From: Pseudomonadota bacterium
Lineage (GTDB): Bacteria > Pseudomonadota > Gammaproteobacteria > Burkholderiales > Burkholderiaceae_C
Reading direction: 5' to 3'
Assembly (NCBI GenBank): GCA_030538085.1
Contig: JAUNUR010000011.1
Coordinates: 1-63,947 of the forward strand
DNA length: 63,947 bases
In this document: one piece after another, positions 1 to 63,947 of the stretch
Numbering within the stretch: position 1 is the first letter of the stretch
Layout: every line of letters starts with the position of its first letter
Program-made: the position numbers and the translations under genes
Notes under the pieces: model-generated
Seen by the model: the letters and a program-made list of their open reading frames with translations, nothing else
Database searches by the model: none
What the model was told of the DNA's origin: nothing

Positions 1-448
1 TGCGCCACAGGCCCCAGGTGTCCTGCGTGCGCTCGCGCACCGGCTTGCCGCGCTCCAGCACGATGGGTTTGAGGCCCATCTGCGCCAGCACCAGCGCGGC
101 GAAGATGCCGCAGGGGCCGAATCCGACGACCACGGGGCGCTCGCCATCCCAGCCGGCCGGTGCGGTAACGGGTGGGCGCCACGCCATGTCCGGCGTGGAC
201 TGCACGTGCGGGTCAGTGTCGAAGCGCGCCAGCAGCGTGGTTTCGCTGCCCGCATCGGCCAGTTCGACATCGATGATGTAGACCGCCAGCAGATCGGCCT
301 TGCGCGCGTCGAAGCTGCGTTTGAACACCGTCAGCGCGGCGATGTCGGATTCAGGGATCGAGAGTCTGGCGGCCGCGGCGGCGCGCAGGGCGCTTTCAGG
401 CGCGTCGGCCTGCGCCAGCGGCAGGCGGAGTTCGGAGAGGCGGATCAT
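1..448 (-). CDS. NAD(P)/FAD-dependent oxidoreductase, N-terminal part (cut by window edge)
   Basis: Only the first 149 codons lie in the window; the gene runs off the left edge. The start ATG at 448-446 opens MIRLSELRLPLAQ. After an N-terminal region of about 100 residues comes a dinucleotide-binding motif, VVVGFGPCGIFAA (about residues 107-119), with an acidic LER at the end of the second strand (residues 131-133). This layout fits the uncharacterised FAD-dependent dehydrogenase family COG2509, whose members carry an N-terminal domain before a glutathione-reductase-like Rossmann fold. The substrate is not known for the family. It is divergent from nothing nearby and is separated from cysK by 168 bp carrying a hairpin repeat. 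Confidence 0.8.
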   Translation of the reverse strand, partial: MIRLSELRLPLAQADAPESALRAAAAARLSIPESDIAALTVFKRSFDARKADLLAVYIIDVELADAGSETTLLARFDTDPHVQSTPDMAWRPPVTAPAGWDGERPVVVGFGPCGIFAALVLAQMGLKPIVLERGKPVRERTQDTWGLWR

Positions 449-509
449 GGCTTGTGTCCATCAAGCGGATGAGGCCCGCCATGCTACAGCCATCCATACC
501 GCTTTTGAT

Positions 510-556
510 GGATGACGGAATGATTTCGCCGCTGTGCGGCGTTATGACGAAATGAC
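510..556. repeat. Hairpin repeat family D, degenerate copy
   Basis: The tract reads ATGACGGAATGATTTCGCC followed by GCTGTGCGGC and ATGACGAAATGACG. It closely resembles the segment at 13672-13720. A related hairpin (GGCGGTGCAGCCGCC) follows at about 600-614, touching the cysK stop codon. Confidence 0.5.
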
Positions 557-616
557 GTTGGTGATGCGTGAAATGCCTCGCACTCAGGGAGGGTCATGGC
601 GGTGCAGCCGCCGTCA

Positions 617-1546
<930 letters not shown>

Positions 1547-1639
1547 AGTGGGTCTCCGTGGCATCGGGGGGGTGAAGATGCATCGCATTCTGTCGCAAGC
1601 TTTCGACATGAACGGACATATGGATATGCGCGGATAACT

Positions 1640-1772
1640 CCAATTCCAGATCAAAGCTGCCATATCTCGTCATTCCGGCGAACGCCGGAATCCAGACGGC
1701 GTGTGCGGGGAAACATGGATCCCGGCCTTCGCCGGGATGACGGCTATGAACGCCTTGAGGTGGAAATGGAAT
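1640..1772. repeat. Composite inverted repeat, family B2, copy 1
   Basis: Two oppositely oriented palindromic units, GTCATTCCGGCGAACGCC (from 1675) and the segment ending CGCCGGGATGAC (to 1742), flank a spacer with GGCGTGTGCGGGGAAACATGG. The outer flanks AATTCCAGATCAAAGCTGCC and GAGGTGGAAATGGAAT recur in the copies at 15510-15642 and 60485-60640. It lies immediately upstream of rnpB. Confidence 0.75.
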
Positions 1773-1782
1773 AATCGCTCCC

Positions 1783-2103
1783 GTGAAGCCCGCCAGACCG
1801 CCGCTGGTGCAAGTCTCGAAAGAGCGCACTGGAGGAACGTCCGGACTGCACAGGGCAGCGCAGGAGCTAACGGCTCTCCACCGCGAGGTGAGGATCAGAG
1901 CAACAGAGACGAGCCGCTTAAGTGCGGGTGAAACGGGCAATCTCTGCGCGCAGCAACACCAAGTAGGCACACGTCGAGGCGGCTCGCTGAGTGTGCGGGT
2001 AGGTGGCACCGAGCCGGGTGGGCGACCCCCGGCCCAGATTGATGGCGGTCACGGCGCGGGCAACCGCGCCGCACAGAATCCGGCGTATCGGCGGACTTCA
2101 CAC
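1783..2103 (+). ncRNA. rnpB: RNase P RNA (class A)
   Basis: This is the catalytic RNA of ribonuclease P, which removes 5' leaders from pre-tRNAs. The 5' segment GTGAAGCCCGCC pairs with the 3' segment GGCGGACTTCAC to form P1. The conserved core GGAGGAACGTCCGGAC then GCACAGGGCAG (about 1830-1857) and the 3' core ACAGAATCCGGCGTATCGG (about 2072-2092) are diagnostic of bacterial class A RNase P. A run TTTTTCTT follows the 3' end and may end transcription. An AATAAT at 1770-1775, eight bases before the inferred 5' end, could be the -10 element; no convincing -35 is visible. The ends are inferred from P1 pairing and could be off by a few bases. Confidence 0.95.
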
Positions 2104-2166
2104 TTTTTCTTGATGAGCGACGAGTCTCAGGGCAACGATACCCACACGTGGTTTTGCCCCGCCGCT

Positions 2167-2240
2167 GTGGGAGCGGGCTTGCCCGCGATGGCCGCCGCAG
2201 CGGCAGGCACGGCGTTCATCGCGGCCAAGGCCGCTTCCAC
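2167..2240. repeat. Pseudomonas-type REP pair, copy 1
   Basis: Two inverted units, GTGGGAGCGGGCTTGCCCGC and the segment ending GGCCAAGGCCGCTTCCAC, are separated by about 30 bp. It lies between rnpB and the 3' end of the CPBP gene. The same unit recurs five more times in the window. Confidence 0.8.
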
Positions 2241-2278
2241 GAGCTGTGTCTGAGGCTTGTTGAGAATCACGTGCTTGG

Positions 2279-3121
2279 TCAGCCCGGCGCCTCGCCCTTG
2301 GGCAGCACCGCGCGCAGGCCGCGCGCGCACAGGTACACCCACAGCGGGCAGCCGAACACGATCAGGTAGATCAGCGGCGACACCGCCGTATCGCCGCGCC
2401 CGAACAGCAGGATGCTGCCAAAGGCGTAGCAGCTTTGCAGCGCGTGCGACACCATGACGGCGGTGAGCGAGCCGGTCCACACATAGACCAGGCCCAAGGC
2501 CAGGCCCGTGACCAGGTACGCCAGTCCCATGCGGCCCAGCAGCGCGTCGCCCAGGTGCGGTAGCGCGAAAGCGGCGGCGCTGGCCAGCAAGGCGATGGCC
2601 GTTGCCCAGCCGAGCGCCATGCGGCGTGCCAGTCCGTCGTGCACGGCGCGCAGCAGCAAGCCGCGGTACAGCAGTTCTTCGCACACCGGCGCCGCGATGA
2701 CGGCGCTGATGACGATGGCGATGTCCGCAGCCAGACCCTGGCCTAGGTTCATTTCCTCGAACAGCCGCGCGGCCTGGTTGGGGTCGTCGTGGCCCAGCGA
2801 CAGCAGCCAGAAGAAGGCGTGGGTAACGATGAAGACAGCGGCGATCAATCCCAGATCGCGGCGCGTGAGCGTGGCCGCAAGGCCCAGATCGCGCACCGTT
2901 GGCCAGCGCCGCGCGGCCAGCGCGTACAGCGCCAGGCCCAGCAGGGATCCGGCGATAAGCGGCAAGGGCGAGAGCAGCGTGAGCAGCCGCTCACTGGCTT
3001 CGCCCTCCGGCCCCAGTTGCGCTAGCACCGTGACCTGCGAGCCGGCAATCATGGCCAGCACGGCCAGCACGGCGTACCAGACTTTCCAGTGGGTGAGGTG
3101 GGCGGCGAGACGGTTGGTCAT
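2279..3121 (-). CDS. CPBP family intramembrane glutamic endopeptidase
   Basis: The protein is 280 aa and very hydrophobic, with about seven or eight membrane segments. It carries the signatures of the CPBP (Abi/CAAX-protease-like) family: EELLYRG in the middle of the chain, then FALPH, then SHALQS near the C-terminus. These supply the catalytic glutamates and histidines of type II CAAX proteases such as Rce1. In bacteria the substrates are mostly unknown. ATG 3121 (MTNRLAAHL) is taken as the start; the frame stays open eight codons further to a TTG at 3145, with no clear ribosome site at either. Confidence 0.85.
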   Translation of the reverse strand: MTNRLAAHLTHWKVWYAVLAVLAMIAGSQVTVLAQLGPEGEASERLLTLLSPLPLIAGSLLGLALYALAARRWPTVRDLGLAATLTRRDLGLIAAVFIVTHAFFWLLSLGHDDPNQAARLFEEMNLGQGLAADIAIVISAVIAAPVCEELLYRGLLLRAVHDGLARRMALGWATAIALLASAAAFALPHLGDALLGRMGLAYLVTGLALGLVYVWTGSLTAVMVSHALQSCYAFGSILLFGRGDTAVSPLIYLIVFGCPLWVYLCARGLRAVLPKGEAPG

Positions 3122-3156
3122 GGGGTGAGTCGCATTTACTTCCAAAAGGACAAAAA

Positions 3157-3232
3157 ACTTCGCAGCGCTTCAATGACAAATGGACCGTTTGTCATTTGTC
3201 ATGCGGCGCCAGCCGCGGTCATTCGTCATTGT
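3157..3232. repeat. Hairpin repeat family D, copy 2
   Basis: Contains GTCATTTGTCATGCGGCG followed by CCAGCCGCGGTCATTCGTCA, whose GCGGC/GCCGC arms fold into a hairpin, and the complement of the family flank TTGAAGCGCAGCGAAGT at its left. It lies between the M48 and CPBP genes. Confidence 0.7.
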
Positions 3233-3277
3233 TTCTAACGCAGGGTGGCGCCAAACGGCATCGCTGCCCAGCCCGCT

Positions 3278-4456
3278 TCAGCAGCCTTGCGGCGTGCCCT
3301 CGCGCAGGCGCTGGGCGCGGCCATGCGTGTCGGGGTGGGTGCTGAGCCAGTCCATGCCGCCGCCCGAGGCGGGGCGTTCGGCGGCTTTGTCGGGCGCTGT
3401 TGCTCCATGATCGCCGTCTTTGGTGGAGCCATTGTTGGCTTTCGGTGCGCGTTTGGTTGCCACCCCCCCGTCGATGCCCAGCAGCAGATCGGCCATGGGC
3501 GCGGTCGGCAGGCCGGCCTTGCGCATCATGGCGGCGGCGTAGCAGTCGGATTCGGCCTCGTGATTGCGCCGGTACGCCAGGCCGGTAAGCAGCGAGGCGC
3601 CGCTGGACACCAGCGTGGACACGTCGCCCAGCGCCAGCCCCAGCCCGATGTTGAGCACGCCCTGCTCGACCACCATGCGCGTGGTGTGGCGGTGCTGCAC
3701 GTGGCCGATTTCGTGCGCCAGCACGCCCAGCAGGGCGTGGTCGCCGGTGTTCGGGATCTGGCGCGCTTTTTCGACCATGGCGTCGGTCATCACGATGGTG
3801 CCGCCGGGCAGCGCGAAGGCGTTGGCGCCCATGCCGGAGCGGAACTCCAGCTTGAGCCGCGGGTTGTACGCGGGATAGCGCCGCAGCTCGGGGCCGATCA
3901 GCGCCACCAGTTGGTCGAATCCGGTGCGCAGCTCGGCCTGGCGCGCGGCGGGCAGCTTGCTCGGCTTGAGGTGACGGCCGTCGATTTCCTGCATGGCCTG
4001 CTCGGTCAGGCGCAGTTCCCAGGACAGCGGTACGTGGCGCGTGAGCTGGGTGGCGGCCCAGGGCGTGCCCCAGCGGTAGAAGGCCCATACACCGGCGCCG
4101 GCCAGCACCAGCACGGCCAGCAGCACGGGCAGCCGCGTCTGCATGCGCTCGGCCAGCGAGGTGCGGTGACTGACCTGGCCCAGCGCCGCCTGCCAGCCCG
4201 CCACGTCGTCGATTTGCAGGCTGCCGTGCGCGCCCAGGTCCACCGCCACGCGCGGCGGCGCGCGGCCGGTGCCCCAGCGCTCGGGCCAGCCGATTTGTTT
4301 GTGGCCCAGGTTCAGCGCCTCGCCCGCGCCATCAAGCGCGCGCAGCTGCAGCCGCGTGCCGTCGGGCCCGGCCACCAGCCGCACCCGGGCCGGGCGCGCG
4401 CGCGAACTGCGGCCGTCGAACCACTGGGCATTCAATACAGGCAAAGGTTTGTCCAT
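3278..4456 (-). CDS. M48 family metallopeptidase (membrane-anchored)
   Basis: A 392-aa zinc protease. One membrane segment lies at about residues 110-127 (LLAVLVLAGAGVWAFY), followed by an M48 domain with the zinc motif HEIGH at 248-252 and the third ligand in EAESD (E302). About 100 N-terminal residues precede the membrane segment and form a small domain I do not recognise. The start ATG 4456 (MDKPLPVLNAQWFDG) is chosen because the 26 extra codons upstream are translated from the family D repeat. Immediately upstream on the same strand is a YjgN/DUF898 protein; the two are often neighbours in proteobacteria, suggesting a shared envelope function. The C-terminal 70 residues are low complexity around a conserved STHPDT segment. 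Confidence 0.9.
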   Translation of the reverse strand: MDKPLPVLNAQWFDGRSSRARPARVRLVAGPDGTRLQLRALDGAGEALNLGHKQIGWPERWGTGRAPPRVAVDLGAHGSLQIDDVAGWQAALGQVSHRTSLAERMQTRLPVLLAVLVLAGAGVWAFYRWGTPWAATQLTRHVPLSWELRLTEQAMQEIDGRHLKPSKLPAARQAELRTGFDQLVALIGPELRRYPAYNPRLKLEFRSGMGANAFALPGGTIVMTDAMVEKARQIPNTGDHALLGVLAHEIGHVQHRHTTRMVVEQGVLNIGLGLALGDVSTLVSSGASLLTGLAYRRNHEAESDCYAAAMMRKAGLPTAPMADLLLGIDGGVATKRAPKANNGSTKDGDHGATAPDKAAERPASGGGMDWLSTHPDTHGRAQRLREGTPQGC

Positions 4457-4495
4457 GTCAGGCCTCACAGGCGCCCGCTGCGCGTGCAGCCCCAT

Positions 4496-4554
4496 GACCA
4501 ATGACCGCGGCTGGCGCCGCATGACGAATGACAAATGGTTTTTTTGTCATTGAA
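4496..4554. repeat. Hairpin repeat family D, copy 3 (left part)
   Basis: This is the left half of a family D repeat, interrupted at TTGAA (4550-4554) by the transposable element at 4555-4788. The right half, starting with a second TTGAA and continuing GCGCAGCGAAGTCATTTGTC, is at 4789-4817. The uninterrupted arrangement is seen at 52645-52680. Confidence 0.8.
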
Positions 4555-4788
4555 CCTAGAAACGGCGGTTGACCGCTCGCCATCCTTGGACAACTGGCAT
4601 GAGCACTGACTTTCGCAGCTTCGATCACATTCACCTGTTGGGTGAGCGCGCTATGCACCCGATCGCACCGCGCTGGCCGTGCCATGCGGCGTTGCTCGTC
4701 CTTGCAGGCACGAGCCTGTCGCGTCCTCGCGTCTTGCCTGGCACGCCCATCACGGCACGCTCGGGCGCATCCAACTGCCGTTTCTAGG
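4555..4788 (+). mobile_element. 234-bp miniature inverted-repeat element, copy 1
   Basis: The element begins CCTAGAAACGGCGGTTG and ends CAACTGCCGTTTCTAGG, giving 17-bp terminal inverted repeats with one mismatch. It is flanked by a perfect 5-bp direct repeat, TTGAA (4550-4554 and 4789-4793). Inside are a hairpin GCTCGT/ACGAGC around 4695-4716 and a 72-codon frame spanning the element (TTG 4569 to the TAG in the right end). No transposase is encoded, so it must be moved in trans. The CCTAGA ends and 5-bp duplication resemble the IS1380 family. Confidence 0.9.
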
Positions 4789-4854
4789 TTGAAGCGCAGC
4801 GAAGTCATTTGTCATTTCCGAAAAGCGGGTGCATCAGGAGAGGTCAGAGCTCCT

Positions 4855-6114
4855 TCACCCGATCAGGTCCAGCCCCAGCATGTCGGCCGCCGCATCACCC
4901 AGCGCGCCCTGCTGCTTCACCAGTTCGCCCACCAACTGGTCGGTGCCGCCCTTGATGTAGAGCGTGACCGAGCCGACCTTGGCCGCATATTCGCTGGCGA
5001 CGGCGAACGGGCGGTAGAACCCCAGCGTCAGCAGTGTGAGCAGCAGGTTCTTCAGGCGCAGCCACACGAAGGCGCCGGTACGCAGGCTGGTCTTGCTGCG
5101 CGCGATGTGGCTGAAGCCGACGTTGTTCCACACCAACTGGAACATGCGCGCCTCGCGGTAGGCGCGCGCCGGTAGGCTGGCGAGCACGAAAACCAGCAGC
5201 AGGCCCAGCATCAGCACGATCATCAGCAGGATGAAGCCGCCGATGTTGCCGCGTTCGCCCAAAATCATGGACAGCAGGGCGGTCGAGCCGCCCGTGACCA
5301 CCAGCAGCAGCCCCAGCGCTCCCACTATGCACAGCACGAAGAAAAGCGCCGTGGCCAGCCAGACCTTGACGAAATCCAGGTACACCGGCTTCCAGCGCCC
5401 CACTTGCCCGCCGATGCGCGTGCGCGCCACCAGCAGGCGGCGGTAGTTGTATTCCAGCCGGATCACGCACAGCAGCGTCAGTATCAGCGCCAGGCCCGCC
5501 AGCACCAGGGTCGATCCGCCCAGCCGCAGCCGGGGCGGTCCCATGGCGTCGGCTGGACTCCCAGCCACGCCAGCGGGCAGCTCGGGCGACAAAGCGGCGC
5601 CAAGAAAGATCAGTGCGATCCAGATGAAGGCGATGGCGAACACCGGCCAGCTGGCGACGTACACCTCTTTCCACCGCGCGGTGAAGGCCAGCCGGATACC
5701 ACGCCAGCGCGTGGCTCCCAGCCGGAAGCGCATGGCGCTGGCCCAGAGAAAAGGTGCCAGCACCGCGAAGCCGAACATCAGCAGGCTGGCCGCCAGATGC
5801 TGGCCGGTGTCCGCCGCGACCTTGTAGGCCAACCAGAATGCGCCAATGATCAGGAAGCCGAACACCATGCGCCGCACCTCGGCCACGAACTCCAGCGGGC
5901 TGCCCGCTACCTGCGTGTGGCCGTAGAAATACTGCGCCGTGCGCCGCCGTGCCCACGGCGTGTAGAGACCCAGCGTGACGATGGAGAGCAGCACGTTGAC
6001 GATCCAGACGCGGAAATATTCGCCCCCCGAGCCGGTGAACTCGATGCGATGCGCCTCGATGCCCGGCGGGTTGACAGGGTGGGAGCGCATCGTGTGCCGC
6101 GCCGCTGTGTTCAT
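4855..6114 (-). CDS. YjgN family inner-membrane protein (DUF898)
   Basis: A 419-aa multi-spanning membrane protein with internal duplication. The signature TLGLYTPWARRR near the N-terminus and TLGFYRPFAVASEY near the C-terminus are the paired motifs of the YjgN/DUF898 family, each following a hydrophobic segment. About eight membrane segments are visible. The family's function is unknown. ATG 6114 (MNTAARHTMRSHPVN) is chosen because the open frame further upstream has no hydrophobic or family-like content. It sits upstream of the M48 protease gene on the same strand; the 398-bp gap between them is filled by a transposable element inserted in a family D repeat. Confidence 0.85.
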   Translation of the reverse strand: MNTAARHTMRSHPVNPPGIEAHRIEFTGSGGEYFRVWIVNVLLSIVTLGLYTPWARRRTAQYFYGHTQVAGSPLEFVAEVRRMVFGFLIIGAFWLAYKVAADTGQHLAASLLMFGFAVLAPFLWASAMRFRLGATRWRGIRLAFTARWKEVYVASWPVFAIAFIWIALIFLGAALSPELPAGVAGSPADAMGPPRLRLGGSTLVLAGLALILTLLCVIRLEYNYRRLLVARTRIGGQVGRWKPVYLDFVKVWLATALFFVLCIVGALGLLLVVTGGSTALLSMILGERGNIGGFILLMIVLMLGLLLVFVLASLPARAYREARMFQLVWNNVGFSHIARSKTSLRTGAFVWLRLKNLLLTLLTLGFYRPFAVASEYAAKVGSVTLYIKGGTDQLVGELVKQQGALGDAAADMLGLDLIG

Positions 6115-6698
6115 GGGATGGCCCTCCGTCCTCGGCTGTGTACTTTCGGGGCAGTGTAGCGGTTGGCAGGGGTGTGCGTCGGTCCTGTCGGTGAAGTGCC
6201 AGAGCATGGCCTGCGGCGCCAGCATGGGCGGGGTGACGGTGAAGGCATCGGGCTACGGGCGCGTTCGTCATCACGCAGGTTGGGGCCACGCGGCAATAGC
6301 CGCCGTGCCAGCGTGGCGCGAAGTGGCCCCGGCAATTCATGTCACGCAAGGGCGGCTTCTGGGGGCGTCGCGCGGAAACATCAACACTGGCCGTTCACGT
6401 GCGCCTGGGCGTTGAAATCAGTCGATAGCCTTTTGGCACCATTTGTTGATATTAAATTAATAGCTTGTCGCCTTTGATAGAAAAGCGGATATGGCTTATT
6501 TGATGGTTGATAAAATTTTTTTGATCCCCCCCTGGCTTTTTCTTGCACCACGCATGGCCCGAATCATGGCGTCGCCGGGCAGCGTTATCGTAGGGGGATC
6601 GGCCAGAGAGGCTGTCCTCAAATTCATCGCGCCGCGCACGCGTCTCGGGTACCAGCGAGAAGACTTTGAACAGGCTCTCAGAACAAGGAGATGGCGTC
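6115..6698. other. Intergenic region, no gene recognised
   Basis: A 584-bp gap between divergent genes. The stretch 6420-6545 is markedly AT-rich and carries GATATTAAATTAATAGCTTG and a run of seven T residues, so promoters for one or both flanking genes could lie here, but no clear -35/-10 pair was found. An 84-codon frame at 6491-6745 has no family features and overlaps the DUF488 gene; it is not called. TTGAACAGGCTCTCAG near 6667 recurs at about 46753. Confidence 0.4.
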
Positions 6699-7106
6699 AT
6701 GAGCATCCGCATCGTTCGTCTGGGCACGGCGCGCGCCAAGGATGAGGGTCTGCGCATCGGCACCGTGCGGCGCCCGCCGCGCGGCGTGCCCAAGGCGCGC
6801 TTCGCCGCTGAGGACTGGTACGACGTGTGGTACCCCAACCTGTCGCCCAGCCCCGAGCACATGAAACTGGCGCTGTCGACCCACACCGAGCCCGACGCGG
6901 CCAAGGCGAAGAAGGACTGGGCACTCTTCACCCGACTGTTCCGCAAAGAGATGGCCGAGCCCGATGCCGCGCGCACGCTGGATGTGCTGGCGGCGCTGTC
7001 GCACCAGACCAATTTTTCGATCGGCTGCTACTGCGAGGACGAGGCGCGCTGCCACCGTTCGGTGCTGCGTGAGTTGCTGCAGGAGCGGGGCGCGGCGCTG
7101 GCCTGA
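6699..7106 (+). CDS. DUF488 domain-containing protein
   Basis: A 135-aa cytoplasmic protein. The start ATG 6699 (MSIRIVRLGT) follows a strong ribosome site, CAAGGAGA, and is preferred to the in-frame start at 6666. Family features are the N-terminal RLGTARA, the central DWYDVWYPNLSPS, and the C-terminal cysteine-rich CYCEDEARCHRSVL, which matches the YcxC.D....CHR pattern of DUF488. The biochemical role of DUF488 is not established. It stands alone, followed by a REP copy and a family D repeat. Confidence 0.85.
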   Translation: MSIRIVRLGTARAKDEGLRIGTVRRPPRGVPKARFAAEDWYDVWYPNLSPSPEHMKLALSTHTEPDAAKAKKDWALFTRLFRKEMAEPDAARTLDVLAALSHQTNFSIGCYCEDEARCHRSVLRELLQERGAALA

Positions 7107-7119
7107 GCGGGTTTCTTTT

Positions 7120-7147
7120 GTGGGGGCGGGCAAGCCCGCTCCTACAC
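7120..7147. repeat. Pseudomonas-type REP, single unit, copy 2
   Basis: A lone palindromic unit, GTGGGGGCGGGCAAGCCCGC then TCCTACAC, just after the DUF488 gene. GGGCGGGC and GCCCGCTC can pair as a hairpin. Confidence 0.65.
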
Positions 7148-7195
7148 AGAGAAGGCGGCGTCTGCACAGACGGCGGGGTGTCAAGAATGACCAAG

Positions 7196-7281
7196 GACAT
7201 GACGAATGACTTTGGTGCGCTTCACTGACAAAAGGGGCTTTGTCATTTGTCATGCGGCGTCAGCCGCGGTCATTTGTCATG
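7196..7281. repeat. Hairpin repeat family D, copy 4
   Basis: Reads GACATGACGAATGAC, then GTCATTTGTCATGCGGCG, then TCAGCCGCGGTCATTTGTCA. The GCGGC/GCCGC arms form the same hairpin as in the other copies. It lies in the gap between the DUF488 and engB genes. Confidence 0.7.
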
Positions 7282-7305
7282 GTGCAAGCATCCGCACGGC
7301 TCCTT

Positions 7306-7379
7306 GTGGGAGCGGCCTTGGCTGCGATGGCAGCGCATCGAAAGATGAGGTGTCCCATCGCAGGCAAGCCCGCTCCTAC
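7306..7379. repeat. Pseudomonas-type REP pair, copy 3
   Basis: Inverted pair beginning GTGGGAGCGGCCTTGGCTGC and ending GGCAAGCCCGCTCCTAC, with a spacer of about 35 bp. It lies 3' of engB. Confidence 0.75.
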
Positions 7380-7407
7380 GAAAAACGCAGCGCCTGGCGC
7401 TTTCTGG

Positions 7408-8115
7408 TCATGCCTCGGCGGGCGATTCGTCATCCGGCGCGGCATCTGCCACCAGCCGCCGCAGCCACAGCGCCGCGTCTTCCACGCCCTGGCGCTTGAG
7501 GGCGGAGAACAGCAACACCTGGCCGCCGCCGGCCTGCAGGCGGGTGATCTGCAGTGCCTTGGCTTGCTCGGTGCGGTTGAGCTTGTCGGCCTTGGTCAGC
7601 AGGATCAGGAAAGGCAGGCCGTCCTCGACGCGCGGGCGGATCACCTCAAGCAGCAGCTCGTCCAGCTCCTTCAGCCCATGGCGCGGGTCGGCCAGCATCA
7701 CCACGGCCGCGAGATTGCGGCGCGACACCAGGTAGTTGGCCATCACGCGCTGCCAGCGCTCCTTGTCGGCCAGCGGCACGGCGGCGTAGCCGTAGCCCGG
7801 CAGGTCGGCCAGCACGGCGTCGGTGGCGCCCTGGCGGCCCAGCGCGAACAGGTTGATGTGCTGCGTGCGCCCCGGCTTCTTGGAGGCAAAGGCCAGCTGC
7901 GTCTGCTGCGTCAGCGTGTTGATGGCGGTGGACTTGCCGGCGTTGGAGCGGCCAACGAAGGCGATTTCGGGCACCTCCAGCGGCGGGAGCTGGTGCAGTT
8001 GCGCGGCGGTGGTGAGAAAGCGCGCCGTGTGCAGCCAGCCCAGCGCCTCGCGGCCGGCGGCCGGTGCGGGGGCCGGCGCGGTGCGGGGGCGGGGGGAAGG
8101 CACGGTGGAGGACAT
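7408..8115 (-). CDS. engB: Ribosome biogenesis GTP-binding protein EngB/YihA/YsxC
   Basis: A 235-aa GTPase needed for large ribosomal subunit assembly. The G motifs are visible in order: G1 GRSNAGKST, G3 DLPGYG, G4 TKAD and G5 SALK. ATG 8115 (MSSTVPSPRPRTAP) is chosen; the proline/alanine-rich first 25 residues are longer than in many homologues, and the family core starts at about residue 30 (LHTARFLTTAAQL). It is divergent from the cytochrome c4 gene, the classical betaproteobacterial arrangement, so the 115-bp gap must hold both promoters. Confidence 0.95.
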   Translation of the reverse strand: MSSTVPSPRPRTAPAPAPAAGREALGWLHTARFLTTAAQLHQLPPLEVPEIAFVGRSNAGKSTAINTLTQQTQLAFASKKPGRTQHINLFALGRQGATDAVLADLPGYGYAAVPLADKERWQRVMANYLVSRRNLAAVVMLADPRHGLKELDELLLEVIRPRVEDGLPFLILLTKADKLNRTEQAKALQITRLQAGGGQVLLFSALKRQGVEDAALWLRRLVADAAPDDESPAEA

Positions 8116-8152
8116 CGGGGAAGGCGGGTTGCCGCGGGCGGTGGGCAAGGCA

Positions 8153-8182
8153 TTGGGTGAAGATGAGCAGACATTGTAGAAT
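8153..8182 (+). promoter_or_regulatory. Putative sigma-70 promoter for the cytochrome c4 gene
   Basis: A -35-like TTGGGT (8153-8158) and a -10-like TAGAAT (8177-8182) are spaced by 18 bp, 48 bp upstream of the cytochrome start codon in the engB-cytochrome gap. This is a by-eye assignment with a weak -35. Confidence 0.4.
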
Positions 8183-8230
8183 CGCGGGGTTTTTCCGCGT
8201 CCCACGACCCTTTTTTCAAGAAGACGTCCC

Positions 8231-8848
8231 ATGAAGTCGCTTGCCGCCCTCCTGACCGCATCGCTGCTCGCAGCTTCCGCCCACGCCGCCGACGCGCCCG
8301 CCGCGCCGCAGATTGATCTCGCCAAGGGCGCCGCCACCTACGGTACCGTGTGCGTGGCCTGTCATGCCGCCGACGGCAACTCCACCGTGCCCCTGCAGCC
8401 CAACTTGGCCCAGCAGCACCCTGAATACCTGTTCAAGCAGTTGGTGGAGCTCAAGAGCGGCGTCCGGCAAGACCCCATCATGGTGGGTTTCGCCACCATG
8501 CTGAGCGAGGAAGACGCGCGCAACATCTCCTACTGGCTGGCATCGCAAAAGGCCAAGCCCGGCGTTGCCAAGGAAAAAGACTTGGTGATGGTGGGCGAGC
8601 GCATCTACCGCGGCGGCATTCCTGATCGCCAGATTCCGGCCTGCGCCGGCTGCCACAGCCCCAACGGCGCCGGCATGCCGTCGCAGTATCCGCGCCTGTC
8701 TGGCCAGCACGCCGAGTACACCGTCAAGCAGATGGTGGCCTTCCGCGACGGCACGCGCGCCAACAACGCCATGATGACGGGCGTGGCGGCCAAGATGAAC
8801 GACCGCGAGATCAAGGCCGTGTCCGACTACATCGCCGGTCTGCGCTGA
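8231..8848 (+). CDS. Cytochrome c4 (di-haem)
   Basis: A 205-aa periplasmic electron carrier. A signal peptide (MKSLAALLTASLLAASAHA) ends at about residue 19. Two haem-binding CXXCH motifs, CVACH (41-45) and CAGCH (138-142), mark two homologous cytochrome c domains. Candidate distal methionines are in the MVGFATM and MMTGVAAKM segments. This is the two-domain cytochrome c4 form. It is divergent from engB and followed by the ResB/CcsA haem-attachment genes, for which it is a likely client. A hairpin terminator follows at 8876-8906. Confidence 0.92.
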   Translation: MKSLAALLTASLLAASAHAADAPAAPQIDLAKGAATYGTVCVACHAADGNSTVPLQPNLAQQHPEYLFKQLVELKSGVRQDPIMVGFATMLSEEDARNISYWLASQKAKPGVAKEKDLVMVGERIYRGGIPDRQIPACAGCHSPNGAGMPSQYPRLSGQHAEYTVKQMVAFRDGTRANNAMMTGVAAKMNDREIKAVSDYIAGLR

Positions 8849-8875
8849 GCGCGGGGCCGGGCATCATTTCTCGCC

Positions 8876-8906
8876 AAGCCGCGTCCGGTCCACCGGCGCG
8901 GCTTTT
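8876..8906 (+). terminator. Intrinsic terminator after the cytochrome c4 gene
   Basis: AAGCCGCG (8876-8883) pairs with CGCGGCTT (8897-8904), with an internal CCGG/CCGG extension, followed by TTTTG. It lies 28 bp after the stop codon. Confidence 0.75.
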
Positions 8907-9036
8907 GTTTGCTCAGGTGTCATCACGTGATCCAGGTCAAGAATCCGCGTCACCGATTGAACCTCTGGCGCCCTGAGCTTCTCCAACCACAAGCGGCGTG
9001 CTCCGCGCCTGGCTTTACCCACATTTGTGATCGCGC

Positions 9037-11154
9037 ATGACCGCAACCCCCGGCACTGAAGGCTTCCAACCCCGGCGTGGCTCCGCTGCCTGGCGCTCGG
9101 GCGTCGAGCTGCTGTCGTCAATGCGCTTCGCCATTGCGCTGCTCACCGTCATCTGCATCGCCTCGGTCATCGGCACCGTCATCCAGCAGCATGAGCCGGC
9201 GGTCAACTACACCAACCAGTTCGGGCCGTTCTGGGCCGATCTGTTCCTGGCGCTCCAGCTCAACGCGGTCTACAGCGCCTGGTGGTTCCTGGTTATTCTG
9301 GCGTTCCTGGTCATCAGCACCAGCCTGTGCATTCTGCGCAACACGCCCAAGTTCCTGGCCGACATCCGCAACTACAAGGAAAACATCCGCGAAGGCAGCC
9401 TGAAAGCCTTTCACCACAAGGCCGAAGGCCCGCTGACGCAGGCGCCCGAGGCCGAGGCCCAGCGTATCGGCCAGATGCTGGCCGGTGGCGGCTGGAAGGT
9501 GAAGTTGCAAGAGCGCGATACCCCCGCCGGCAAGGGCTGGATGGTGGCGGCCAAGGCCGGCGCGGCCAACAAGATCGGCTACATCGCCGCGCACAGCGCC
9601 ATCGTGCTGATCTGCCTGGGCGGGCTGTTCGACGGTGATCTGTTCGTGCGCGCGCTGACCTGGATGGGCGGCAAGACGGTGTACAGCGGTGGCGGCTTCG
9701 TGTCCGAGGTGAAGCCGGAGCACCGCCTGCCAACCACCAACCCAAGCTTCCGCGGCAACCTGGTGGTGTCCGAGGGCACCGTTTCCAGCACCGCCATCCT
9801 GAGCCAGTCCGACGGCATTCTGCTGCAGGAGCTGCCCTTCGCGGTCGAGCTGAAGAAGTTCATCGTCGAGTACTACCCGACGGGCATGCCGAAACTGTTC
9901 GCCAGCGACATCGTCATCCACGACAAGGAAACCGGTGCCACGCAGGATGCGCGCGTCGAGGTTAACCACCCGGCCAGCTATCGTGGCGTGCAGATCTACC
10001 AGAGCAGCTTCGACGATGGCGGCTCGCGCGTGAAGCTCAAGGCCGTACCGATGAACGGCGGCATCGAACCGTTCGAGATCGAAGGCACCATTGGCGGCGC
10101 CTCGCAGATCACCAACGGCGATCAGAAGCTGACGCTGGAATACACCGCGCTGCGCGTGATCAACGTCGAGAACATGACCAACGACGCGGCCGCCAGCGGC
10201 GCCGACGTGCGCAAGGTCGATCTGCGCCAGGCACTGAGTAGCCGGCTGGGCGCCGCCGACAAGACGGTTACGCAGCGCGAGATGCGCAACGTGGGCCCCA
10301 GCATCACCTACAAACTGCGCGACGAGGCGGGCCAGGCCAGCGAGTTCCACAACTACATGCTGCCCGTGGACACCGGCGACGGCACGCCGGTGTTCCTGCT
10401 GGGCGTGCGTACCGCCACGGCCGAGCCCTTCCGCTATCTGCGACTGCCGGCCGACGAGGACGGGTCGATGGAAGGCTTCGCGCGCTTGCGCGCGGCCCTG
10501 CACGATCCGGCCCAGCGCGAGCGCGCGGTGCGCCGCTACGTGCTCAAGGCCGTCGACCCGCAGCGGCCGGAGTTGGTCGAGCAGTTGACCGCGTCCGCCT
10601 CGCGCGCGTTGGCCCTGTTCGCCGGCACCGAGATGGTGGGCGGCCAGCAGGGGGCCGGCTTGCAGGCCATCTCCGACTTCATGGAAAGCGCCGTGCCCGA
10701 GGCCGAGCGCGAGCGCGCCGCCGAGGTGTTGCTGCGCATTCTCAATGGCACGTTGTTCGAGTTGAGCGCCCTGGCACGCGAAACGCAGGGCAAGCCGCCG
10801 CTGCCCGAGAGCGAATCCACCGCCCGCTTCATGACGCAGGCCGTGCTGGGGTTGTCCGACATCAGCCTGTACCCGGCGCCGGTGACCTTTCAGCTGGAGG
10901 ACTTCACCCATGTGCAAGCCAGCGTGTTCCAGGTGGCGCGTGCCCCGGGCAAGAACGTGGTTTATCTGGGCTGCCTGTTGCTGATCCTGGGCATTTTTGC
11001 CATGCTCTACGTGCGCGAGCGGCGCCTGTGGGTCTGGGTGACCCCCGAGGGCGCCGGCGCCAAGGCCATGATGGCCCTTTCCACCAACCGCAAGACGCTG
11101 GATGCCGACCGCGAGTTCGAGCAACTGCGTTCCAAACTCTTGACCACCTCCTGA
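9037..11154 (+). CDS. resB: Cytochrome c biogenesis protein ResB
   Basis: A 705-aa membrane protein, one half of the system II (Ccs) machine that carries haem across the membrane and attaches it to apocytochromes. Three membrane segments lie in the N-terminal quarter (AIALLTVICIASVIGTVIQQ, WWFLVILAFLVISTSLCIL, and one around residues 185-200), then a large periplasmic domain, and a last segment near residue 650 (VVYLGCLLLILGIFAMLYV). The region matches the ResB family, including the early QQHEPAVNY and a conserved YQSSFDDGG. The gene is 14 bp upstream of ccsA and clearly co-transcribed with it. Confidence 0.93.
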   Translation: MTATPGTEGFQPRRGSAAWRSGVELLSSMRFAIALLTVICIASVIGTVIQQHEPAVNYTNQFGPFWADLFLALQLNAVYSAWWFLVILAFLVISTSLCILRNTPKFLADIRNYKENIREGSLKAFHHKAEGPLTQAPEAEAQRIGQMLAGGGWKVKLQERDTPAGKGWMVAAKAGAANKIGYIAAHSAIVLICLGGLFDGDLFVRALTWMGGKTVYSGGGFVSEVKPEHRLPTTNPSFRGNLVVSEGTVSSTAILSQSDGILLQELPFAVELKKFIVEYYPTGMPKLFASDIVIHDKETGATQDARVEVNHPASYRGVQIYQSSFDDGGSRVKLKAVPMNGGIEPFEIEGTIGGASQITNGDQKLTLEYTALRVINVENMTNDAAASGADVRKVDLRQALSSRLGAADKTVTQREMRNVGPSITYKLRDEAGQASEFHNYMLPVDTGDGTPVFLLGVRTATAEPFRYLRLPADEDGSMEGFARLRAALHDPAQRERAVRRYVLKAVDPQRPELVEQLTASASRALALFAGTEMVGGQQGAGLQAISDFMESAVPEAERERAAEVLLRILNGTLFELSALARETQGKPPLPESESTARFMTQAVLGLSDISLYPAPVTFQLEDFTHVQASVFQVARAPGKNVVYLGCLLLILGIFAMLYVRERRLWVWVTPEGAGAKAMMALSTNRKTLDADREFEQLRSKLLTTS

Positions 11155-11167
11155 AGGGAGTCCGGCC

Positions 11168-12517
11168 ATGACCACCACCACTCTTGCCGGCAACGGCACC
11201 CTGACCCTCAACGAGGGCTATTTCGCCCGCCGCACCTGGGGCGATTGGCTGTTCGCGCTGCTGGCAGTCGTCGGCGCCGTGTTCGCTTTCCAGCAGTACC
11301 ACGGCGCGATGGACATCTACGAGAAGTGGATCCTGGCCGGCACCGTGCCGGTGGTGATTTGGCTGGGCTGGTTCTGGCGCCCGTTGCGCAATCTGATGCT
11401 GGTGGTGGCGGCGCTGTCGCTGCTGGCCATCTTCAGCTACCAGGGCGAGGCCGGAGCCGATCTGCGACGTGGTGACTCGGTGTTCTGGCTGAAGTACTTC
11501 CTGTCCAGCCAGTCGGCCATCCTGTGGATGAGCATGCTCTTTTTCATGAGCACGGTGTTCTATTGGGGCGGCATGTTCATCCGCGGCCAGCAGGACGTGC
11601 TGGAGGGCCTGGGCAGCAAGCTGGCCTGGGTGGCCGTGGGCCTGGCGCTGATCGGCACCATGGTGCGCTGGTACGAAAGCCACCAGATCGGCCCCGGCAT
11701 CGGCCACATTCCGGTGAGCAACCTGTACGAAGTGTTCGTCATGTTCTGCTGGATGACGGCGCTGTTCTACCTGTACTACGAAGAGCAGTACAAGACCCGC
11801 GCCATGGGCGCCTTCGTGATGCTGGTGGTGAGCGCGGCGGTGGGCTTTCTGCTGTGGTACACGCTGGTGCGCGAGGCGCACGAGATCCAGCCGCTGATTC
11901 CCGCGCTGCAAAGCTGGTGGATGAAGCTGCACGTGCCGGCCAACTTCATCGGCTACGGCACCTTCGCGCTGGCGGCCATGCTGGGCTTTGCCTACCTGAT
12001 CAAGCAGCAGGCCGACGAGAAGCGCTGGTACAAGCTGGCGCCGATCTGGATCTTCGGCTTCGCGCTGTGCTTCGTGCCCATCGCCTTCCGCCAGCGCAAC
12101 CCGGCCGAAGCCGGCGGCAGCTACTGGCTGGGCTACGCGCTGATCGCGGCGCTGATCGTGGGCGGCATCCTGCTGGGCCGCAAGCGCATTGCCGAGCGGC
12201 TGCCAAGCTTCGAGGTACTGGACGACGTGATGTACAAGTCCATCGCCGTGGGCTTTGCCTTCTTCACCATCGCCACCGTGCTGGGCGCGCTGTGGGCGGC
12301 TGATGCCTGGGGCGGCTACTGGAGCTGGGACCCGAAGGAAACCTGGGCCCTGATCGTGTGGCTGAACTACGCCGCCTGGCTGCACATGCGGCTGATGAAG
12401 GGCCTGCGCGGCACCGTGGCCTCGTGGTGGGCGCTGGTGGGGCTCGCGGTGACCACCTTCGCCTTCATCGGCGTCAACATGTTCCTGTCGGGCCTGCACA
12501 GCTACGGCTCGCTGTAA
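11168..12517 (+). CDS. ccsA: c-type cytochrome biogenesis protein CcsA/ResC
   Basis: A 449-aa polytopic membrane protein, the haem-handling partner of ResB in system II cytochrome c maturation. The tryptophan-rich WWD motif, WGGYWSWDPKETWALIVW, lies at about residues 379-396, with conserved histidines nearby (LHMRLMKG and GLHSYGS). The ATG follows a good ribosome site (GAAGGGAG) 14 bp after resB. In many databases this protein is named CcsB by a naming inconsistency; the WWD domain identifies it as the CcsA/ResC component. Confidence 0.93.
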   Translation: MTTTTLAGNGTLTLNEGYFARRTWGDWLFALLAVVGAVFAFQQYHGAMDIYEKWILAGTVPVVIWLGWFWRPLRNLMLVVAALSLLAIFSYQGEAGADLRRGDSVFWLKYFLSSQSAILWMSMLFFMSTVFYWGGMFIRGQQDVLEGLGSKLAWVAVGLALIGTMVRWYESHQIGPGIGHIPVSNLYEVFVMFCWMTALFYLYYEEQYKTRAMGAFVMLVVSAAVGFLLWYTLVREAHEIQPLIPALQSWWMKLHVPANFIGYGTFALAAMLGFAYLIKQQADEKRWYKLAPIWIFGFALCFVPIAFRQRNPAEAGGSYWLGYALIAALIVGGILLGRKRIAERLPSFEVLDDVMYKSIAVGFAFFTIATVLGALWAADAWGGYWSWDPKETWALIVWLNYAAWLHMRLMKGLRGTVASWWALVGLAVTTFAFIGVNMFLSGLHSYGSL

Positions 12518-12555
12518 GCGGCGCAGGCGTGTGTGGCCCGCCGTGGCGGGCGCTA

Positions 12556-12611
12556 TCAACAACCATAGCTGTTTGCGCTGGCTGTGCAAGGGTTTCGGGT
12601 CGGTTGGGCTT
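12556..12611. repeat. Short Comamonadaceae-type motif (family F), copy 1
   Basis: The segment CATAGCTGTTTGCGCTGG followed by GGGCTTGAAATGC resembles the AGCTGCTTGCGCT motif family that is scattered through Comamonadaceae genomes. It lies between ccsA and msrP. Confidence 0.45.
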
Positions 12612-12658
12612 GAAATGCTTGTGCAACAAGCGCGAGCCACTATCAAAAGGATAACGCC

Positions 12659-13654
<996 letters not shown>

Positions 13655-13661
13655 TGCCATC

Positions 13662-13772
13662 CTTGCGCCTTGATGACGGAATGACTTCGCCGCTGAGTGG
13701 CATCAATGACGAAATGACGAGCGTTTCGGTCATGGCGCGCTGCGCCCTCATCGAAGCTTCAGCGAAATCATG
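13662..13772. repeat. Hairpin repeat family D, copy 5
   Basis: Reads TTGATGACGGAATGACTTCG then CATCAATGACGAAATGACG, and continues with GGTCATGGCGCGCTGCGCC and ATCGAAGCTTCAGCGAAATC. It fills the msrP-msrQ gap and contains the upstream in-frame ATG (13770) of msrQ, which argues against that start. Confidence 0.6.
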
Positions 13773-13796
13773 CGCCTCAGGTGTGGCATGCCGCGC

Positions 13797-14408
13797 ATGA
13801 ACGCCCGCGCGGCGCTGCTGCACCCATGGGCCAAGCCGCTGGCCTTCATGCTGTGCCTGCTGCCACTGGCGTGGCTGGTCTATGGCGCTGCAGCCGACCA
13901 GTTGGGAGCCAACCCGGCCGAGGCGTTGATTCGCGGCCTGGGCGACTGGGCGCTGCGTTTTCTGTGCCTGGCGCTCGCCGTCACGCCGTTGCGCCTGCAC
14001 ACGCGCACACCGCAGCTGGCGCGCTATCGGCGCATGCTGGGTCTGTTCGTAGCCTTCTACGCCAGCCTGCACCTGCTGGCCTACGGCTGGCTGGACATGG
14101 GGTTTGATGTGGCCGACATCGGCCGTGACATTCTCAAGCGGCCCTTCATTCTGGTCGGCTTCACGGTATGGCTGTTGCTGCTGCCGCTGGCCGCCACATC
14201 CACCAACGGCGCCGTGCGCGCGCTGGGTGGCCGCGCGTGGCAGGCGCTGCACCGGCTGGTGTACGTGATCGCGCCGCTGGCGCTGCTGCACTTCTTCTGG
14301 ATGCGCAGCGGCAAGAACGACTACGCGGAAGTGGCGGTGTACGCGGCCATCATCGGCGTGCTGCTGCTGGAGCGGCTGTACCGCTACCTCAAGCCGCGCG
14401 GTCCATGA
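13797..14408 (+). CDS. msrQ: Haem-binding subunit MsrQ of the MsrPQ system
   Basis: A membrane protein of 203 aa from ATG 13797 (MNARAALLHPWAKP). It supplies electrons from the respiratory chain to MsrP through bound haem b. About five or six membrane segments are seen, with conserved histidines in ASLHLLAYGWLDMG and LHRLVYVIAPLALLHFFW. An in-frame ATG at 13770 gives nine extra residues but lies in repeat-derived sequence. Its stop codon overlaps the start of the next gene (ATGA), so the two are translationally coupled. Confidence 0.92.
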   Translation: MNARAALLHPWAKPLAFMLCLLPLAWLVYGAAADQLGANPAEALIRGLGDWALRFLCLALAVTPLRLHTRTPQLARYRRMLGLFVAFYASLHLLAYGWLDMGFDVADIGRDILKRPFILVGFTVWLLLLPLAATSTNGAVRALGGRAWQALHRLVYVIAPLALLHFFWMRSGKNDYAEVAVYAAIIGVLLLERLYRYLKPRGP

Positions 14409-15139
14409 GCGGTGCGCCTGCGGTAATCGAAGAGCTGCCGCTGACCGGGCGCGAGCAGCGCCTGCTGCGCCGCCGCGCGGCCGAATCGGCCGCCGGCATC
14501 CGCGGCTGGCAGCGGGGGGTGGTTTGGCTGTTCTTCGGCGCCCTGGCGCTGGTGACGCTGACGCATGACACGCCGCGCGCACGCTGGCCTGCGGTGCTGC
14601 TGTGTTTGGCGGGAGGGTGGCTTCTGGATGCCTTCATCCGCTATTACCTGCGGCGACGCCAGCGGTTGGACCACGCCGCTGCGCACGGCGGCAAACAGGT
14701 GCTGCATGGGCGGGGCGGGTTGCTGCGCGCCGAGGGCACGCGCTTGCTGTACCAAGTGGGCGATCGGCTGCGCGCCGTGCAGCCGCTACTGCCTGCGGGC
14801 CGGCGCGCCAGCCCGCACGCGCTGGCCGATCCGGTAATCCGACATGTAGCGGCACTGCCCGGCCAAGCCTTGGTGCTGCACCACAGTGCCGCGGGTGACG
14901 TGCTGCTGGCGGCGCACTACCCCGACTGGGTGCCAGAGCAAGAACAGCTGTTGCCACTGCCCGCGCCACGCGGCTGGCGCGCTTGGTGGCTGGGGCACCA
15001 GGCGGCGCAGGTGTTGTGCCTGACCGGCACGGTGACCGAGTGGATCGAGGCCGAATGGCGCGAGGGCGGTCAACGCTTCGTTGGTGGCAGGCCGATACCG
15101 TCTACCACGCGCGCGCGGCAACTGGCTGCGCGTGGGTGA
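14405..15139 (+). CDS. Hypothetical membrane protein downstream of msrQ (3' end possibly frameshifted)
   Basis: Not recognised. The 244-aa product starts at ATG 14405, overlapping the msrQ stop by four bases. Residues about 35-75 hold two hydrophobic stretches (VVWLFFGALALVTL and WPAVLLCLAGGWLLDAFI); the rest is soluble, rich in Leu, Arg and Ala. The last 20 or so residues in frame are unlike the preceding sequence, while another frame (15081-15380) continues with protein-like text such as NWLRVGEHLIPCGQG and VQLRVTLDVDGLPLQLLELR. A (CG)5 tract at 15108-15117 is a plausible slippage point. The true protein may therefore be about 70 residues longer. Confidence 0.6.
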   Translation: MSGAPAVIEELPLTGREQRLLRRRAAESAAGIRGWQRGVVWLFFGALALVTLTHDTPRARWPAVLLCLAGGWLLDAFIRYYLRRRQRLDHAAAHGGKQVLHGRGGLLRAEGTRLLYQVGDRLRAVQPLLPAGRRASPHALADPVIRHVAALPGQALVLHHSAAGDVLLAAHYPDWVPEQEQLLPLPAPRGWRAWWLGHQAAQVLCLTGTVTEWIEAEWREGGQRFVGGRPIPSTTRARQLAARG

Positions 15140-15509
15140 GCACCTGATCCCGTGCGGACAGGGTAGGCCCGGCCTGGCCGTGGGCGCGCGCGTGCAACTA
15201 CGTGTCACGCTGGATGTTGATGGCCTGCCGCTGCAATTGCTGGAGCTGCGCGTGCTGGCGCCGGTGTCGCCTGCCGGGCCCACGGCGACCGCGCCAAGCG
15301 CTGCGCGTGCGTCTCGAGCGCCTAGGCTTCGCCCTGGTGGCCGTCCTGGGCGCCGTCGGACGCGCCGGGGTGCTCGCTGATTGCGTTTCCACGTTCCCAA
15401 CGTGATTGTTGAGAATTCCGCCATTCACGACACGCTGTCAGCCCTCACCCCAACCCTCTCCCAGAGGGAGCTTTCTTTAGCGCGGCACGCATTGTCGTTT
15501 TCTTAGAAA
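15140..15509. other. Intergenic region with possible displaced gene end
   Basis: The first 240 bp may be the out-of-frame continuation of the preceding gene. From 15400 the sequence looks non-coding and includes CCCTCACCCCAACCCTCTCC (from about 15443), a short motif common between genes in many proteobacteria. No promoter or further gene was recognised. Confidence 0.4.
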
Positions 15510-15642
15510 ACGTCAATAACCGTCATCCCGGCGAAAGCTGGGATCCATGTGTTCTTGCACACGCCGGCTGGATTCCGCCTCTCGCCGGAACGACGAATGT
15601 CTTGCTGTGTGGATTGGGAATTGGAAATTGGAAATCACACCC
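15510..15642. repeat. Composite inverted repeat, family B2, copy 2 (inverted)
   Basis: Read on the minus strand it gives GTCGTTCCGGCGAGAGGC, GGCGTGTGCAAGAACACATG and CTTTCGCCGGGATGACGG, matching the order of units at 1640-1772. The outer flank GGAATTGGAAATTGG corresponds to the AATTCCAGATC side of copy 1. It lies 3' of lysA. Confidence 0.7.
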
Positions 15643-15747
15643 GGCAGTTGTTATTGAACCCCTGGGGTATATGGCTTCAGCGCTCGAGAATAAAGCGCTA
15701 GCGGGTATGTAGCTGGGGGGTATGTGAATTGTCCCCAGCCTCCATCA

Positions 15748-17040
15748 TCAAGGCGATTCGCCGCGCCACAAATCCTGCACGCTTTCACGCTGGCGGATCA
15801 CGCGGGCGCTGACACCATCCACCAGCACCTCGGCGGCGCGCGGGCGGGTGTTGTAGTTGCTGGACATGCTCATGCAGTACGCGCCGGCCGACAGCACGGC
15901 CAGCACGTCGCCTTGCTGCACCGCCAGCACGCGGTCGCGCCCCAGCCAGTCGCCGCTTTCGCACACCGGGCCGACGACGTCGTAGGTCACGGCATCGGCG
16001 GTGCTGCCCGCCTCGGCCAGCGGCACGATGCGGTGGAAGGCCTCGTACAGCGCCGGGCGCGGCAGGTCGTTCATGGCGGCGTCGACGATGCAGAAGCTCT
16101 TCTGCTCGCCGGGCTTGAGGAACAGCACCTCCGTCAGGCACACGCCGGCATTGCCCACCAGCGAGCGGCCGGGCTCGATCAGGATCTTGCGGCTGCCGAA
16201 GCCGCGCGCATCCAGCTTGCCCAGCAACTGCTGCCACAGCACATCGGCCGCGGGTGGCGTATCGCCGTTGTAGTCGATGCCCAGGCCGCCGCCGAAGTCG
16301 ATGTGGTGGATGGGGATGCCGGCGGCCTCGATCTGCGTCACCAGGTCGAGTACGCGGTCCATGGCTTCCAGGTAGGGTGCCGACTCGGTGATCTGCGAGC
16401 CGATGTGGCAGTCGATGCCGACCACGCGTAGGTCGGGCAGGCCGGCGGCGTGGCGGTAGGCGGCCAGCGCCTCGTCGTGCGCGATGCCGAACTTGTTGCC
16501 CTTCAGGCCGGTGGAGATGTAGGGGTGCGTGCGGGCGTCGACGTTGGGGTTGACGCGGATGCTGACCGGCGCGCGAACGCCGCTGGCGGCGGCCACCTCG
16601 CTCAGCACGTCCAGCTCGGCGCGGCTCTCGACGTTGAAGCAGCCCACGCCTGCTTCCAGCGCGCGGCGCATCTCGGCGCGCGTCTTGCCGACACCGGAGA
16701 AGACGATCTTCGACGGCGTGGCACCGGCGGCCAGGGCGCGTTCGAGTTCGCCGCCGGAGACAATGTCGAAGCCGCAGCCGGCATCGGCCAGCAGCTTGAG
16801 GATGGCCAGCGACGAGTTGGCCTTCATCGCATAGCAGATCAGCGCCTCGCGCCCCGCTAGTCCGCGCTGGTAGGCGGCCAGCGCGGCCAGGATGGCGGCC
16901 TTCGAGTACACGAACAGCGGCGTGCCGTGCTGGCGGGCGAGTTCGGACAAGGCCACGCCCTCGACCATCAGCCGGCCGTTTTGGTAGCACACGAAAGGCG
17001 CGCCGGGCAGGGGCGCGGCGCTGGCAGCAGGGGAAGTCAT
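15748..17040 (-). CDS. lysA: Diaminopimelate decarboxylase
   Basis: This PLP enzyme catalyses the last step of lysine synthesis, decarboxylating meso-diaminopimelate. The protein is 430 aa. The PLP lysine is K73 in YAMKANSS. Further family motifs are HIGSQI, DFGGGLGIDY, EPGRSLVG and the C-terminal CESGDWLG and AGAYCMSMSSNYN. ATG 17040 overlaps the stop of lptM (ATGA), so the two are coupled; the frame stays open another 140 codons upstream, but that text overlaps lptM and cyaY and is not coding in this frame. Confidence 0.95.
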   Translation of the reverse strand: MTSPAASAAPLPGAPFVCYQNGRLMVEGVALSELARQHGTPLFVYSKAAILAALAAYQRGLAGREALICYAMKANSSLAILKLLADAGCGFDIVSGGELERALAAGATPSKIVFSGVGKTRAEMRRALEAGVGCFNVESRAELDVLSEVAAASGVRAPVSIRVNPNVDARTHPYISTGLKGNKFGIAHDEALAAYRHAAGLPDLRVVGIDCHIGSQITESAPYLEAMDRVLDLVTQIEAAGIPIHHIDFGGGLGIDYNGDTPPAADVLWQQLLGKLDARGFGSRKILIEPGRSLVGNAGVCLTEVLFLKPGEQKSFCIVDAAMNDLPRPALYEAFHRIVPLAEAGSTADAVTYDVVGPVCESGDWLGRDRVLAVQQGDVLAVLSAGAYCMSMSSNYNTRPRAAEVLVDGVSARVIRQRESVQDLWRGESP

Positions 17041-17285
17041 TCGATGTCGGGTAGGTTCGGCAGCGCCGGAGGTGGCATTGCCTGGGTGGGGGAGGAGGCG
17101 GCAGGCGCCGCGGGCGTGGCGCGCGTGCCGCCCCACACCGTTTGCGGCAAGGTGGCGCGCTGCGCCGCCGCGGGGGTGTCGGGGATGTAGAGCGGCCCTT
17201 TCTGGCCGCAGCCGCCCAGCGTGGCCGCGAGCAGCAGTGGCAGGGTGCTGACTAGAATGGATCGATGCTGCGGCTGGAACGACAT
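17037..17285 (-). CDS. lptM: LPS translocon maturation chaperone LptM (YifL-like lipoprotein)
   Basis: A small outer-membrane lipoprotein of 82 aa that in E. coli assists assembly of the LptDE lipopolysaccharide translocon. The signal peptide ends in the lipobox LGGC, and the acylated cysteine begins the family hallmark [10 protein letters not shown]. The remainder is proline- and alanine-rich and ends at the lysA start codon. The lptM-lysA pair opposite cyaY is the common arrangement in Burkholderiales and gammaproteobacteria, which supports the call for so short a protein. Confidence 0.9.
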
Positions 17286-17299
17286 GGGATGAAATTGTA

Positions 17300-17632
17300 A
17301 TGACCGACCTGGAATACATGGACCGCGCCGAGGCGCTACTGCGCGCCATCGAGTCGCGCTGTGACGAACTCAACGACAGCACCGACGCCGACATCGACAA
17401 CCAGCGCGTGGGCGGCATGATCACGCTGGTATTTCCGGACCGCAGCCAGATTGTCATCAACCTGCAGAAGCCGCTGCACGAGGTGTGGCTGGCGGCGCGC
17501 TCGGGCGGCTACCACTACACCCACGCGGACGGCGCCTGGCGCGACACCAAGACGGGCGAAGATTTCTTCGAGCGCCTGTCACAAAGCGCAACCGAACACG
17601 CGGGCATGCCGCTGACGTTTCGGCCCGCCTGA
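17300..17632 (+). CDS. cyaY: Iron donor/frataxin-like protein CyaY
   Basis: A 110-aa bacterial frataxin that binds iron and modulates iron-sulfur cluster assembly on IscS-IscU. The acidic first helix ([20 protein letters not shown]) carries the iron-binding face, and the core [20 protein letters not shown] is the conserved beta-sheet segment, with [14 protein letters not shown] near the end. The length is typical. It is divergent from lptM-lysA, with only 14 bp between the two start codons, so the promoters must overlap the coding ends. Confidence 0.95.
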
Positions 17633-17665
17633 CAAGGCGCGGCACCAAGCGGTGCCGCCCCGCCA

Positions 17666-20062
17666 TCAGTTCTTGAATAGATCGAGGATGCGGTTGCGTT
17701 CTTCCGACGCGGCGGGGGTGCCGTTCTCGGGTATCAGCTCGGAGTCGGGCGGGGCCAGGCCAGCGCCGCCCAGGTTGCTGATGCCGCCGCCGCGTGCGTA
17801 TTCCTCGTAATACCAGTCGCCGCCGATGCGCACCACGCCCTCGGGCGGCTTCAGCTCGGCCACCGGCACGCCCTTGAGGGCGGTGCGCATGTAGTTGATC
17901 CAGATCGGCAGGCTCAAACCGCCGCCGGTTTCGCGGGCGCCCAGATTGCGCGGGGTGTCGTAACCCATCCACACGGCGGCCACCAGCGTGGGCTGGTAGC
18001 CGGCGAACCAGGCGTCCATCGAGTCGTTGGTGGTGCCCGTCTTGCCGCCCAGGTCGGGCCGGCCCAGCGCCGCGCTGGCCTTTGCCGCCGTGCCGCTGCG
18101 CACCACGTCGTTCAACATGGTGTGGGTGATGAAGGCGTTGCGCGCGTCGATGGCGCGGTTGGCTTCGCTGGGGCCGGCGGGCTGGCTTTCGACCAGCACG
18201 CGGCCAGCGTGGTCGGTCACGCGGGTGATCAGGAACGGGTTGACGCGGTAGCCGCCATTGGCGAACACGGCAAAACCCGTGGCCAGCTGCATCGGCGTGA
18301 CCGAGCCGGCGCCCAGCGCCATGGTGAGGTAGGGCGGGTGCTTGTCGGCGTCGAAGCCAAAGCGCGTGACCCACTCCTGGCCGTATTGGGGCGTGATGGT
18401 TTGCAGGATGCGGATGGAGATCATGTTGCGCGAACGGGCCAGGCCACGCTTCATGGTCATGGGGCCTTCGAAGCCGCCTTCGTAGTTCTTCGGCTCCCAG
18501 GGCTGGCCGCCGGTGACGCTGCTGTCGAAGAACAGCGGCGTGTCGTTGATCATGGTGGTGGGCGAGAAACCCTTTTCGAGCGATGCCGAGTAGATGAAGG
18601 GCTTGAAGCTGGAGCCAGGCTGGCGCCAGGCCTGGGTGACGTGGTTGAACTTGTTCTTGTCGTAGTCGAAGCCGCCCACCAGCGCCTTGACGGCGCCGTT
18701 GCGCGGATCAAGCGCCACCAGGGCGCCTTCGACTTCGGGCAACTGCGTCAGCTCCCAGTTGCCGCGGCTGTTCTTGGTCATGCGCACCACGGCGCCAGGG
18801 CGGATGCGGATGTTGGGGCCTGCCTTGGCCGCCAGTCCGGAGGACACCGGGCGCAGCCCCTCGCCGCTGACTTCCACCACCTCGCCGCCGCGGCGCATCA
18901 CGGTGACCTTGCGGGCCACCACCTGCGTGACCACCGCCGCCTGAAGTTCGCCCGCATCGGGGTGACTGGCGAGCGCTTCTTCCACCGCGCTGGTAACGTC
19001 CTGGGTGTCTTTCGGCAGCTCGATGAATTTTTCGGGGCCGCGATAGGCCTGGCGACGGTCGTAATCGAGAATGCCGCGCCGCAGCGCCGCATAGGCGGCG
19101 TTCTGGTCGTCGGTGGCGATGGAGGTGTAGACGTTCAGGCCCCGGCTGTAGGTTTCCTCGCCGTACTGCGCGAACATCATCTGCCGCACCATCTCGGCCA
19201 CGTATTCGGCGTGGACGCGGGTGGTGTCGGTGGGGGGGCGAATCACCAGTTCCTGCTGCTTGGCGGCGGCGGCTTGCTCGGCGGTGATGAAGTTGTTCTC
19301 CAGCATCCGGTCGATGATGTAGAGCTGTCGCTCACGGGCGCGTGCAAAGTTGGCGATGGGGTTGGCGCTGGACGGAAACTTGGGAATGCCGGCCAGCATG
19401 GCGGCCTCGGCCACGGTGACGTTTTTCAGTGGCTTGCCGAAATAGGTTTCGGCCGCCGCGGCGAAACCGTAGGCGCGGTTGCCCAGGAAGATCTGGTTCA
19501 TGTAGATCTCGAGAATCTGGTCCTTGGTGAGCAGGTGTTCCAGCTTGAAGGTCAGCAATACCTCGTAGATCTTGCGGGTGTAGGTTTTCTCGGACGACAG
19601 GTAGACGTTGCGCGCGACCTGCATCGTGATGGTGGATGCTCCCTGGGCTTTTTCGCGCCCCAGGTTGGCCAGGGCCGCGCGCGCCACGCCCACGTAGTCC
19701 ACGCCACCGTGTTCGTAGAAGCGCGCGTCCTCGATGGCCAGCACGGCATCCTTCATCACTTTCGGGATTTCACCGATGGGGGTGAGGTTGCGGCGCTCCT
19801 CGCCGAATTCGCTGATCAGGTTGCCCTCGGCCGTGTAGACCCGCAGCGGTAGCTTGGGCCGGTAGTTGGAGAGCTCGGATACGTCTGGCAGGTTGGGGTA
19901 GGCGATGGCCAGCGCCATCAATCCGGCCATCACCGCGCACAGGAATAGCGCGATCAACGTACCGCCCGCCCAGGCAACGGCCTTGAGCGTCCACACCACC
20001 CAGCCCGTGGCGGCAGACCCTGTGCGCTTGTTCACGCCATCGGGAGAATTTTCAGTGGGCAT
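17666..20062 (-). CDS. mrcA: Penicillin-binding protein 1A (bifunctional transglycosylase/transpeptidase)
   Basis: A 798-aa inner-membrane enzyme that polymerises and cross-links peptidoglycan. One membrane anchor lies at about residues 30-55. The glycosyltransferase domain has the catalytic E111 in AIEDARFYEHGG and the motif GASTITMQVARN. An OB-like insert precedes the transpeptidase domain with SXXK at S484-K487 (PGSSFKPF), SRN in ARSRNMIS and KTGTT near residue 690. It is divergent from pilM, the usual arrangement of ponA/mrcA and the pil operon in proteobacteria. Confidence 0.95.
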   Translation of the reverse strand: MPTENSPDGVNKRTGSAATGWVVWTLKAVAWAGGTLIALFLCAVMAGLMALAIAYPNLPDVSELSNYRPKLPLRVYTAEGNLISEFGEERRNLTPIGEIPKVMKDAVLAIEDARFYEHGGVDYVGVARAALANLGREKAQGASTITMQVARNVYLSSEKTYTRKIYEVLLTFKLEHLLTKDQILEIYMNQIFLGNRAYGFAAAAETYFGKPLKNVTVAEAAMLAGIPKFPSSANPIANFARARERQLYIIDRMLENNFITAEQAAAAKQQELVIRPPTDTTRVHAEYVAEMVRQMMFAQYGEETYSRGLNVYTSIATDDQNAAYAALRRGILDYDRRQAYRGPEKFIELPKDTQDVTSAVEEALASHPDAGELQAAVVTQVVARKVTVMRRGGEVVEVSGEGLRPVSSGLAAKAGPNIRIRPGAVVRMTKNSRGNWELTQLPEVEGALVALDPRNGAVKALVGGFDYDKNKFNHVTQAWRQPGSSFKPFIYSASLEKGFSPTTMINDTPLFFDSSVTGGQPWEPKNYEGGFEGPMTMKRGLARSRNMISIRILQTITPQYGQEWVTRFGFDADKHPPYLTMALGAGSVTPMQLATGFAVFANGGYRVNPFLITRVTDHAGRVLVESQPAGPSEANRAIDARNAFITHTMLNDVVRSGTAAKASAALGRPDLGGKTGTTNDSMDAWFAGYQPTLVAAVWMGYDTPRNLGARETGGGLSLPIWINYMRTALKGVPVAELKPPEGVVRIGGDWYYEEYARGGGISNLGGAGLAPPDSELIPENGTPAASEERNRILDLFKN

Positions 20063-20381
20063 AAGACAACATCGATAAGTTGGTGGACGCCTTCATGAGA
20101 CAGTCGGCGCTGTCTGTAGGACGCTTGCTTGGTTGTGAGTGGGGCATCCAAGGGTTCAGCATTGTCTCGCGAGTCGCACCCAGCCGTCAGATGGGAGGGC
20201 ATGGCAAGCGGCGAACGCCCCCTGTTTGCGTAAGCAAGTGTCGACATCCGTTAGTTTTTGACAACGAGCGAACAGGGGCAAAACAGGTTTTTTCTTTGCC
20301 CGACAAGGAGCTTACTGCTAGCATTCAAGTGAATTCTTAAGTGTGCTCAACTTTTGAAATAAAAAGTAACAGGATATTGTC
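20063..20381. other. Divergent promoter region between mrcA and pilM
   Basis: A 319-bp gap between two divergent genes. TTGACA at 20258-20263 is a good -35 match, but no convincing -10 follows at 16-18 bp. The stretch after 20330 is AT-rich. No sigma-54 (GG-N10-GC) site was found. No gene was recognised. Confidence 0.45.
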
Positions 20382-21458
20382 TTGAACACTGGGTCGTTAT
20401 TCAGCCGCCAGCCGGCGCCCATGATCGGGCTTGACATCAGTTCATCCAGCGTGAAGCTGGTTGAGTTGGGGCAGGACCGGTCGGGCGATTTGACGCTGGA
20501 AAGATGTGGGATCGAGCCATTGGAGCGGGGCTGGATCAGTGATGGGAACATCGAGAAATTCGATGAAGTCGTCGAGACCACCCGTCGCCTGATCAGCAAA
20601 GCCGGCACGAAGACGAAGAACGTGGCCATGGCCTTGCCCGCATCGGTGGTGATCAGCAAAAAGATCATTTTACCGGGCGGCCTGAGTGACCGGGAGATGG
20701 AGGTGCAGGTCGAGGCCGAAGCCAATCAGTACATCCCGTTCTCGCTCGACGAAGTGAGCTTGGACTACTGCGTGGTAGGGCCAAGCGCCACGTCGGCTGG
20801 TGACGTCGATGTCGTGATCGCCGCTTCTCGCAAGGAAAAGGTCGAGGATCGGCAGGGTCTGGCCGAAGCGGTTGGTTTGACCCCCGTGGTGCTGGATGTC
20901 GAAACCTATGCATCGCGTCTGGCCGCCAGCCGCCTCATCGGGCGATTGCCTGGCGGCGGAGCGGATGCGCTGATCGCCTTGTTCGAGATCGGTGGAATGA
21001 CGTCCACCATGCAGGTCTTGCGAAATGACGATCTGCTCTACGAGCGGGATCAGGTTTTCGGTGGCGCGCAACTGACACAAATGCTGGTGCGCCAATATGG
21101 ATTCACGCAGGAAGAGGCCGAGACCAAGAAGCGGGCGGGAGAGCTGCCCGATGACTACGGGATGGTCGTGCTGCAACCCTACGTGGAGTCGCTGGCGCAG
21201 GAAGTGGAGCGTGCGCTGAAATTCTTCTTTACCAGCACGCCTCACAACCGCGTTGATTACATTCTGTTGGCGGGCGGAACGGCTGGTATTCCGGGCTTGA
21301 CCGAGGCCATTACACGGCACACGGCGTTTCCATGCCAGGTGGCCAATCCTTTTGACGGCATGGATATCGGACGTCACGTGCGCGAGAAAAAAATGTTGCG
21401 TGAAGCGCCGTCGTACCTGACAGCCTGCGGCTTGGCCATGCGGAGGTTCCTGCGGTGA
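20382..21458 (+). CDS. pilM: Type IV pilus assembly protein PilM
   Basis: A 358-aa actin-like cytoplasmic ATPase that binds the N-terminus of PilN and links the alignment complex to the pilus motor. Family motifs are MIGLDISSSSVKLVEL (phosphate 1), the central LFEIGGMTSTMQVL (phosphate 2) and LLAGGTAGIPGL (adenosine). The likely start is TTG 20382 with AGGA 7 bp upstream, giving an N-terminus (GSLFSRQPAPMIGLD) like those of other PilM proteins; ATG 20421 would remove the conserved leader. The stop overlaps the pilN GTG start. The operon has visibly lower GC than its neighbours. Confidence 0.95.
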   Translation: MNTGSLFSRQPAPMIGLDISSSSVKLVELGQDRSGDLTLERCGIEPLERGWISDGNIEKFDEVVETTRRLISKAGTKTKNVAMALPASVVISKKIILPGGLSDREMEVQVEAEANQYIPFSLDEVSLDYCVVGPSATSAGDVDVVIAASRKEKVEDRQGLAEAVGLTPVVLDVETYASRLAASRLIGRLPGGGADALIALFEIGGMTSTMQVLRNDDLLYERDQVFGGAQLTQMLVRQYGFTQEEAETKKRAGELPDDYGMVVLQPYVESLAQEVERALKFFFTSTPHNRVDYILLAGGTAGIPGLTEAITRHTAFPCQVANPFDGMDIGRHVREKKMLREAPSYLTACGLAMRRFLR

Positions 21459-22072
21459 TCTTGATTAACCTACTCCCGCACCGGGAGATTGCTCGCCAAC
21501 GTGCGCGCCAGGCTTTCAACGTTTCGTTGGTGATGGCTGCGGCGCTTGGTGCGTTGCTCGCGGGCGCTGTCTATCTTTGGTACCAAGGAGAGATTTCAGG
21601 GCAGAAAGGCCGTAACACTTTCCTGCAGACTGAAATCAAGAAGCTGGACGATGAAATCAAGGAAGTCGCCACGTTGCAGGAGGAGATCGCCGCACTGAAG
21701 GCGCGCCAGCAAGCGGTGGAAGATCTTCAGGCGGATCGTAATTTGCCAGTGCATTTGTTGAATGAGTCCGTGCTTCAGTTGCCGGATGGCATTTATCTGA
21801 AGGGCGTTAAGCAGGAAAACCAGAACGTGCTGCTGTCTGGTGTGGCACAGTCGAACGAGCGTGTGTCCGAGCTTTTGCGCAATCTGTCTCGAAACAGTGA
21901 CTGGGTTTCCAAACCTGAATTGATCGAGATCGTGGCCTCTAACATGGCATTGAGTCCTCGCGAGCAGCGTCGCGTGTACAACTTCACCGTGCGTGTGCAG
22001 CTGCAGCGCGCCAGTGATGCGTTGGCTGCGGCCTCAGCTTCGGCGGCGGCTCGGGACGCCAAGTCCTCATGA
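21455..22072 (+). CDS. pilN: Type IV pilus assembly protein PilN
   Basis: A 205-aa bitopic membrane protein of the alignment subcomplex. The N-terminal INLLPHRE is the short cytoplasmic motif gripped by PilM; one membrane segment (LVMAAALGALLAGAVYLWY) and a coiled-coil region (KKLDDEIKEVATLQEEIAAL) follow, then the periplasmic ferredoxin-like domain (VLQLPDGIYLKGVKQEN). The GTG start overlaps the pilM stop as GTGA; the stop overlaps the pilO start. Confidence 0.95.
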   Translation: MILINLLPHREIARQRARQAFNVSLVMAAALGALLAGAVYLWYQGEISGQKGRNTFLQTEIKKLDDEIKEVATLQEEIAALKARQQAVEDLQADRNLPVHLLNESVLQLPDGIYLKGVKQENQNVLLSGVAQSNERVSELLRNLSRNSDWVSKPELIEIVASNMALSPREQRRVYNFTVRVQLQRASDALAAASASAAARDAKSS

Positions 22073-22770
22073 ATGGGCGGGTAGGCATGGCTCGAAAATC
22101 TTCTTCAAAAATAGATGCGTCGGAAGCGCTGCGGAATGTTGGGGCGCAATTCCAGGGGCTGGATTCACGTGATCCGTCGTCCTGGCCGGCAATTCCCCGT
22201 TTTGCCTTACTTGCATTCGTTGCTGCGCTGGTGCTCGGGGTACTTTGGTTTTTGTGGCTAAGCGGTCAAGCAGACGAGTTGGAAGCTGAGCAGGCCAAAG
22301 AGGTGACCCTGAAATCAGATTATCAGGCAAAGTTGCAGAAGGCAGTTAGTCTGGATGAGTTGAAAAAACAGCGCGTCCAAGTCATGCAGTATGTGAACTT
22401 GCTTGAAAAGCAGTTGCCCAGCAAAGCTGAAATGGACGCACTGCTTTCGGATATTAACCAGGCGGGATTGGGTCGCAGCTTGCAGTTTGAACTTTTTCGT
22501 CCTGGTCAGTTGGTGGTGAAAGAGTATTATGCTGAATTGCCGATTGCGCTGAAAGTCACAGGTCGCTATCACGACATAGGCGCGTTTACCTCAGATATCG
22601 CAAATCTGTCCCGTATTGTGACCTTGAATAACTTATCGGTGACACCGGTTTCAGATAAATCAGGATCAAGCACGTTGTCTTTGGATGCCACCGCTAAGAC
22701 ATATCGCTATCTTGATCCCGAAGAAATTGCTGCGCAGCGGGCGGCAGATAAAACGAAGGCGAAAAAATGA
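22069..22770 (+). CDS. pilO: Type IV pilus assembly protein PilO
   Basis: A 233-aa inner-membrane protein that dimerises with PilN. A cytoplasmic tail of about 45 residues precedes one membrane segment (FALLAFVAALVLGVLWFLWL), a coiled coil (ADELEAEQAKEVTLKSDYQA) and a periplasmic domain with the family segment LLEKQLPSKAEMDALLSDIN and YYAELPIALKVTGRYHD. The ATG overlaps the pilN stop (ATGA). Confidence 0.95.
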   Translation: MNGRVGMARKSSSKIDASEALRNVGAQFQGLDSRDPSSWPAIPRFALLAFVAALVLGVLWFLWLSGQADELEAEQAKEVTLKSDYQAKLQKAVSLDELKKQRVQVMQYVNLLEKQLPSKAEMDALLSDINQAGLGRSLQFELFRPGQLVVKEYYAELPIALKVTGRYHDIGAFTSDIANLSRIVTLNNLSVTPVSDKSGSSTLSLDATAKTYRYLDPEEIAAQRAADKTKAKK

Positions 22771-23315
22771 TCCGCTTAGTTTTAAACTATGTTGTCCTCG
22801 TGGGTTTGATTGCCGGCGGGTTGGCGGCATGTTCAACTCAGAATGATGATTTGCACCAATGGATGCGGGATCAGCGTAGTCAGACTGTGCCAAAGGTGAC
22901 GCCACTTTCGGAACCGACCCAGTACACGCCCTTGGCTTACGTAGGTGGCTCGGTGGCTGATGCTTTTGACAGTGACCGTTTGACACAGGTTCTTCGCCGG
23001 GAGTCGGGAGCGCCCAATACATCAACGTCGTTGGTGACACCTGAGTTGAACAGACGCAAGGAGCCCTTGGAGTCTTATCCGCTGGATGCCATGACGATGG
23101 TCGGGAGTCTGGATCGGGCTGGTCAAAAGGTGGCGCTGGTACGGGTTGACCAGTTGCTTCATCAGGTCAGGCAAGGAAATTATCTGGGTCAGAACTACGG
23201 ACGCGTTGTTGGTATCTCCGAGAGTGAAGTCACCCTCAGGGAAATCGTGCAGGATGCGGCAGGTGAGTGGATTGAGCGCAGTGCAGCGCTGCAGCTGCAG
23301 GAGAGTACAAAATGA
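22767..23315 (+). CDS. pilP: Type IV pilus lipoprotein PilP
   Basis: A 182-aa inner-membrane lipoprotein that bridges PilNO to the secretin PilQ. The signal peptide ends in the lipobox LAAC (residues 19-22). The C-terminal domain contains MTMVGSLDRAGQKVALVRVD and VRQGNYLGQNYGRV, the conserved PilP homology region. The start overlaps the pilO stop; the stop overlaps the pilQ start. Confidence 0.95.
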   Translation: MIRLVLNYVVLVGLIAGGLAACSTQNDDLHQWMRDQRSQTVPKVTPLSEPTQYTPLAYVGGSVADAFDSDRLTQVLRRESGAPNTSTSLVTPELNRRKEPLESYPLDAMTMVGSLDRAGQKVALVRVDQLLHQVRQGNYLGQNYGRVVGISESEVTLREIVQDAAGEWIERSAALQLQESTK

Positions 23316-25465
23316 GAATGTCGGTCAAATCAACAGTACGCCGTGTCGGTTTTCATGGCGTCGGAATATTCTTGCTTGGCTTGGCCAGTCTGAGTCAGGC
23401 GCAGCCACGCATTCAGGCCATCAGCAGTTCGGTACAGGGAGGTACTGAGGTCGTCAGGATCGACCTCAGCGAACCGTTGACGGCGGTGCCAGCTGGGTTT
23501 GTCGTGCAATCGCCAGCCCGCATCGCGCTGGACCTGCCGGGGGTCACGAGCGAGCTGCAGCAAAACACCGTGGAATTGAACCAGGGTAATCTGCGCATGG
23601 CGCATGTGGTTCAAGCGGCCGACAGAAGTCGTGTGGTACTGAATCTGAAGCAACCCACGAATTACACCACTGAAATACAGGGGCGTTCGCTCATGGTGTC
23701 GCTCGGCATGCCTTCGGCAGCTGCTTCAGCGGCGGCGGCGCCTGCCACCGTTTTTTCCGAAAGCCGCAACGAAGGGGCGTTGCCGTTGCGAGACGTTGAT
23801 TTTCGCCGCGGTGTTGACAGCGCGGGCCGCGTCATCGTGGATTTGGCCAGCAATCAGGTGGGTGTCGACATTCGCCAGCAAGGACAAGGCTTGGTGGTGG
23901 AGTTTCTTCGCACCAGCCTGCCGGAAGGGCTGCGTCGCCGGTTGGACGTGACCGACTTCGGCACGCCCGTGCAAACAATCAGCACCACGCAAACGGGTGA
24001 TCGTGTTCGCATGGTGATCGAAGCGAAAGGGCTGTGGGAGCACAGCGCCTACCAGAGTGATAATCAGCTGGTGGTTGAAGTGCGCCAACAGAAAGTTAGC
24101 CAAGACAAGCTGACGGCAGGTAAAGGTTATAACGGTGAAAAGCTGTCCCTCAACTTTCAGAATATTGATGTTCGCTCATTGCTGCAGGTTATCGCAGATT
24201 TCACGAACTTTAATATCGTGACCTCGGATACGGTCCAAGGGAGTCTGACCTTGCGGCTGAAGGATGTACCTTGGGATCAAGCCTTGGACATCATTCTTCA
24301 GGCCAAGAACTTGGGCATGAAGCGTAGTGGCAATGTGTTGCAAATAGCTCCCAAGGATGAGCTTGCGGCAAAAGAAAAAGCGGACTTGGAAGCGCAGGCC
24401 GCCATTCGTGATCTGGAGCCTGTTCGTACTCAGTCTTTCCAGCTTAACTACACCAAGGCAGCTGAGATCGCTACCCAACTAACAACGTCGGGGGGGAGTG
24501 GGGCGGGTGCGACTGGCTCGAAGTCGTTGCTCAGCGCCAGAGGGTCGGTGATAGCTGAGCCAAGAACCAATCAGTTGTTCATTTCAGATATTCCTTCGCG
24601 ACTGATTCAGATACAGGAGATGATTTCGAAGCTGGATGTTCCGGTTCGGCAGGTGTTAATTGAAGCGCGAATCGTTGAGGCAACAGATACCTTCGGTAAG
24701 TCACTGGGTGTGAAACTTGGCGGCGCTGATATGCGTGGTATTCGTGGCGGTGATGCTGGTTATGGCCTCGGTGGTGGGGGGAATCGAATTGCCTTTGGTG
24801 GAAACTATAATGCGGTTGGCGCGACTGCGGGTTGGTCGGAGAAAGATGGACTGACTACGTTGACCTCGCAGATGGTTAATATGCCGGCGGTAGGTATTCG
24901 AGGTGCCACTCCCGCGAACTTTGCAATTTCGCTGTTCAGTTCGGCTGCCAACCGATTTTTGAATCTTGAAATTTCTGCTCTGGAAGCAGATGGCAAAGGT
25001 AGGGTGGTATCCAGCCCTCGCGTGGTCACGGCGGATCAGACCAAGGCATTGATCGAGCAGGGTACTGAGTTTCCTTATCAGCAGGCCACTTCCAGCGGCG
25101 CAACGTCTATTTCATTTCGTAAAGCAGTCTTGAAACTGGAAGTCACGCCGCAAATCACGCCAGAAGGCAACGTCATCCTTGATCTGGATGTCAACAAGGA
25201 CAGCCCTGGATCGCCGGTTGAGGGCGGCATGTCGATCAACACCAAGCGAGTACGGACGCAAGTGCTGGTCGAGAACGGCGGTACGGTTGTGATCGGTGGT
25301 ATTTTTGAACTCAATGAGCGCTCGGTTGAGAATAAGGTGCCATTGTTGGGAGATATTCCGGTTGTTGGTAATTTGTTCAAACATCGGACCCGCGACATTG
25401 GCAAGGAGGAAATGCTGGTGTTCATTACGCCAAAGATCATTTCAGAGCATGGTATCGTGCGCTGA
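23312..25465 (+). CDS. pilQ: Type IV pilus secretin PilQ
   Basis: A 717-aa outer-membrane secretin through which the pilus fibre leaves the cell. A signal peptide ends near SLSQAQP. Two AMIN domains occupy roughly residues 30-260, then a secretin/TonB short N-terminal domain (LNFQNIDVRSLLQVIADFTN), an N1 domain, and the secretin core with VPLLGDIPVVGNLFKHR near the C-terminus. A Gly-rich stretch (residues about 470-490) is the gate region. The last gene of pilMNOPQ; a strong terminator follows 23 bp after the stop. Confidence 0.96.
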   Translation: MRMSVKSTVRRVGFHGVGIFLLGLASLSQAQPRIQAISSSVQGGTEVVRIDLSEPLTAVPAGFVVQSPARIALDLPGVTSELQQNTVELNQGNLRMAHVVQAADRSRVVLNLKQPTNYTTEIQGRSLMVSLGMPSAAASAAAAPATVFSESRNEGALPLRDVDFRRGVDSAGRVIVDLASNQVGVDIRQQGQGLVVEFLRTSLPEGLRRRLDVTDFGTPVQTISTTQTGDRVRMVIEAKGLWEHSAYQSDNQLVVEVRQQKVSQDKLTAGKGYNGEKLSLNFQNIDVRSLLQVIADFTNFNIVTSDTVQGSLTLRLKDVPWDQALDIILQAKNLGMKRSGNVLQIAPKDELAAKEKADLEAQAAIRDLEPVRTQSFQLNYTKAAEIATQLTTSGGSGAGATGSKSLLSARGSVIAEPRTNQLFISDIPSRLIQIQEMISKLDVPVRQVLIEARIVEATDTFGKSLGVKLGGADMRGIRGGDAGYGLGGGGNRIAFGGNYNAVGATAGWSEKDGLTTLTSQMVNMPAVGIRGATPANFAISLFSSAANRFLNLEISALEADGKGRVVSSPRVVTADQTKALIEQGTEFPYQQATSSGATSISFRKAVLKLEVTPQITPEGNVILDLDVNKDSPGSPVEGGMSINTKRVRTQVLVENGGTVVIGGIFELNERSVENKVPLLGDIPVVGNLFKHRTRDIGKEEMLVFITPKIISEHGIVR

Positions 25466-25488
25466 AATGTGATTCTTCCAACAAAGAT

Positions 25489-25520
25489 AGCCGCTGGAGC
25501 TGATATCCAGCGGCTTTTTT
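25489..25520 (+). terminator. Intrinsic terminator of the pilMNOPQ operon
   Basis: A perfect 10-bp stem, AGCCGCTGGA (25489-25498) and TCCAGCGGCT (25506-25515), with a 7-nt loop and a following T run. It separates pilQ from aroK, so aroK must have its own promoter or depend on read-through. Confidence 0.92.
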
Positions 25521-25549
25521 GATTTTGGCATGGCAGTGTCGGAGTTGCG

Positions 25550-26089
25550 GTGTTGATTTTGATCGGTTTACCTGGCAGCGGCAAAAGCACCGCGGGGCGC
25601 CAGTTGGCGCGGCGGTTGGGCTTGGCGTTCAAGGATGCCGATGCCGAGATTGAGAGCCGGGCAGGCATGTCGGTGCGGGAGTATTTCAGTGCCCATGGTG
25701 AAGCCGCGTTCAGGGATCTGGAAGAGCAAATTCTGGATGAGTTGACCCAGACCCAGACCGAGTCTGCGGTGATCATCGCCACTGGGGGTGGAGCGGTACT
25801 GCGGCCTGTCAATCGTCAGCGCCTGCGGGAGCGCGGCACGGTGATTTATCTGAGAGCATCGGCGGAGCAATTGGCCAAGCGCTTGCGGCACGATACCAAG
25901 CGTCCATTGCTGCAAGTCGCTGATCCGTTGAAGCGTCTGCGCGCCCTGTACGAAGAGCGTGATCCGCTGTACCGTGAATGCGCCCACTACGTGGTCGATA
26001 CACACGGCTCGTCGCTGCCGATGCTGGTCAACCGTGTCGTGATGCAACTCGATTTGCTGCCACCACACGCGGTGCGGACGGGTGCATAG
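25550..26089 (+). CDS. aroK: Shikimate kinase (C-terminus ends in transposable-element sequence)
   Basis: A 179-aa kinase that phosphorylates shikimate in the pathway to aromatic amino acids. The Walker A loop is GLPGSGKST (residues 6-14), with D in DADAEIE and the shikimate-binding GGGAVL. Start GTG 25550 is adopted because homologues begin a few residues before the P-loop. The end is unusual: the last codons, GGT GCA TAG, and hence the stop, match the interior of the 234-bp mobile element whose truncated copy follows at 26079-26184. The ancestral C-terminus was probably slightly different. Confidence 0.92.
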   Translation: MLILIGLPGSGKSTAGRQLARRLGLAFKDADAEIESRAGMSVREYFSAHGEAAFRDLEEQILDELTQTQTESAVIIATGGGAVLRPVNRQRLRERGTVIYLRASAEQLAKRLRHDTKRPLLQVADPLKRLRALYEERDPLYRECAHYVVDTHGSSLPMLVNRVVMQLDLLPPHAVRTGA

Positions 26090-26184
26090 CGCGCTCACCT
26101 AACAGGTGATGTGATCGAAGCTGTGAAAGTCAGTGCTCATGCCGGTTGCCCAAGGATGGCGAGCGGTCAACTGCCGTTTCTATT
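26079..26184 (-). mobile_element. Miniature inverted-repeat element, truncated copy
   Basis: Only the left part of the 234-bp element is present, in inverse orientation. On the minus strand it begins TAGAAACGGCAGTTGACC and runs about 105 bp to GCTATGCACCCG, ending inside aroK. The outer CCTAG is altered to CAATAG, and no target duplication is visible, so this is an old, degraded copy. Confidence 0.85.
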
Positions 26185-26194
26185 GAGAGTTTCG

Positions 26195-26395
26195 TCATTC
26201 AGGACAAGCATACGTAAGGCCTTCACCTCATACCGTCATTGCGGCGAAGGCCGCAATCCACACGGTGTCCGCAGGTCAACACCGTGTCAAGGTGACGCCC
26301 CATGGATTGCGGCCTTCGCCGCAATGACGAGGGGATGTGAGGGAGTTTTTCTGATGGCCCGCGCTGTCGTGATTTTTGAAAATATCAATAGGTTT
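26195..26395. repeat. Composite inverted repeat, family B1, copy 1
   Basis: Two palindromic units, GTCATTGCGGCGAAGGCC (from 26239) and the segment ending GCCTTCGCCGCAATGACG (about 26310-26328), flank CACGGTGTCCGCAGGTCAAC and CACCGTGTCAAGGTGACGCC. The outer flanks, AGGACAAGCATACGTAAGGC on the left and GATGGCCCGCGCTGTCGTG plus TTTTTGAAAATATCAATAGG on the right, recur at 63755-63947 in inverse orientation. Confidence 0.8.
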
Positions 26396-26458
26396 AACGA
26401 AAACCTCGGCACGGCGCGAGGTGTCGGGCGCGGTGTTTCAGGCTCTACACTGGCGGCC

Positions 26459-27568
26459 ATGCAGGTATCTTCATGTTCTGAACGGGTAGAGATTGCGCTG
26501 GGTGAGCGCAGCTACGGCATCGCCATTGGATCGGGGCTGCTGGATGATCCGGCCTCGTTCGAGGCCGCGCGCGGTGGCACTCATGCGCTGATCGTCACCA
26601 ACACCACCGTTGCGCCGCTGTACGCCGCGCGCCTGACCGCGGTGCTGGCGCCACGCCATGCCACGGTGAAGACCCTAGCGCTGCCCGATGGCGAGCAATA
26701 CAAGACCTGGGAGTCGCTCAACCTGATCTTCGACGCCCTGCTGGGCGACGGCGCCGACCGCAAGACCACGCTGTACGCGCTGGGCGGTGGCGTGGTGGGC
26801 GACATGACGGGTTTTGCCGCCGCCTGCTACATGCGCGGCGTGCCGTTCGTGCAGGTGCCGACCACGCTGCTGGCGCAGGTCGATTCGTCGGTGGGTGGCA
26901 AGACAGCCATCAACCACCCGCTGGGCAAGAACATGATCGGCGCCTTCTATCAGCCGCTGGCGGTGGTGTGCGATCTGGATGTGCTCAAAACGCTGCCGCC
27001 GCGCGAGTTGTCGGCGGGCCTGGCCGAGGTGATCAAGTACGGGCCGATCGCCGACATGGCGTTTCTCGACTGGATCGAGGCGAACATCGACGCCCTGCGT
27101 GCCTGCGAACCCGGGGCACTGGCGCACGCCGTCAAGCGCAGTTGCCAGATCAAGGCCGACGTGGTGGGCCAGGACGAGCGCGAGTCGGGCCTGCGCGCCA
27201 TCCTCAACTTCGGCCACACCTTTGGCCACGCCATCGAGGCCGGCATGGGCTATGGCGCCTGGCTGCACGGCGAGGCGGTGGGCGCGGGCATGGTGATGGC
27301 GGCCGAGCTGTCGCGCGAGCTGGGGCTGGTGGATGCCGCCTTCGTGCAGCGCCTCACCCAGTTGATCCAGCGCGCCGGGCTGCCCACGCGCGGCGCGGTG
27401 ATCGACGCGCAGGACAACGCTGGCCGCTACCTGCAATTGATGCGCGTCGACAAAAAAGCTGAAGGCGGCGAGATCCGTTTCGTGATCATCGACGGCCCCG
27501 GTCGCGCGGCCGTGCGCGCGGCGCCGGATGCGTTGGTGCGGCAGGTGATCGACCGCTGCTGTGCTTGA
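26459..27568 (+). CDS. aroB: 3-dehydroquinate synthase
   Basis: A 369-aa cytoplasmic NAD- and metal-dependent enzyme that closes the ring in the second step of the shikimate pathway. Motifs are [20 protein letters not shown] (NAD binding), [18 protein letters not shown] and the metal ligands in [10 protein letters not shown] with the later HGEAV. ATG 26459 ([14 protein letters not shown]) is chosen; the frame remains open to 26111 through the B1 repeat and the mobile-element remnant, which is not coding. The gene usually follows aroK directly; here 369 bp of repeats separate them. Confidence 0.95.
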
Positions 27569-27702
27569 TGCCCTCGCTTCGCTCCATGACCTCGCCGCTG
27601 CGCGGCATTGATGACCCATGACGGAAGGCGACAGCTCACCTGGTGTTTGTCATTGCGGCGCGGCCGCCGCCGTCGAAGCGCAGCAAGGTCATTTGTCATT
27701 GG
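27567..27702. repeat. Hairpin repeat family D, copy 6
   Basis: Contains CTCGCCGCTGCGCGGCATTG, then TTTGTCATTGCGGCGCGGCC, then GAAGCGCAGCAAGGTCATTT and GTCATTGG. It begins at the aroB stop and reaches the first family-like codons of dgt, so the annotated N-terminus of dgt overlaps it. Confidence 0.65.
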
Positions 27703-28823
27703 CTCCCTACGCCTGCGACCCCGCCCAGTCGCGCGGCCGGCGCCATCCGGTCACGCCCGCGCCCACGCGCGACGACTTCCAGCGCGACCGCGACCGCATC
27801 GTGCACTCCACTGCGTTCCGCCGGCTGGTCTACAAGACGCAGGTGTTCCTGAACCACGAGGGCGACCTGTTCCGCACGCGGCTCACGCATTCGCTGGAGG
27901 TGGCGCAACTCGCCCGCTCCATCGCCCGCTCGCTGCGGCTGAACGAGGACTTGACCGAAACCATTGCGCTGGCGCACGATCTTGGTCACACGCCCTTCGG
28001 CCACGCGGGGCAGGATGCGCTCAACGACTGCATGACCGCGCACGGCGGCTTCGAGCACAACCTGCAAAGCCTGCGCGTGGTCGACTGGCTAGAGCACCGC
28101 TACCCCGACCACGATGGCCTGAACCTGAGCTTCGAGACGCGCGAGGGCATCCTCAAGCACTGCTCCGCCGCCAACGCGCGCCTGCTTGAAGAGCAGGAAC
28201 CTCATGGCGTGGCGCGCCGCTTCATCGACGGCACGCAGCCCAGCCTGGAGGCGCAGTTGACCAACCTGGCCGACGAGATCGCCTACAACGCGCACGACAT
28301 CGACGACGGCGTGCGCTCCGGCCTGCTCACGCTGGCGCAGGTGGCCGAGGTGCCGCTGTTCGCCCAGCACCTGGCCAGCACACAGCGCGACCACCCGCGG
28401 GCGCCGCCGCGCCGCCAGCTCTACGAATCCATCCGCTGCATGCTGTCGGCCCAGATCTACGACGTGATCGACGCCACCGGCGCCGCACTGGCCGCCGCCG
28501 CGCCGCACAGCGCCGACGAAGCCCGCCGCGCCGGCCGGCTGGTGCGGTTCAGCGCCGACATGCGTGCGCAGTCCAGCGCGCTCAAGCGCTTTCTGTTCGC
28601 CAACCTGTATCGGCACCCGCAGGTCGTCGACACCACCGCGCAGGCGCGGCAGGTGGTGCGCGAGCTGTTCGCCGCTTACCTGGACCGGCCCGCCGAACTG
28701 CGCCCCAGCTTCGCCGAGCGCCCCGACCGCGAGCGCGCCGTGGCCGACTACATCGCCGGCATGACTGACCGCTTTGCCCTGCGCGAGCATGAGCGGCTGA
28801 CCGGCCAGCGCCTGCTGGTATGA
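27618..28823 (+). CDS. dgt: Deoxyguanosinetriphosphate triphosphohydrolase-like protein
   Basis: A 401-aa HD-domain enzyme that splits dGTP (or other dNTPs) to the nucleoside and triphosphate. Visible are RRLVYKTQVF, the HD metal ligands in RLTHSLEVAQ and HDLGHTPFGHAG, and NLADEIAYNAHDIDDG. The first 27 codons from ATG 27618 are translated from a family D repeat and are probably not native; a TTG at 27699 would begin with LAPYACDPAQSRGRRHP, where similarity to the family starts, giving 374 aa. Which start is used cannot be decided by reading alone. Confidence 0.9.
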   Translation: MTEGDSSPGVCHCGAAAAVEAQQGHLSLAPYACDPAQSRGRRHPVTPAPTRDDFQRDRDRIVHSTAFRRLVYKTQVFLNHEGDLFRTRLTHSLEVAQLARSIARSLRLNEDLTETIALAHDLGHTPFGHAGQDALNDCMTAHGGFEHNLQSLRVVDWLEHRYPDHDGLNLSFETREGILKHCSAANARLLEEQEPHGVARRFIDGTQPSLEAQLTNLADEIAYNAHDIDDGVRSGLLTLAQVAEVPLFAQHLASTQRDHPRAPPRRQLYESIRCMLSAQIYDVIDATGAALAAAAPHSADEARRAGRLVRFSADMRAQSSALKRFLFANLYRHPQVVDTTAQARQVVRELFAAYLDRPAELRPSFAERPDRERAVADYIAGMTDRFALREHERLTGQRLLV

Positions 28824-28834
28824 AGCGTCTTGAT

Positions 28835-28908
28835 GTGGGAGCGGCCTTGGCCGCGATAGGGCGTCACCTCGACTTGGAGCGCCGCATCGCGGGCAAGCCC
28901 GCTCCCAC
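28835..28908. repeat. Pseudomonas-type REP pair, copy 4
   Basis: Inverted pair beginning GTGGGAGCGGCCTTGGCCGC and ending GGGCAAGCCCGCTCCCAC, 11 bp after the dgt stop and just before the MFS gene. Confidence 0.8.
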
Positions 28909-28944
28909 AGAGCCGGCCGACATGCGTTGAACGCGGCACCGATC

Positions 28945-30156
28945 ATGAGCACGCCGTCCACCCCTCCGCCGCATCCCCACGCCCCGTGGATCGTCATCCT
29001 CGCCGGCGTCAGCGCCGCGCTGCATGTGGCCAAGCTGCCACCCGCGTTGCCGGTGCTGCAGCAAGAGCTGGGCATCACGCTGGTGCAGGCCGGGTTCTTG
29101 CTGTCGCTGGTGCAGGTGGCCGCGATGGCGCTGGGCATCGTGGCGGGCCTGCTGGCCGAAGGCATGGGGCTCAAGCGCGCCATGGTGGCGGGGCTGTGCC
29201 TGCTCACCGTGGCGGGTGCGGCGGGGGGATGGGCGCAAGGCGTTGCCAGCTTGCTGGCGCTGCGCGCGGTCGAGGGCGTTGGCTTTCTGCTGGCGACGGT
29301 GCCCGCGCCCAGCCTGCTGCGGCGGATGGTGGCGCCAACACACATGACGCGGATGCTGGGTGTCTGGAGTGCCTTCATGCCCTTGGGTACCGGCGTGGCG
29401 CTGCTGCTGGGGCCGCTGGTCATGGCGGCGTGGCCGTGGCCGGTCTGGTGGTGGTTGACGGCGGCGCTCTCGCTGGTGATGGCAGCGTGGGTACGGGCTG
29501 CCGTGCCCGATGATCCGCCGCCCACCCCGCGCCACCAGGCCAGCGGCGAGCGCTGGCAGCAGCGCCTGGCGGGCACGCTGGGCGCGCGCGGGCCATGGCT
29601 GGGCGCGCTGACCTTTGGCGTGTATTCGGCGCAGTGGCTGGCGGTGATTGGCTTTCTGCCGTCGCTGTACCAAGCATCGGGCTGGGGCGGCGTGCGCGGC
29701 GCCGTGCTGACGGCATTGGTCGCGGCGGCCAACATCACCGGCAACATCGCCGCCGGGCGCCTGCTGCACCGTGGCGTGGCGCCGCAGCGGCTGCTGTGGA
29801 CGGGCTTCGGCGCCATGGCGCTGGGCGCCTTCCTGGCCTTCGGTACGCCCACGGCCCATGCGCCGGTGGCGCGTTACGTGGGCGCGCTGCTGTTCTCGTC
29901 GGTGGGCGGGCTGATTCCCGGCACGCTGTTCGGCCTGGCCCCGCGCCTGGCGCCGGGCGAGCGCACCATTGCCACCACGGTGGGCTGGATGCAGCAGCTC
30001 TCCGCGGTTGGTCAGGTCAGCGGCCCGCCGCTGGTGGCCTGGGTGGCGGGCGTGACCGGGGGCTGGCAAACCACGTGGGTGGTCACGGCCAGTTGCTGCG
30101 TGGCGGGTGCGCTGCTGGCGGTGCTTATCGGGCGGCAACTGCGGTCTTATGAGTGA
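28945..30156 (+). CDS. Major facilitator superfamily transporter
   Basis: A 403-aa inner-membrane protein with about 12 hydrophobic segments. The loop between segments 2 and 3 reads AEGMGLKRAMVAG, an MFS motif A variant. The overall look is that of the CynX/NimT group (cyanate/nitroimidazole-like permeases), but the substrate cannot be assigned. ATG 28945 (MSTPSTPPPHPHAPWIV) is preferred to the TTG at 28927; neither has a clear ribosome site. The gene is separated from dgt by a REP pair, so the two are probably not one operon. Confidence 0.85.
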   Translation: MSTPSTPPPHPHAPWIVILAGVSAALHVAKLPPALPVLQQELGITLVQAGFLLSLVQVAAMALGIVAGLLAEGMGLKRAMVAGLCLLTVAGAAGGWAQGVASLLALRAVEGVGFLLATVPAPSLLRRMVAPTHMTRMLGVWSAFMPLGTGVALLLGPLVMAAWPWPVWWWLTAALSLVMAAWVRAAVPDDPPPTPRHQASGERWQQRLAGTLGARGPWLGALTFGVYSAQWLAVIGFLPSLYQASGWGGVRGAVLTALVAAANITGNIAAGRLLHRGVAPQRLLWTGFGAMALGAFLAFGTPTAHAPVARYVGALLFSSVGGLIPGTLFGLAPRLAPGERTIATTVGWMQQLSAVGQVSGPPLVAWVAGVTGGWQTTWVVTASCCVAGALLAVLIGRQLRSYE

Positions 30157-30243
30157 AATCGGCCTCTATCGCCCGTCCATCATGTGCCAGCAGCTATCAA
30201 TAGTGCAGTGAAAACCACTCGTGTTCCAAGGCACAATGCGACC

Positions 30244-30858
30244 ATGAGCAATGCCCCTGACCCCACCCCCGCGCCGCCGTTGACCGACACCGTGATCGCC
30301 GACACCCGCCGCTGGCTGGAGCGAGCCGTGATCGGCCTCAACCTGTGTCCCTTCGCCAAGGCGCCGCACGCCAAGGGACAGATTCATTACGCCGTGTGCG
30401 AAGGCGACGACCCGCAAGCCCTGCTGACCATGCTGCGCACCGAGCTGCAGGCGCTGGCCGCCGCCGACCTGGCCGAACGCGAAACCACGCTGCTGATCGC
30501 CCCGCGCGGCTTTGACGACTTCCTCGACTTCAACGACCTGCTGGACGAGGCCGACGCGGTGGTGACCGCGCTGGACCTGGACGGCACGCTGCAAGTCGCC
30601 CCGTTTCACCCGCGCTTTCAGTTCGCAGGCACCGACGAAGACGACATCACCAACGCCACCAACCGCTCGCCATACCCCACGCTGCATCTGATCCGTGAGG
30701 AAAGCATCGATCGCGCCGTCGAAGCCTTCCCCGAGGCCGAGACGATTTACGAAGCCAACATGGCCACGCTGGAGAAGCTGGGCCACGAAGGCTGGGCGGC
30801 GCTGGACGTGGGCGCAACCTCGGTCACGCCGGGCGATGACAGCAAGGGCGCAGCATGA
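30244..30858 (+). CDS. DUF1415 domain-containing protein
   Basis: A 204-aa cytoplasmic protein. The family segment TRRWLERAVIGLNLCPFAKAP lies near the N-terminus, followed by LLIAPRGFDDFLDFNDLLDEADA, VAPFHPRFQFAGT and RSPYPTLHLIREESIDRA, all typical of DUF1415. The function of the family is unknown; the conserved CPFAK and histidine residues hint at metal binding. ATG 30244 is the family start. Its stop overlaps the ATG of the next gene (ATGA), so it is coupled to the methyltransferase. Confidence 0.9.
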   Translation: MSNAPDPTPAPPLTDTVIADTRRWLERAVIGLNLCPFAKAPHAKGQIHYAVCEGDDPQALLTMLRTELQALAAADLAERETTLLIAPRGFDDFLDFNDLLDEADAVVTALDLDGTLQVAPFHPRFQFAGTDEDDITNATNRSPYPTLHLIREESIDRAVEAFPEAETIYEANMATLEKLGHEGWAALDVGATSVTPGDDSKGAA

Positions 30859-31802
30859 CCGCACCGGCTACGCCAGTTCACCGAAAAACTTCAAAAAAGA
30901 GAGCTGAACGCGCTGATGGTACAAGCGCTGCAGGCCCAAAAGGCTTAAAAAATTCAGAGCTGACCGAACTGCGCCCCGGCCAGTCGGTCGAGCTGCTGAA
31001 AGCGCTGCACATCCTCACCCGCGACGGGCGGCTTAACCAGGATTCGCGCCGCAAGCTCAAGCAGGTCGAGCACCTGGTGCAGTTCATCGAGAAAATCGTT
31101 ACCGAGACCACGCCACACGCGGGCGAACTGACCCTGGCCGACCACGGTGCCGGCAAGTCGTACCTGGGCTTCATCCTTTATGACCTGTTGCTGAAAAGGC
31201 AGGGCGCAGGCGTCGTGCACGGCATCGAGACGCGGCCCGAACTGGTCGAACGCTCACGCGCGCTGGCCCAGCGGCTGGGCTTCGAGCGCATGCGCTTTCA
31301 CAACCTCAGCGCCGCCGCGTCGGCACACGCCGATGCGCTGCCCGAGCGCATCGACATCGTCACCGCACTGCACGCCTGCGACACCGCCACCGACGACGCC
31401 ATCGCCTTCGGCCTGGCGAAGAAGGCGCAGGCCATGGTGCTGGTGCCTTGCTGCCAGGCCGAGCTGGCGGCCAGCTTGCGGCAGTCCAAGGCACTGCAAC
31501 TGTCGCGCACGCCGCTGGCCGAGCTGTGGCGCCACCCGCTGCACACGCGCGAAATGGGCAGCCAGCTGACCAACGTGCTGCGCTGCCTGTACCTTGAATC
31601 GCAGGGCTACAGCGTGACGGTGACCGAGCTGGTGGGCTGGGAACACAGCCTGAAGAATGAGCTGATCATCGCCCGCCATACCGGCCACAAGAAGCGCAGC
31701 GCTGGTGAGCGGCTGCGCGCGCTGCTGGGTGAGTTTGGACTCACATCGCTGCTGCCGCTGCGCTATCCGGCGCTGGCGGTGTCATTGCCCCACCAGACCT
31801 GA
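30855..31802 (+). CDS. Class I SAM-dependent methyltransferase (repeat-derived N-terminal segment)
   Basis: A 315-aa protein with a Rossmann methyltransferase domain: LTLADHGAGKSYLGFILYDL is motif I in the variant (DHGAGKGY) used by the Methyltransf_32 family, and TALHACDTATDDAI follows. LVPCCQAEL is another conserved segment. These proteins are of unknown target, possibly RNA. Residues 11-33 (KTSKKRAERADGTSAAGPKG and on) are encoded by a Comamonadaceae-type repeat motif inserted in frame, so the N-terminus is longer and more basic than the conserved part, which starts at ELTELRPGQSVELLKALH. Confidence 0.82.
   Translation: MTAPATPVHRKTSKKRAERADGTSAAGPKGLKNSELTELRPGQSVELLKALHILTRDGRLNQDSRRKLKQVEHLVQFIEKIVTETTPHAGELTLADHGAGKSYLGFILYDLLLKRQGAGVVHGIETRPELVERSRALAQRLGFERMRFHNLSAAASAHADALPERIDIVTALHACDTATDDAIAFGLAKKAQAMVLVPCCQAELAASLRQSKALQLSRTPLAELWRHPLHTREMGSQLTNVLRCLYLESQGYSVTVTELVGWEHSLKNELIIARHTGHKKRSAGERLRALLGEFGLTSLLPLRYPALAVSLPHQT
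30885..30955. repeat. Comamonadaceae-type motif (family F) inside a coding region
   Basis: Reads TCAAAAAAGAGAGCTGAACG then CGCTGATGGTACAAGCGCTG then AGGCCCAAAAGGCTTAAAA. The order AAGAGAGCTG, GCGCT, AAGCGCT, GGCTTAAAA is that of the intergenic motif, but here it is translated as part of the methyltransferase. Confidence 0.6.
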
Positions 31803-31841
31803 AGCATCCACACATTGGCTTGAAGAAAGGACGAACACACC

Positions 31842-33008
31842 ATGAGCTACGTGCTCCAAATCTGGTCACAACCTGCGGATGAACCCCCGCCCACCACGGT
31901 GGCCGAGGCCGATGCGCTGGTGGTGCGCCTGTCCAAAACCCCGCAGCCGCAAGACCACCCGCTGTTCCTGCAACTGGCCCAGCGGCTGACGCAGCGCTAC
32001 CCGTGCCTGACCACGCTGGACGAGGAAGATGAAGAAAGCGAAGACGCCACCGTCTGGTCCGACGGCCCGCTGGACGGGCGCACCGCCTGCGCCCTCTACG
32101 GCTTGGGCGTGCAAACCACGCACCTGCACCGGGCCGTGCCCTTTGTGGTGGCCACCGCCCGCGCGCTGGGCCTGAACGTGTACGACATGCAGGCCGGCGA
32201 AGCCCACTTGGCCAACGGCAGCGTGCTGCACCTGCGCCACCGTGCGCCCATTGATTGGGAAGCGCAAGAGCAAGAGTCGGAAGACATTGAAACCTGTGGC
32301 GAAGCCCAGCGCTTGCTGAGAGCAGCCATGACCCCGTTTTTTGAGCAGGCGGGTTACAAGCCTGGAGAAAAGGGCAGGATTTATACCCGCAAGAAGGGGA
32401 AGATCCGGCAAATCATCTCTTTATATGCAGACGGAGCGATTGGTTCGGAATACGCCCGGTATGGCTACATGGGGTGGCTGGCTGTCGAACTGATTTTTAA
32501 GGAGGGACTTGATTTGTATTTGAGTAAATATGCCGGCAAGTCACATGAAAACATAAGCGAAATCAGTTTACGCTTTCAGCACAAGCTGATGTTTGCGGAG
32601 CAGGCGGCAAAAAAGATACCGCATATACAAATGCGCCGATTCGATGAGGGTAAATTCTATTTTGAAGGCCGCTCATCCGTTGCCGGTGTTGCGCAGGCGA
32701 TGAACACCTATCTGCACGACTACATTTTTCCGTTGCTGGATGATTGTATTTCGATCGAAGACATTCACCGTCATTTCAACCCGGCAGACCATCCGAATCA
32801 CTTCAATCTGAAAATCGATCCGTCTTGCATAGTGACAAATCATATTGGTCTGCTGACCATTGCCTATCTGGTGGACCATGCGCGCTTTGAAGACCATATT
32901 AAAGGCGTCATGGGGCATCGGGGTTATGAACATGAACCTCTGCAAAACTTTCTGACCGCGTTGCCTGATGGCGAGCGTTGGCTCACAGTCATGAAGCAGA
33001 ATTCCTGA
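31842..33008 (+). CDS. Mosaic protein: GC-rich N-terminal domain joined to an AT-rich DUF4304-like C-terminal part
   Basis: A 388-aa protein of unknown function. The N-terminal 155 residues (MSYVLQIWSQPADE to LHLRHRAP) resemble a domain found at the front of various Burkholderiales proteins (DGPLDGRTACALYGLG and LGLNVYDMQAGE). From about residue 163 the base composition drops sharply: GC is 67% at 31921-31980 and 40% at 32521-32580. The second part begins FFEQAGYKPGEKGRIYTRKK, like the opening of DUF4304 proteins, some of which act as polymorphic-toxin immunity factors. No signal peptide or membrane segment is seen. An immunity-type role is inference only. Confidence 0.75.
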   Translation: MSYVLQIWSQPADEPPPTTVAEADALVVRLSKTPQPQDHPLFLQLAQRLTQRYPCLTTLDEEDEESEDATVWSDGPLDGRTACALYGLGVQTTHLHRAVPFVVATARALGLNVYDMQAGEAHLANGSVLHLRHRAPIDWEAQEQESEDIETCGEAQRLLRAAMTPFFEQAGYKPGEKGRIYTRKKGKIRQIISLYADGAIGSEYARYGYMGWLAVELIFKEGLDLYLSKYAGKSHENISEISLRFQHKLMFAEQAAKKIPHIQMRRFDEGKFYFEGRSSVAGVAQAMNTYLHDYIFPLLDDCISIEDIHRHFNPADHPNHFNLKIDPSCIVTNHIGLLTIAYLVDHARFEDHIKGVMGHRGYEHEPLQNFLTALPDGERWLTVMKQNS

Positions 33009-33065
33009 CCGCAAAACGGATGGCGCCAGTTGGCGGCGGTGCTGATGAAGGCCTGAAGTACTGAC

Positions 33066-33387
33066 CCTGGAAACGGCAGTTGACCGCTCGCCATCCTTGG
33101 GCAACCGGCATGAGCACTGACTTTCACGGCTTCGATCACGTCCACCGGTTGGGTGAGCGTGCTATGCACCCGATCGCACCGCGCTGGCTTGCTGCCCAAG
33201 CGGCGTTGCTCGTCCTTGCAGGCACGAGCCTGCCGCGTCCTCCCCCTTGCAGGGCGCGCATCGGTCAGAGCCCGATGCCGCTCGTGCCGTCCAAAGCTGC
33301 GCAGGCAGCTTTGGAGCCGCGGCACTTGCCCTTTGCCTGCCACGCCCATCACGGCACGCTCGGGCGCATCCAACTGCCGTTTCTAGG
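33066..33387 (+). mobile_element. Miniature inverted-repeat element, expanded copy (322 bp)
   Basis: The ends are CCTGGAAACGGCAGTTG and CAACTGCCGTTTCTAGG. The interior matches the 234-bp element except for about 88 extra bases near 33241-33330, which contain two small hairpins (CATCGG/CCGATG and AAGCTGC/GCAGCTT). The flanking pentamers, CTGAC and CTCAG, are not identical, suggesting an older insertion than copies 1 and 4. Confidence 0.85.
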
Positions 33388-33395
33388 CTCAGTGA

Positions 33396-33450
33396 ATGTC
33401 ATGGCGGCGTAGCCGCCATCATCGAAGCGCAGCGAGGTCATTTCGTCATC
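33396..33450. repeat. Hairpin repeat family D, copy 7
   Basis: Reads ATGTCATGGCGGCGTAGCCG then CATCATCGAAGCGCAGCG, AGGTCATTTCGTCAT. It overlaps the stop codon region of prmC. Confidence 0.65.
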
Positions 33451-34262
33451 GCGCCCGAGCACCGCTCGATGCCCGCCAAATCACGCCGCGACTGCACCTG
33501 CGCGAAGCCCGTGGCGCCAAGCAGACCGCGCACGGCGTCGGCCTGGTCCCAGCCGTGCTCCAGCAGCAGCCAGCCACCGGGTGCCAGGTGCGCAGGGGCC
33601 TGCGCCACGATGCGGCGGATATCGTCCAGACCGTCGGCGCCGCTGACCAGCGCCTGGTGCGGCTCGTGCGCCAGCGCGGGCAGGTGCGGATCGGTGTCGG
33701 CAATGTAAGGCGGGTTGCTGACGATCAGGTCGAAACGCTCGCCCGCCACCGGGGCGAACCAGTCGCCCAGCCTGAAGTCCGCGTGCAAGCCCAGCCGCCG
33801 CGCGTTGTCCATCGCCACGGTGAGTGCGTCCTCACTGGCGTCCACCGCCATGACCCGCGCCAGTGGCCGCTGCCGGGCCACCGCCAGCGCGATGGCGCCG
33901 CTGCCAGTGCCCAGATCGAGCACGCGGCATGGCGCATCGGCGGGCAGCAGCGCCAGCGCCCAGTCCACCAGCGTTTCGGTGTCGTCGCGCGGGTCGAGCA
34001 CGCGGGCATCGACGCGCAGCGTCAAGCCGTGAAAGGCTTTCTCGCCTGTCAGATAGGCCAGCGGCTCGCCCGCCAGCCGGCGCGTGACCAGCGCTTGCAA
34101 GCGGGTGGCGGCGGCTGCCGGTAGGGGGGCGGTGTCGTGCGCCAACAGCCAGGCGCGCGCGTGCGTGGGCTGGCCCAGCACGTGCAGCAGCAGCATCTGC
34201 GCCTCCAGCCGGGGCAGGCCGCGTGCTTGCCAGTGGAGCAGGGCATCGGATAAGGTGGTCAC
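33438..34262 (-). CDS. prmC: Peptide chain release factor N5-glutamine methyltransferase PrmC
   Basis: A 274-aa enzyme that methylates the GGQ glutamine of release factors RF1 and RF2, increasing termination efficiency. Motif I is [14 protein letters not shown], and the catalytic NPPY lies in [11 protein letters not shown]. An N-terminal helical domain (residues 1-75) binds the release factor. It is downstream of prfA, its substrate gene, on the same strand, but a BON lipoprotein gene and a REP pair separate them. Confidence 0.95.
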
Positions 34263-34277
34263 GGAAAGCTATCGAAA

Positions 34278-34327
34278 ATGAAGCTGCCTGCGCTGTAGGG
34301 GAAAGGGCTGGAAGCCTATTTGGCTTG
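34278..34327. repeat. Comamonadaceae-type motif (family F), copy 3
   Basis: Reads ATGAAGCTGCCTGCGCTGTA then GGGCTGGAAGCCTATTTGGC, the AGCTGC-TGCGCT-GGCT order of the family. It lies just upstream of prmC. Confidence 0.5.
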
Positions 34328-34380
34328 CAGGAAGCGGAGGAGAAGGGGCACCCTGACAAGCAACTTCCGTCAAGGCGCTT

Positions 34381-34454
34381 GTGGGAGCGGGCTTGCCCGC
34401 GATGGGGCGCCTCATCTTTCGATGCGCTGTCATCGCGGCCAAGGCCGCTCCTAC
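34381..34454. repeat. Pseudomonas-type REP pair, copy 5
   Basis: Inverted pair beginning GTGGGAGCGGGCTTGCCCGC and ending GGCCAAGGCCGCTCCTAC, between prmC and the BON lipoprotein gene. Confidence 0.8.
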
Positions 34455-34488
34455 AGCCTCAGCCTTGTTCATTGGCGCATGGGCCACA

Positions 34489-34881
34489 TCAAGGCGCGCT
34501 CATCCGGTCCACCACGTCGCGCACGCCAGCCACGCCGCGCGCGGTCTGCACGGCCAGCGCGCGGTCAGCCGGGTTGGCGAGTTGGCCGCTCAGGATGACC
34601 ACGCCACCTTCGTACGTGTCCACGCTCAAGCCGCTGCCAGCCAGCGCCGGCTGCGCCGCCAGCGCGGCGCGCACGCGCTCGGCCACGCGTTGCGCGCCGG
34701 CGGTGGAGCCGGACGCTCCATCCCACACCTCGGGTGCCTTGCGCAAATCCGGCACCGGAATCTCGATGCGTGAGGGCGTGGCGCCCCAGGACGTGCCACC
34801 GGTGCCGCAACCGGCCAACAGCGACAGGGCCGAGGCGCCAGCCAGCAGCAGGGCAGGGCGGGAGAGGGTGAGTGAGCGCAT
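34489..34881 (-). CDS. BON domain lipoprotein
   Basis: A 130-aa lipoprotein. The signal peptide ends in LLAGC, with the acylated cysteine at residue 25. The C-terminal half has the BON pattern: VAERVRAALAAQPALAGSGL, then VDTYEGGVVILSGQLANPAD and TARGVAGVRDVVDRM. BON domains bind phospholipid or other envelope components, as in OsmY and DolP. Only one BON copy is present, whereas many relatives have two. It lies between prfA and prmC on the same strand. Confidence 0.85.
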   Translation of the reverse strand: MRSLTLSRPALLLAGASALSLLAGCGTGGTSWGATPSRIEIPVPDLRKAPEVWDGASGSTAGAQRVAERVRAALAAQPALAGSGLSVDTYEGGVVILSGQLANPADRALAVQTARGVAGVRDVVDRMSAP

Positions 34882-34987
34882 GCATTCATCCTTTTATGGG
34901 TATCCCGCCGGGCTGGCGGGCGATGGGGTGATGATATTCAACGCGCCAGAAGCTGCGCCATGGTCTGGGGTCTTCATCCACCCCTTC

Positions 34988-35063
34988 CCGTCATTGCGGC
35001 GAAAGCCGCAATCTACTCGGTGTCCGCAGGTCGATGCCGTGTCAAGGTGGCGCCGCGATGACG
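34988..35063. repeat. Composite repeat family B1, partial copy
   Basis: Reads GTCATTGCGGCGAAAGCCGC then CGGTGTCCGCAGGTCGATGC and GTGTCAAGGTGGCGCC, ending GCGATGACGAGG. The second palindromic unit is largely lost compared with the copy at 26195-26395. Confidence 0.65.
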
Positions 35064-35080
35064 AGGCGGCAAAGAAGGCA

Positions 35081-35124
35081 TTCGTCATTTGTCATGCGGC
35101 GCCAGCCGCGGTCATTGGTCATCG
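35081..35124. repeat. Hairpin repeat family D, copy 8
   Basis: TTCGTCATTTGTCATGCGGC then GCCAGCCGCGGTCATTGGTC, with the usual GCGGC/GCCGC hairpin, 20 bp after the prfA stop. Confidence 0.7.
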
Positions 35125-35143
35125 TCTTGAAGGCAAAGCGGTA

Positions 35144-36226
35144 TCAGGCGTTAATTTCCAGTTCCGCCATCAATTCGGCCTCGCGCGCGGCCTGCAGAGC
35201 ATCCAGCACGTCGGTCAGGTCGCCTTCCATCACCATCGCCACCTTGTACAGCGTCAGGTTGATGCGGTGGTCGGTCAGCCGCCCCTGCGGAAAGTTGTAG
35301 GTGCGGATGCGGTCGCTGCGGTCGCCGCTGCCGATCAGGCCCTTGCGCGTGGCGGCTTCCTTGGCGGCGCGCTCGCTGCGCTCTTTTTCCTGCAGGCGTG
35401 CCTGCAGCACCTGCAGCGCCTTGGCCTTGTTGGCGTGCTGGCTGCGGCCATCCTGACATTCGGCCACCATGCCCGTGGGCAGATGCACCACGCGCACGGC
35501 TGAGTCGGTCTTGTTCACGTGCTGCCCACCCGCGCCCGAGGCACGGAAGGTGTCGATGCGCAGGTCAGCGGGGTTCAGCGTGATGGCATCCGTTTCGTCC
35601 GGCTCGGGCATCACGGCCACGGTGGCGGCGCTGGTGTGGATACGGCCTTGCGTCTCCGTCACTGGCACGCGCTGCACGCGGTGCCCGCCGGATTCAAAAC
35701 GCAGCCGACCGTACACGCCATCGCCTTCGATGTGCAACACCACCTCTTTGTAGCCGCCCAACTCGGCGGGCGATTCGCTCATCACCTCCACGCGCCAGCC
35801 TTCGCCTTGCGCGTAGCGGGTGTACATGCGCGCCAGATCGCCCGCGAACAGGGCCGACTCGTCGCCGCCCGTGCCGGCGCGGATTTCGATGAAGGCACTG
35901 CGTTCGTCGTCGGGATCTCTTGGGAGCAGCATGCGCTGCAACTCGGCTTCCAACTCCAGCAGCTCACTTTCGGCGGCGGCGACCTCCTCGGCCGCCATGT
36001 CGGCCATGTCTGGGTCGTCAAGCAGCTCGTTGGCGGCGGCCAGGTCTTTCTCGCGCTGCTGGTAGCGTGCCCAGCGCCCCGCCACGGCGGCCACCTCGGT
36101 GTGTTCGCGCGACAGCTTCATGAACTGGCCCATGTCGGCCATCACGTCGGGTTGGGTCAGAAGGAAGTCGAGCTGGGCCAGGCGGGTGGTGTAGCGACCA
36201 AATTGCTGACGGATGCGGGGAGTCAT
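35144..36226 (-). CDS. prfA: Peptide chain release factor 1
   Basis: A 360-aa translation termination factor recognising UAA and UAG. The GGQ loop is in [15 protein letters not shown], and the typical [19 protein letters not shown] and [19 protein letters not shown] segments are present. ATG 36226 ([12 protein letters not shown]) is the start; the frame extends 18 codons upstream without family similarity. The gene is usually right after hemA in Burkholderiales, but here a minor-pilin cluster lies between them, with its terminator only 43 bp upstream of the prfA start. Confidence 0.96.
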
Positions 36227-36268
36227 TGATTGAGAGGACAAGCAGCCAGCGTGCGCATGGGCGGAACC

Positions 36269-36294
36269 AAAAAAGCGCAACCATGGTTGCGCTT
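36269..36294 (-). terminator. Intrinsic terminator of the minor-pilin operon
   Basis: On the minus strand AAGCGCAA and TTGCGCTT pair around CCATGG, followed directly by a run of T (TTTTTT including the last stem bases). It lies between the pilE-like gene and prfA, so prfA would need its own promoter or read-through. Confidence 0.88.
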
Positions 36295-36389
36295 ACAGAT
36301 GATGCAAAAGCTGATTTTAAACCAGCAAGCTCAGGTATTGAGCGTCGACCGCTGCATCAACTCTGCAATGGGCAAGCATCAACACATTC

Positions 36390-36890
36390 TTACTTCCAGC
36401 AATCGTTATCAGTTGTTGTCGTGGTGTCGGTGTTGTTGGCTGCTTTGAATTTTTGCCCCAGATTGTTCATTCTCAGTCCCAGGCATCGATCTCCTGCCAT
36501 GGAGCCCGTCGGTATGGCCCAGGCATTGAATCCTGGAGCCCCATCGGTGAGGCGGACGTTAATATTGTAAGTGGCATCCCCAGTTTTTGGGCATTGCCTG
36601 TAAATGGCAGGATAATCTCTATCATCGGATGACAAAAATCTATCTGAATTGGAGAAATGCCGCTGCTGAAATTGAACCAAATCGCTCATGACGGTCTGGC
36701 AATCGGCTCGCCTTCCCTTGGCTACTGATTCTCTGTAGGATGGAATGGCAATAGCAGCAAGGATGCCAATAATTGCTACCACGATCATGAGTTCAATTAA
36801 AGTAAATCCGGAGACTTGCGTACGTTGAATGCCATCAATTGGTGTGTCAACGCGATGATTTGATGCTTTAATGTGTCGTGGCCGAATCAT
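36390..36890 (-). CDS. pilE: Type IV minor pilin, PilE-like
   Basis: A 166-aa prepilin. A basic leader of about 28 residues ends in VSG, cleaved before [20 protein letters not shown], the classical type IV pilin N-terminus with glutamate at +5. Two cysteines near the C-terminal half (YRQCPKTG and GDRC) may form the D-region disulfide. ATG 36890 is chosen since GGAG lies 8 bp upstream; the ATG at 36896 is too close to it. The gene is the last of the cluster and starts just after the pilX stop. The call as PilE-type minor pilin rests on its place and the RxxC pattern. Confidence 0.88.
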
Positions 36891-36892
36891 AA

Positions 36893-37510
36893 TCATTCTC
36901 CTTTGGGTGTGAGTACCGACTGAAGCCACATTTCAGCGCCGCGCGTTACGCTGCCGGAACTTTCATCAAAGTTGGCGTCGTTGGCAAAACCGCGTGCAGA
37001 AATAAGATAGCCGGGGGGGGTCGTGTTGACTCCATTATAATAAAACTCTTGAATCAGACAGCGCGGCGCTTGGGTAAGAGCACCTTGCGTTCCATCTGTT
37101 CTAAAGATGCCATTCGGGACAATGATAACAATGTTGGCCTCTACCCAGTTTTGTCTATTGTGCCAAGCGGCCGCTGCGGAGTCGATGTCTATTAATTTGC
37201 TGCTATCATTTTTTGCCTTAATTATTTTGTCAATATTTTCTCTATAGATCTCAGCAACATCGCCCGCTCTGCCGGCAACACTTTGAATGGCAACTTCTTC
37301 GCAATATCGCAAGCCGATTTCCGCTGCCTGTTGGGCAAGCGCGTTGGTGCGCAAAGCGTTGCTAGTGAGATCGCCAACGGTTGCATTGCGCATGGCCATA
37401 ATGCCCAAAAGAGAGATCACGATCAGCAGGATCATGGCAATGGGCAAGACTACGCCGCTCTGCTTGCCATCATTTTTGCGATGATTAATGATGATTAGGC
37501 AAGGTTCCAT
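36893..37510 (-). CDS. pilX: Type IV minor pilin PilX
   Basis: A 205-aa protein whose hydrophobic start, [20 protein letters not shown] after a basic leader, lacks the usual glutamate at +5, as is common in PilX and its GspK relatives. The motif [28 protein letters not shown] is typical of PilX. The gene is strikingly AT-rich: 16 of 60 bases (27%) are G or C at 37201-37260, against about two thirds in the window at large. It lies between pilW and the pilE-like gene and belongs to the minor-pilin complex that primes pilus assembly with PilY1. Confidence 0.88.
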
Positions 37511-37598
37511 AAGACCATCCTTTGCTTATGATATTGACTTGTTTTCAACATATGGCTGATAGATTGAAGTGACTCCATGCTGGCTGAGGTCTTATTAT

Positions 37599-38528
37599 TT
37601 ATTCAATAGTGGTGGGTACACTGGTGCGGTTACGCAATGCCACCGTCGTGATATAGCTGCGGCGCGTCAGGCCATCTGTACTCGTTGTTTCCCTACCACG
37701 ACAGTCACGATAGGCTTGAGCAGTCTCGGTTAAATCTCGATTGCTTTGTCGAGTGCTGTGCATAAGCACGCAGATCTGGACACTGACGACACGGCCCCAA
37801 TCCGCGTCAGCAATTTCACTGGCGTTAAGATAGTCGATGATTTGGTTGTCGTTGAAATCAGCGGTGGTGGTAACGCCAAACCTTAACTGCAAGTCTTCTA
37901 CATTGGCCATCAAAGCCTGTGCCGCGTTATCAAAAGTTAAGGGACTAGTTGCCCCCTGGCATGACAGGTTGTTGTTACCGATGAAATATCGGTTATCCGC
38001 CATGGTAAAGGGTGTGCCGCGATTATTGCTTGCAAAACCTGTTGCAATGGCTGCACCTGTACAATTGACTGGATTACCGCCAGACTGAACTGTATTAAAT
38101 GCATTGGCTTCGTAGCGGATAGCGATGGCATCGGATCCAGTGCCACCGTTGCATGCCAGCGCATCGAACGCGGCGTTTTTGACCACAAAACCACCATCAC
38201 ACGCCCTTATGGCTGCCCCTGTGAAATTTCGAGGATCATTACCGCCAGCTCCGCTAGGTCTGAAGTAACCTGCCTGGCGCAGTTGTTGCTGCAAAATGCT
38301 TAACGCAATCAGGCCTTCTTCATTCAATGTGGTGTCTGACTCGGAGATACGGCTGGTGCGGCTTGATGATTGGTAAACCACGGCGACAGCTGCCAATATC
38401 AACAGGCCAATGGCCAGAGAAATCATCAGTTCGATCAGCGAAAAACCGCGTTGAATGTGGTGTATTGAACGCTGTTTCATGACGTGCTCACTTGCCTGCC
38501 TGTGGATATGAATATGGATATTGCGCAT
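37599..38528 (-). CDS. pilW: Type IV minor pilin PilW
   Basis: A 309-aa prepilin by the start overlapping the pilV stop (TAATG). The processing site is IQRG before FSLIELMISLAIGLLILAA, with glutamate at +5. A second possible start, ATG 38480, would give a 12-residue leader (MKQRSIHHIQRG) more typical of PilW, whereas the 38528 start gives 28 residues including a histidine-rich MRNIHIHIH. The body contains the family segment ALSILQQQLRQAGYFRP and several cysteine pairs. Confidence 0.88.
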   Translation of the reverse strand: MRNIHIHIHRQASEHVMKQRSIHHIQRGFSLIELMISLAIGLLILAAVAVVYQSSSRTSRISESDTTLNEEGLIALSILQQQLRQAGYFRPSGAGGNDPRNFTGAAIRACDGGFVVKNAAFDALACNGGTGSDAIAIRYEANAFNTVQSGGNPVNCTGAAIATGFASNNRGTPFTMADNRYFIGNNNLSCQGATSPLTFDNAAQALMANVEDLQLRFGVTTTADFNDNQIIDYLNASEIADADWGRVVSVQICVLMHSTRQSNRDLTETAQAYRDCRGRETTSTDGLTRRSYITTVALRNRTSVPTTIE

Positions 38529-39118
38529 TACAATGCCACGCGAAAATACATGCAGCGGTAGCCTGGAGTTACTATCGGGCAACGAGTAGGCGATAAATTT
38601 AAACCATCTAGTGAATCCTGTTCTTGCCAGGCAATAAAAATATCCATAGCGCGTACTCCTCGATTGGTTTCGGTGTCCCAATTGGCATTGATGGTGTCTA
38701 CTACGGCATCGCCTCCTGGTAGACGTGCCTGTACTTCTGTTAGCCACTCATTTAGGTCTATTTGCGCTACGCATGCAGCGGCATTCATAGCCTCTGCTCC
38801 TTCGGGCTTGACATTGCCTTTGAAAGGGGAACTGCATTCTTGGGGTGGGGCTTCGCCGAATGCTATGCGAGTGACGGTATACCCACCGTTGTCAAATCCA
38901 AGCAGGTTGGCTCTGGCTCGATCCGCAAGATCGCTGACGAGCATTGTGCCAATGCCGCGTACCTGCGAAATTTTGTTGTAGCCGGTGGCAGAGGCTGTCA
39001 AGCCGGCCATAGCCAACAAACCCACAGCGAGTAAAAACACGGCTACCAACACTTCAATTAAGGTGCCGCCTCGTTGGGTCGCACGTGTTGAAGGGGGTGG
39101 TAAAGATGAGAGTGGCAT
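38528..39118 (-). CDS. pilV: Type IV minor pilin PilV
   Basis: A 196-aa prepilin. The leader ends TQRGG, followed by TLIEVLVAVFLLAVGLLAMA, the PilV form of the N-terminal helix with glutamate at +4/+5. The motif KISQVRGIGTMLVSDLADRARANL is typical. ATG 39118 is used; an upstream in-frame ATG at 39166 would overlap fimT. The C-terminal end (CPIVTPGYRCMYFRVAL) overlaps the pilW start. Confidence 0.88.
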   Translation of the reverse strand: MPLSSLPPPSTRATQRGGTLIEVLVAVFLLAVGLLAMAGLTASATGYNKISQVRGIGTMLVSDLADRARANLLGFDNGGYTVTRIAFGEAPPQECSSPFKGNVKPEGAEAMNAAACVAQIDLNEWLTEVQARLPGGDAVVDTINANWDTETNRGVRAMDIFIAWQEQDSLDGLNLSPTRCPIVTPGYRCMYFRVAL

Positions 39119-39140
39119 GGTGCTTTCTCTTAAAGAAAAT

Positions 39141-39734
39141 TCAGGGGCATGTAGTCGAGCTGTCATTGAAGCTCACTGTTCGCCCCGTGGTGCTGACACA
39201 CACTTTGCGTGCAACGGTATTGGTTGCGGATGAGGTAATGGTGTAGTCCAGCCCATTGCCGCCAGGATTCATCAGTCCGTTGGGGAAAAAAGTTCGCGCG
39301 CCCGCAAGGCTGGCAGTCATGGCGGCAAGTCCTGGCAAGGCGGGTTGGATGCGGATTGCATCTTCGTTCTCATCCCTGACGCCGTCGTTGTTGTTGTCAA
39401 AAAATACCATCCAGCCATTTGCCCAATCGTTGGCACTGGCATCGCCACAGGCTCCGTTGCCGTCCAAAGGGCAGATGCTTACGGCGCGTGAGCGCTTCAT
39501 CGCTTCGGCGCGCGCCATGCGCATATCGCCACCAATGGCCGTAGCAGCCGTGCTGACCCGCCAATCCGCAATCAAGCGAACAAACGAAGGCGTGGCCAGA
39601 CTCAACAAGATGGCGAGAATGGATATTACCGTTAGCAGTTCGACCATGGTCAAGCCGCGAGCGCGACCTAACCCATGGATACAGCGACGAGGCAAAGCAA
39701 TGATGGGTGAGTCAGACATGGATGACCTCGTCAT
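39141..39734 (-). CDS. fimT: Type IV minor pilin FimT/FimU (GspH-type), copy 1
   Basis: A 197-aa prepilin. The site RARG precedes LTMVELLTVISILAILLSLA. The GspH/FimT domain follows with PSFVRLIADWRVSTAATAIGG and a C-terminal RKVCVSTTGRTV. ATG 39734 overlaps the pilY1 stop (ATGA), coupling the two; ATG 39719 is also possible. A paralogue at 44100-44708 shares the RLIADWxVS motif. FimT and FimU cannot be told apart by eye. Confidence 0.85.
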   Translation of the reverse strand: MTRSSMSDSPIIALPRRCIHGLGRARGLTMVELLTVISILAILLSLATPSFVRLIADWRVSTAATAIGGDMRMARAEAMKRSRAVSICPLDGNGACGDASANDWANGWMVFFDNNNDGVRDENEDAIRIQPALPGLAAMTASLAGARTFFPNGLMNPGGNGLDYTITSSATNTVARKVCVSTTGRTVSFNDSSTTCP

Positions 39735-42700
39735 ACCGCAGGAGGAGTCAAAATCTGGCGCCAACTGCGGTTCCAGCCTTGTAGAGGGCAAACAACGGTA
39801 AGATCAAACCCGCCCGAAGTGCCTACCGCCTTGCCGTCCGTGTCGATACAGTTACCCATTTTCTGTGTGGGATCGAACACCGGTGAGTTGGGTTCACCCA
39901 TGCTGGCAATACTGTCTTTTTGATTCTTTGCGCTGACGTCGATCAACTGATTGCCGCGTGCAAAACCACCGATTCCGATAAACCCTACGGAATAAGGTAC
40001 CACTTTTCCGGCAGTGGTCTTGAAGGCCGCAACCTCCCCACCATTTTTTGCTTGCAGTACATAAACCAGGCTGGGCGAACTGGAGGCTTCACATGATTCC
40101 AGAGCGTCGTTTTGTGGTTGTATAACCGTTGAGAACAAGACGACCGATCGGCCCAGATTGAACACGTCTGCAATAAAACGCTCGCCCCGCTCGGCGCCAG
40201 GTACGGCACCGACCATCAACCGCCAGCCCAAATGCTCGCTTTGATAATTAATGCTGTTATTAGAGCGTTTGTACATATTATCTAGCAGCGGAACCTCACG
40301 GGAGGAGTTTTGGCTAGCAACATCAATGGTTTGTACCAGCCACGTCTGACCGATAGGCCGATGAATACCCGTTTGCTCGGCGTTGACCGGCGTTGGATCC
40401 CAATAGCCATAAATGGCTTGCTTGACATCGGCAGCGGCATCAGTCATGTCAGTCTCATCGAGAGCCATGCCTGTGCCCACGACCACCATTACTCCACATT
40501 GACCGTCGAGCAGGCTTGTATTGCAATTGCCCTTGTCGCTTCTGCCGCCAGCGGCGGGCTGTAGAGCGGGTGCGCCATAAATAGGCCGATTGTTTTCCGT
40601 AGTGAACAGCAAGTGTGCTTCCCACTTGGCACCCAGGCTGAAGCGCCATACGTTACCTTTTGCGTCTCCGGCATAAGCCGCGACGATTCTCTGGTTGCCA
40701 TCTCGCAGCACGGTGATACCGCTCAAGCCGCGTCCAACGTCTACGCTTTCAGTTGTCGCAATGAAACCCAGCTCGGCGCCTGTGAGAGCATCAAGCACAT
40801 ACAAACCAGCTTTACCTAGAGAGGTGTAATGACCGCTGTTACTCAGCACAGCCCATTGATTAGCTGATTTTTCGGAATTTTCGGACAGTTGTCCAGAACG
40901 GGTCAGGTTGGTGACATGACCCAAGTCAGACCAGCCACGTTCCCATAGAAAATGTTCTTTGGTCGGTATGCGGTTTTTGACCTCATTCTCACCGCTTCCT
41001 TTGAAAGGTGCATCCAGTGCATAAAGAAAGCGCCCCTTATCTTGTGCGTCCGCCAGTGCGCGCCCGGATGAACCGACGATCAACTGACGCCACTTGGTGC
41101 CGTCATGCACATCATGGTCATACAGAGGGCCATCCAGAACATATTCAAAACTGTAGTCTCTGTTGGCCAGCTTGTGCAGCTTGCCGCCAACGCCCAGGGG
41201 TACAAATGCAGCTACCTCCGCGCCAGCCTTAACGTTGGGAAGAATGGTTTCTCCGGTCTGAGTGTCGGTAACCTTGGCGGCGTTGAGAACATGCACCATG
41301 CCGTCGTTGTTGGCGCTATAGAGCGTGGGGGGGTAGCTGGTTTTGTCTGTTCTGTAGGTATCATAAATATCTTTGCCGCCCACGGTGCTGCTATTCACGG
41401 TATAGCCCATGTTTCTGAGGCTCCAGGTGAGCAGTGGCGGCGAGTTGACCGACGCACCAATCAAACTGGGCCGCCTGCGCAGAACATCACCGCTGGCGCT
41501 TTTGACCGTGTCGTCGCCCAGCAGGTACTTGACTACCTGGGAGCCGTCGGAGGAGGAAAAGAAATTGGTCGGATCCAACTCGCTTCGCACGGCGGCAGGA
41601 GGGCTGGCTACGGTGGTGCCGCCTTCGTGCAAAGCCACGCCCGCTCCGTTATGGAAAGTGTAGAGCTTGCGCGATGTCGCGCCCTGAGCCGCCAATGCCC
41701 GGCGCGCCGACCAGACAGGGCTAGCGGCCGACGGATTGGCCATGATGTTGTACGCACGCACATCACCAGTGTTGTCAGACGTTTTGTATTCTGTCAGGTA
41801 GCGCAAGGCGTCCGTGGAGGCATCACTGTCCATCGACGAGCCACTGGCCGCCACGCCGGCGTCAGTGCCCGTGGCGTTGAGAATGCCGTAAATGATCCGG
41901 GAGAAAAGCTCTTTCAGCTCTTGCGAGTTCTTGACGCCGGCACCAAACCCGCCGCCGGTGTAGCCAGCATGAATAAAGTCATCCACACGGCTTTGATCGC
42001 TGGCCCAAGAGGAATTGAGTGCGGGGTTATTGCTCGTGTACCAAGCAGGCGGATTGCTGATAGAGCCGGTTCGATAATACTCTTTTTGATAACGCTCAAT
42101 GTCCGCCATGCGCAGGCCGTCTGAGCGATAAGCAGCAGCCGTGCTAGGGAGATCCCCCGTGGGAAGAATGCCAAATCCCACCGTGTAAGTCGTCATGTTT
42201 TGGCGATTAACTGGATTGCTGGGTTCCAGATCATCCACCGATTGACGCAGGCGAAGAGGAATATTGTTATCAGTGTCGGGTCTGAAGTCGGTGTGCCAAT
42301 AATAGCGTGCGGTCAAGTCGGCCAAACCGGTTGTTGCCGGCGATGGGTAGGGCGTATAAAGTGATCTATCACTATCCCCACGTGGGTTATAGCGAAATGT
42401 ACGGGACACGGCCTTGCCATCGGCATCTGTATAATTGATGTTGTATGAGCTCGATGCGGTATTGTCTTGATCTGTTGAATAGTTCGAAGTGCCCGCGTTC
42501 CATGCGCCATCAGAGAAAAGAATATTGAACGAGCGTCGGCATGAAAGTTCCGGGTTTGTTTTTGCATCATGCGGGAGTGTCGGGTTTGTCAGCCAGGGTG
42601 AGGGTGAGCGGCTATTCCCGTAATAGCTTGCAACTTTGTCTATTGCATTATGGAGCGGTGTGCCCCCGGTAGGAATTTCAGTGTAAAAGGCATCATAAAT

Positions 42701-43612
42701 TGCCTGTTTACGATCTGCCACAACACTTGCTTTGTTGCTGAAAACACGTACTCCACGTGTTAGGCCTTCAGATGTTGGGTTGATCCAGCCATACCCCATG
42801 CGGAATCGGTCATCATAATCTGGATTGCTCAAGGCTGCGCCAATGGCCGTGGTGGCCGCACGCATGCGTGTGGAATGGTGAGCGTACCAGATGGAAATAT
42901 TTTTCCATTCTTCGGCTGTGGTGCACACATTGCCTGCGCAGTCTGAACGCCCAGGGTGTTTGGTATATGTGGTCGAGGCATTCCACACCACCTTGTGCTC
43001 GGTATAGGCGGTACATGCGGGCGTGGTGCATAGCCATGAACTGAATACGGCATCGGATCGGTTGATGCGATGGTAAGGGGAGTTGCCGCTGTTGGCCACA
43101 GTATTTCTGTTGTCGACTGAATAGACGCCCGTTCCATTTTCTAACATGGGGTAGTTTCGATTATCTGCCCTGGCTGTGCGATCACTGTTGACCCGCATTT
43201 CGTAACGCACCCGAGGATCGTAATATAAATCCAGGACATCGGGTGAGCGTTGGGCAAGACCGGAATTGCTTGTGAACGACGGGGTATAAAGGCTATTGCC
43301 ACCGCGGCAGTAAAACCTGGAATAGGATTGGCCGCTGGTTGTACTGCCGCCCAGGTAGATATACGGCTCCCGACCTGATGAGCAGCTAGAAATAACCCGT
43401 GAAAAATCCGGATCGACCACAAAGTTCCAGTCCATGGAGCCGGAGTTGTCGATGACCAGCACCAGATTGGGTTTGGCGCCGACCACGGTTGTGAGCAGGG
43501 GCTCCTGCGCCGGTTGGCTGGCAGCATGGGCAGGGCCATTCGCAATCAATAGCACTATGCTGCTGGTGGCCAGGGTAGCCAAGTTAAACCGGTGTGAAAG
43601 AAGTTTTTTCAT
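39731..43612 (-). CDS. pilY1: PilY1 family type IV pilus tip-associated protein
   Basis: A 1293-aa secreted protein that with the minor pilins caps the pilus and acts in adhesion and surface sensing. The signal peptide ends near AHAAS (residue 30). A von Willebrand A domain has its MIDAS DNSGS at residues 55-59. An RGDS tetrapeptide is at 411-414. The C-terminal beta-propeller region shows the PilY1 repeats SANNDGMVHVLNA and YAGDAKGNVWRFSLG; the short calcium-loop sequence known from Pseudomonas PilY1 was not found. ATG 43612 (MKKLLSHRFN) is the start, before a clear signal peptide. The gene comes before fimT-pilVWX, an uncommon order. Confidence 0.92.
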   Translation of the reverse strand: MKKLLSHRFNLATLATSSIVLLIANGPAHAASQPAQEPLLTTVVGAKPNLVLVIDNSGSMDWNFVVDPDFSRVISSCSSGREPYIYLGGSTTSGQSYSRFYCRGGNSLYTPSFTSNSGLAQRSPDVLDLYYDPRVRYEMRVNSDRTARADNRNYPMLENGTGVYSVDNRNTVANSGNSPYHRINRSDAVFSSWLCTTPACTAYTEHKVVWNASTTYTKHPGRSDCAGNVCTTAEEWKNISIWYAHHSTRMRAATTAIGAALSNPDYDDRFRMGYGWINPTSEGLTRGVRVFSNKASVVADRKQAIYDAFYTEIPTGGTPLHNAIDKVASYYGNSRSPSPWLTNPTLPHDAKTNPELSCRRSFNILFSDGAWNAGTSNYSTDQDNTASSSYNINYTDADGKAVSRTFRYNPRGDSDRSLYTPYPSPATTGLADLTARYYWHTDFRPDTDNNIPLRLRQSVDDLEPSNPVNRQNMTTYTVGFGILPTGDLPSTAAAYRSDGLRMADIERYQKEYYRTGSISNPPAWYTSNNPALNSSWASDQSRVDDFIHAGYTGGGFGAGVKNSQELKELFSRIIYGILNATGTDAGVAASGSSMDSDASTDALRYLTEYKTSDNTGDVRAYNIMANPSAASPVWSARRALAAQGATSRKLYTFHNGAGVALHEGGTTVASPPAAVRSELDPTNFFSSSDGSQVVKYLLGDDTVKSASGDVLRRRPSLIGASVNSPPLLTWSLRNMGYTVNSSTVGGKDIYDTYRTDKTSYPPTLYSANNDGMVHVLNAAKVTDTQTGETILPNVKAGAEVAAFVPLGVGGKLHKLANRDYSFEYVLDGPLYDHDVHDGTKWRQLIVGSSGRALADAQDKGRFLYALDAPFKGSGENEVKNRIPTKEHFLWERGWSDLGHVTNLTRSGQLSENSEKSANQWAVLSNSGHYTSLGKAGLYVLDALTGAELGFIATTESVDVGRGLSGITVLRDGNQRIVAAYAGDAKGNVWRFSLGAKWEAHLLFTTENNRPIYGAPALQPAAGGRSDKGNCNTSLLDGQCGVMVVVGTGMALDETDMTDAAADVKQAIYGYWDPTPVNAEQTGIHRPIGQTWLVQTIDVASQNSSREVPLLDNMYKRSNNSINYQSEHLGWRLMVGAVPGAERGERFIADVFNLGRSVVLFSTVIQPQNDALESCEASSSPSLVYVLQAKNGGEVAAFKTTAGKVVPYSVGFIGIGGFARGNQLIDVSAKNQKDSIASMGEPNSPVFDPTQKMGNCIDTDGKAVGTSGGFDLTVVCPLQGWNRSWRQILTPPAV

Positions 43613-43850
43613 TTTGACCTCGGACTCAAGAGAGGAGCGCAGGGTAAGCGCGGCTGCCTTGCAACCAGGGTAAACGCCCTGCCGCGAACTTACTTGTTGG
43701 CTGATCATCGCTGCCAAACGCGGCCTGCATGCAAGCATTGCGACGAACGGCTTTTTTGTCGTGACAAGCGGCCCCGCGTGCCGTTGCCTCCCGTCAGTGG
43801 GCATTGGGTACGGTTTTTCAGGGCGGTGTGTACGAATGTGGTGCTTTTAA

Positions 43851-44084
43851 CCTAGAAACGGCAGTTGACCGCTTGCCATCCTTGGGCAACCGGCATGAGC
43901 ACTGACTTTCACGGCTTCGATCACGTTCACCTGTTGGGTGAGCGCGCTATGCATCCGATCGCACCGCGCTGGACGTGCCATGCGGCGTTGCTCGTCCTTG
44001 CAGGCACGAGCCTGCCGCGTCCTCACGCCTTGCCTGACACGCCCATCACGGCACGCTCGGGCGCATCCAATTGCCGTTTCTAGG
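43851..44084 (+). mobile_element. 234-bp miniature inverted-repeat element, copy 3
   Basis: The ends are CCTAGAAACGGCAGTTG and CAATTGCCGTTTCTAGG. The flanking pentamers are TTTAA and TTTAG, a duplication with one change. It lies between fimT copy 2 and pilY1, ending 15 bp from the fimT stop codon, and separates them within what would otherwise be one operon. Confidence 0.9.
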
Positions 44085-44099
44085 TTTAGCGGAGCTTCG

Positions 44100-44708
44100 C
44101 TAAGCGCACTTTTCCGTGTCCTTCAGTGTGCGTGCACGCCCCGTGGCGTTGATGCACACCAGCCGTTGGGCGTGGGGTTTGCCCTTGTGCCGCAGAGATG
44201 AGGTCCAGGCAAAGCGGGACATGCGTCCACGCGAAAGCAGGCCGTTGGGGCGGAAGGTGAGGGTTTGTGTGGTGGAGGCCGTCACGGCTTGCAGTCCTGC
44301 CGGGGCCGACTCCTGGGCCAGCAGCTCATCTTCAAGGTCGAGCTGGCCGTTTCCGTTGCGATCGGTGAAAACGATCCAGCCGGACGACCAGTCAAGAGCC
44401 AATCTGGCTGTACGGCAGCCATCGGCGTTGCCGCTGCACATGCTGACGGGCGTTGACTGGCGCATGGACTCCTGCCGCGCCCAGCGCAGGTGTCCGTGAA
44501 AGCGGTTCACGGCGGAACTGACCTGCCAATCGGCGATCAGCCTCGCGAAGCTGGGTATGGCAAGGGTCAGCAATGCGCTCAGTATGGTCAAGGTTGCGAG
44601 TATTTCGATCAAGGTCAGCCCTTGATTGGGCTGGCGTGGACGCGGTGCGGCACCGCCACGCACACCCACGAAGGCGTGCCGTTGCTGACCTGCCTGTGTG
44701 CCGGCCAT
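44100..44708 (-). CDS. fimT: Type IV minor pilin FimT/FimU (GspH-type), copy 2
   Basis: A 202-aa prepilin beginning MAGTQAGQQRHAFVG at ATG 44708, preceded by GGGAGG at 8-9 bp. Processing after NQG would expose LTLIEILATLTILSALLTLA. The domain PSFARLIADWQVSSAVNRFHG matches that of the copy at 39141-39734, and DRNGNGQLDLEDE resembles the DNNNDGVRDENED of the other. It is first in the pilin cluster and more GC-rich than the rest, so the two copies may have different histories. Confidence 0.85.
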   Translation of the reverse strand: MAGTQAGQQRHAFVGVRGGAAPRPRQPNQGLTLIEILATLTILSALLTLAIPSFARLIADWQVSSAVNRFHGHLRWARQESMRQSTPVSMCSGNADGCRTARLALDWSSGWIVFTDRNGNGQLDLEDELLAQESAPAGLQAVTASTTQTLTFRPNGLLSRGRMSRFAWTSSLRHKGKPHAQRLVCINATGRARTLKDTEKCA

Positions 44709-45019
44709 GACAAGTTTCCTCCCATTGCTTGCCGTCGATGATGGCAACCGTGCCCATCTGACCAGTGGGTTATTGCTGTGTGGCGCTGTCTTCCAGGCGA
44801 CTGTTTTTCAACTGCTTTTTTGGCCCTGTTTCATGGCCTGGCTTGGGGCGCGGCCGCAGGTAAATTGGCGCGTCACGTTTTTTCGCGCTGGAACTTATCT
44901 TGCAGCAGATATGTGGTCAGGTCGATAAAGCCTTGGGGGGATAGGCACCTATTGACGAACACGGGTTGTGCAGGTCGCTCATGGGACGAGCGGCCTCTTT
45001 TCTCCAGGGTGGAGGCTGG
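44709..45019. other. Intergenic region between fimT and hemA, no gene recognised
   Basis: A 311-bp gap between two minus-strand genes, expected to hold the promoter of the minor-pilin cluster. No clear -35/-10 pair was found on the minus strand. GGGTGGAGGCTGGC sits just after the hemA stop. Nothing repeated from elsewhere in the window was seen. Confidence 0.4.
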
Positions 45020-46285
45020 CTATTTGCGCAAAAATAGCCGAGCCACTGCTTGCGCCGCCTGATCTCGGTGCTCAGGATCAGCCCCCCGCAACTCCGCCAT
45101 GGCCCCATGCAGCATCTTCTGCGTCAGCCCGCGGGAGAGGGCCTCTAGCACGGCTTCGACGTCGTCGCCCTTGGCCAGGCGCTTGCGGGCGCGGGTGAGT
45201 TCGATGGCACGCCATTCGTCGGCCTGGGCGTTGAGCTGCTGGATCAGGGGCACCACGCCGCCGGTCGGGTGGCGCTGGTCAAGCCAGTGCAGGAAGCTCT
45301 GCACGCCGGCGTCAATGATGACTTCAGCCTGGGCGACTGCGGCCTGGCGGTTGGCCTGGCCGGTTTGCACCACCTGGGCCAGGTCGTCCACGGTGTAGAG
45401 GTACACGTCGTCCAGCGCCTTGACTTCCAGCTCGATGTCGCGCGGCACGGCCAGGTCGACCATGAAGATGGGGCGGTGGCGGCGCTTTTTCAGCGCACGC
45501 TCGACGGCGCCGAGGCCGATGATGGGCAGGGTGCTGGCGGTGCAACTGACGACGGCGTCGAATTCGTGCAGGCGATCAGGCAGGTCGGCCAGGCGCATCA
45601 CCTCGGCCCCGAAGCGGCTGGCGAGTTTTTCACCGCGCTCCAGCGTGCGGTTGGCGATGGCGATGGCCTGGGGCTGGCGGGCGGCGAAGTGGGTGGCGGC
45701 CAGTTCGATCATCTCGCCAGCGCCAACGAACAGCAGCTTGATTTGCCGCAAGTCCTCGAACAGGTTGCCCGCCAGGCGCACCGCGGCGGCGGCCATGCTG
45801 ATGGAGTGGGCGCCGATTTCGGTGGAAGTGCGTACTTCCTTGGCCACGGCAAAGCTGCGCTGGAACAGCTGGTTGAGCGTACTGCCCAGGGCGCCAGCGT
45901 CTTCGGCGGCGCGCACGGCGCTTTTCATCTGGCCGAGGATCTGCGGCTCGCCCAGCACCATGCTGTCGAGCCCGCTGGCGACGCGGAAGGCATGGCGCGC
46001 GGCCAGGCCGTCCTGCAGCACATAGGTGTGCTGCCGCAATGCGTCGGTTGGCACCTCGCCGGCCTGGGCCAGCCAGTCGAGCGTGTGGTGGATTTGCACG
46101 TTGTCGGACGCGCAGTACACCTCGGTGCGGTTGCAGGTGGAGAGGATGGCGGCTTCAGGGTGCCGTGCGTGCGACTGACGCAGCCCGTGCAGCGCTGGCG
46201 CGATTTGATCAAGCGCGAACGCGAAGCGGCCACGCAAATCGAGTGGTGCGGTATTGTGGTTGAGTCCCAGTGCCCAGACGGCCAT
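45020..46285 (-). CDS. hemA: Glutamyl-tRNA reductase
   Basis: A 421-aa enzyme that reduces glutamyl-tRNA to glutamate-1-semialdehyde, the first step of C5 haem synthesis. The catalytic cysteine is C51 in [10 protein letters not shown]. Also visible are [12 protein letters not shown], the NADPH-binding [17 protein letters not shown] and a C-terminal dimerisation helix. The start ATG is 15-20 bp from an AT-rich stretch likely to be the promoter. In Burkholderiales hemA usually runs into prfA-prmC; here fimT, pilY1 and the minor pilins lie between. Confidence 0.96.
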
Positions 46286-46357
46286 GGGGGCGGATTATAA
46301 AATTGGTCTGCGATTCGCGTGCCTTGACGGGCTTAGAACTTGACTGGTATCAAGAGC

Positions 46358-46630
46358 ATGGACTTCTTTGACCTTATCTGGCACCTGGCGGGCTTGGCGG
46401 CGCCTGCGCTGTTCGTGGCGGTGATCGTGGTGCTTCTGCCGTGGATGTTGGGCAAAAACCGGTTTTCGGCCCGAGTGCTGCTGGCGCGAGCAGCCGTCAA
46501 TTTCCTGGTGTGTGCCTTGGTGCTGGTGGGTGGCCTGGTGCTGCTGGGGCAGGATGGGCGCATGCTGACCTACGCCTTGCTGGTGCTGGCCAGTGCCACG
46601 ATGGCGCTTTGGCGGCGCAGGCTGGATTGA
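46358..46630 (+). CDS. Small hydrophobic membrane protein
   Basis: Not recognised. A 90-aa protein from ATG 46358 (MDFFDLIWHLAGL) with three membrane segments (LAAPALFVAVIVVLLPWML, AAVNFLVCALVLVGGLVLL and LTYALLVLASATMALW) and a basic end WRRRLD. It is divergent from hemA, 72 bp away. Similar short three-span proteins are found beside hemA in Comamonadaceae, but no function is known. An in-frame TTG at 46340 is an alternative start. Confidence 0.65.
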   Translation: MDFFDLIWHLAGLAAPALFVAVIVVLLPWMLGKNRFSARVLLARAAVNFLVCALVLVGGLVLLGQDGRMLTYALLVLASATMALWRRRLD

Positions 46631-46763
46631 GTAGGCAGACCAGCCCGCGCACTGCTTGGTTGCCGCACTTGCCAATAGCCCCAGCCATTGGCTGCGCACG
46701 ACGCCTCGCATCGCATCCACGCACGCATCCCATGCCCCTCGCGCCGAGACATTGAACAGGCTC

Positions 46764-47159
46764 TCAGCGCGGCGCCATCCAGCTGGAGGGCAGGTCGGAC
46801 AGCATTGAGTCGCCAAAGCGGCTAATTACTTCGTCGCTTGAATGGGACTGGATCAGCTCGTTCACGTACACCGTCGGCACCACATTGGAGAACTTCGGGA
46901 TGTCGGCGCGCATTTGGCCGGCCAGATCGCTCATGGCCAGCATCGTGTTCTGCAACGAGTCGAAGGTGTAGTGGCAGGTCATCAGGGCGAACGAGGCGCC
47001 CCAACTGGAGGCGTCGAAAGAGCGCTCGACCGAGATGTTCAGAAAACCCGGCATGCCCTGCAGCAACTGCTTCATGGTGGGGACGTGTTTTTTCAGGTAG
47101 TAATCCTGATCAAAGCGGGCGCCGGGCTGGTCGGGGTAGATGATGGTTACGCGAAACAT
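46764..47159 (-). CDS. EthD family protein
   Basis: A 131-aa protein with a ferredoxin-like alpha/beta barrel fold expected from the EthD family: VTIIYPDQPGARFDQDYYLK then HVPTMKQLL, with the family's conserved YY..KH.P. EthD was named from an ether-degradation cluster; many members have no known role. The second half carries the usual LQNTMLAMSDLAGQMRADIPKF segment. The gene is flanked upstream by a perfect 19-bp tandem duplication at 47173-47210. Confidence 0.82.
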   Translation of the reverse strand: MFRVTIIYPDQPGARFDQDYYLKKHVPTMKQLLQGMPGFLNISVERSFDASSWGASFALMTCHYTFDSLQNTMLAMSDLAGQMRADIPKFSNVVPTVYVNELIQSHSSDEVISRFGDSMLSDLPSSWMAPR

Positions 47160-47172
47160 GGGGCATTCAAAT

Positions 47173-47210
47173 AGGGGGGGCTGATTCGAGCAGGGGGGGC
47201 TGATTCGAGC
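47173..47210. repeat. Perfect 19-bp tandem duplication
   Basis: AGGGGGGGCTGATTCGAGC occurs twice in direct succession (47173-47191 and 47192-47210), 14 bp upstream of the EthD gene start. Confidence 0.9.
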
Positions 47211-47363
47211 GAACTGTAGCGGTGTGTATCCGTCATCGCAACCATGTCGCGGCGCGTGGTTGTGCGGTTGTGCCCATTACTTGGTGGTTCAAACGCCGGA
47301 GTACTGGTTTTGAAGACCCATATGCCGGCGTGGCGCGAAGCCGGGCTGGCGGTCAGACACCGC

Positions 47364-47750
47364 TTATTGCGTCTGCGTACCGTCGGCGGCGGAGTTGGCA
47401 GCCGCGGCCTCGCGTTCGCGGCGCTCCTGCCGTTCGGCGCGGCGGCGCTCGGCCGTGGTGCGGATTTCCTGTTCCGTCAAATAGCCGTCGCCGTTCAGGT
47501 CGGTGTTTCGGAATTGATCGGCCACGCGGGGGCTGAGGCGGAAGGCAATCTTGGCTTCGGCGCGCGAGATGCGGCCATCCTTGTTGGTGTCCAGCAGCTT
47601 GAACCACTTCAGCGCCTGTTGTTCGCCCTTGCTGGCTTTTGCCGGAGTCGATGCGGGGGTGGCTGGTGGTTCAGGCTGTTGCGCCAGTGCGGGCAGCGCG
47701 CAGGTCAGGGCCAGAAAGGTGGTGTTCAAAAGCAGGCGGGCAGCGTTCAT
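47364..47750 (-). CDS. EF-hand domain protein, secreted
   Basis: A 128-aa protein with a signal peptide ending ALAQQ (residue about 24). Two calcium-binding EF-hand loops follow: DTNKDGRISRAE and DLNGDGYLTEQE. After them is a charged ERRRAERQERRERE helix. Such small EF-hand proteins are common in Burkholderiales; their role is not known, but periplasmic calcium binding is likely. The ATG overlaps the stop of the 5'-nucleotidase gene (ATGA), so the two are translated together. Confidence 0.88.
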   Translation of the reverse strand: MNAARLLLNTTFLALTCALPALAQQPEPPATPASTPAKASKGEQQALKWFKLLDTNKDGRISRAEAKIAFRLSPRVADQFRNTDLNGDGYLTEQEIRTTAERRRAERQERREREAAAANSAADGTQTQ

Positions 47751-48694
47751 GCGGGGTTGGAGTCCGGTGAGCGCTTGGGGGTTTCAGTCCGCACTGTCAA
47801 ATTTGTAACGCCTGCCGCCACATGACCGGCCGGCACGTGGCGCGCGGCGTGCTCGATGTGGCCCGTCTGGTCGTCGAAGAAGAAGTCGGGTTCGAACTCG
47901 CGCAGGAACTCGCCCTTGGGCAAGCCGCCCAGGAACATGGCTTCGTCCACGCTCACGCCCCAGTGGCGCAGTGTCTGGATGGGGCGGTCGGCCGTGGCGG
48001 CGCCGCGTGCTGTGACCAGCGCGGTGCGGATGCGCATGGCATCGCCGCCCGCCTGCTGCAGGCGATGGAGCGCTGTCAGGAACGGGTGGAACGGGCCTGG
48101 CGCCAGCGGCTGTTCGGCCTTGGCGATTTCGTGCGATTCGAAGGCGCTCAGACCATCGGCCTGGTAGATGCGCTCGGCCTCGTCGGAAAACAGCACCGCA
48201 TCGCCGTCGAAGGCGATGCGCACCTCATGCGGGTGCGCATCGCTGGCGCGCACCGCTTGCGTCGCCACCTGCGCCGCCGGGTAGCCCAGCTCCAGCGCCC
48301 GCGCCACGTCGTCACCATTGGCCGAGAGAAACAAGTGTGCTCCCAGGGGCCGCAGGTAGTGGAATGGATCGCGTCCCTGCGTGAACACACCGCGCTCGAT
48401 CTGGTGCAGCCCATGGGACTTGGCCGAGCGCAGCACGCGCAGACCGCTTGCCGGATCGTTGCGAGAAAGAATGACCACTTCCACGCTCCGCTGCGACTGG
48501 CTATTGAAAGCCAGGAATTTCTTGACCAGCGAGAACGCCACGCCCGGCTTGGCCGGCACGTCGATGCGGTCGAATTGCAGCCGCATGTAGGCGGCGGGGT
48601 CACCCGCCTCGAACAGCTGGTTTTCCTCCTCGAAGTCGAACAGCGCGCGCGAGGAGATGGCGACGACGAGCTGGTTGTGCAAGGTGGTGGCCAT
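47747..48694 (-). CDS. 5'-nucleotidase (cytosolic I type)
   Basis: A 315-aa protein of the 5'-nucleotidase family related to eukaryotic cN-I: LVVAISSRALFDFEEENQ at the start carries the nucleophile-region DFEEE, and VVILSRNDPASGLRV, RIAFDGDAVLFSDEAE and EFEPDFFFDDQTGHIE are characteristic of the haloacid-dehalogenase-like fold. It should dephosphorylate nucleoside monophosphates. It is coupled to the EF-hand gene downstream and separated from gspF upstream by a family E repeat. Confidence 0.88.
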   Translation of the reverse strand: MATTLHNQLVVAISSRALFDFEEENQLFEAGDPAAYMRLQFDRIDVPAKPGVAFSLVKKFLAFNSQSQRSVEVVILSRNDPASGLRVLRSAKSHGLHQIERGVFTQGRDPFHYLRPLGAHLFLSANGDDVARALELGYPAAQVATQAVRASDAHPHEVRIAFDGDAVLFSDEAERIYQADGLSAFESHEIAKAEQPLAPGPFHPFLTALHRLQQAGGDAMRIRTALVTARGAATADRPIQTLRHWGVSVDEAMFLGGLPKGEFLREFEPDFFFDDQTGHIEHAARHVPAGHVAAGVTNLTVRTETPKRSPDSNPA

Positions 48695-48718
48695 GGTGGA
48701 GGTCAGTGCGCGGATGCC

Positions 48719-48832
48719 GGAGGGACCGATGGCCGCGGAGCAGGCCAGACCTGGACGCCGTGCGCGGGGTGCCCCCGCGCACCAGCGTTGTCCCCCTGGG
48801 GGGAAGGCGCCGAAGGCGACTCAGGGGGGATC
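48719..48832. repeat. Comamonadaceae-type repeat family E, copy 1 (inverted)
   Basis: On the minus strand it reads CCCCCCTGAGTCGCC, then GGGGGACAACGCTGG, then a GC-rich hairpin, then GCCTGCTCCGCGGCCATCGG. The copy at 57218-57330 has the same order. It fills the gap between gspF and the nucleotidase gene. Confidence 0.75.
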
Positions 48833-50054
48833 ATTTGACCCACTGGTTCAACTGGATGATGGGCAGCATCACCGCCAGCACGATCAGCATCACGATCACG
48901 CCCATGGCGACGATGAGCAGCGGCTCCAGCACGGTGGCCAGTTGCATGGCACGGCGCTGCACCTCGGCGCTGAGCTGGCCCGCGGCGCGCTGCAGCATCA
49001 CCGGCAACTGGCCGGTCTGCTCGCCCAGGCGCGCGAACATGGCCAGCAGGCCGGGAAAGCGTTTTTTCTGCGCCAGCGCGCTGGCCAGCGGCGCGCCTTC
49101 GCGCACCATCACCAGCGCGTCTTCGGCGTCGGCGCGCATGGCGGTGTTGTTCAGCGTCTCGGCAGCGGCCTGCAGCGCGCGCAGGATGGGCACGCCGGCC
49201 CCCGCCAGCATGGCCAGGGTGCTGCCAAAGCGCGCCGCGTTGTAGCCGCGCGCCAGCCGGCCGACCAGCGGCAGGCGCAGCCACAGGGCATCGAATTTCA
49301 AGCGCAATTCGGGCCTTTTCAGCGCCATGTGAGTGCCAATGGTTATCAAAACAATAGCGCCCAGCAGCCACCAGCCATAGTGGCGCACAAAGCTGCTCAG
49401 GCCCAGCATGACCACGGTGAGCCAGGGCAGGCTGCGTTGCGAGCCGGCGAACACCGTCGCTACCTGCGGCACCACGTAGCTGACCAGGAACACCACGATG
49501 ACGATGGACAGCAGGGTGACGATGGCCGGGTACAGCGCCGCGCCGATCAGCTTGGCCTTCAGCGCCTGGCGCTCTTCCAGATCGTCGGCCAGGCGCTCCA
49601 GCACCGTGCCCAGGTGTCCGCCTTGTTCGCCAGCGGCGATGACGGCGGTGTACACCGGGCTGAATTCGCGCGGTGTCTGCGTCATGGCCTTGGCCAGCGG
49701 CGAGCCGGCGTTGACCTCGGCGCGCAGGCCGGCGATCAGGTTGCGCTGGCGCTCGTCCTCGGCCTCGTCGGCCAGCGCGGTAAGGGATCGCTCCAGCGGC
49801 AGGCCACTACCGACCAGGCCGGCCAGCTGGCGCGTCCAGATCGCCAACTGCGTGCTGTTGAAGGCGCGCGCGCCGCCAATGGGCCGCGATAACGCTGACC
49901 CGCCGCTGGTGCCGCCGGTGACCGGCTCCACTGCCAGCGGCACCAGCGCTTGCCCGCGCAGCAGGGCGCGCGCGGCCTTTACGGTATCGGCCTCGATCAC
50001 GCCCTTGCGGGATTTGCCGTCGGCTTGCAGGGCTTCAAAGGTGTAGGCAGGCAC
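48831..50054 (-). CDS. gspF: Type II secretion inner-membrane protein GspF
   Basis: A 407-aa platform protein of the type II secretion machine with two T2SF domains and three membrane segments (around ALYPAIVTLLSIVIVVFLVSYVV, HYGWWLLGAIVLITIG and LLIVAMGVIVMLIVLAVMLP). Family motifs are RQLAGLVGSGLPLERSL and YPAIVTLLS. GTG 50054 (VPAYTFEALQADGKSRKG) is the inferred start, since homologues begin right here and have about 405 residues; ATG 50129 would add 25 unrelated residues. No other gsp genes are adjacent, which is common in Burkholderiales. PilC of type IV pili is a relative but differs in its N-terminus. Confidence 0.88.
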   Translation of the reverse strand: MPAYTFEALQADGKSRKGVIEADTVKAARALLRGQALVPLAVEPVTGGTSGGSALSRPIGGARAFNSTQLAIWTRQLAGLVGSGLPLERSLTALADEAEDERQRNLIAGLRAEVNAGSPLAKAMTQTPREFSPVYTAVIAAGEQGGHLGTVLERLADDLEERQALKAKLIGAALYPAIVTLLSIVIVVFLVSYVVPQVATVFAGSQRSLPWLTVVMLGLSSFVRHYGWWLLGAIVLITIGTHMALKRPELRLKFDALWLRLPLVGRLARGYNAARFGSTLAMLAGAGVPILRALQAAAETLNNTAMRADAEDALVMVREGAPLASALAQKKRFPGLLAMFARLGEQTGQLPVMLQRAAGQLSAEVQRRAMQLATVLEPLLIVAMGVIVMLIVLAVMLPIIQLNQWVK

Positions 50055-50168
50055 GAAAAGCGAAACAAGTGGGCGCCATGGCGGCGCGAAGCCGTCAATG
50101 GTAGCGGCTGGCTGGAAGGGGCGCGCCACGGGCGCCGGTTGAAGGCGCCCTCTGGAGATTCCTGCGAT

Positions 50169-50453
50169 CTATTCGCAGCGGAAGGTCAGCATGCTCTCGG
50201 CCTGCGGCGCCAAGCTGCCGGGCGGGCTTTCCTTCAGGTCCGTCTGTTGAAAGCGCTGGCCTCGTGCCCCGCAATGTGCCGTGGCTTCCTGCTCGGCGGC
50301 GCGCGTCAGCGACTGGGGCTGGCTGGCTACCAGGCCGCGCTTGCTGATGGTCCACGTACCGTCGAAGCCCGCCACGGGGCCAGTGCTGGTGGCGCAGCCG
50401 GTCATGGCGGCGGCGAAGATCACGGGGGCAAGGGCGGGCATGAAGCGGCGCAT
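50169..50453 (-). CDS. Small lipoprotein of unknown function
   Basis: A 94-aa protein starting at ATG 50453, with GGAGA upstream at 10 bp. The signal peptide ends in the lipobox MTGC. The mature part contains WTISKRGLVASQPQSLTRAAEQEATAHCGARGQ and ends with a lone cysteine in LTFRCE, so a disulfide with C in AHC is possible. Similar Burkholderiales lipoproteins with a W.I..RG and A..A..YC pattern exist; no function is assigned. Confidence 0.7.
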   Translation of the reverse strand: MRRFMPALAPVIFAAAMTGCATSTGPVAGFDGTWTISKRGLVASQPQSLTRAAEQEATAHCGARGQRFQQTDLKESPPGSLAPQAESMLTFRCE

Positions 50454-50828
50454 GACGAAATCTCCAGCAAATGAATCCGAATATCCGCACGATAGCGCTG
50501 GGGTGGTGCGCGCCATGCCGGTGGCGGCCTACAAGCCGGGCGGCAAAAATGCGCGGTACGGCGTCGGTCGATGGCGCGTGCCTTGCAACGGAGGACAGCG
50601 TCTCAACAAGGTACGTCTTCCCAGGGGCAAGCAAGGAGCGCACATGACCACCTGTCCACTGATCTGGTCTGGCCTGGTCTGGAAAAGGATGGCTCTGAGC
50701 AGTCGATGAGGCGGTTGCCAGGCGTTACACCGCTTACGCGGCAGCCATCCACGCGATCTCCATGCGGACTTTTGAAAATGCCTTATTCCTCCTGAAAAAT
50801 CGCTAGCGAGCGCATGCAAGCCAATGAT
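50454..50828. other. Intergenic region upstream of the small lipoprotein gene
   Basis: A 375-bp stretch with no gene recognised. Open frames on both strands here have no family-like content. The tail from 50780 is a little AT-richer. GGCTCTGAGC near 50690 resembles the reverse of the short GGCTCTCAG motif near 46758. Confidence 0.35.
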
Positions 50829-51062
50829 CCTAGAAACGGCAGTTGACCGCTCACCATCCTTGGACAATTGGCATGAGCACTGACTTTCACAGCTTCGATC
50901 ACATTCACCTGTTGAGTGAGCGCGCTATGCACCTGATCGCACCGCGCTGGCCGTGCCATGCGGCGTTGCTCGTCCTCGCAGGCACGAGCCTGCCGCGTCC
51001 TCGCGTCTTGCCTGACACGCCCATCACGGCACGCTCGGGCGCATCCAACTACCGCTTCTAGG
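50829..51062 (+). mobile_element. 234-bp miniature inverted-repeat element, copy 4
   Basis: The ends are CCTAGAAACGGCAGTTG and CAACTACCGCTTCTAGG. It is flanked by a perfect 5-bp direct repeat, ATGAT (50824-50828 and 51063-51067). The right-hand duplication contains the start codon of the downstream gene at 51063. Confidence 0.92.
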
Positions 51063-51413
51063 ATGATGCGCGCACGCCCAGATTTCTTCCAGATGCCAGA
51101 CATCATCCGCGCACTTCCTCCCGCGAACATGGTTCGCTGGGATAACGGTGCGCCCAGGCTGAGCCCGACACTGCGTCTCTATCTTGAGTTGGCCCTGGAT
51201 GCGCTGCATGGCGGGTTCGCCACCTGGTCGGTGCTGTCCACCGATGAACGCATCGCCGTGGCCCTGGCACTCAATCGGCATGGCTGGCTGTCGAGCATGA
51301 ACTGCACCATGGCGCAGGCGATTGAGCGGATGTCGCCAGACTGGCTGGCGTGCCTGCCCGTGGTCGAGGGCATCCTGCAAGAGTCGGGCTACGACTTGCA
51401 AGACCGCACATGA
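51063..51413 (+). CDS. Hypothetical protein next to a mobile element
   Basis: Not recognised. A 116-aa soluble, mostly helical protein (LRLYLELALDALHGGFATWSV, DERIAVALALNRHGWL and MAQAIERMSPDWLACLPVV). The start ATG 51063, or ATG 51066, lies in the target duplication of the element to its left, so its original upstream region was displaced by 234 bp and its expression may have changed. The reading frame continues unbroken into the element. It converges with the tRNA-Arg gene on the other strand. Confidence 0.6.
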   Translation: MMRARPDFFQMPDIIRALPPANMVRWDNGAPRLSPTLRLYLELALDALHGGFATWSVLSTDERIAVALALNRHGWLSSMNCTMAQAIERMSPDWLACLPVVEGILQESGYDLQDRT

Positions 51414-51452
51414 AAAAAGCCCTGGGCAAGAAAGAGCCTGCGCAGGCGGCTC
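51413..51452 (-). terminator. Probable terminator of tRNA-Arg
   Basis: On the minus strand GAGCC (51452-51448) can pair with GGCTC (51438-51434) around the palindrome GCCTGCGCAGGC, followed by TTTCTT and, a few bases later, TTTTTT. It lies 20 bp from the 3' end of the tRNA and overlaps the stop codon of the hypothetical gene on the plus strand. Confidence 0.6.
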
Positions 51453-51471
51453 CACGAAAGGGCGCCAAGCC

Positions 51472-51546
51472 TGGCACCACCGACAGGAATCGAACCTGTA
51501 TCTAGCGCTTAGGAGGCGCTCGTTCTATCCATTGAACTACGGCGGC
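51472..51546 (-). tRNA. tRNA-Arg (anticodon CCU)
   Basis: The cloverleaf is complete on the minus strand. The acceptor GCCGCCG pairs with CGGTGGT (two G-U pairs), the D arm is around AGTTCAATGGATAGAAC, the anticodon stem AGCGC/GCGCT encloses the loop CTCCTAA with anticodon CCT, and the T arm is ACAGG-TTCGATT-CCTGT. The discriminator is G and CCA is encoded. It reads AGG codons. Confidence 0.95.
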
Positions 51547-51611
51547 GGAACAAGGTTGGGCCGGATTATGGGGCATCGTTGCCCTGCCCCCTTGGCGCCG
51601 CAATGGCTGAC

Positions 51612-51824
51612 TCAACCACCAGCACCCCACCATCCCGCCAGTTGGCGCAGCCCCACCGCCACCAGCAGCAAGGCGCTGGCGCGTTCGATGCGCGGTAGCC
51701 ACGCGCCCAGCCGCTGGCGCAACTGGGCGCTTACATAGGCCACGCCGAGGCCGAGAACAACATCCACAACGGCGCGTCGCCACAGCGCCCAGCCCACCAT
51801 GAGCGTGGCGCTGCCCAGGCTCGG
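51612..51824 (-). pseudogene. LysE/RhtB-type amino-acid exporter, C-terminal remnant
   Basis: About 70 codons remain, reading SLGSATLMVGWALW at the start and ending with IERASALLLVAVGLRQLAGWWG, two membrane segments that resemble the C-terminal end of LysE-type exporters (usually about 200 residues). An in-frame TAA at 51825-51827 and the start of the family B1 repeat at about 51832 mark the break. The upstream two thirds of the gene is missing. It may still be read from ATG 51800, but no function is expected. Assignment is by overall pattern only. Confidence 0.5.
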
Positions 51825-51831
51825 TTATTGG

Positions 51832-51995
51832 TATTTTCAATAATCACGACAGCGCGGGCCATCAGAAAAAATTCCTCACATTCCCTCGTCATTGCGGCGA
51901 AAGCCGCAATCCATGGGCGTCACCTTGACACGGCGTTGACCGAAGGATGCCGTATGGATCGCGGCTTTCGCCCCGCAATGACGGGAAGGAGTGAA
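51832..51995. repeat. Composite inverted repeat, family B1, copy 3 (inverted)
   Basis: Begins TTTTCAATAATCACGACAGC then GCGGGCCATCAGAAAAAATT, then GTCATTGCGGCGAAAGCC, GGGCGTCACCTTGACACGGC and finally TTTCGCCCCGCAATGACGGG. The order matches 63755-63947. Its left edge coincides with the break of the LysE remnant. Confidence 0.75.
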
Positions 51996-52119
51996 TGCGT
52001 GCTGCGTGCCTTGCCGAGGTGTAGCCAACCCGGCGGCTTGTTTCTTTTTTGAGGACGGGCTTTTCCAGTCAGTCGAGTGCGTTACGCTTGTTGCCTATCC
52101 GCACCTTGCGCCCACACCC

Positions 52120-52518
52120 ATGACCACATCGCCCGACACCGAGATGATCCTGACCGAGCTCTACACCGGCGCCGATGGCGTGGCGCGCTTTCGCGACCTG
52201 CGCGTACCGCTGGCCGAGGGTTCACCGGCGGCGCGTCTGTCGGCTCTCATCGCCTCGGGCGGCTGCCAGTTCCGCCAGAGCCCGGTGGGCTTTGCCAGCG
52301 ACTTTCATTGCACCACCACGCCGCAGTGGCTGGTGGTGCTGCGGGGGCAGATGGAGATCGGCCTGCAGGACGGCAGCGCGCGCGTGTTCGGGCCAGGGCA
52401 GTGCTTCTACTCCAACGACACGCTGCCGCCCGGCGCCACGTTCGATCCCCGGCTGCATGGTCACCGCAGCCGCCAACTGGGCGATGTGCCACTGGCGACG
52501 CTGTTCGTGCGCTGCTGA
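52120..52518 (+). CDS. Cupin domain protein
   Basis: A 132-aa single-domain cupin. The segment SDFHCTTTPQWLVVLRGQME holds the first cupin motif with one histidine, and FGPGQCFYSNDTLPPG and LHGHRSRQLG form the second. Related small cupins in Burkholderiales have no known substrate. ATG 52120 (MTTSPDTEMILTELY) is chosen; the frame continues upstream through unrelated sequence. It is followed by a hairpin at 52545-52567. Confidence 0.78.
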   Translation: MTTSPDTEMILTELYTGADGVARFRDLRVPLAEGSPAARLSALIASGGCQFRQSPVGFASDFHCTTTPQWLVVLRGQMEIGLQDGSARVFGPGQCFYSNDTLPPGATFDPRLHGHRSRQLGDVPLATLFVRC

Positions 52519-52544
52519 AACGCTTTTTCTTTCCAACAAACAAA

Positions 52545-52567
52545 AAGGGGGCTTTCAAGGCCCCCTT
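52545..52567. terminator. Hairpin between cupin and rhlE, probably bidirectional terminator
   Basis: AAGGGGGC (52545-52552) pairs with GCCCCCTT (52560-52567). On the minus strand it is followed by TTTTTG, on the plus strand by GGTGTTTC. It could end the cupin transcript and, from the other side, anything reading out of rhlE. Confidence 0.65.
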
Positions 52568-52597
52568 GGTGTTTCATGCCGTTTTGCGTTCGAAACG

Positions 52598-52687
52598 ATG
52601 ACGAATGACCGCGGCTGGCGCCGCATGACAAATGACGAATGCGCCATTTGTCATTGAAGCGCAGCGAAGTCACTTGTCATTCGTCAT
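52598..52687. repeat. Hairpin repeat family D, copy 9 (uninterrupted reference copy)
   Basis: Reads GATGACGAATGACCGCGGC, TGGCGCCGCATGACAAATGA, CGAATGCGCCATTTGTCATT and GAAGCGCAGCGAAGTCACTT. The segment TGTCATTGAAGCGCAGCGAA is the empty-site equivalent of the insertion target at 4546-4554/4789-4800. Confidence 0.75.
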
Positions 52688-52722
52688 GTTGAAAGCCACC
52701 ACGTATCACACGGCGGCGGCGC

Positions 52723-54546
52723 TCAGCGCCCGAAACCGCCACGGCGGTTTCCACCGCCACCGCCACCACCGCCGCCATAGCCACGGTTGCCACCGCCACC
52801 GCCGCCACGATTGCGGTTGCGGCCACCGCCGCTCTTGCCCATCAGGTCGATGCTGGTGCGCATCGGGTCGGGCTGGCCGGCTGCCCCATGGCTGGGGCCG
52901 CGCGGCGTGTTGCGGCGGCCGTGCAGGTTGGTCTGCAGCGGGTCGATGTGACGCGGCAGATGGTCGATGTCGCGGTCGTCCTCGTCGTCGAAACCGAAGT
53001 CGCGCGTGGGCCGGGGCTGGTTGGCGCCCTGCTGGCGCGGTGGCTGCCCGTTGGCGCCGGCGCTGCTGCCCTTGCCGCGGCCACGGCGGCGGTTGCGGCC
53101 GGTGCGCTGGCCAGGGGCGCGGTCGCCCATCGGCTGGTCGGCGGTTTGCATGGGGGTGCCGTCGGCGTTCAGTTCCACCGCGCCTTCCACATCGTGCTCG
53201 CCTTGCATGCGCGGGGCCTGCGGCTTGCGCGCGGGCTGCGGCCCACGGCCAGCACCGCGCTGGCCCTGACCGGTCTTGTTCTCGCGGATGCGCTGCATCA
53301 TCTCCTGGCGTGCGGCCTTGGCGGCGGCCTGCATCACCTCGCGGCTGGGCGGCTTGCCCAGCCCGCCCCACAGGGTCTGGCGGCCCATGGCGATGGGCTC
53401 GGCGCGCTCGCCTTCTTCGGGGCCAAAGCCGTCGAGGATGCGCACGGGGATCTGCTGCTTGGTGAAGCGCTCGATCTCGTGCATGAAGCCTTCCTCGTCC
53501 ATGCACACCAGGCTGACGGCCTCGCCGGTGGCGCCGGCGCGGCCGGTGCGGCCGATGCGGTGCACGTAGTCCTCGGGCACGTTGGGGATCTCGTAGTTGA
53601 CCACGTGCGGTAGCTCGTCGATGTCGATGCCGCGCGCGGCGATGTCGGTGGCCACCAGGGCGCGCAACTCGCCGCTCTTGAAATCGGCCAGCGCCTGGGT
53701 GCGGGCGCTCTGGCTCTTGTTGCCGTGCAGCGCCATGGCCTTGATGCCACGGTCGTTCAGGAAGTCGGCGATCTTGTTGGCGCCGAACTTGGTGCGGGTG
53801 AACACCAGCACCTGGCTCCAGTCGTTCTCGCCGATCAGGTGCGCCAGCACGTCCTTCTTGCGGGCGCGGCCCACGGGGTAGATGACCTGCGCGATGCGCT
53901 CGACCGTGGTGTTGGGCGGCGTGACCTGCACGCTCTTGGGGTTCTTCAGCAGGCCATTGGCCAGTTCGCGGATCTCGTTGCTGAAAGTGGCGGAAAACAG
54001 CAGGCTCTGCTTGTCCTTGGGCAGCAGGGCCAGCACCTTCTTCACGTCGTGGATGAAGCCCATGTCGAGCATGCGGTCGGCCTCGTCCAGCACCAGAATC
54101 TCGATGTGCGACAGGTCGATGTGGTTCTGGCCTTCCAGGTCGAGCAGGCGGCCCGGCGTGGCCACCAGGATGTCCACGCCGCGCTTGATGCGGTCGATCT
54201 GCGGGTTCATGCCGACGCCGCCGAAGATCACGGTGGACTTCAGGTCGAGATGCTGGCCGTAGGTGCGCACCGATTCCTCCACCTGCGCCGCCAGTTCGCG
54301 CGTGGGCGTCAGCACCAGGGCGCGGATGGCGCCCGGCTGGCGCGCAGGCCGGCCGGACAGCAGTTGCAGCATGGGCAGCGTGAAGCCGGCCGTCTTGCCG
54401 GTGCCTGTTTGCGCGCCGGCCAACAGGTCGTGGCCTTCGAGCACCAGGGGAATGGCTTGTTGTTGAATGGGGGTGGGGGCCGTGTAGCCCTGCTCTTGCA
54501 CAGCCCGCAGGATGGCGGGGGCCAGGTTCAGTTGGTCAAAGTTCAT
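52723..54546 (-). CDS. rhlE: DEAD-box RNA helicase RhlE
   Basis: A 607-aa ATP-dependent RNA helicase. In order: Q motif [13 protein letters not shown], motif I AQTGTGKT, motif Ia PTRELAAQ, motif II DEAD, motif III SATFS, and motif [12 protein letters not shown]. From about residue 385 a long charged tail rich in Gln, Arg and Gly ends in a glycine-rich stretch ([13 protein letters not shown]), an RGG-type RNA-binding region longer than in E. coli RhlE. It probably acts in ribosome assembly or RNA decay. ATG 54546 ([13 protein letters not shown]) is the start; the frame is open further upstream without family content. Confidence 0.94.
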
Positions 54547-54799
54547 CAAAGGATGCGCCGGTCTGAAATGGCGCTTGTGCCGCGAACCTGATCCGGCAAG
54601 GTGCCGGCCAGTTGAAGGCTGCAGCGGGTTCTTCTTGGGATGGGTTTGCGGGCTTGGGTTGGCCGGCAAAGCCCCAGCGGAAGGGCTGGTTTGCGGCAAA
54701 CTGGTGGGCCGCAAACAGATAGATTATATCCGGCTATATCCGGCAAGTGCCCAGTTGGCTTTTCTGGGCATGGTCAGGGGTGGTACGCTGCGGGCAGAC

Positions 54800-55390
54800 A
54801 TGACGGTTTCCACCACTTTTGGCTACAGCGCCACCGAAGATCGCATCTGGCTCAGCTGCGATGCTTGGCCGCAGCGTGTGTGGTTTCCTCGGCGCCTGGT
54901 GCGGGGCATTCTGCGGATCACCATCGCGCAGCTGGAGGCGCAGGCGGGCGGCGCGCAGGCGGATGATGAGCGACCGCCTTCAGAGCGCATTGCCGCCGCG
55001 CACGACGCATCACTCAACAAACCACGGCCCGGCGAGCGGGGGCGCGCGTTGCAGATGGGGCGCGAGGATGCGAACGCGCCTGCCCTGCAGACGGCGGTGT
55101 TGTGCACGCGGTTCGTGCTGGAGCGTCCGGGTGAGCATTTCGACTTGGTGTTTCACACCCCCGCCGGTCAGCGCCGCCTGCGCCTGAGCCGCACCGGCCT
55201 GCACCGCTGGCTGCACGCGCTGCACATGGTGCTGCAGGGCTCCGACTGGGCCGACTGGCCCGCCGCGCCCGACTGGCTGACGCGCAGCTACCTGCCGCCG
55301 GCGCTGCAGTCGCTGCTGACGCTGCCGCCGGACGGACTCGACCTGGAGGGCGATGCGGACGAAGGCGACGCGCCTCGGCCCGGTCCTTGA
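54800..55390 (+). CDS. Hypothetical protein upstream of ettA
   Basis: Not recognised. A 196-aa soluble protein from ATG 54800 (MTVSTTFGYSATEDRIWLS). It has tryptophan-rich patches (LSCDAWPQRVWFPRRLVRG and GSDWADWPAAPDWL) and a central LCTRFVLERPGEHFDLVFHT. No domain is identified; the look is that of a lineage-specific conserved protein. It is divergent from rhlE and 164 bp upstream of ettA. Its frame is open well upstream of the chosen start. Confidence 0.65.
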   Translation: MTVSTTFGYSATEDRIWLSCDAWPQRVWFPRRLVRGILRITIAQLEAQAGGAQADDERPPSERIAAAHDASLNKPRPGERGRALQMGREDANAPALQTAVLCTRFVLERPGEHFDLVFHTPAGQRRLRLSRTGLHRWLHALHMVLQGSDWADWPAAPDWLTRSYLPPALQSLLTLPPDGLDLEGDADEGDAPRPGP

Positions 55391-55554
55391 CGGCTGACCC
55401 GGCTGGCCCGCCGTGCAGCACCGATAATCGCCCCTGTCCGGCGCGCCGCCCGCACGGTTGACCACCCGCGCCGCTACCTTCCCTTTTTCCAAGCATTTTC
55501 GGCCTGCAGCACCCTACTGGCGCGCGCGGGCAGCTACTGATTCGAGAGTAAAAA

Positions 55555-57216
55555 ATGGCCCAATACGTCTTTTCCATGAACCGTGTCGGCAAGATCGTGC
55601 CGCCCAAGCGGCAGATCCTGAAGGACATTTCGCTGAGCTTTTTCCCCGGCGCCAAGATCGGCGTGCTGGGCCTGAACGGCTCGGGCAAGTCCACGCTGCT
55701 GAAGATCATGGCCGGCATCGACAAGGACATTGAGGGCGAGGCTATCCCCATGCCGGGCCTGGACATCGGCTACCTGCCGCAGGAGCCGCAGCTCAACCCC
55801 GAGCACACCGTGCGCGAGGCGGTGGAAGAGGCGATGAAGGAAGTTAACGACGCCCGCACCCGGCTGGAGGAAATCTACGCCGCCTACGCCGAGCCGGATG
55901 CCGACTTCGATGCCTTGAGCGAGGAGCAGGGCAAGCTGGAGGCCATCATCGCCGCCGCCGGCACCGACAGCGAGCACCAACTGGAAATCGCCGCCGACGC
56001 GCTGCGCCTGCCACCGTGGGATGCGGTGATCGGCAAGCTTTCTGGCGGCGAAAAGCGCCGCGTGGCGCTGTGCAAGCTGCTGCTGTCCAAGCCCGACATG
56101 CTGCTGCTGGACGAACCCACCAACCACCTGGACGCCGAAAGCGTGCAGTGGCTCGAAATCTTTTTGCAGCGCTTTCCGGGCACCGTGGTCGCCATCACGC
56201 ACGACCGCTACTTTCTCGACAACGCGGCCGAGTGGATTCTGGAGTTGGACCGCGGCCACGGCATTCCCTACAAGGGCAATTATTCGAGCTGGCTGGAGCA
56301 GAAGGAAGCCCGCCTGAAGCAGGAACAGCGCACCGAGGACGCCCGCGCCAAGGCCATGAAGAAGGAACTGGAGTGGGCGCGCCAGAACCCCAAGGGCCGC
56401 CAGGCCAAGAGCAAGGCGCGCCTGGCCCGCTTCGAGGAACTCTCCGACTACGAATACCAGAAGCGCAACGAGACGCAGGAAATCTTCATCCCCGTGGCCG
56501 AGCGCCTGGGCACTGAAGTGATCGAGTTCAAGAACGTGAGCAAGAGCTTCGGTGACCGTCTGCTGATCGACAACCTGAGCTTCAAGGTGCCGGCTGGCGC
56601 CATCGTCGGCATCATCGGTCCCAACGGCGCCGGCAAATCGACGCTGTTCAAGCTGGTAGCCGGCGTGGAGCAGCCCGACAGCGGCGAAGTGATCATCGGC
56701 AAGACGGTGCAGATGGCCTTCGTCGACCAGAGCCGCGATGCGCTGGCCAACGACAAGACGGTGTGGGAAGACATTTCGGGTGGCCTGGACCTCATCACCG
56801 TCGGCAAGTTCCAGATGCCCAGCCGTGCCTACTGCGGCCGCTTCAACTTCAACGGCCAGGACCAGCAGAAGAAGGTCGGCATGCTGTCCGGCGGTGAGCG
56901 CGGCCGCCTGCACCTGGCCAAAACGCTGATGCAGGGCGGCAACGTGCTGCTGCTGGACGAGCCGTCGAACGACCTCGACGTCGAAACCCTGCGCGCGCTG
57001 GAAGATGCGCTGCTGGAGTTCGCCGGCAGCGTGATGGTGATCAGCCACGACCGCTGGTTCCTCGACCGCATCTGTACGCACATCCTGGCCGCCGAAGGTG
57101 ATTCGCAATGGGTGTTCTTCGACGGCAACTTCCAGGAGTACGAGGCCGACAAGGTCAAGCGCCTGGGCGAGGAAGGCGCCCGGCCGCACCGGGTGCGGTA
57201 CAAGGCGTTAAAATAG
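55555..57216 (+). CDS. ettA: Energy-dependent translational throttle protein EttA (ABC-F)
   Basis: A 553-aa ABC-F ATPase that binds the ribosomal E site and gates the start of elongation according to the ATP/ADP ratio. Two ABC domains are seen: Walker A GLNGSGKST and GPNGAGKST, signatures LSGGEKRRVAL and LSGGERGRLHL, Walker B LLLDEPTNHLD and LLLDEPSNDLD. The P-site interaction arm between the domains (WLEQKEARLKQEQRTEDAR) is present. Length and the N-terminus MAQYVFSMNRVGKIVPP match EttA. It is preceded by an unrecognised gene and followed by a family E repeat. Confidence 0.96.
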   Translation: MAQYVFSMNRVGKIVPPKRQILKDISLSFFPGAKIGVLGLNGSGKSTLLKIMAGIDKDIEGEAIPMPGLDIGYLPQEPQLNPEHTVREAVEEAMKEVNDARTRLEEIYAAYAEPDADFDALSEEQGKLEAIIAAAGTDSEHQLEIAADALRLPPWDAVIGKLSGGEKRRVALCKLLLSKPDMLLLDEPTNHLDAESVQWLEIFLQRFPGTVVAITHDRYFLDNAAEWILELDRGHGIPYKGNYSSWLEQKEARLKQEQRTEDARAKAMKKELEWARQNPKGRQAKSKARLARFEELSDYEYQKRNETQEIFIPVAERLGTEVIEFKNVSKSFGDRLLIDNLSFKVPAGAIVGIIGPNGAGKSTLFKLVAGVEQPDSGEVIIGKTVQMAFVDQSRDALANDKTVWEDISGGLDLITVGKFQMPSRAYCGRFNFNGQDQQKKVGMLSGGERGRLHLAKTLMQGGNVLLLDEPSNDLDVETLRALEDALLEFAGSVMVISHDRWFLDRICTHILAAEGDSQWVFFDGNFQEYEADKVKRLGEEGARPHRVRYKALK

Positions 57217-57217
57217 G

Positions 57218-57330
57218 CTCCCCCTGTGGCGCTGCGCGCCTTCCCCAAAGGGGGACAACGCTGGCGGCCGGGGAAACCCCGGCCGCGGCGTTCCAGCGTA
57301 GCCTGCTCCGCGGCCATAGGGTCGGCTTGC
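57218..57330. repeat. Comamonadaceae-type repeat family E, copy 2
   Basis: Reads CTCCCCCTGTGGCGCTGCGC, then CCTTCCCCAAAGGGGGACAA, then CGCTGG, a GGCCGGGG/CCCCGGCC hairpin, and GCCTGCTCCGCGGCCATAGG. It starts at the ettA stop. It may work as a transcription end, although no T run follows. Confidence 0.75.
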
Positions 57331-57472
57331 TGCGCAGCCGCTTCAAGAAGCACGTTTCGCTCCAGCAGTCGGCTGATGTTCTGAATGTGGACTTTTTTGC
57401 GTGATAGCGCTGCTGCTGGCCGGTGCATGGAGGTTGGGTTAGCGTTCCAGGCTTCTGTAACGGGAGTTCGCC

Positions 57473-57967
57473 ATGAACGCCACGACCGACGCCGCGATGC
57501 CCGAATGGGACATCGCCCAGTGGTTCAACACCGAGAAGCCGCTGCGCCTGGCCGATCTGCGCGGGCAGGTGGTGCTGATCCATGCCTTCCAGATGCTGTG
57601 CCCAGGCTGCGTGATCCACGCCATTCCGCAGGCGCGCAAGGTGCACGAGCTGTACGGCGGCCAGGGCGTGGCGGTGATCGGTCTGCATACCGTGTTCGAG
57701 CACCACGACGCCATGCAGCCGCATGCGCTGCAGGCGCTTATTCATAAATACGGGTTGCGCGTTCCGGTCGGCGTGGACGCGCCGTCAGCGGCTGGCGAGC
57801 CGGTGCCGCGCACCATGGCACGGCTGGGCCTGTGCGGCACGCCGACCACTCTGGTGCTGGATCGGCGGGGCCGCCTGCGCGTGAACCACTTCGGCCACGT
57901 CGATGATCTGCCGCTGGGAACGGTTCTCGGGCACCTGCTGGCCGAGGCGGCGCCCGAGTCTGAATAA
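57473..57967 (+). CDS. Thioredoxin-fold (TlpA/AhpC-like) protein
   Basis: A 164-aa protein with a redoxin fold: WDIAQWFNTEKPLRLADLRG, then VVLIHAFQMLCPGCVIHAIP with an active-site CPGC, and VAVIGLHTVFEHHDAM and GTPTTLVLDRRGRLR. No signal peptide is seen, so it is probably cytoplasmic. It resembles a group of redoxin proteins annotated as thiol-disulfide isomerases or peroxiredoxin-like. The ATG follows AACGGGAG by 8 bp. It is not clearly part of an operon. Confidence 0.82.
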   Translation: MNATTDAAMPEWDIAQWFNTEKPLRLADLRGQVVLIHAFQMLCPGCVIHAIPQARKVHELYGGQGVAVIGLHTVFEHHDAMQPHALQALIHKYGLRVPVGVDAPSAAGEPVPRTMARLGLCGTPTTLVLDRRGRLRVNHFGHVDDLPLGTVLGHLLAEAAPESE

Positions 57968-58089
57968 GGTTGCCACGTGCGCCGGTACGGTGGCGTGTTC
58001 TTCTTGCCTTGGTGCGCTCGTCCGAATCACGCAGCCGCCATGTCGATCCGCTATGGTGTCATTCATCCATTGACGAAGAAGGAGCACAC

Positions 58090-58872
58090 ATGAAAGACCA
58101 AGTGATGATCGTGACCGGCGCCGCCATGGGCCTGGGGCTGGCGGCGGCGAAGGTGCTGGCGCAGCGTGGCGCGGCGGTGGCGCTGGTGGATTACAACGCC
58201 GACGCGCTCAAGACCGCGCAGGCCGAGATCGCCGCGGACTGCCCGCAGGCGAAGATGATCACCGTCACCGCCGATGTGTCGGACGAGGCGGCGGTGAAGC
58301 GCTATGTCGACGCCACGGTGCAGGCCTTTGGCTGCATCGACGGCCTGTACAACAACGCGGGTATCGAAGGGCGCCAGGCGCCGATGACCGAGTACGACCT
58401 GGGCGTGTTCCGCAAGGTGCTCGACATCAACGTGATGGGCGTCTATTACGGCCTGCGCCACGTCATTCCGGTGATGCAGAAGCAGGGCTACGGCCGCATC
58501 GTCAACGCCGCGTCGGTGGGCGGCATCCGCGGCGTGCTCAACCAGACGGCCTACGTGGCCAGCAAGCATGCGGTGGCGGGCATGAGCAAGAACGCCGCGC
58601 TGGAGTACGGCAAGGACGGCATCCTGACCAATGCCATCGCGCCCGGCGCGATCCTGACGCCGATGGTGGCCGAGGCGTTCAAGCAGGTAAACCCGACTGA
58701 CCCGAAGGCGGCCGAGGCGCAGTACGCATCGCACAACCCCACGCGCCGCCTGGGCGACCCGGCGGACGTGGGGCATCTGGTGGCGTTCCTGCTGAGCCGT
58801 GAAAACGGCTACGTGAGCGGACAGGTGATTGCCATCGACGGGGGCGAGTCCAACATGTACGGCAACGCCTGA
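58090..58872 (+). CDS. Short-chain dehydrogenase/reductase
   Basis: A 260-aa classical SDR enzyme. The cofactor motif TGAAMGLG is at about residues 9-16, NNAG follows in LYNNAGIEG, and the catalytic triad is S in NAASVGG, Y and K in YVASK. The D in LVDYNAD after the second strand suggests NAD rather than NADP. The C-terminal ENGYVSGQVIAIDGGESN is typical. The substrate is unknown. The start ATG 58090 has an excellent ribosome site, GAAGAAGGAG. Confidence 0.9.
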   Translation: MKDQVMIVTGAAMGLGLAAAKVLAQRGAAVALVDYNADALKTAQAEIAADCPQAKMITVTADVSDEAAVKRYVDATVQAFGCIDGLYNNAGIEGRQAPMTEYDLGVFRKVLDINVMGVYYGLRHVIPVMQKQGYGRIVNAASVGGIRGVLNQTAYVASKHAVAGMSKNAALEYGKDGILTNAIAPGAILTPMVAEAFKQVNPTDPKAAEAQYASHNPTRRLGDPADVGHLVAFLLSRENGYVSGQVIAIDGGESNMYGNA

Positions 58873-58952
58873 TCCGCGCGGTGGGCGCGCGCAAGTGCGT
58901 GGCCGCTGAAGGCGTCTCATGCAGCAGGCGATGCACGCCTGCTGCCGGGTTC

Positions 58953-59303
58953 TTACTGACTGGCGGGTATCGCAGCAGCGGTGGCGGCTTCAGCTTGTCG
59001 TGAGGCCGAAGCGGCGGCGGCTGCCGCAGCCGCTGCGGCATCGGCCGCGGCCTTGGCATCGGTGTTGCTGGCGCCGGCTGCGGCGGCGCTGGTCGTGGCC
59101 TCGGCAGCGGCGCTGGCGGCTGATGCCGTGGCCGCGGCGGCCTGCTTAGCGGCGGCTTCGGCGTCGATGGCCTTGGTCATGGCCTCGCCCGCGGGGGCGG
59201 GGGTTTGCGGCGTGGCGGCTTCTTTCTGTCCGCAGGCGGCCAGCATGGCTGCGGCGATGACGAGGGCGGGGGCGGGGGCGAATTTCAACGCTTTGTGTGT
59301 CAT
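58953..59303 (-). CDS. Alanine-rich lipoprotein
   Basis: A 116-aa lipoprotein. ATG 59303 follows AGGAGT at about 8 bp. The signal peptide ends in the lipobox LAAC, and the mature N-terminus is CGQKEAATPQTP. From about residue 45 the chain is a helix-forming stretch more than half alanine, with regularly spaced Lys, Asp and Glu (AIDAEAAAKQAAAAT and NTDAKAAADAAAA). It may form a coiled-coil rod in the envelope, in the manner of Lpp or OprI, but no family is recognised. Confidence 0.75.
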   Translation of the reverse strand: MTHKALKFAPAPALVIAAAMLAACGQKEAATPQTPAPAGEAMTKAIDAEAAAKQAAAATASAASAAAEATTSAAAAGASNTDAKAAADAAAAAAAAAASASRQAEAATAAAIPASQ

Positions 59304-59467
59304 GACGGACTCCTGAGTGGCATCGCGCGGTGAAGCACGAGCATGTGATCCGCCCATCTTGGACTCGCGGTGTGTGGGCGGCGTGTCGGCGAGCGCTGAC
59401 GACGCGTGTCGGACGCCGGGCCAGGCGGCGCGGGCGACAATGCCGGCCAAGTTCTTGGAGCGCTCTC

Positions 59468-59959
59468 ATGTTTCAGCTTTCCGTCCCCTGGTGGGAATTC
59501 GTGCTGCGCGGCGTTGTCGTCTACCTGTTCCTGCTGTTCTTCCTGCGCATCACGGGCCGGCGGCAGATCGGTCAGTACGACCCGTTCGATTTGATCCTGC
59601 TGCTGATCCTGTCGAACGCGGTGCAGAACTCGATGAACGCGGGCGACAACTCGCTGCTGGGTGGCCTGATCTCGGCGCTGACGCTGATTGGCTGCCACGT
59701 GCTGATGGCGCAGTTGACCTGGCGCTACCCGCGCCTGGCGCGGCTGATCGACGGTAAGCCGCAGGTGCTGATCCGCGCCGGCACGCTGGACGAGCAAGTG
59801 ATGCGCACCGAGCGCCTGACGGTGGACGATGTGCAGGCCGCGCTTCGCGCCGCCGGCTGCCTGCACACGCACGAGGTGGAGCGCGCCACCATCGAGACCA
59901 ACGGACAGATCACCGTGGTGCTGCGCAACCGCGATTCGTGGCGCGGCGCGGCTTCATGA
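59468..59959 (+). CDS. DUF421 (YetF-type) membrane protein
   Basis: A 163-aa inner-membrane protein. Three hydrophobic segments lie in the first 80 residues (EFVLRGVVVYLFLLFFLRI, FDLILLLILSNAVQNSM and ISALTLIGCHVLMA), followed by a soluble DUF421 domain: RLIDGKPQVLIRAGTLDEQ and RLTVDDVQAALRAAG. The RITGRRQIGQYDPFDLI segment is the family signature. Function unknown. The stop overlaps the start of the next gene (ATGA). Confidence 0.9.
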   Translation: MFQLSVPWWEFVLRGVVVYLFLLFFLRITGRRQIGQYDPFDLILLLILSNAVQNSMNAGDNSLLGGLISALTLIGCHVLMAQLTWRYPRLARLIDGKPQVLIRAGTLDEQVMRTERLTVDDVQAALRAAGCLHTHEVERATIETNGQITVVLRNRDSWRGAAS

Positions 59960-60396
59960 AGCTAGCGCCTTACCAGGTGGTCGATGGTCTGCCGTGGACG
60001 GTGTCGCTGGACGAGGCGCTGATGCGCTTTGGCCCACCCCAGCGCCGCCAATGCAACGCCGTGGGGCTGGACGAGCTGGACTACGGCCACCGGGTGCTGC
60101 GGTTCCAGTGCTCGACCGGGCGGTTGGAAGAAGTCACTTGCCGTGCGCCCGTGCTTTACCTGCTGCTGGATGGCGCGGTGGTGGATGTGCCGTTTGCTGG
60201 GCTCGCTGACTTCGTGCGCGCGCGGGATGGTGCTGCGTTCGAGCGGCTGGGTTTTCTAGTTAGCTCGCGCTTTGGGCTGGCCTTCGTGCCAGGCCTGCCC
60301 GACTGGGTAACGGCGCTGGCGGCGCACTGCATCGGTACCTGGCGCGGCATGCTGGCCGATCCGGCGGTGTGGCCGGGGCCGGCTCGCTCTGAATAA
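59956..60396 (+). CDS. Hypothetical protein coupled to DUF421 gene
   Basis: Not recognised. A 146-aa soluble protein, MKLAPYQVVDGLPWTVSLDE to the end, with VLRFQCSTGRLEEVTCRAPVLY and FGLAFVPGLPDWVTALAAHC segments and three or four cysteines. It starts within the DUF421 stop codon, so the two genes are translated from one message and may work together. An in-frame ATG at 59938 would overlap the neighbour by more. Confidence 0.7.
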   Translation: MKLAPYQVVDGLPWTVSLDEALMRFGPPQRRQCNAVGLDELDYGHRVLRFQCSTGRLEEVTCRAPVLYLLLDGAVVDVPFAGLADFVRARDGAAFERLGFLVSSRFGLAFVPGLPDWVTALAAHCIGTWRGMLADPAVWPGPARSE

Positions 60397-60397
60397 A

Positions 60398-60440
60398 GTA
60401 GCTGCTGGCGCTTGCGTGGAGGGCGCTGAAGGCTGGTTTG
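60398..60440. repeat. Comamonadaceae-type motif (family F), copy 4
   Basis: Reads GTAGCTGCTGGCGCTTGCG then GGGCGCTGAAGGCTGGTTTG, directly after the stop codon of the hypothetical gene. It is the best match to the family in the window. Confidence 0.6.
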
Positions 60441-60484
60441 GTCAGCGGCTTCGCCGCCGCGCAAGCGGAGTGCGAGGGCTCACG

Positions 60485-60640
60485 CCATTTCCACATCAAA
60501 ACAGCAATAACCGTCACCCGACCAAGGCGGAGGCCATGTTTTCCTGCATATGCTGCCTGGATTTTGGCCCCGTATCGCGGATGCCGGAACGACAAAGAGG
60601 TGGCTGCCTTGATCTGGAACTGGAATATCAGTTGCGATCG
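60485..60640. repeat. Composite repeat family B2, degenerate copy 3 (inverted)
   Basis: On the minus strand it gives ATTCCAGTTCCAGATCAAGG, TGTCGTTCCGGCATCC, CATATGCAGGAAAACATGGC and TCGGGTGACGG, then GATGTGGAAATGG. The order and the outer flanks match the copy at 1640-1772, but the palindromes have lost their symmetry. Confidence 0.65.
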
Positions 60641-60960
60641 GCGCGCGCCCGGCGCGTGGCGCAATAGCCCGGCGCACAGGGCAGCGTGGGCGCGGCGACC
60701 AGCGCGTAGGGCTTGCGGGCGCGCTCAGAGATGACGATAGCGGGCGGGTAGGTGACGGCGGCGGGCGCCACCGGTGCGGCCACCACACCTTGCGCGTCGT
60801 CGTCTCCGCCGGTGGGGTTGAACCGGCCCGCATCGGGCTGGCCTTGCTCTTTCCATGGCGAATTGGGCAACACGTCGTCGGTGTTGTGCGCGCTCGTGGC
60901 GGCGTAAGCGGTGCTGCTCAGCAGCAGGGCGGCGGCAACGAGAACAGGCTGAAAGTTCAT
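60628..60960 (-). CDS. Small secreted protein of unknown function
   Basis: Not recognised. A 110-aa protein from ATG 60960 with a signal peptide (MNFQPVLVAAALLLSSTAYA) cut near residue 20. The mature chain is hydrophilic, with NSPWKEQGQPDAGRFNPTGG in the middle and a cysteine pair near the end (LPCAPGYC). The first part resembles short Comamonadaceae periplasmic proteins of no known role. The 3' end overlaps the degenerate B2 repeat by about 13 bp. Confidence 0.6.
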   Translation of the reverse strand: MNFQPVLVAAALLLSSTAYAATSAHNTDDVLPNSPWKEQGQPDAGRFNPTGGDDDAQGVVAAPVAPAAVTYPPAIVISERARKPYALVAAPTLPCAPGYCATRRARADRN

Positions 60961-61075
60961 GACGGGTGCTCCAGTGGCTTGTTTCCTGCATGCAGTGTAA
61001 CGACGCGGGCGGCGGCTGTCGTGCCGGACAGGGCCGCGAGCCGCCATGCGTGGTGGCTGACGCACAATCGCGCGC

Positions 61076-62095
61076 ATGAATGCACCCTTCACTGCTGCCG
61101 CGCGCCCCCGCGTTGCCTTGCTGGCCACTGGCGGCACCATTGCCGGCGCGGGCGTGGCGCCGGGCGATGCGGCATCGGCCGCCTATCGCTCCGCCGTGGT
61201 GCCGGCGCATGATTTGCTGAGGGCCGTGCCTGGCTTGCAACGGCTGGCCGATTTGCGGGCCGAACAGCTGTTCCAGATCGACTCGGCCGATTTCACCGAC
61301 GAACACCTGCTGCAATTGGCGCGTCGGGTGGCCGCGCTGTGCGCGCGCGACGATGTGGATGGCGTGGTCATCACCCACGGCACCGACACCCTGGAGGAAA
61401 GCGCTTATTTCCTGCACCTGACCGTGAAGAGCGCCAAACCCATCGTGCTGACGGGCTCGATGCGCCCCGGCACCGCGCTGGCCGCCGATGGCCCGGCCAA
61501 CCTGCTGCATGCCGTGGCGGTGGCCGCGCATCCGTCGTCCAGCGGACGCGGCGTGCTGGTGGTGATGAACCAAGAAATCCACAGCGCGCGCGACGTCACC
61601 AAGGTGAACGCCATGCGGCTGGATGCCTTTGCCTCGCCGCATGGCGCGCTGGGCTTGGTGGTGGAGGGCACGCCGCGCTGGTGGCGTGCCGTCGCGCGCC
61701 CGCACACGGTGGACAGCGAATTCGATCTCGCGGGCATGGATGCGCTGCCGCTGGTGGGCGTGGTGTCCAGCCACGGCAACATGCGGCGCGAGCTGTACGA
61801 CGCCTGGGTGGCCGCCGGTGCCCGCGCCATCGTGCATGCGGGTTTCGGCGGCGGCACGGTGCCCGAATACCTCAAACCCGTGCTGGCCGAGCTGTGCGCG
61901 CGTGGCATCCCCATCGTGCGCTGCTCGCGCATCGGCGGCGGGCTGGTGATCCGCAATGCCAGCTTCGACGACGACGCCTGCGGCAGCATCGCCGCCGATG
62001 ACCAGAACCCACCGCGCGCGCGCCTGCTGGGGGCGTTGGCGCTGACGCGCACGCAGGATGTGCACGAGATGCAGCGGGTGTTCGACCGTTATTGA
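61076..62095 (+). CDS. Asparaginase (type II-like)
   Basis: A 339-aa amidohydrolase that converts asparagine to aspartate and ammonia. The two signature regions are LLATGGTIAG near the start (the first nucleophilic threonine) and VITHGTDTLEESAYFLHL (second threonine with D). Also seen are VLTGSMRPGTALAADGP and VGVVSSHGNMRREL. No signal peptide is visible, so it may be cytoplasmic despite its resemblance to type II enzymes. It is divergent from the small secreted protein gene. Confidence 0.92.
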   Translation: MNAPFTAAARPRVALLATGGTIAGAGVAPGDAASAAYRSAVVPAHDLLRAVPGLQRLADLRAEQLFQIDSADFTDEHLLQLARRVAALCARDDVDGVVITHGTDTLEESAYFLHLTVKSAKPIVLTGSMRPGTALAADGPANLLHAVAVAAHPSSSGRGVLVVMNQEIHSARDVTKVNAMRLDAFASPHGALGLVVEGTPRWWRAVARPHTVDSEFDLAGMDALPLVGVVSSHGNMRRELYDAWVAAGARAIVHAGFGGGTVPEYLKPVLAELCARGIPIVRCSRIGGGLVIRNASFDDDACGSIAADDQNPPRARLLGALALTRTQDVHEMQRVFDRY

Positions 62096-62207
62096 GACAG
62101 CGGTCGGAACTATGGTTTCGATAGTGGGTTGCGCTTGTCTGGTAACGGTTTCAAGATAAAAACACCTGAAGTCAAGGGTTGACAGGCACAAGCAGCTACG
62201 GTTTTTG

Positions 62208-62279
62208 CAGGAGAGGGCTTGCCCGCGATCGGGCATCCGTGGTGATGAGGCGCTGCATCGCGGGCAAGCCCGCTCCCAC
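62208..62279. repeat. Pseudomonas-type REP pair, copy 6
   Basis: Inverted pair with GCAGGAGAGGGCTTGCCCGC and the segment ending CGGGCAAGCCCGCTCCCAC, between the asparaginase and TAXI genes, which are convergent. Confidence 0.78.
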
Positions 62280-62296
62280 GGGTTCTTGGCGATTTT

Positions 62297-62342
62297 TAGC
62301 GCCAGCGCTTGCGCTGTCAGCGCGGGCAGCTATCGTTATAGA
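62297..62342. repeat. Comamonadaceae-type motif (family F), copy 5 (inverted)
   Basis: On the minus strand it reads ACGATAGCTGCCCGCGCTGA then GCGCAAGCGCTGGCGCTAAA, next to the REP pair at the end of the TAXI gene. Confidence 0.5.
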
Positions 62343-62348
62343 AGCGCC

Positions 62349-63734
62349 TCACGCCGCCCGCCTGGCCAGCAGGCGCCGGCGCACGGCGTCGATGTTGTTG
62401 CGCAGGGCGTACAGCTCTTCGGCGTGCGCCAGCGGCACGGTGGTCTGGTTGGCCAGGCGGTCGAGTTCGTCCAGCTCGTTCAGCAGTTCGGTGCGTTCGC
62501 CCAGGCCTTCGTCCAGCCTGGCCTCGATCTGGCGCAGCCGTGCGTACCAGCGGAACACGCGCCGCCGCACGCGGAAGGTGTACAGCGGCGGCACCACGCG
62601 CGACAGCGGCAGCAGCAGCACGATCAGGCCACCTATGACCAGCCACATGCGCTCCAGCAGGTTGCTGGCCCAGAACGGCAGGTAGCGCTGCCAGATCGGT
62701 GGCGTGCCGTTGATGGCGCGGTCGCCCTCGGGGCTCACGGGCAGTTCGCTGGTGCGGGTGTTGGGGAAGTCGCGTGCCCGGTTGAACCAGCCCGCATCGC
62801 CGTGAAAACCCTGCGCGGCCTGCGCGAACAGCTGGCGCAGCGCGGGGTGCGTGTCTTCGCGCGTCAGCAGCGAGGTGGTGGTGGCCAGCAGGCCGATGTC
62901 GCGCGGCGGTACGTCGGCGGACAGATCGACCACGCCGCGCGGCAGCGTGATGGATTGCAGGAACGGAAAGCGCCGTGTGTACGCATCGGCCTGCGCCACA
63001 TCCATCAGCGCGATGCCGGGCGCGTGCAGCAATTGGAGCACCACGGGTGATTCAGGTGCGGTGACCAGCACCATGGCGTCGATCAGGCCGCCCTGCAGCG
63101 CCTCGGCGGCGGCCTCGGGGGCGAGCTGACTCAACACCAGCGTGTCGTTGTTCAGGCCGTTGGCCTGCAGCAGACGCTGCAGCATGTCGGGCACGCCGCT
63201 GCCGGGCTGGTCGATGTTGACGCGCAGGCCTTTCAGCTGGGGCAGCGTGGTCAGGGGCTCGGGCGGCGGCGCCGCGCCGCGTGGCTTGCGTGCCTTGGGG
63301 CCAGCATCTGTGCGGGCCAACCGTGCGTCGGTGCGGTGGAACACCCAGATCGGCTCGTAGAACAACGCGCCCAGCGAGGTGATGCCGGCCTCGCCGTCGG
63401 CTTGCGGATCGGCGCTGCCGCCGCGCACGAAGGCGGCGCCCGCCGTGCCCGCGCGCAGTGCCTGCAGGTTCGCCAGCGATCCTTCGGTGGCTTGCAGTTG
63501 CACGCTGATGCCGTTGCGCGCCAGTGCCTCGGCGTAGCGCTGGCCGAATTCAGCATAGGCGCTGCCGGCCGGGCCGGTGGCCAGCGTCACCGTCTTGGGT
63601 GGCTGCGGGTCGAGCCACCAGTAGGCGGCCACCAGCACGCCGGCGGCGATCAGCGCCACCGGGCCAGCCGAGACCAGCATGTCGCGGATCGACAGCACGA
63701 TCAGCGTGAGGGTGCGGCGCACGGGTCCGATCAT
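62349..63734 (-). CDS. TAXI family TRAP transporter solute-binding protein with membrane anchors
   Basis: A 461-aa protein. A membrane segment lies at residues about 20-42 (VSAGPVALIAAGVLVAAYWW). The TAXI-type ligand-binding domain follows: LATGPAGSAYAEFGQRYAEAL, VQLQATEGSLANLQALRAG and the later VNIDQPGSGVPDMLQRLLQA. After about residue 345 come another membrane span (MWLVIGGLIVLLLPLSRVV) and a basic coiled-coil tail. This anchored form without adjacent TRAP permease genes is a known subgroup; the ligand is unknown. Confidence 0.9.
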   Translation of the reverse strand: MIGPVRRTLTLIVLSIRDMLVSAGPVALIAAGVLVAAYWWLDPQPPKTVTLATGPAGSAYAEFGQRYAEALARNGISVQLQATEGSLANLQALRAGTAGAAFVRGGSADPQADGEAGITSLGALFYEPIWVFHRTDARLARTDAGPKARKPRGAAPPPEPLTTLPQLKGLRVNIDQPGSGVPDMLQRLLQANGLNNDTLVLSQLAPEAAAEALQGGLIDAMVLVTAPESPVVLQLLHAPGIALMDVAQADAYTRRFPFLQSITLPRGVVDLSADVPPRDIGLLATTTSLLTREDTHPALRQLFAQAAQGFHGDAGWFNRARDFPNTRTSELPVSPEGDRAINGTPPIWQRYLPFWASNLLERMWLVIGGLIVLLLPLSRVVPPLYTFRVRRRVFRWYARLRQIEARLDEGLGERTELLNELDELDRLANQTTVPLAHAEELYALRNNIDAVRRRLLARRAA

Positions 63735-63754
63735 GGGTGTTCAGGTCCTTTCAA

Positions 63755-63947
63755 CCTATTGATATTTTCAAAAATCACGACAGCGCGGGCCATCAGAAAA
63801 ACCCCCTCACATCCCCTCGTCATTGCGGCGAAGGCCGCAATCCATGGGGCGTCACCTTGACACGGTGTTGACCCGCGGACACCGTGTGGATGGCGGCCTT
63901 CGCCGCAATGACGGGATGAGGTGAAGGCATTACATAGGCTTGTCCTG
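63755..63947. repeat. Composite inverted repeat, family B1, copy 4 (inverted, cut by window edge)
   Basis: Begins CTATTGATATTTTCAAAAAT then CACGACAGCGCGGGCCATC, then GTCATTGCGGCGAAGGCC, GGGGCGTCACCTTGACACGG and GGCCTTCGCCGCAATGACGG, and ends with ATAGGCTTGTCCTG at the window edge, which is the inverse of the AGGACAAGC flank at 26203. Confidence 0.8.

What the first reader, a model, noticed from the sequence alone, without database searches (positions are those of the whole stretch)
4555..51062. A 234-bp miniature transposable element family with IS1380-like ends and 5-bp target duplications
Three copies are exactly 234 bp (4555-4788, 43851-44084, 50829-51062), one is 322 bp (33066-33387) and one is truncated (26079-26184). 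All share the outer sequence CCTAGAAACGGCAGTTG or close variants, repeated inverted at the other end. Two copies have perfect 5-bp direct repeats at their borders (TTGAA; ATGAT), and a third has one with a single change (TTTAA/TTTAG). There is no transposase gene inside. In established knowledge, IS1380-family elements such as ISEcp1 begin with CCTAGA and make 5-bp duplications, so trans-mobilisation by a relative is inferred. I know of no description of this element.
Basis: partly seen in the sequence, partly recalled or inferred. Interest (0 to 1): 0.75.

Follow-up and report, generated by a model that had tools for sequence, protein, structure and literature searches.

The report
Miniature transposon with conserved folded core
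A 234-base mobile DNA element, present about a hundred times in this Comamonadaceae genome, has the ends of a known transposon family (IS1380) but carries inside it a folded nucleic-acid structure, absent from the RNA family library searched, that evolution has preserved in many bacteria and that also turns up in miniature elements with different ends.

Summary
The whole draft genome has 222 matches to the 17-bp end at up to 3 mismatches, against 12 for a control. Of 103 distinct copies from several genomes, 59 have perfect 5-bp duplications, all NTNAN; empty sites were found. The IS1380 reading is right: of 80 related IS1380-subgroup loci, 65 have CCT-type ends about 1.6-1.8 kb apart, and the 32 with perfect 5-bp duplications are all NTNAN. 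None was found in this genome, so mobilisation in trans is inferred.

The unexpected part is the interior. In 60 copies it keeps one secondary structure: 72 pairs, 40 with changes on both sides, 96% of cells paired, with tandem G.A motifs. Wobble pairs are kept mainly on the minus strand. A model of this core matches 55 of 369 genomes of the class, including miniature elements with other ends. No Rfam match reached threshold in the loci tested. I read it as a MITE, a new variant, with a conserved RNA or single-stranded-DNA core of unknown function. A Polaromonas JS666 MITE that I could not read might be the same element.

The parts
4550..4554 (.). target duplication, left copy, TTGAA
   Evidence: other copies of the host repeat align across the junction with one TTGAA removed
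4555..4788 (+). MITE copy 1, 234 bp, 17-bp terminal inverted repeats at 4555-4571 and 4772-4788
4653..4770 (-). conserved long hairpin of copy 1 (structured strand is minus)
   Evidence: 127.8 bits (this sequence was used in building the model)
4789..4793 (.). target duplication, right copy, TTGAA
26079..26184 (-). truncated copy, one end kept (26168-26184), beside shikimate kinase (25550-26089) and 3-dehydroquinate synthase (26111-27568) frames
33066..33387 (+). 322-bp copy with about 88 extra internal bases; flanks CTGAC/CTCAG
   Evidence: core found as two partial or weak model matches on minus, 33194-33255 and 33275-33369
43851..44084 (+). MITE copy 3, 234 bp, flanks TTTAA/TTTAG; terminal repeats 43851-43867 and 44068-44084
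43949..44066 (-). conserved long hairpin of copy 3 with tandem G.A motifs
   Evidence: 128.0 bits (used in building the model)
50829..51062 (+). MITE copy 4, 234 bp, ATGAT/ATGAT
50927..51044 (-). conserved long hairpin of copy 4
   Evidence: 124.8 bits, E 1.8e-26 (not among the sequences the model was built from)

Best explanation
This is a non-autonomous miniature transposable element (MITE). Shown: 17-bp inverted ends CCTAGAAACNGCAGTTG, insertion at NTNAN targets with 5-bp duplication, about 100 copies, no coding signal, and autonomous IS1380-family elements elsewhere with like ends and the same target rule. Inferred: an IS1380-type DDE transposase of that subgroup (about 510-545 aa) binds the ends in trans and moves the element; the enzyme came from an element since lost from this genome, lying in an assembly gap, or arriving on plasmids. 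Shown: much of the interior keeps one secondary structure across genera, a long imperfect hairpin with tandem G.A motifs plus a small hairpin, closed by the paired ends, with wobble pairs tolerated mainly on the minus strand. Inferred: the minus strand acts as a single strand, most likely as RNA, that binds a host protein or is processed, and the core is a portable module that has been combined with several kinds of transposon ends because it helps such elements persist or spread.
For: Copy number and ends. Duplications: 59 of 103 copies perfect and 22 with one mismatch, against 6.6% perfect when flanks are re-paired at random; 59 of 59 perfect ones are NTNAN against a 3.4% background in the window. 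Nested copy with TTCAA/TTCAT. Empty sites: 19 further places in the genome align as single stretches across the joined junction of the 4555 copy, and 8 of 8 orthologous loci examined in other genomes of the genus give no hit to the element. Partner: 65 of 80 IS1380-subgroup loci have CCT-type inverted ends 1.55-1.8 kb apart; of these 32 have perfect 5-bp duplications, all NTNAN, 6 have one mismatch and 5 lack a flank; Comamonadaceae copies of 1657 bp have ends with 2 and 3 mismatches. Structure: 72 pairs, 96.2% of cells paired, 40 pairs and 391 cells with changes on both sides against 22.8 and 119 in shuffles, 0 of 500 as high; slid controls 27.5-39.7% paired. Distant set of 33 matches: 94.2% paired, 418 cells against 127. 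Tandem G.A: 54-56 of 60 at each of four positions. Strand bias: 32 pairs against 12, p 0.004, with the same counts when the structure is derived on the other strand. Folds beat shuffles, minus z -7.8, plus -5.7. No coding signal: N/S 2.42 in the open frame, 2.11-2.87 over the other five.
Against: No IS1380 transposase found in this genome. No autonomous element with exactly this genome's ends was seen; where a partner and the MITE share a genome (G014, G086) their ends differ at about 3-5 of 17 positions. Of 18 family genomes with a partner match, partial ones included, 6 have the ends at up to 1 mismatch, and so do 32 of 281 without (Fisher p 0.017): a weak association, so most MITE-bearing genomes show no partner. 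No expression data. No orientation bias to flanking genes (8 same, 7 opposite). The strand bias is not corrected for shared ancestry and is absent in the small hairpins (4 pairs against 4). In the distant set the outer tandem G.A step holds in only 16 of 33 (the inner in 29 of 33). Pairing of the two ends is expected from transposase recognition alone.
Confidence: 0.75

Rival explanations
1. An ordinary MITE in which the interior is passive; the palindromic arms stay complementary by template switching or quasi-palindrome correction during replication, not by selection on a functional fold.
For: Such correction produces paired changes without function (recalled). Bursts of copying mean many copies share ancestry.
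Against: Correction should erase mismatches, yet the tandem G.A positions persist in 54-56 of 60 copies and the inner step in 29 of 33 distant matches (outer step 16 of 33), while stem letters change widely. Wobble pairs are kept mainly on one strand.
Confidence: 0.15
2. The interior acts as single-stranded DNA: a hairpin formed during replication or transfer helps bring the two ends together for transposition.
For: The paired ends close the structure; G.T pairs and tandem G.A pairs also form in DNA (recalled); the plus strand folded as DNA beats shuffles (z -4.0).
Against: DDE transposases act on double-stranded ends (recalled); the same core occurs with other terminal repeats, so it is not tied to one transposase.
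Confidence: 0.2
3. The element encodes a small protein: the plus strand has an open frame from a common ATG to the TAG in the right end.
For: 34 of 60 copies have the ATG and a frame ending in the terminal repeat; the commonest lengths differ by multiples of three.
Against: The N/S ratio in that frame (2.42) lies inside the range of the other five frames (2.11-2.87); 18 of 60 copies stop early or run past the stop and 8 more lack the ATG.
Confidence: 0.03
4. A REP/REPIN-type palindromic repeat spread by a RAYT tyrosine transposase.
For: Intergenic, palindromic, high copy number.
Against: REPs are 20-40 bp palindromes with GTAG or CGTC tags (PMC3733652, search-listing abstract and passages); this element has 17-bp inverted ends, 5-bp NTNAN duplications and IS1380-type relatives. 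RAYT genes were not searched for.
Confidence: 0.02

Closest known systems
IS1380 family, a subgroup of 1.6-1.75 kb elements with transposases of about 510-545 aa (PF13701; NF033539 at 141-183 bits for three members, cut-off 180)
   Same: ends like CCTAAAAACNGCAGTT[GA] and 5-bp NTNAN duplications
   Different: the MITE lacks the gene; a search of 92 loci, most with these elements, found the core only outside the transposase elements
ISEcp1 (IS1380 family)
   Different: ISEcp1 is autonomous and moves adjacent genes; its target TATGA does not fit NTNAN
Folding MITEs: Correia/NEMIS, ERIC, QMITE of Coxiella, TIMEs
   Same: short, inverted ends, duplications, transcripts predicted to fold; Correia and some ERIC transcripts are cut by RNases (PMC10969869 passages; PMC4133298 passages; PMC5896051 passages and section 10)
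   Different: none of the passages read describes paired compensatory changes across genera or one core shared by elements with unrelated ends; the full papers were not read
MITE of Polaromonas sp. JS666 (Mattes 2008, reference 33 of PMC10969869)
   Same: same bacterial family; may be the same element
   Different: paper not held; not compared
BRE, Beta-proteobacterial repeat element, about 90 bp (PMC3110155, abstract, passages and section 14)
   Same: repeat in Comamonadaceae and Bordetella; one copy is transcribed as a small RNA
   Different: partly in tandem arrays; no inverted ends or duplications described in what I read; its sequence is not in the text held, so identity with the core or with the second repeat seen here is untested

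Membership tests
MITE | short (under about 500 bp), multicopy, no transposase gene | tested here: met
   234 bp, at least 40 full copies and 222 ends; no coding signal
MITE | terminal inverted repeats | tested here: met
   17 bp; 98.9% of cells paired in helix 1 (18 pairs) of 60 copies
MITE | target-site duplication and empty sites | tested here: met
   59 of 103 perfect 5-bp, 22 one mismatch; uninterrupted host repeats and 8 of 8 empty orthologous loci for one copy
MITE | mobilised by a related autonomous element | tested here: inconclusive
   like ends and the same targets in other genomes; none found in this genome; no mobility test
IS1380-derived ends | autonomous IS1380-family element with the same ends | tested here: met
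   65 of 80 loci have CCT-type ends; the 17 elements, picked for near-matching ends, differ at 1-3 of 17 positions per end; no exact match at both ends
IS1380-derived ends | same duplication length and target | tested here: met
   32 perfect 5-bp duplications among 65 elements with ends, 32 of 32 NTNAN
IS1380 family itself | encodes a DDE transposase of the family | tested here: not met
   no such gene inside; the element is not an IS
known Rfam RNA family | match at or above gathering score | tested here: not met
   window at gathering threshold: only RNase P and a tRNA; no match at E up to 1 in 7 loci; 2 sub-threshold matches in 10 distant loci, MIR904 over the core of L380 at 33.1 of 80 bits (E 0.0007) and KDPG-aldolase at 25.3 of 54.6
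functional structured RNA | covariation beyond shuffles and slid controls | tested here: met
functional structured RNA | transcribed | not testable with these tools
   no expression data
REP/REPIN | 20-40 bp palindrome with GTAG or CGTC tag | tested here: not met
   anatomy differs
REP/REPIN | RAYT gene association | not tested
   no RAYT search was run

The most novel reading that the evidence does not exclude
The core is a portable structured-RNA domain, not in the Rfam release searched, that several unrelated non-autonomous transposons of Pseudomonadota (IS1380-type ends, AGGGCCTGTTAACA-type ends, ACCCAAAGCGTTTGAG-type ends and others) have each acquired: a mobile RNA that rides on different transposases and is selected for its own fold, perhaps by binding a widely conserved host factor through its tandem G.A internal loops.
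Probability: 0.4. Interest if true: 0.85.

Novelty: new variant of a known kind. Interest (0 to 1): 0.62.

Why it matters
MITEs are often treated as passive leftovers of insertion sequences. Here the interior is conserved as a fold across genera and occurs with different transposon ends, which no parent element seen here explains. That makes a testable question of what keeps such elements in genomes: the fold itself may be what is selected. The covariance model also offers a way to look for what may be a large class of related repeats in Gammaproteobacteria.

Tried and rejected
Rejected: coding function; Rfam membership; parent IS1380 in the own draft genome; core inside the IS1380 elements (4 matches in 92 sources at E up to 0.1, none within the transposase element; L098 and L204 are one place; L135 is a separate MITE on a contig that also has a transposase fragment). 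IS1380 elements of a high-scoring type (L091-L093, L109, L117) have other ends (CTAGCCCGGATATTTCA) and are not the partner.

Led nowhere: MITE search of phages, no match; 12 viral contigs with one exact 17-bp end each, none paired within 3.5 kb and none with the core; orthologous-site search with the 43851 copy, where MITE hits filled the capped list. Literature by sequence strings: none for the ends or for the alternative ends and more core strings; 11 papers with core strings, all with unrelated titles (listing only). Searches for MITE with IS1380, Comamonadaceae, Polaromonas, structured RNA or covariation listed no title on this element, but most subscription papers are not held.

Rows left out: of 60 fetched stretches, L245, L264 and L270 (cut or off-length) and L233 (near-identical to L232) were left out of A3 and A4; the window's 50829 and 33066 copies were not in them either. 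A5 used 49 of the 60 rows. A6 holds 33 matches from 28 loci, among them second matches in one element and the antisense match of L293. L310, L314 and L320 were left out; L310 and L314 were not inspected at the right place, L320 proved to lie in an AGGGCCTGTT element. L399 was left out. One search examined 43 of the loci (42 of the 80 plus L201); one search repeated the count on all 80. In one search, 4 of 38 copies lacked a called gene on one side. In one search, 5 of 68 loci gave no inverted repeat, and the script did not always pick the outermost repeat; assignment there is by eye. The 299 genomes are taken to be one draw; the listed handles agree, the full lists were not compared.
Full report
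CHECK. The 17-bp end CCTAGAAACGGCAGTTG has 9 matches in the window at up to 3 mismatches; dinucleotide shuffles give a mean of 0.07 and none of 100 reaches 9. In the whole draft genome (G000, 3.5 Mb, 134 contigs) the 43851 copy finds 40 full-length matches at 92-100% identity, itself included (capped, so a lower bound). The end occurs 113 + 109 times at up to 3 mismatches against 7 + 5 for the reversed pattern, or 90 + 79 against 0 at up to 1 mismatch. Several contigs end inside a copy, as expected of a repeat that breaks assembly.

DUPLICATIONS AND TARGET. Of 103 distinct full copies with both flanks, from this and other genomes, 59 have identical 5-bp flanks and 22 differ at one base; random re-pairing of the same flanks gives 6.6% identical. 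In this genome alone it is 23 and 8 of 38. All 59 perfect duplications are NTNAN (TTGAA, TTCAA, ATGAT and so on), a pattern found at 3.4% of window positions. One copy sits inside an older copy, which resumes after TTCAA/TTCAT. The 4555 copy sits inside another repeat of about 85 bp: with its flanks joined and one TTGAA removed, 19 further places in the genome align across the junction as single stretches (only 18 of 453 candidates were scored there). At the orthologous locus in eight other genomes of the genus both flanking regions are present and the element gives no hit (8 of 8 loci examined).

DISTRIBUTION. A full-element search finds it in 21 of 60 genomes, this one included. The end at up to 1 mismatch is in 38 of 299 genomes of the family, 27 of 141 genera, with 108 + 104 ends in one of them. 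Two plasmids of 72,556 carry a copy at 80% and 77% identity, Polaromonas sp. P1-6 and Caballeronia grimmiae, which fits spread between genera.

PARENT. The curated IS1380 model finds nothing in this genome. In 43 genomes picked as element-bearing it finds matches in 18. One high-scoring type (L091-L093, L109, L117) has different ends, but a subgroup has ends like CCTAAAAACCGCAGTTA (L099, L111; L098 by protein). These proteins, 510-542 aa, score 183, 141 and 157 bits against a cut-off of 180 and match Pfam DDE_Tnp_1_4. A search with their alignment confirmed 403 relatives in a capped list and kept 80 loci, from several phyla by their titles. Of these 80, 65 have CCT-type inverted ends 1.55-1.8 kb apart; 32 of them have perfect 5-bp duplications, 32 of 32 NTNAN, and 6 more have one mismatch (first seen on 43 loci). 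In Comamonadaceae genome G149 two intact 1657-bp copies have duplications TTCAG and ATCAA, a third intact copy has unequal flanks, and a degraded copy has TTCAT; their ends are 2 and 3 mismatches from the MITE end. So the ends and the target rule are those of this IS1380 subgroup. Against a simple story: within the genus only G014 of 29 genomes has a strong transposase match, its ends are not identical to its MITE ends, and across 299 family genomes 6 of 18 with a transposase match (some partial) also have the MITE ends, against 32 of 281 without (Fisher p 0.017). Most genomes with the MITE thus show no partner now.

THE CORE. Aligning 60 copies from 30 genomes and two plasmids (plus strand, minus strand) showed that changes come in pairs. 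For the minus-strand alignment, a structure of 72 pairs is formed in 96.2% of cells; 40 pairs and 391 cells have changes on both sides, against 22.8 and 119 in shuffles (0 of 500 reach either); sliding one side drops pairing to 27.5-39.7%. The structure was derived from the same alignment, which favours it on percentage paired. A plus-strand structure also exceeds its controls, with fewer paired changes (35 pairs, 310 cells). The terminal helix is expected anyway from a transposase that reads both ends, so the evidence for a functional fold is the inner hairpin: 16 of 22 pairs of helix 2, 6 of 12 of helix 3 and 5 of 6 of helix 5 change on both sides. Single-sequence folds beat shuffles on both strands, more on minus (z -7.8 against -5.7). 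Among pairs that are mostly Watson-Crick, G-U on minus exceeds A-C in 32 and the reverse in 12 (p 0.004); the structure derived on plus gives the same counts; the bias is in the long hairpin (21 against 6) and not in the small hairpins (4 against 4). This is not corrected for ancestry. Two tandem G.A/A.G steps flank one covarying pair in 54-56 of 60 copies.

BEYOND THE ELEMENT. A covariance model of the inner hairpin (R1) matched 55 of 369 genomes of the class at E up to 0.001 (44 of 272 genera) and 23 of 398 of the phylum at E up to 1e-5. E-values from this model are rough, and no reversed-genome control was run, so the weak matches are unproved. Reading distant loci, many have CCTA ends with NTNAN duplications, but others hold the core inside quite different inverted ends: AGGGCCTGTT followed by AACACTA, CACACTA or the like, about 265 bp (12 loci with both ends); GGCGTGTCGTCAT with CTAG at both borders (L358, L359, L362, L363); ACCCAAAGCGTTTGAG (L301, L315); CATGGTGGGATTTTCC (L307 only). 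The second may be a form of the first, and the last two rest on one or two loci. In 33 aligned matches 94.2% of cells pair and 418 cells have changes on both sides against 127 in shuffles (that alignment is fitted to the model, which favours it). The stem letters vary widely, while GGCAAGGCG and GCAACGC around the loops persist; the inner tandem G.A step holds in 29 of 33 and the outer in 16 of 33. The core was not found within the IS1380 elements (92 sources).

WHAT IT DOES. No promoter or expression test was made. In this genome 34 of 38 copies could be placed between called genes: 15 between convergent genes, 4 divergent, 15 co-directional (8 with the structured strand as the genes, 7 opposite), none inside a called gene (gene calls by a simple codon model). 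Convergent spaces are 7 of 37 in the window (Fisher p 0.04), so copies seem to gather where they harm least, and there is no sign of a role as a leader or tail of mRNAs. An open frame on plus shows no coding signal. I think it most likely that the minus strand acts as RNA; single-stranded DNA is the main rival.

KNOWN OR NEW. Folding MITEs are known (PMC10969869, PMC4133298, PMC5896051; passages and one section read), and 5-bp duplication by IS1380-family ISEcp1 is documented (PMC2887853, passages). I found no paper with the end strings or with the later core strings; one search listed only unrelated titles. Two leads could not be closed: a MITE in Polaromonas JS666 (reference in PMC10969869; paper not held) and the 90-bp BRE of Betaproteobacteria, one copy of which is transcribed (PMC3110155, abstract, passages and section 14), whose sequence is not in the text. 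I therefore call it a new variant of a known kind and not categorically new.

Noticed in passing
window 4495-4554 with 4794-4820, 52599-52681, 3145-3228, 7195-7279: A second dispersed repeat of about 85 bp (TGACCAATGACC...AATGACAAATGG...GTCATTGAAGCGCAGCGAAGTCATTTGTCATT) with at least 19 further places in the genome and copies in other genomes of the genus; the 4555 MITE has jumped into one copy.
   Followed up: partly
window 33066-33387; L032, L051; L084 (another genus): A long subfamily of 319-322 bp with about 88 extra internal bases that include an inverted repeat, recurrent in this genome and in G276.
   Followed up: partly
L312, L313, L316, L318, L320, L321, L351-L353, L368, L369, L378: Elements of about 265 bp with AGGGCCTGTT ends that carry the core; L311, L312, L313 and L318 have a second core match in opposite orientation. 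Their transposase was not sought.
   Followed up: partly
L130 977-1111: A lone core-like hairpin (27.7 bits) with no inverted ends seen beside it, on a contig with an IS1380-type element.
   Followed up: no
window 1785-2103: Bacterial RNase P RNA gene, class A.
   Followed up: no
window 39731-43804: Frame of 1357 aa with a PilY1 domain and a low score in the codon model compared with other called genes, possibly acquired.
   Followed up: no
window 51475-51546: tRNA gene on minus, about 410 bp from the 50829-51062 copy.
   Followed up: no
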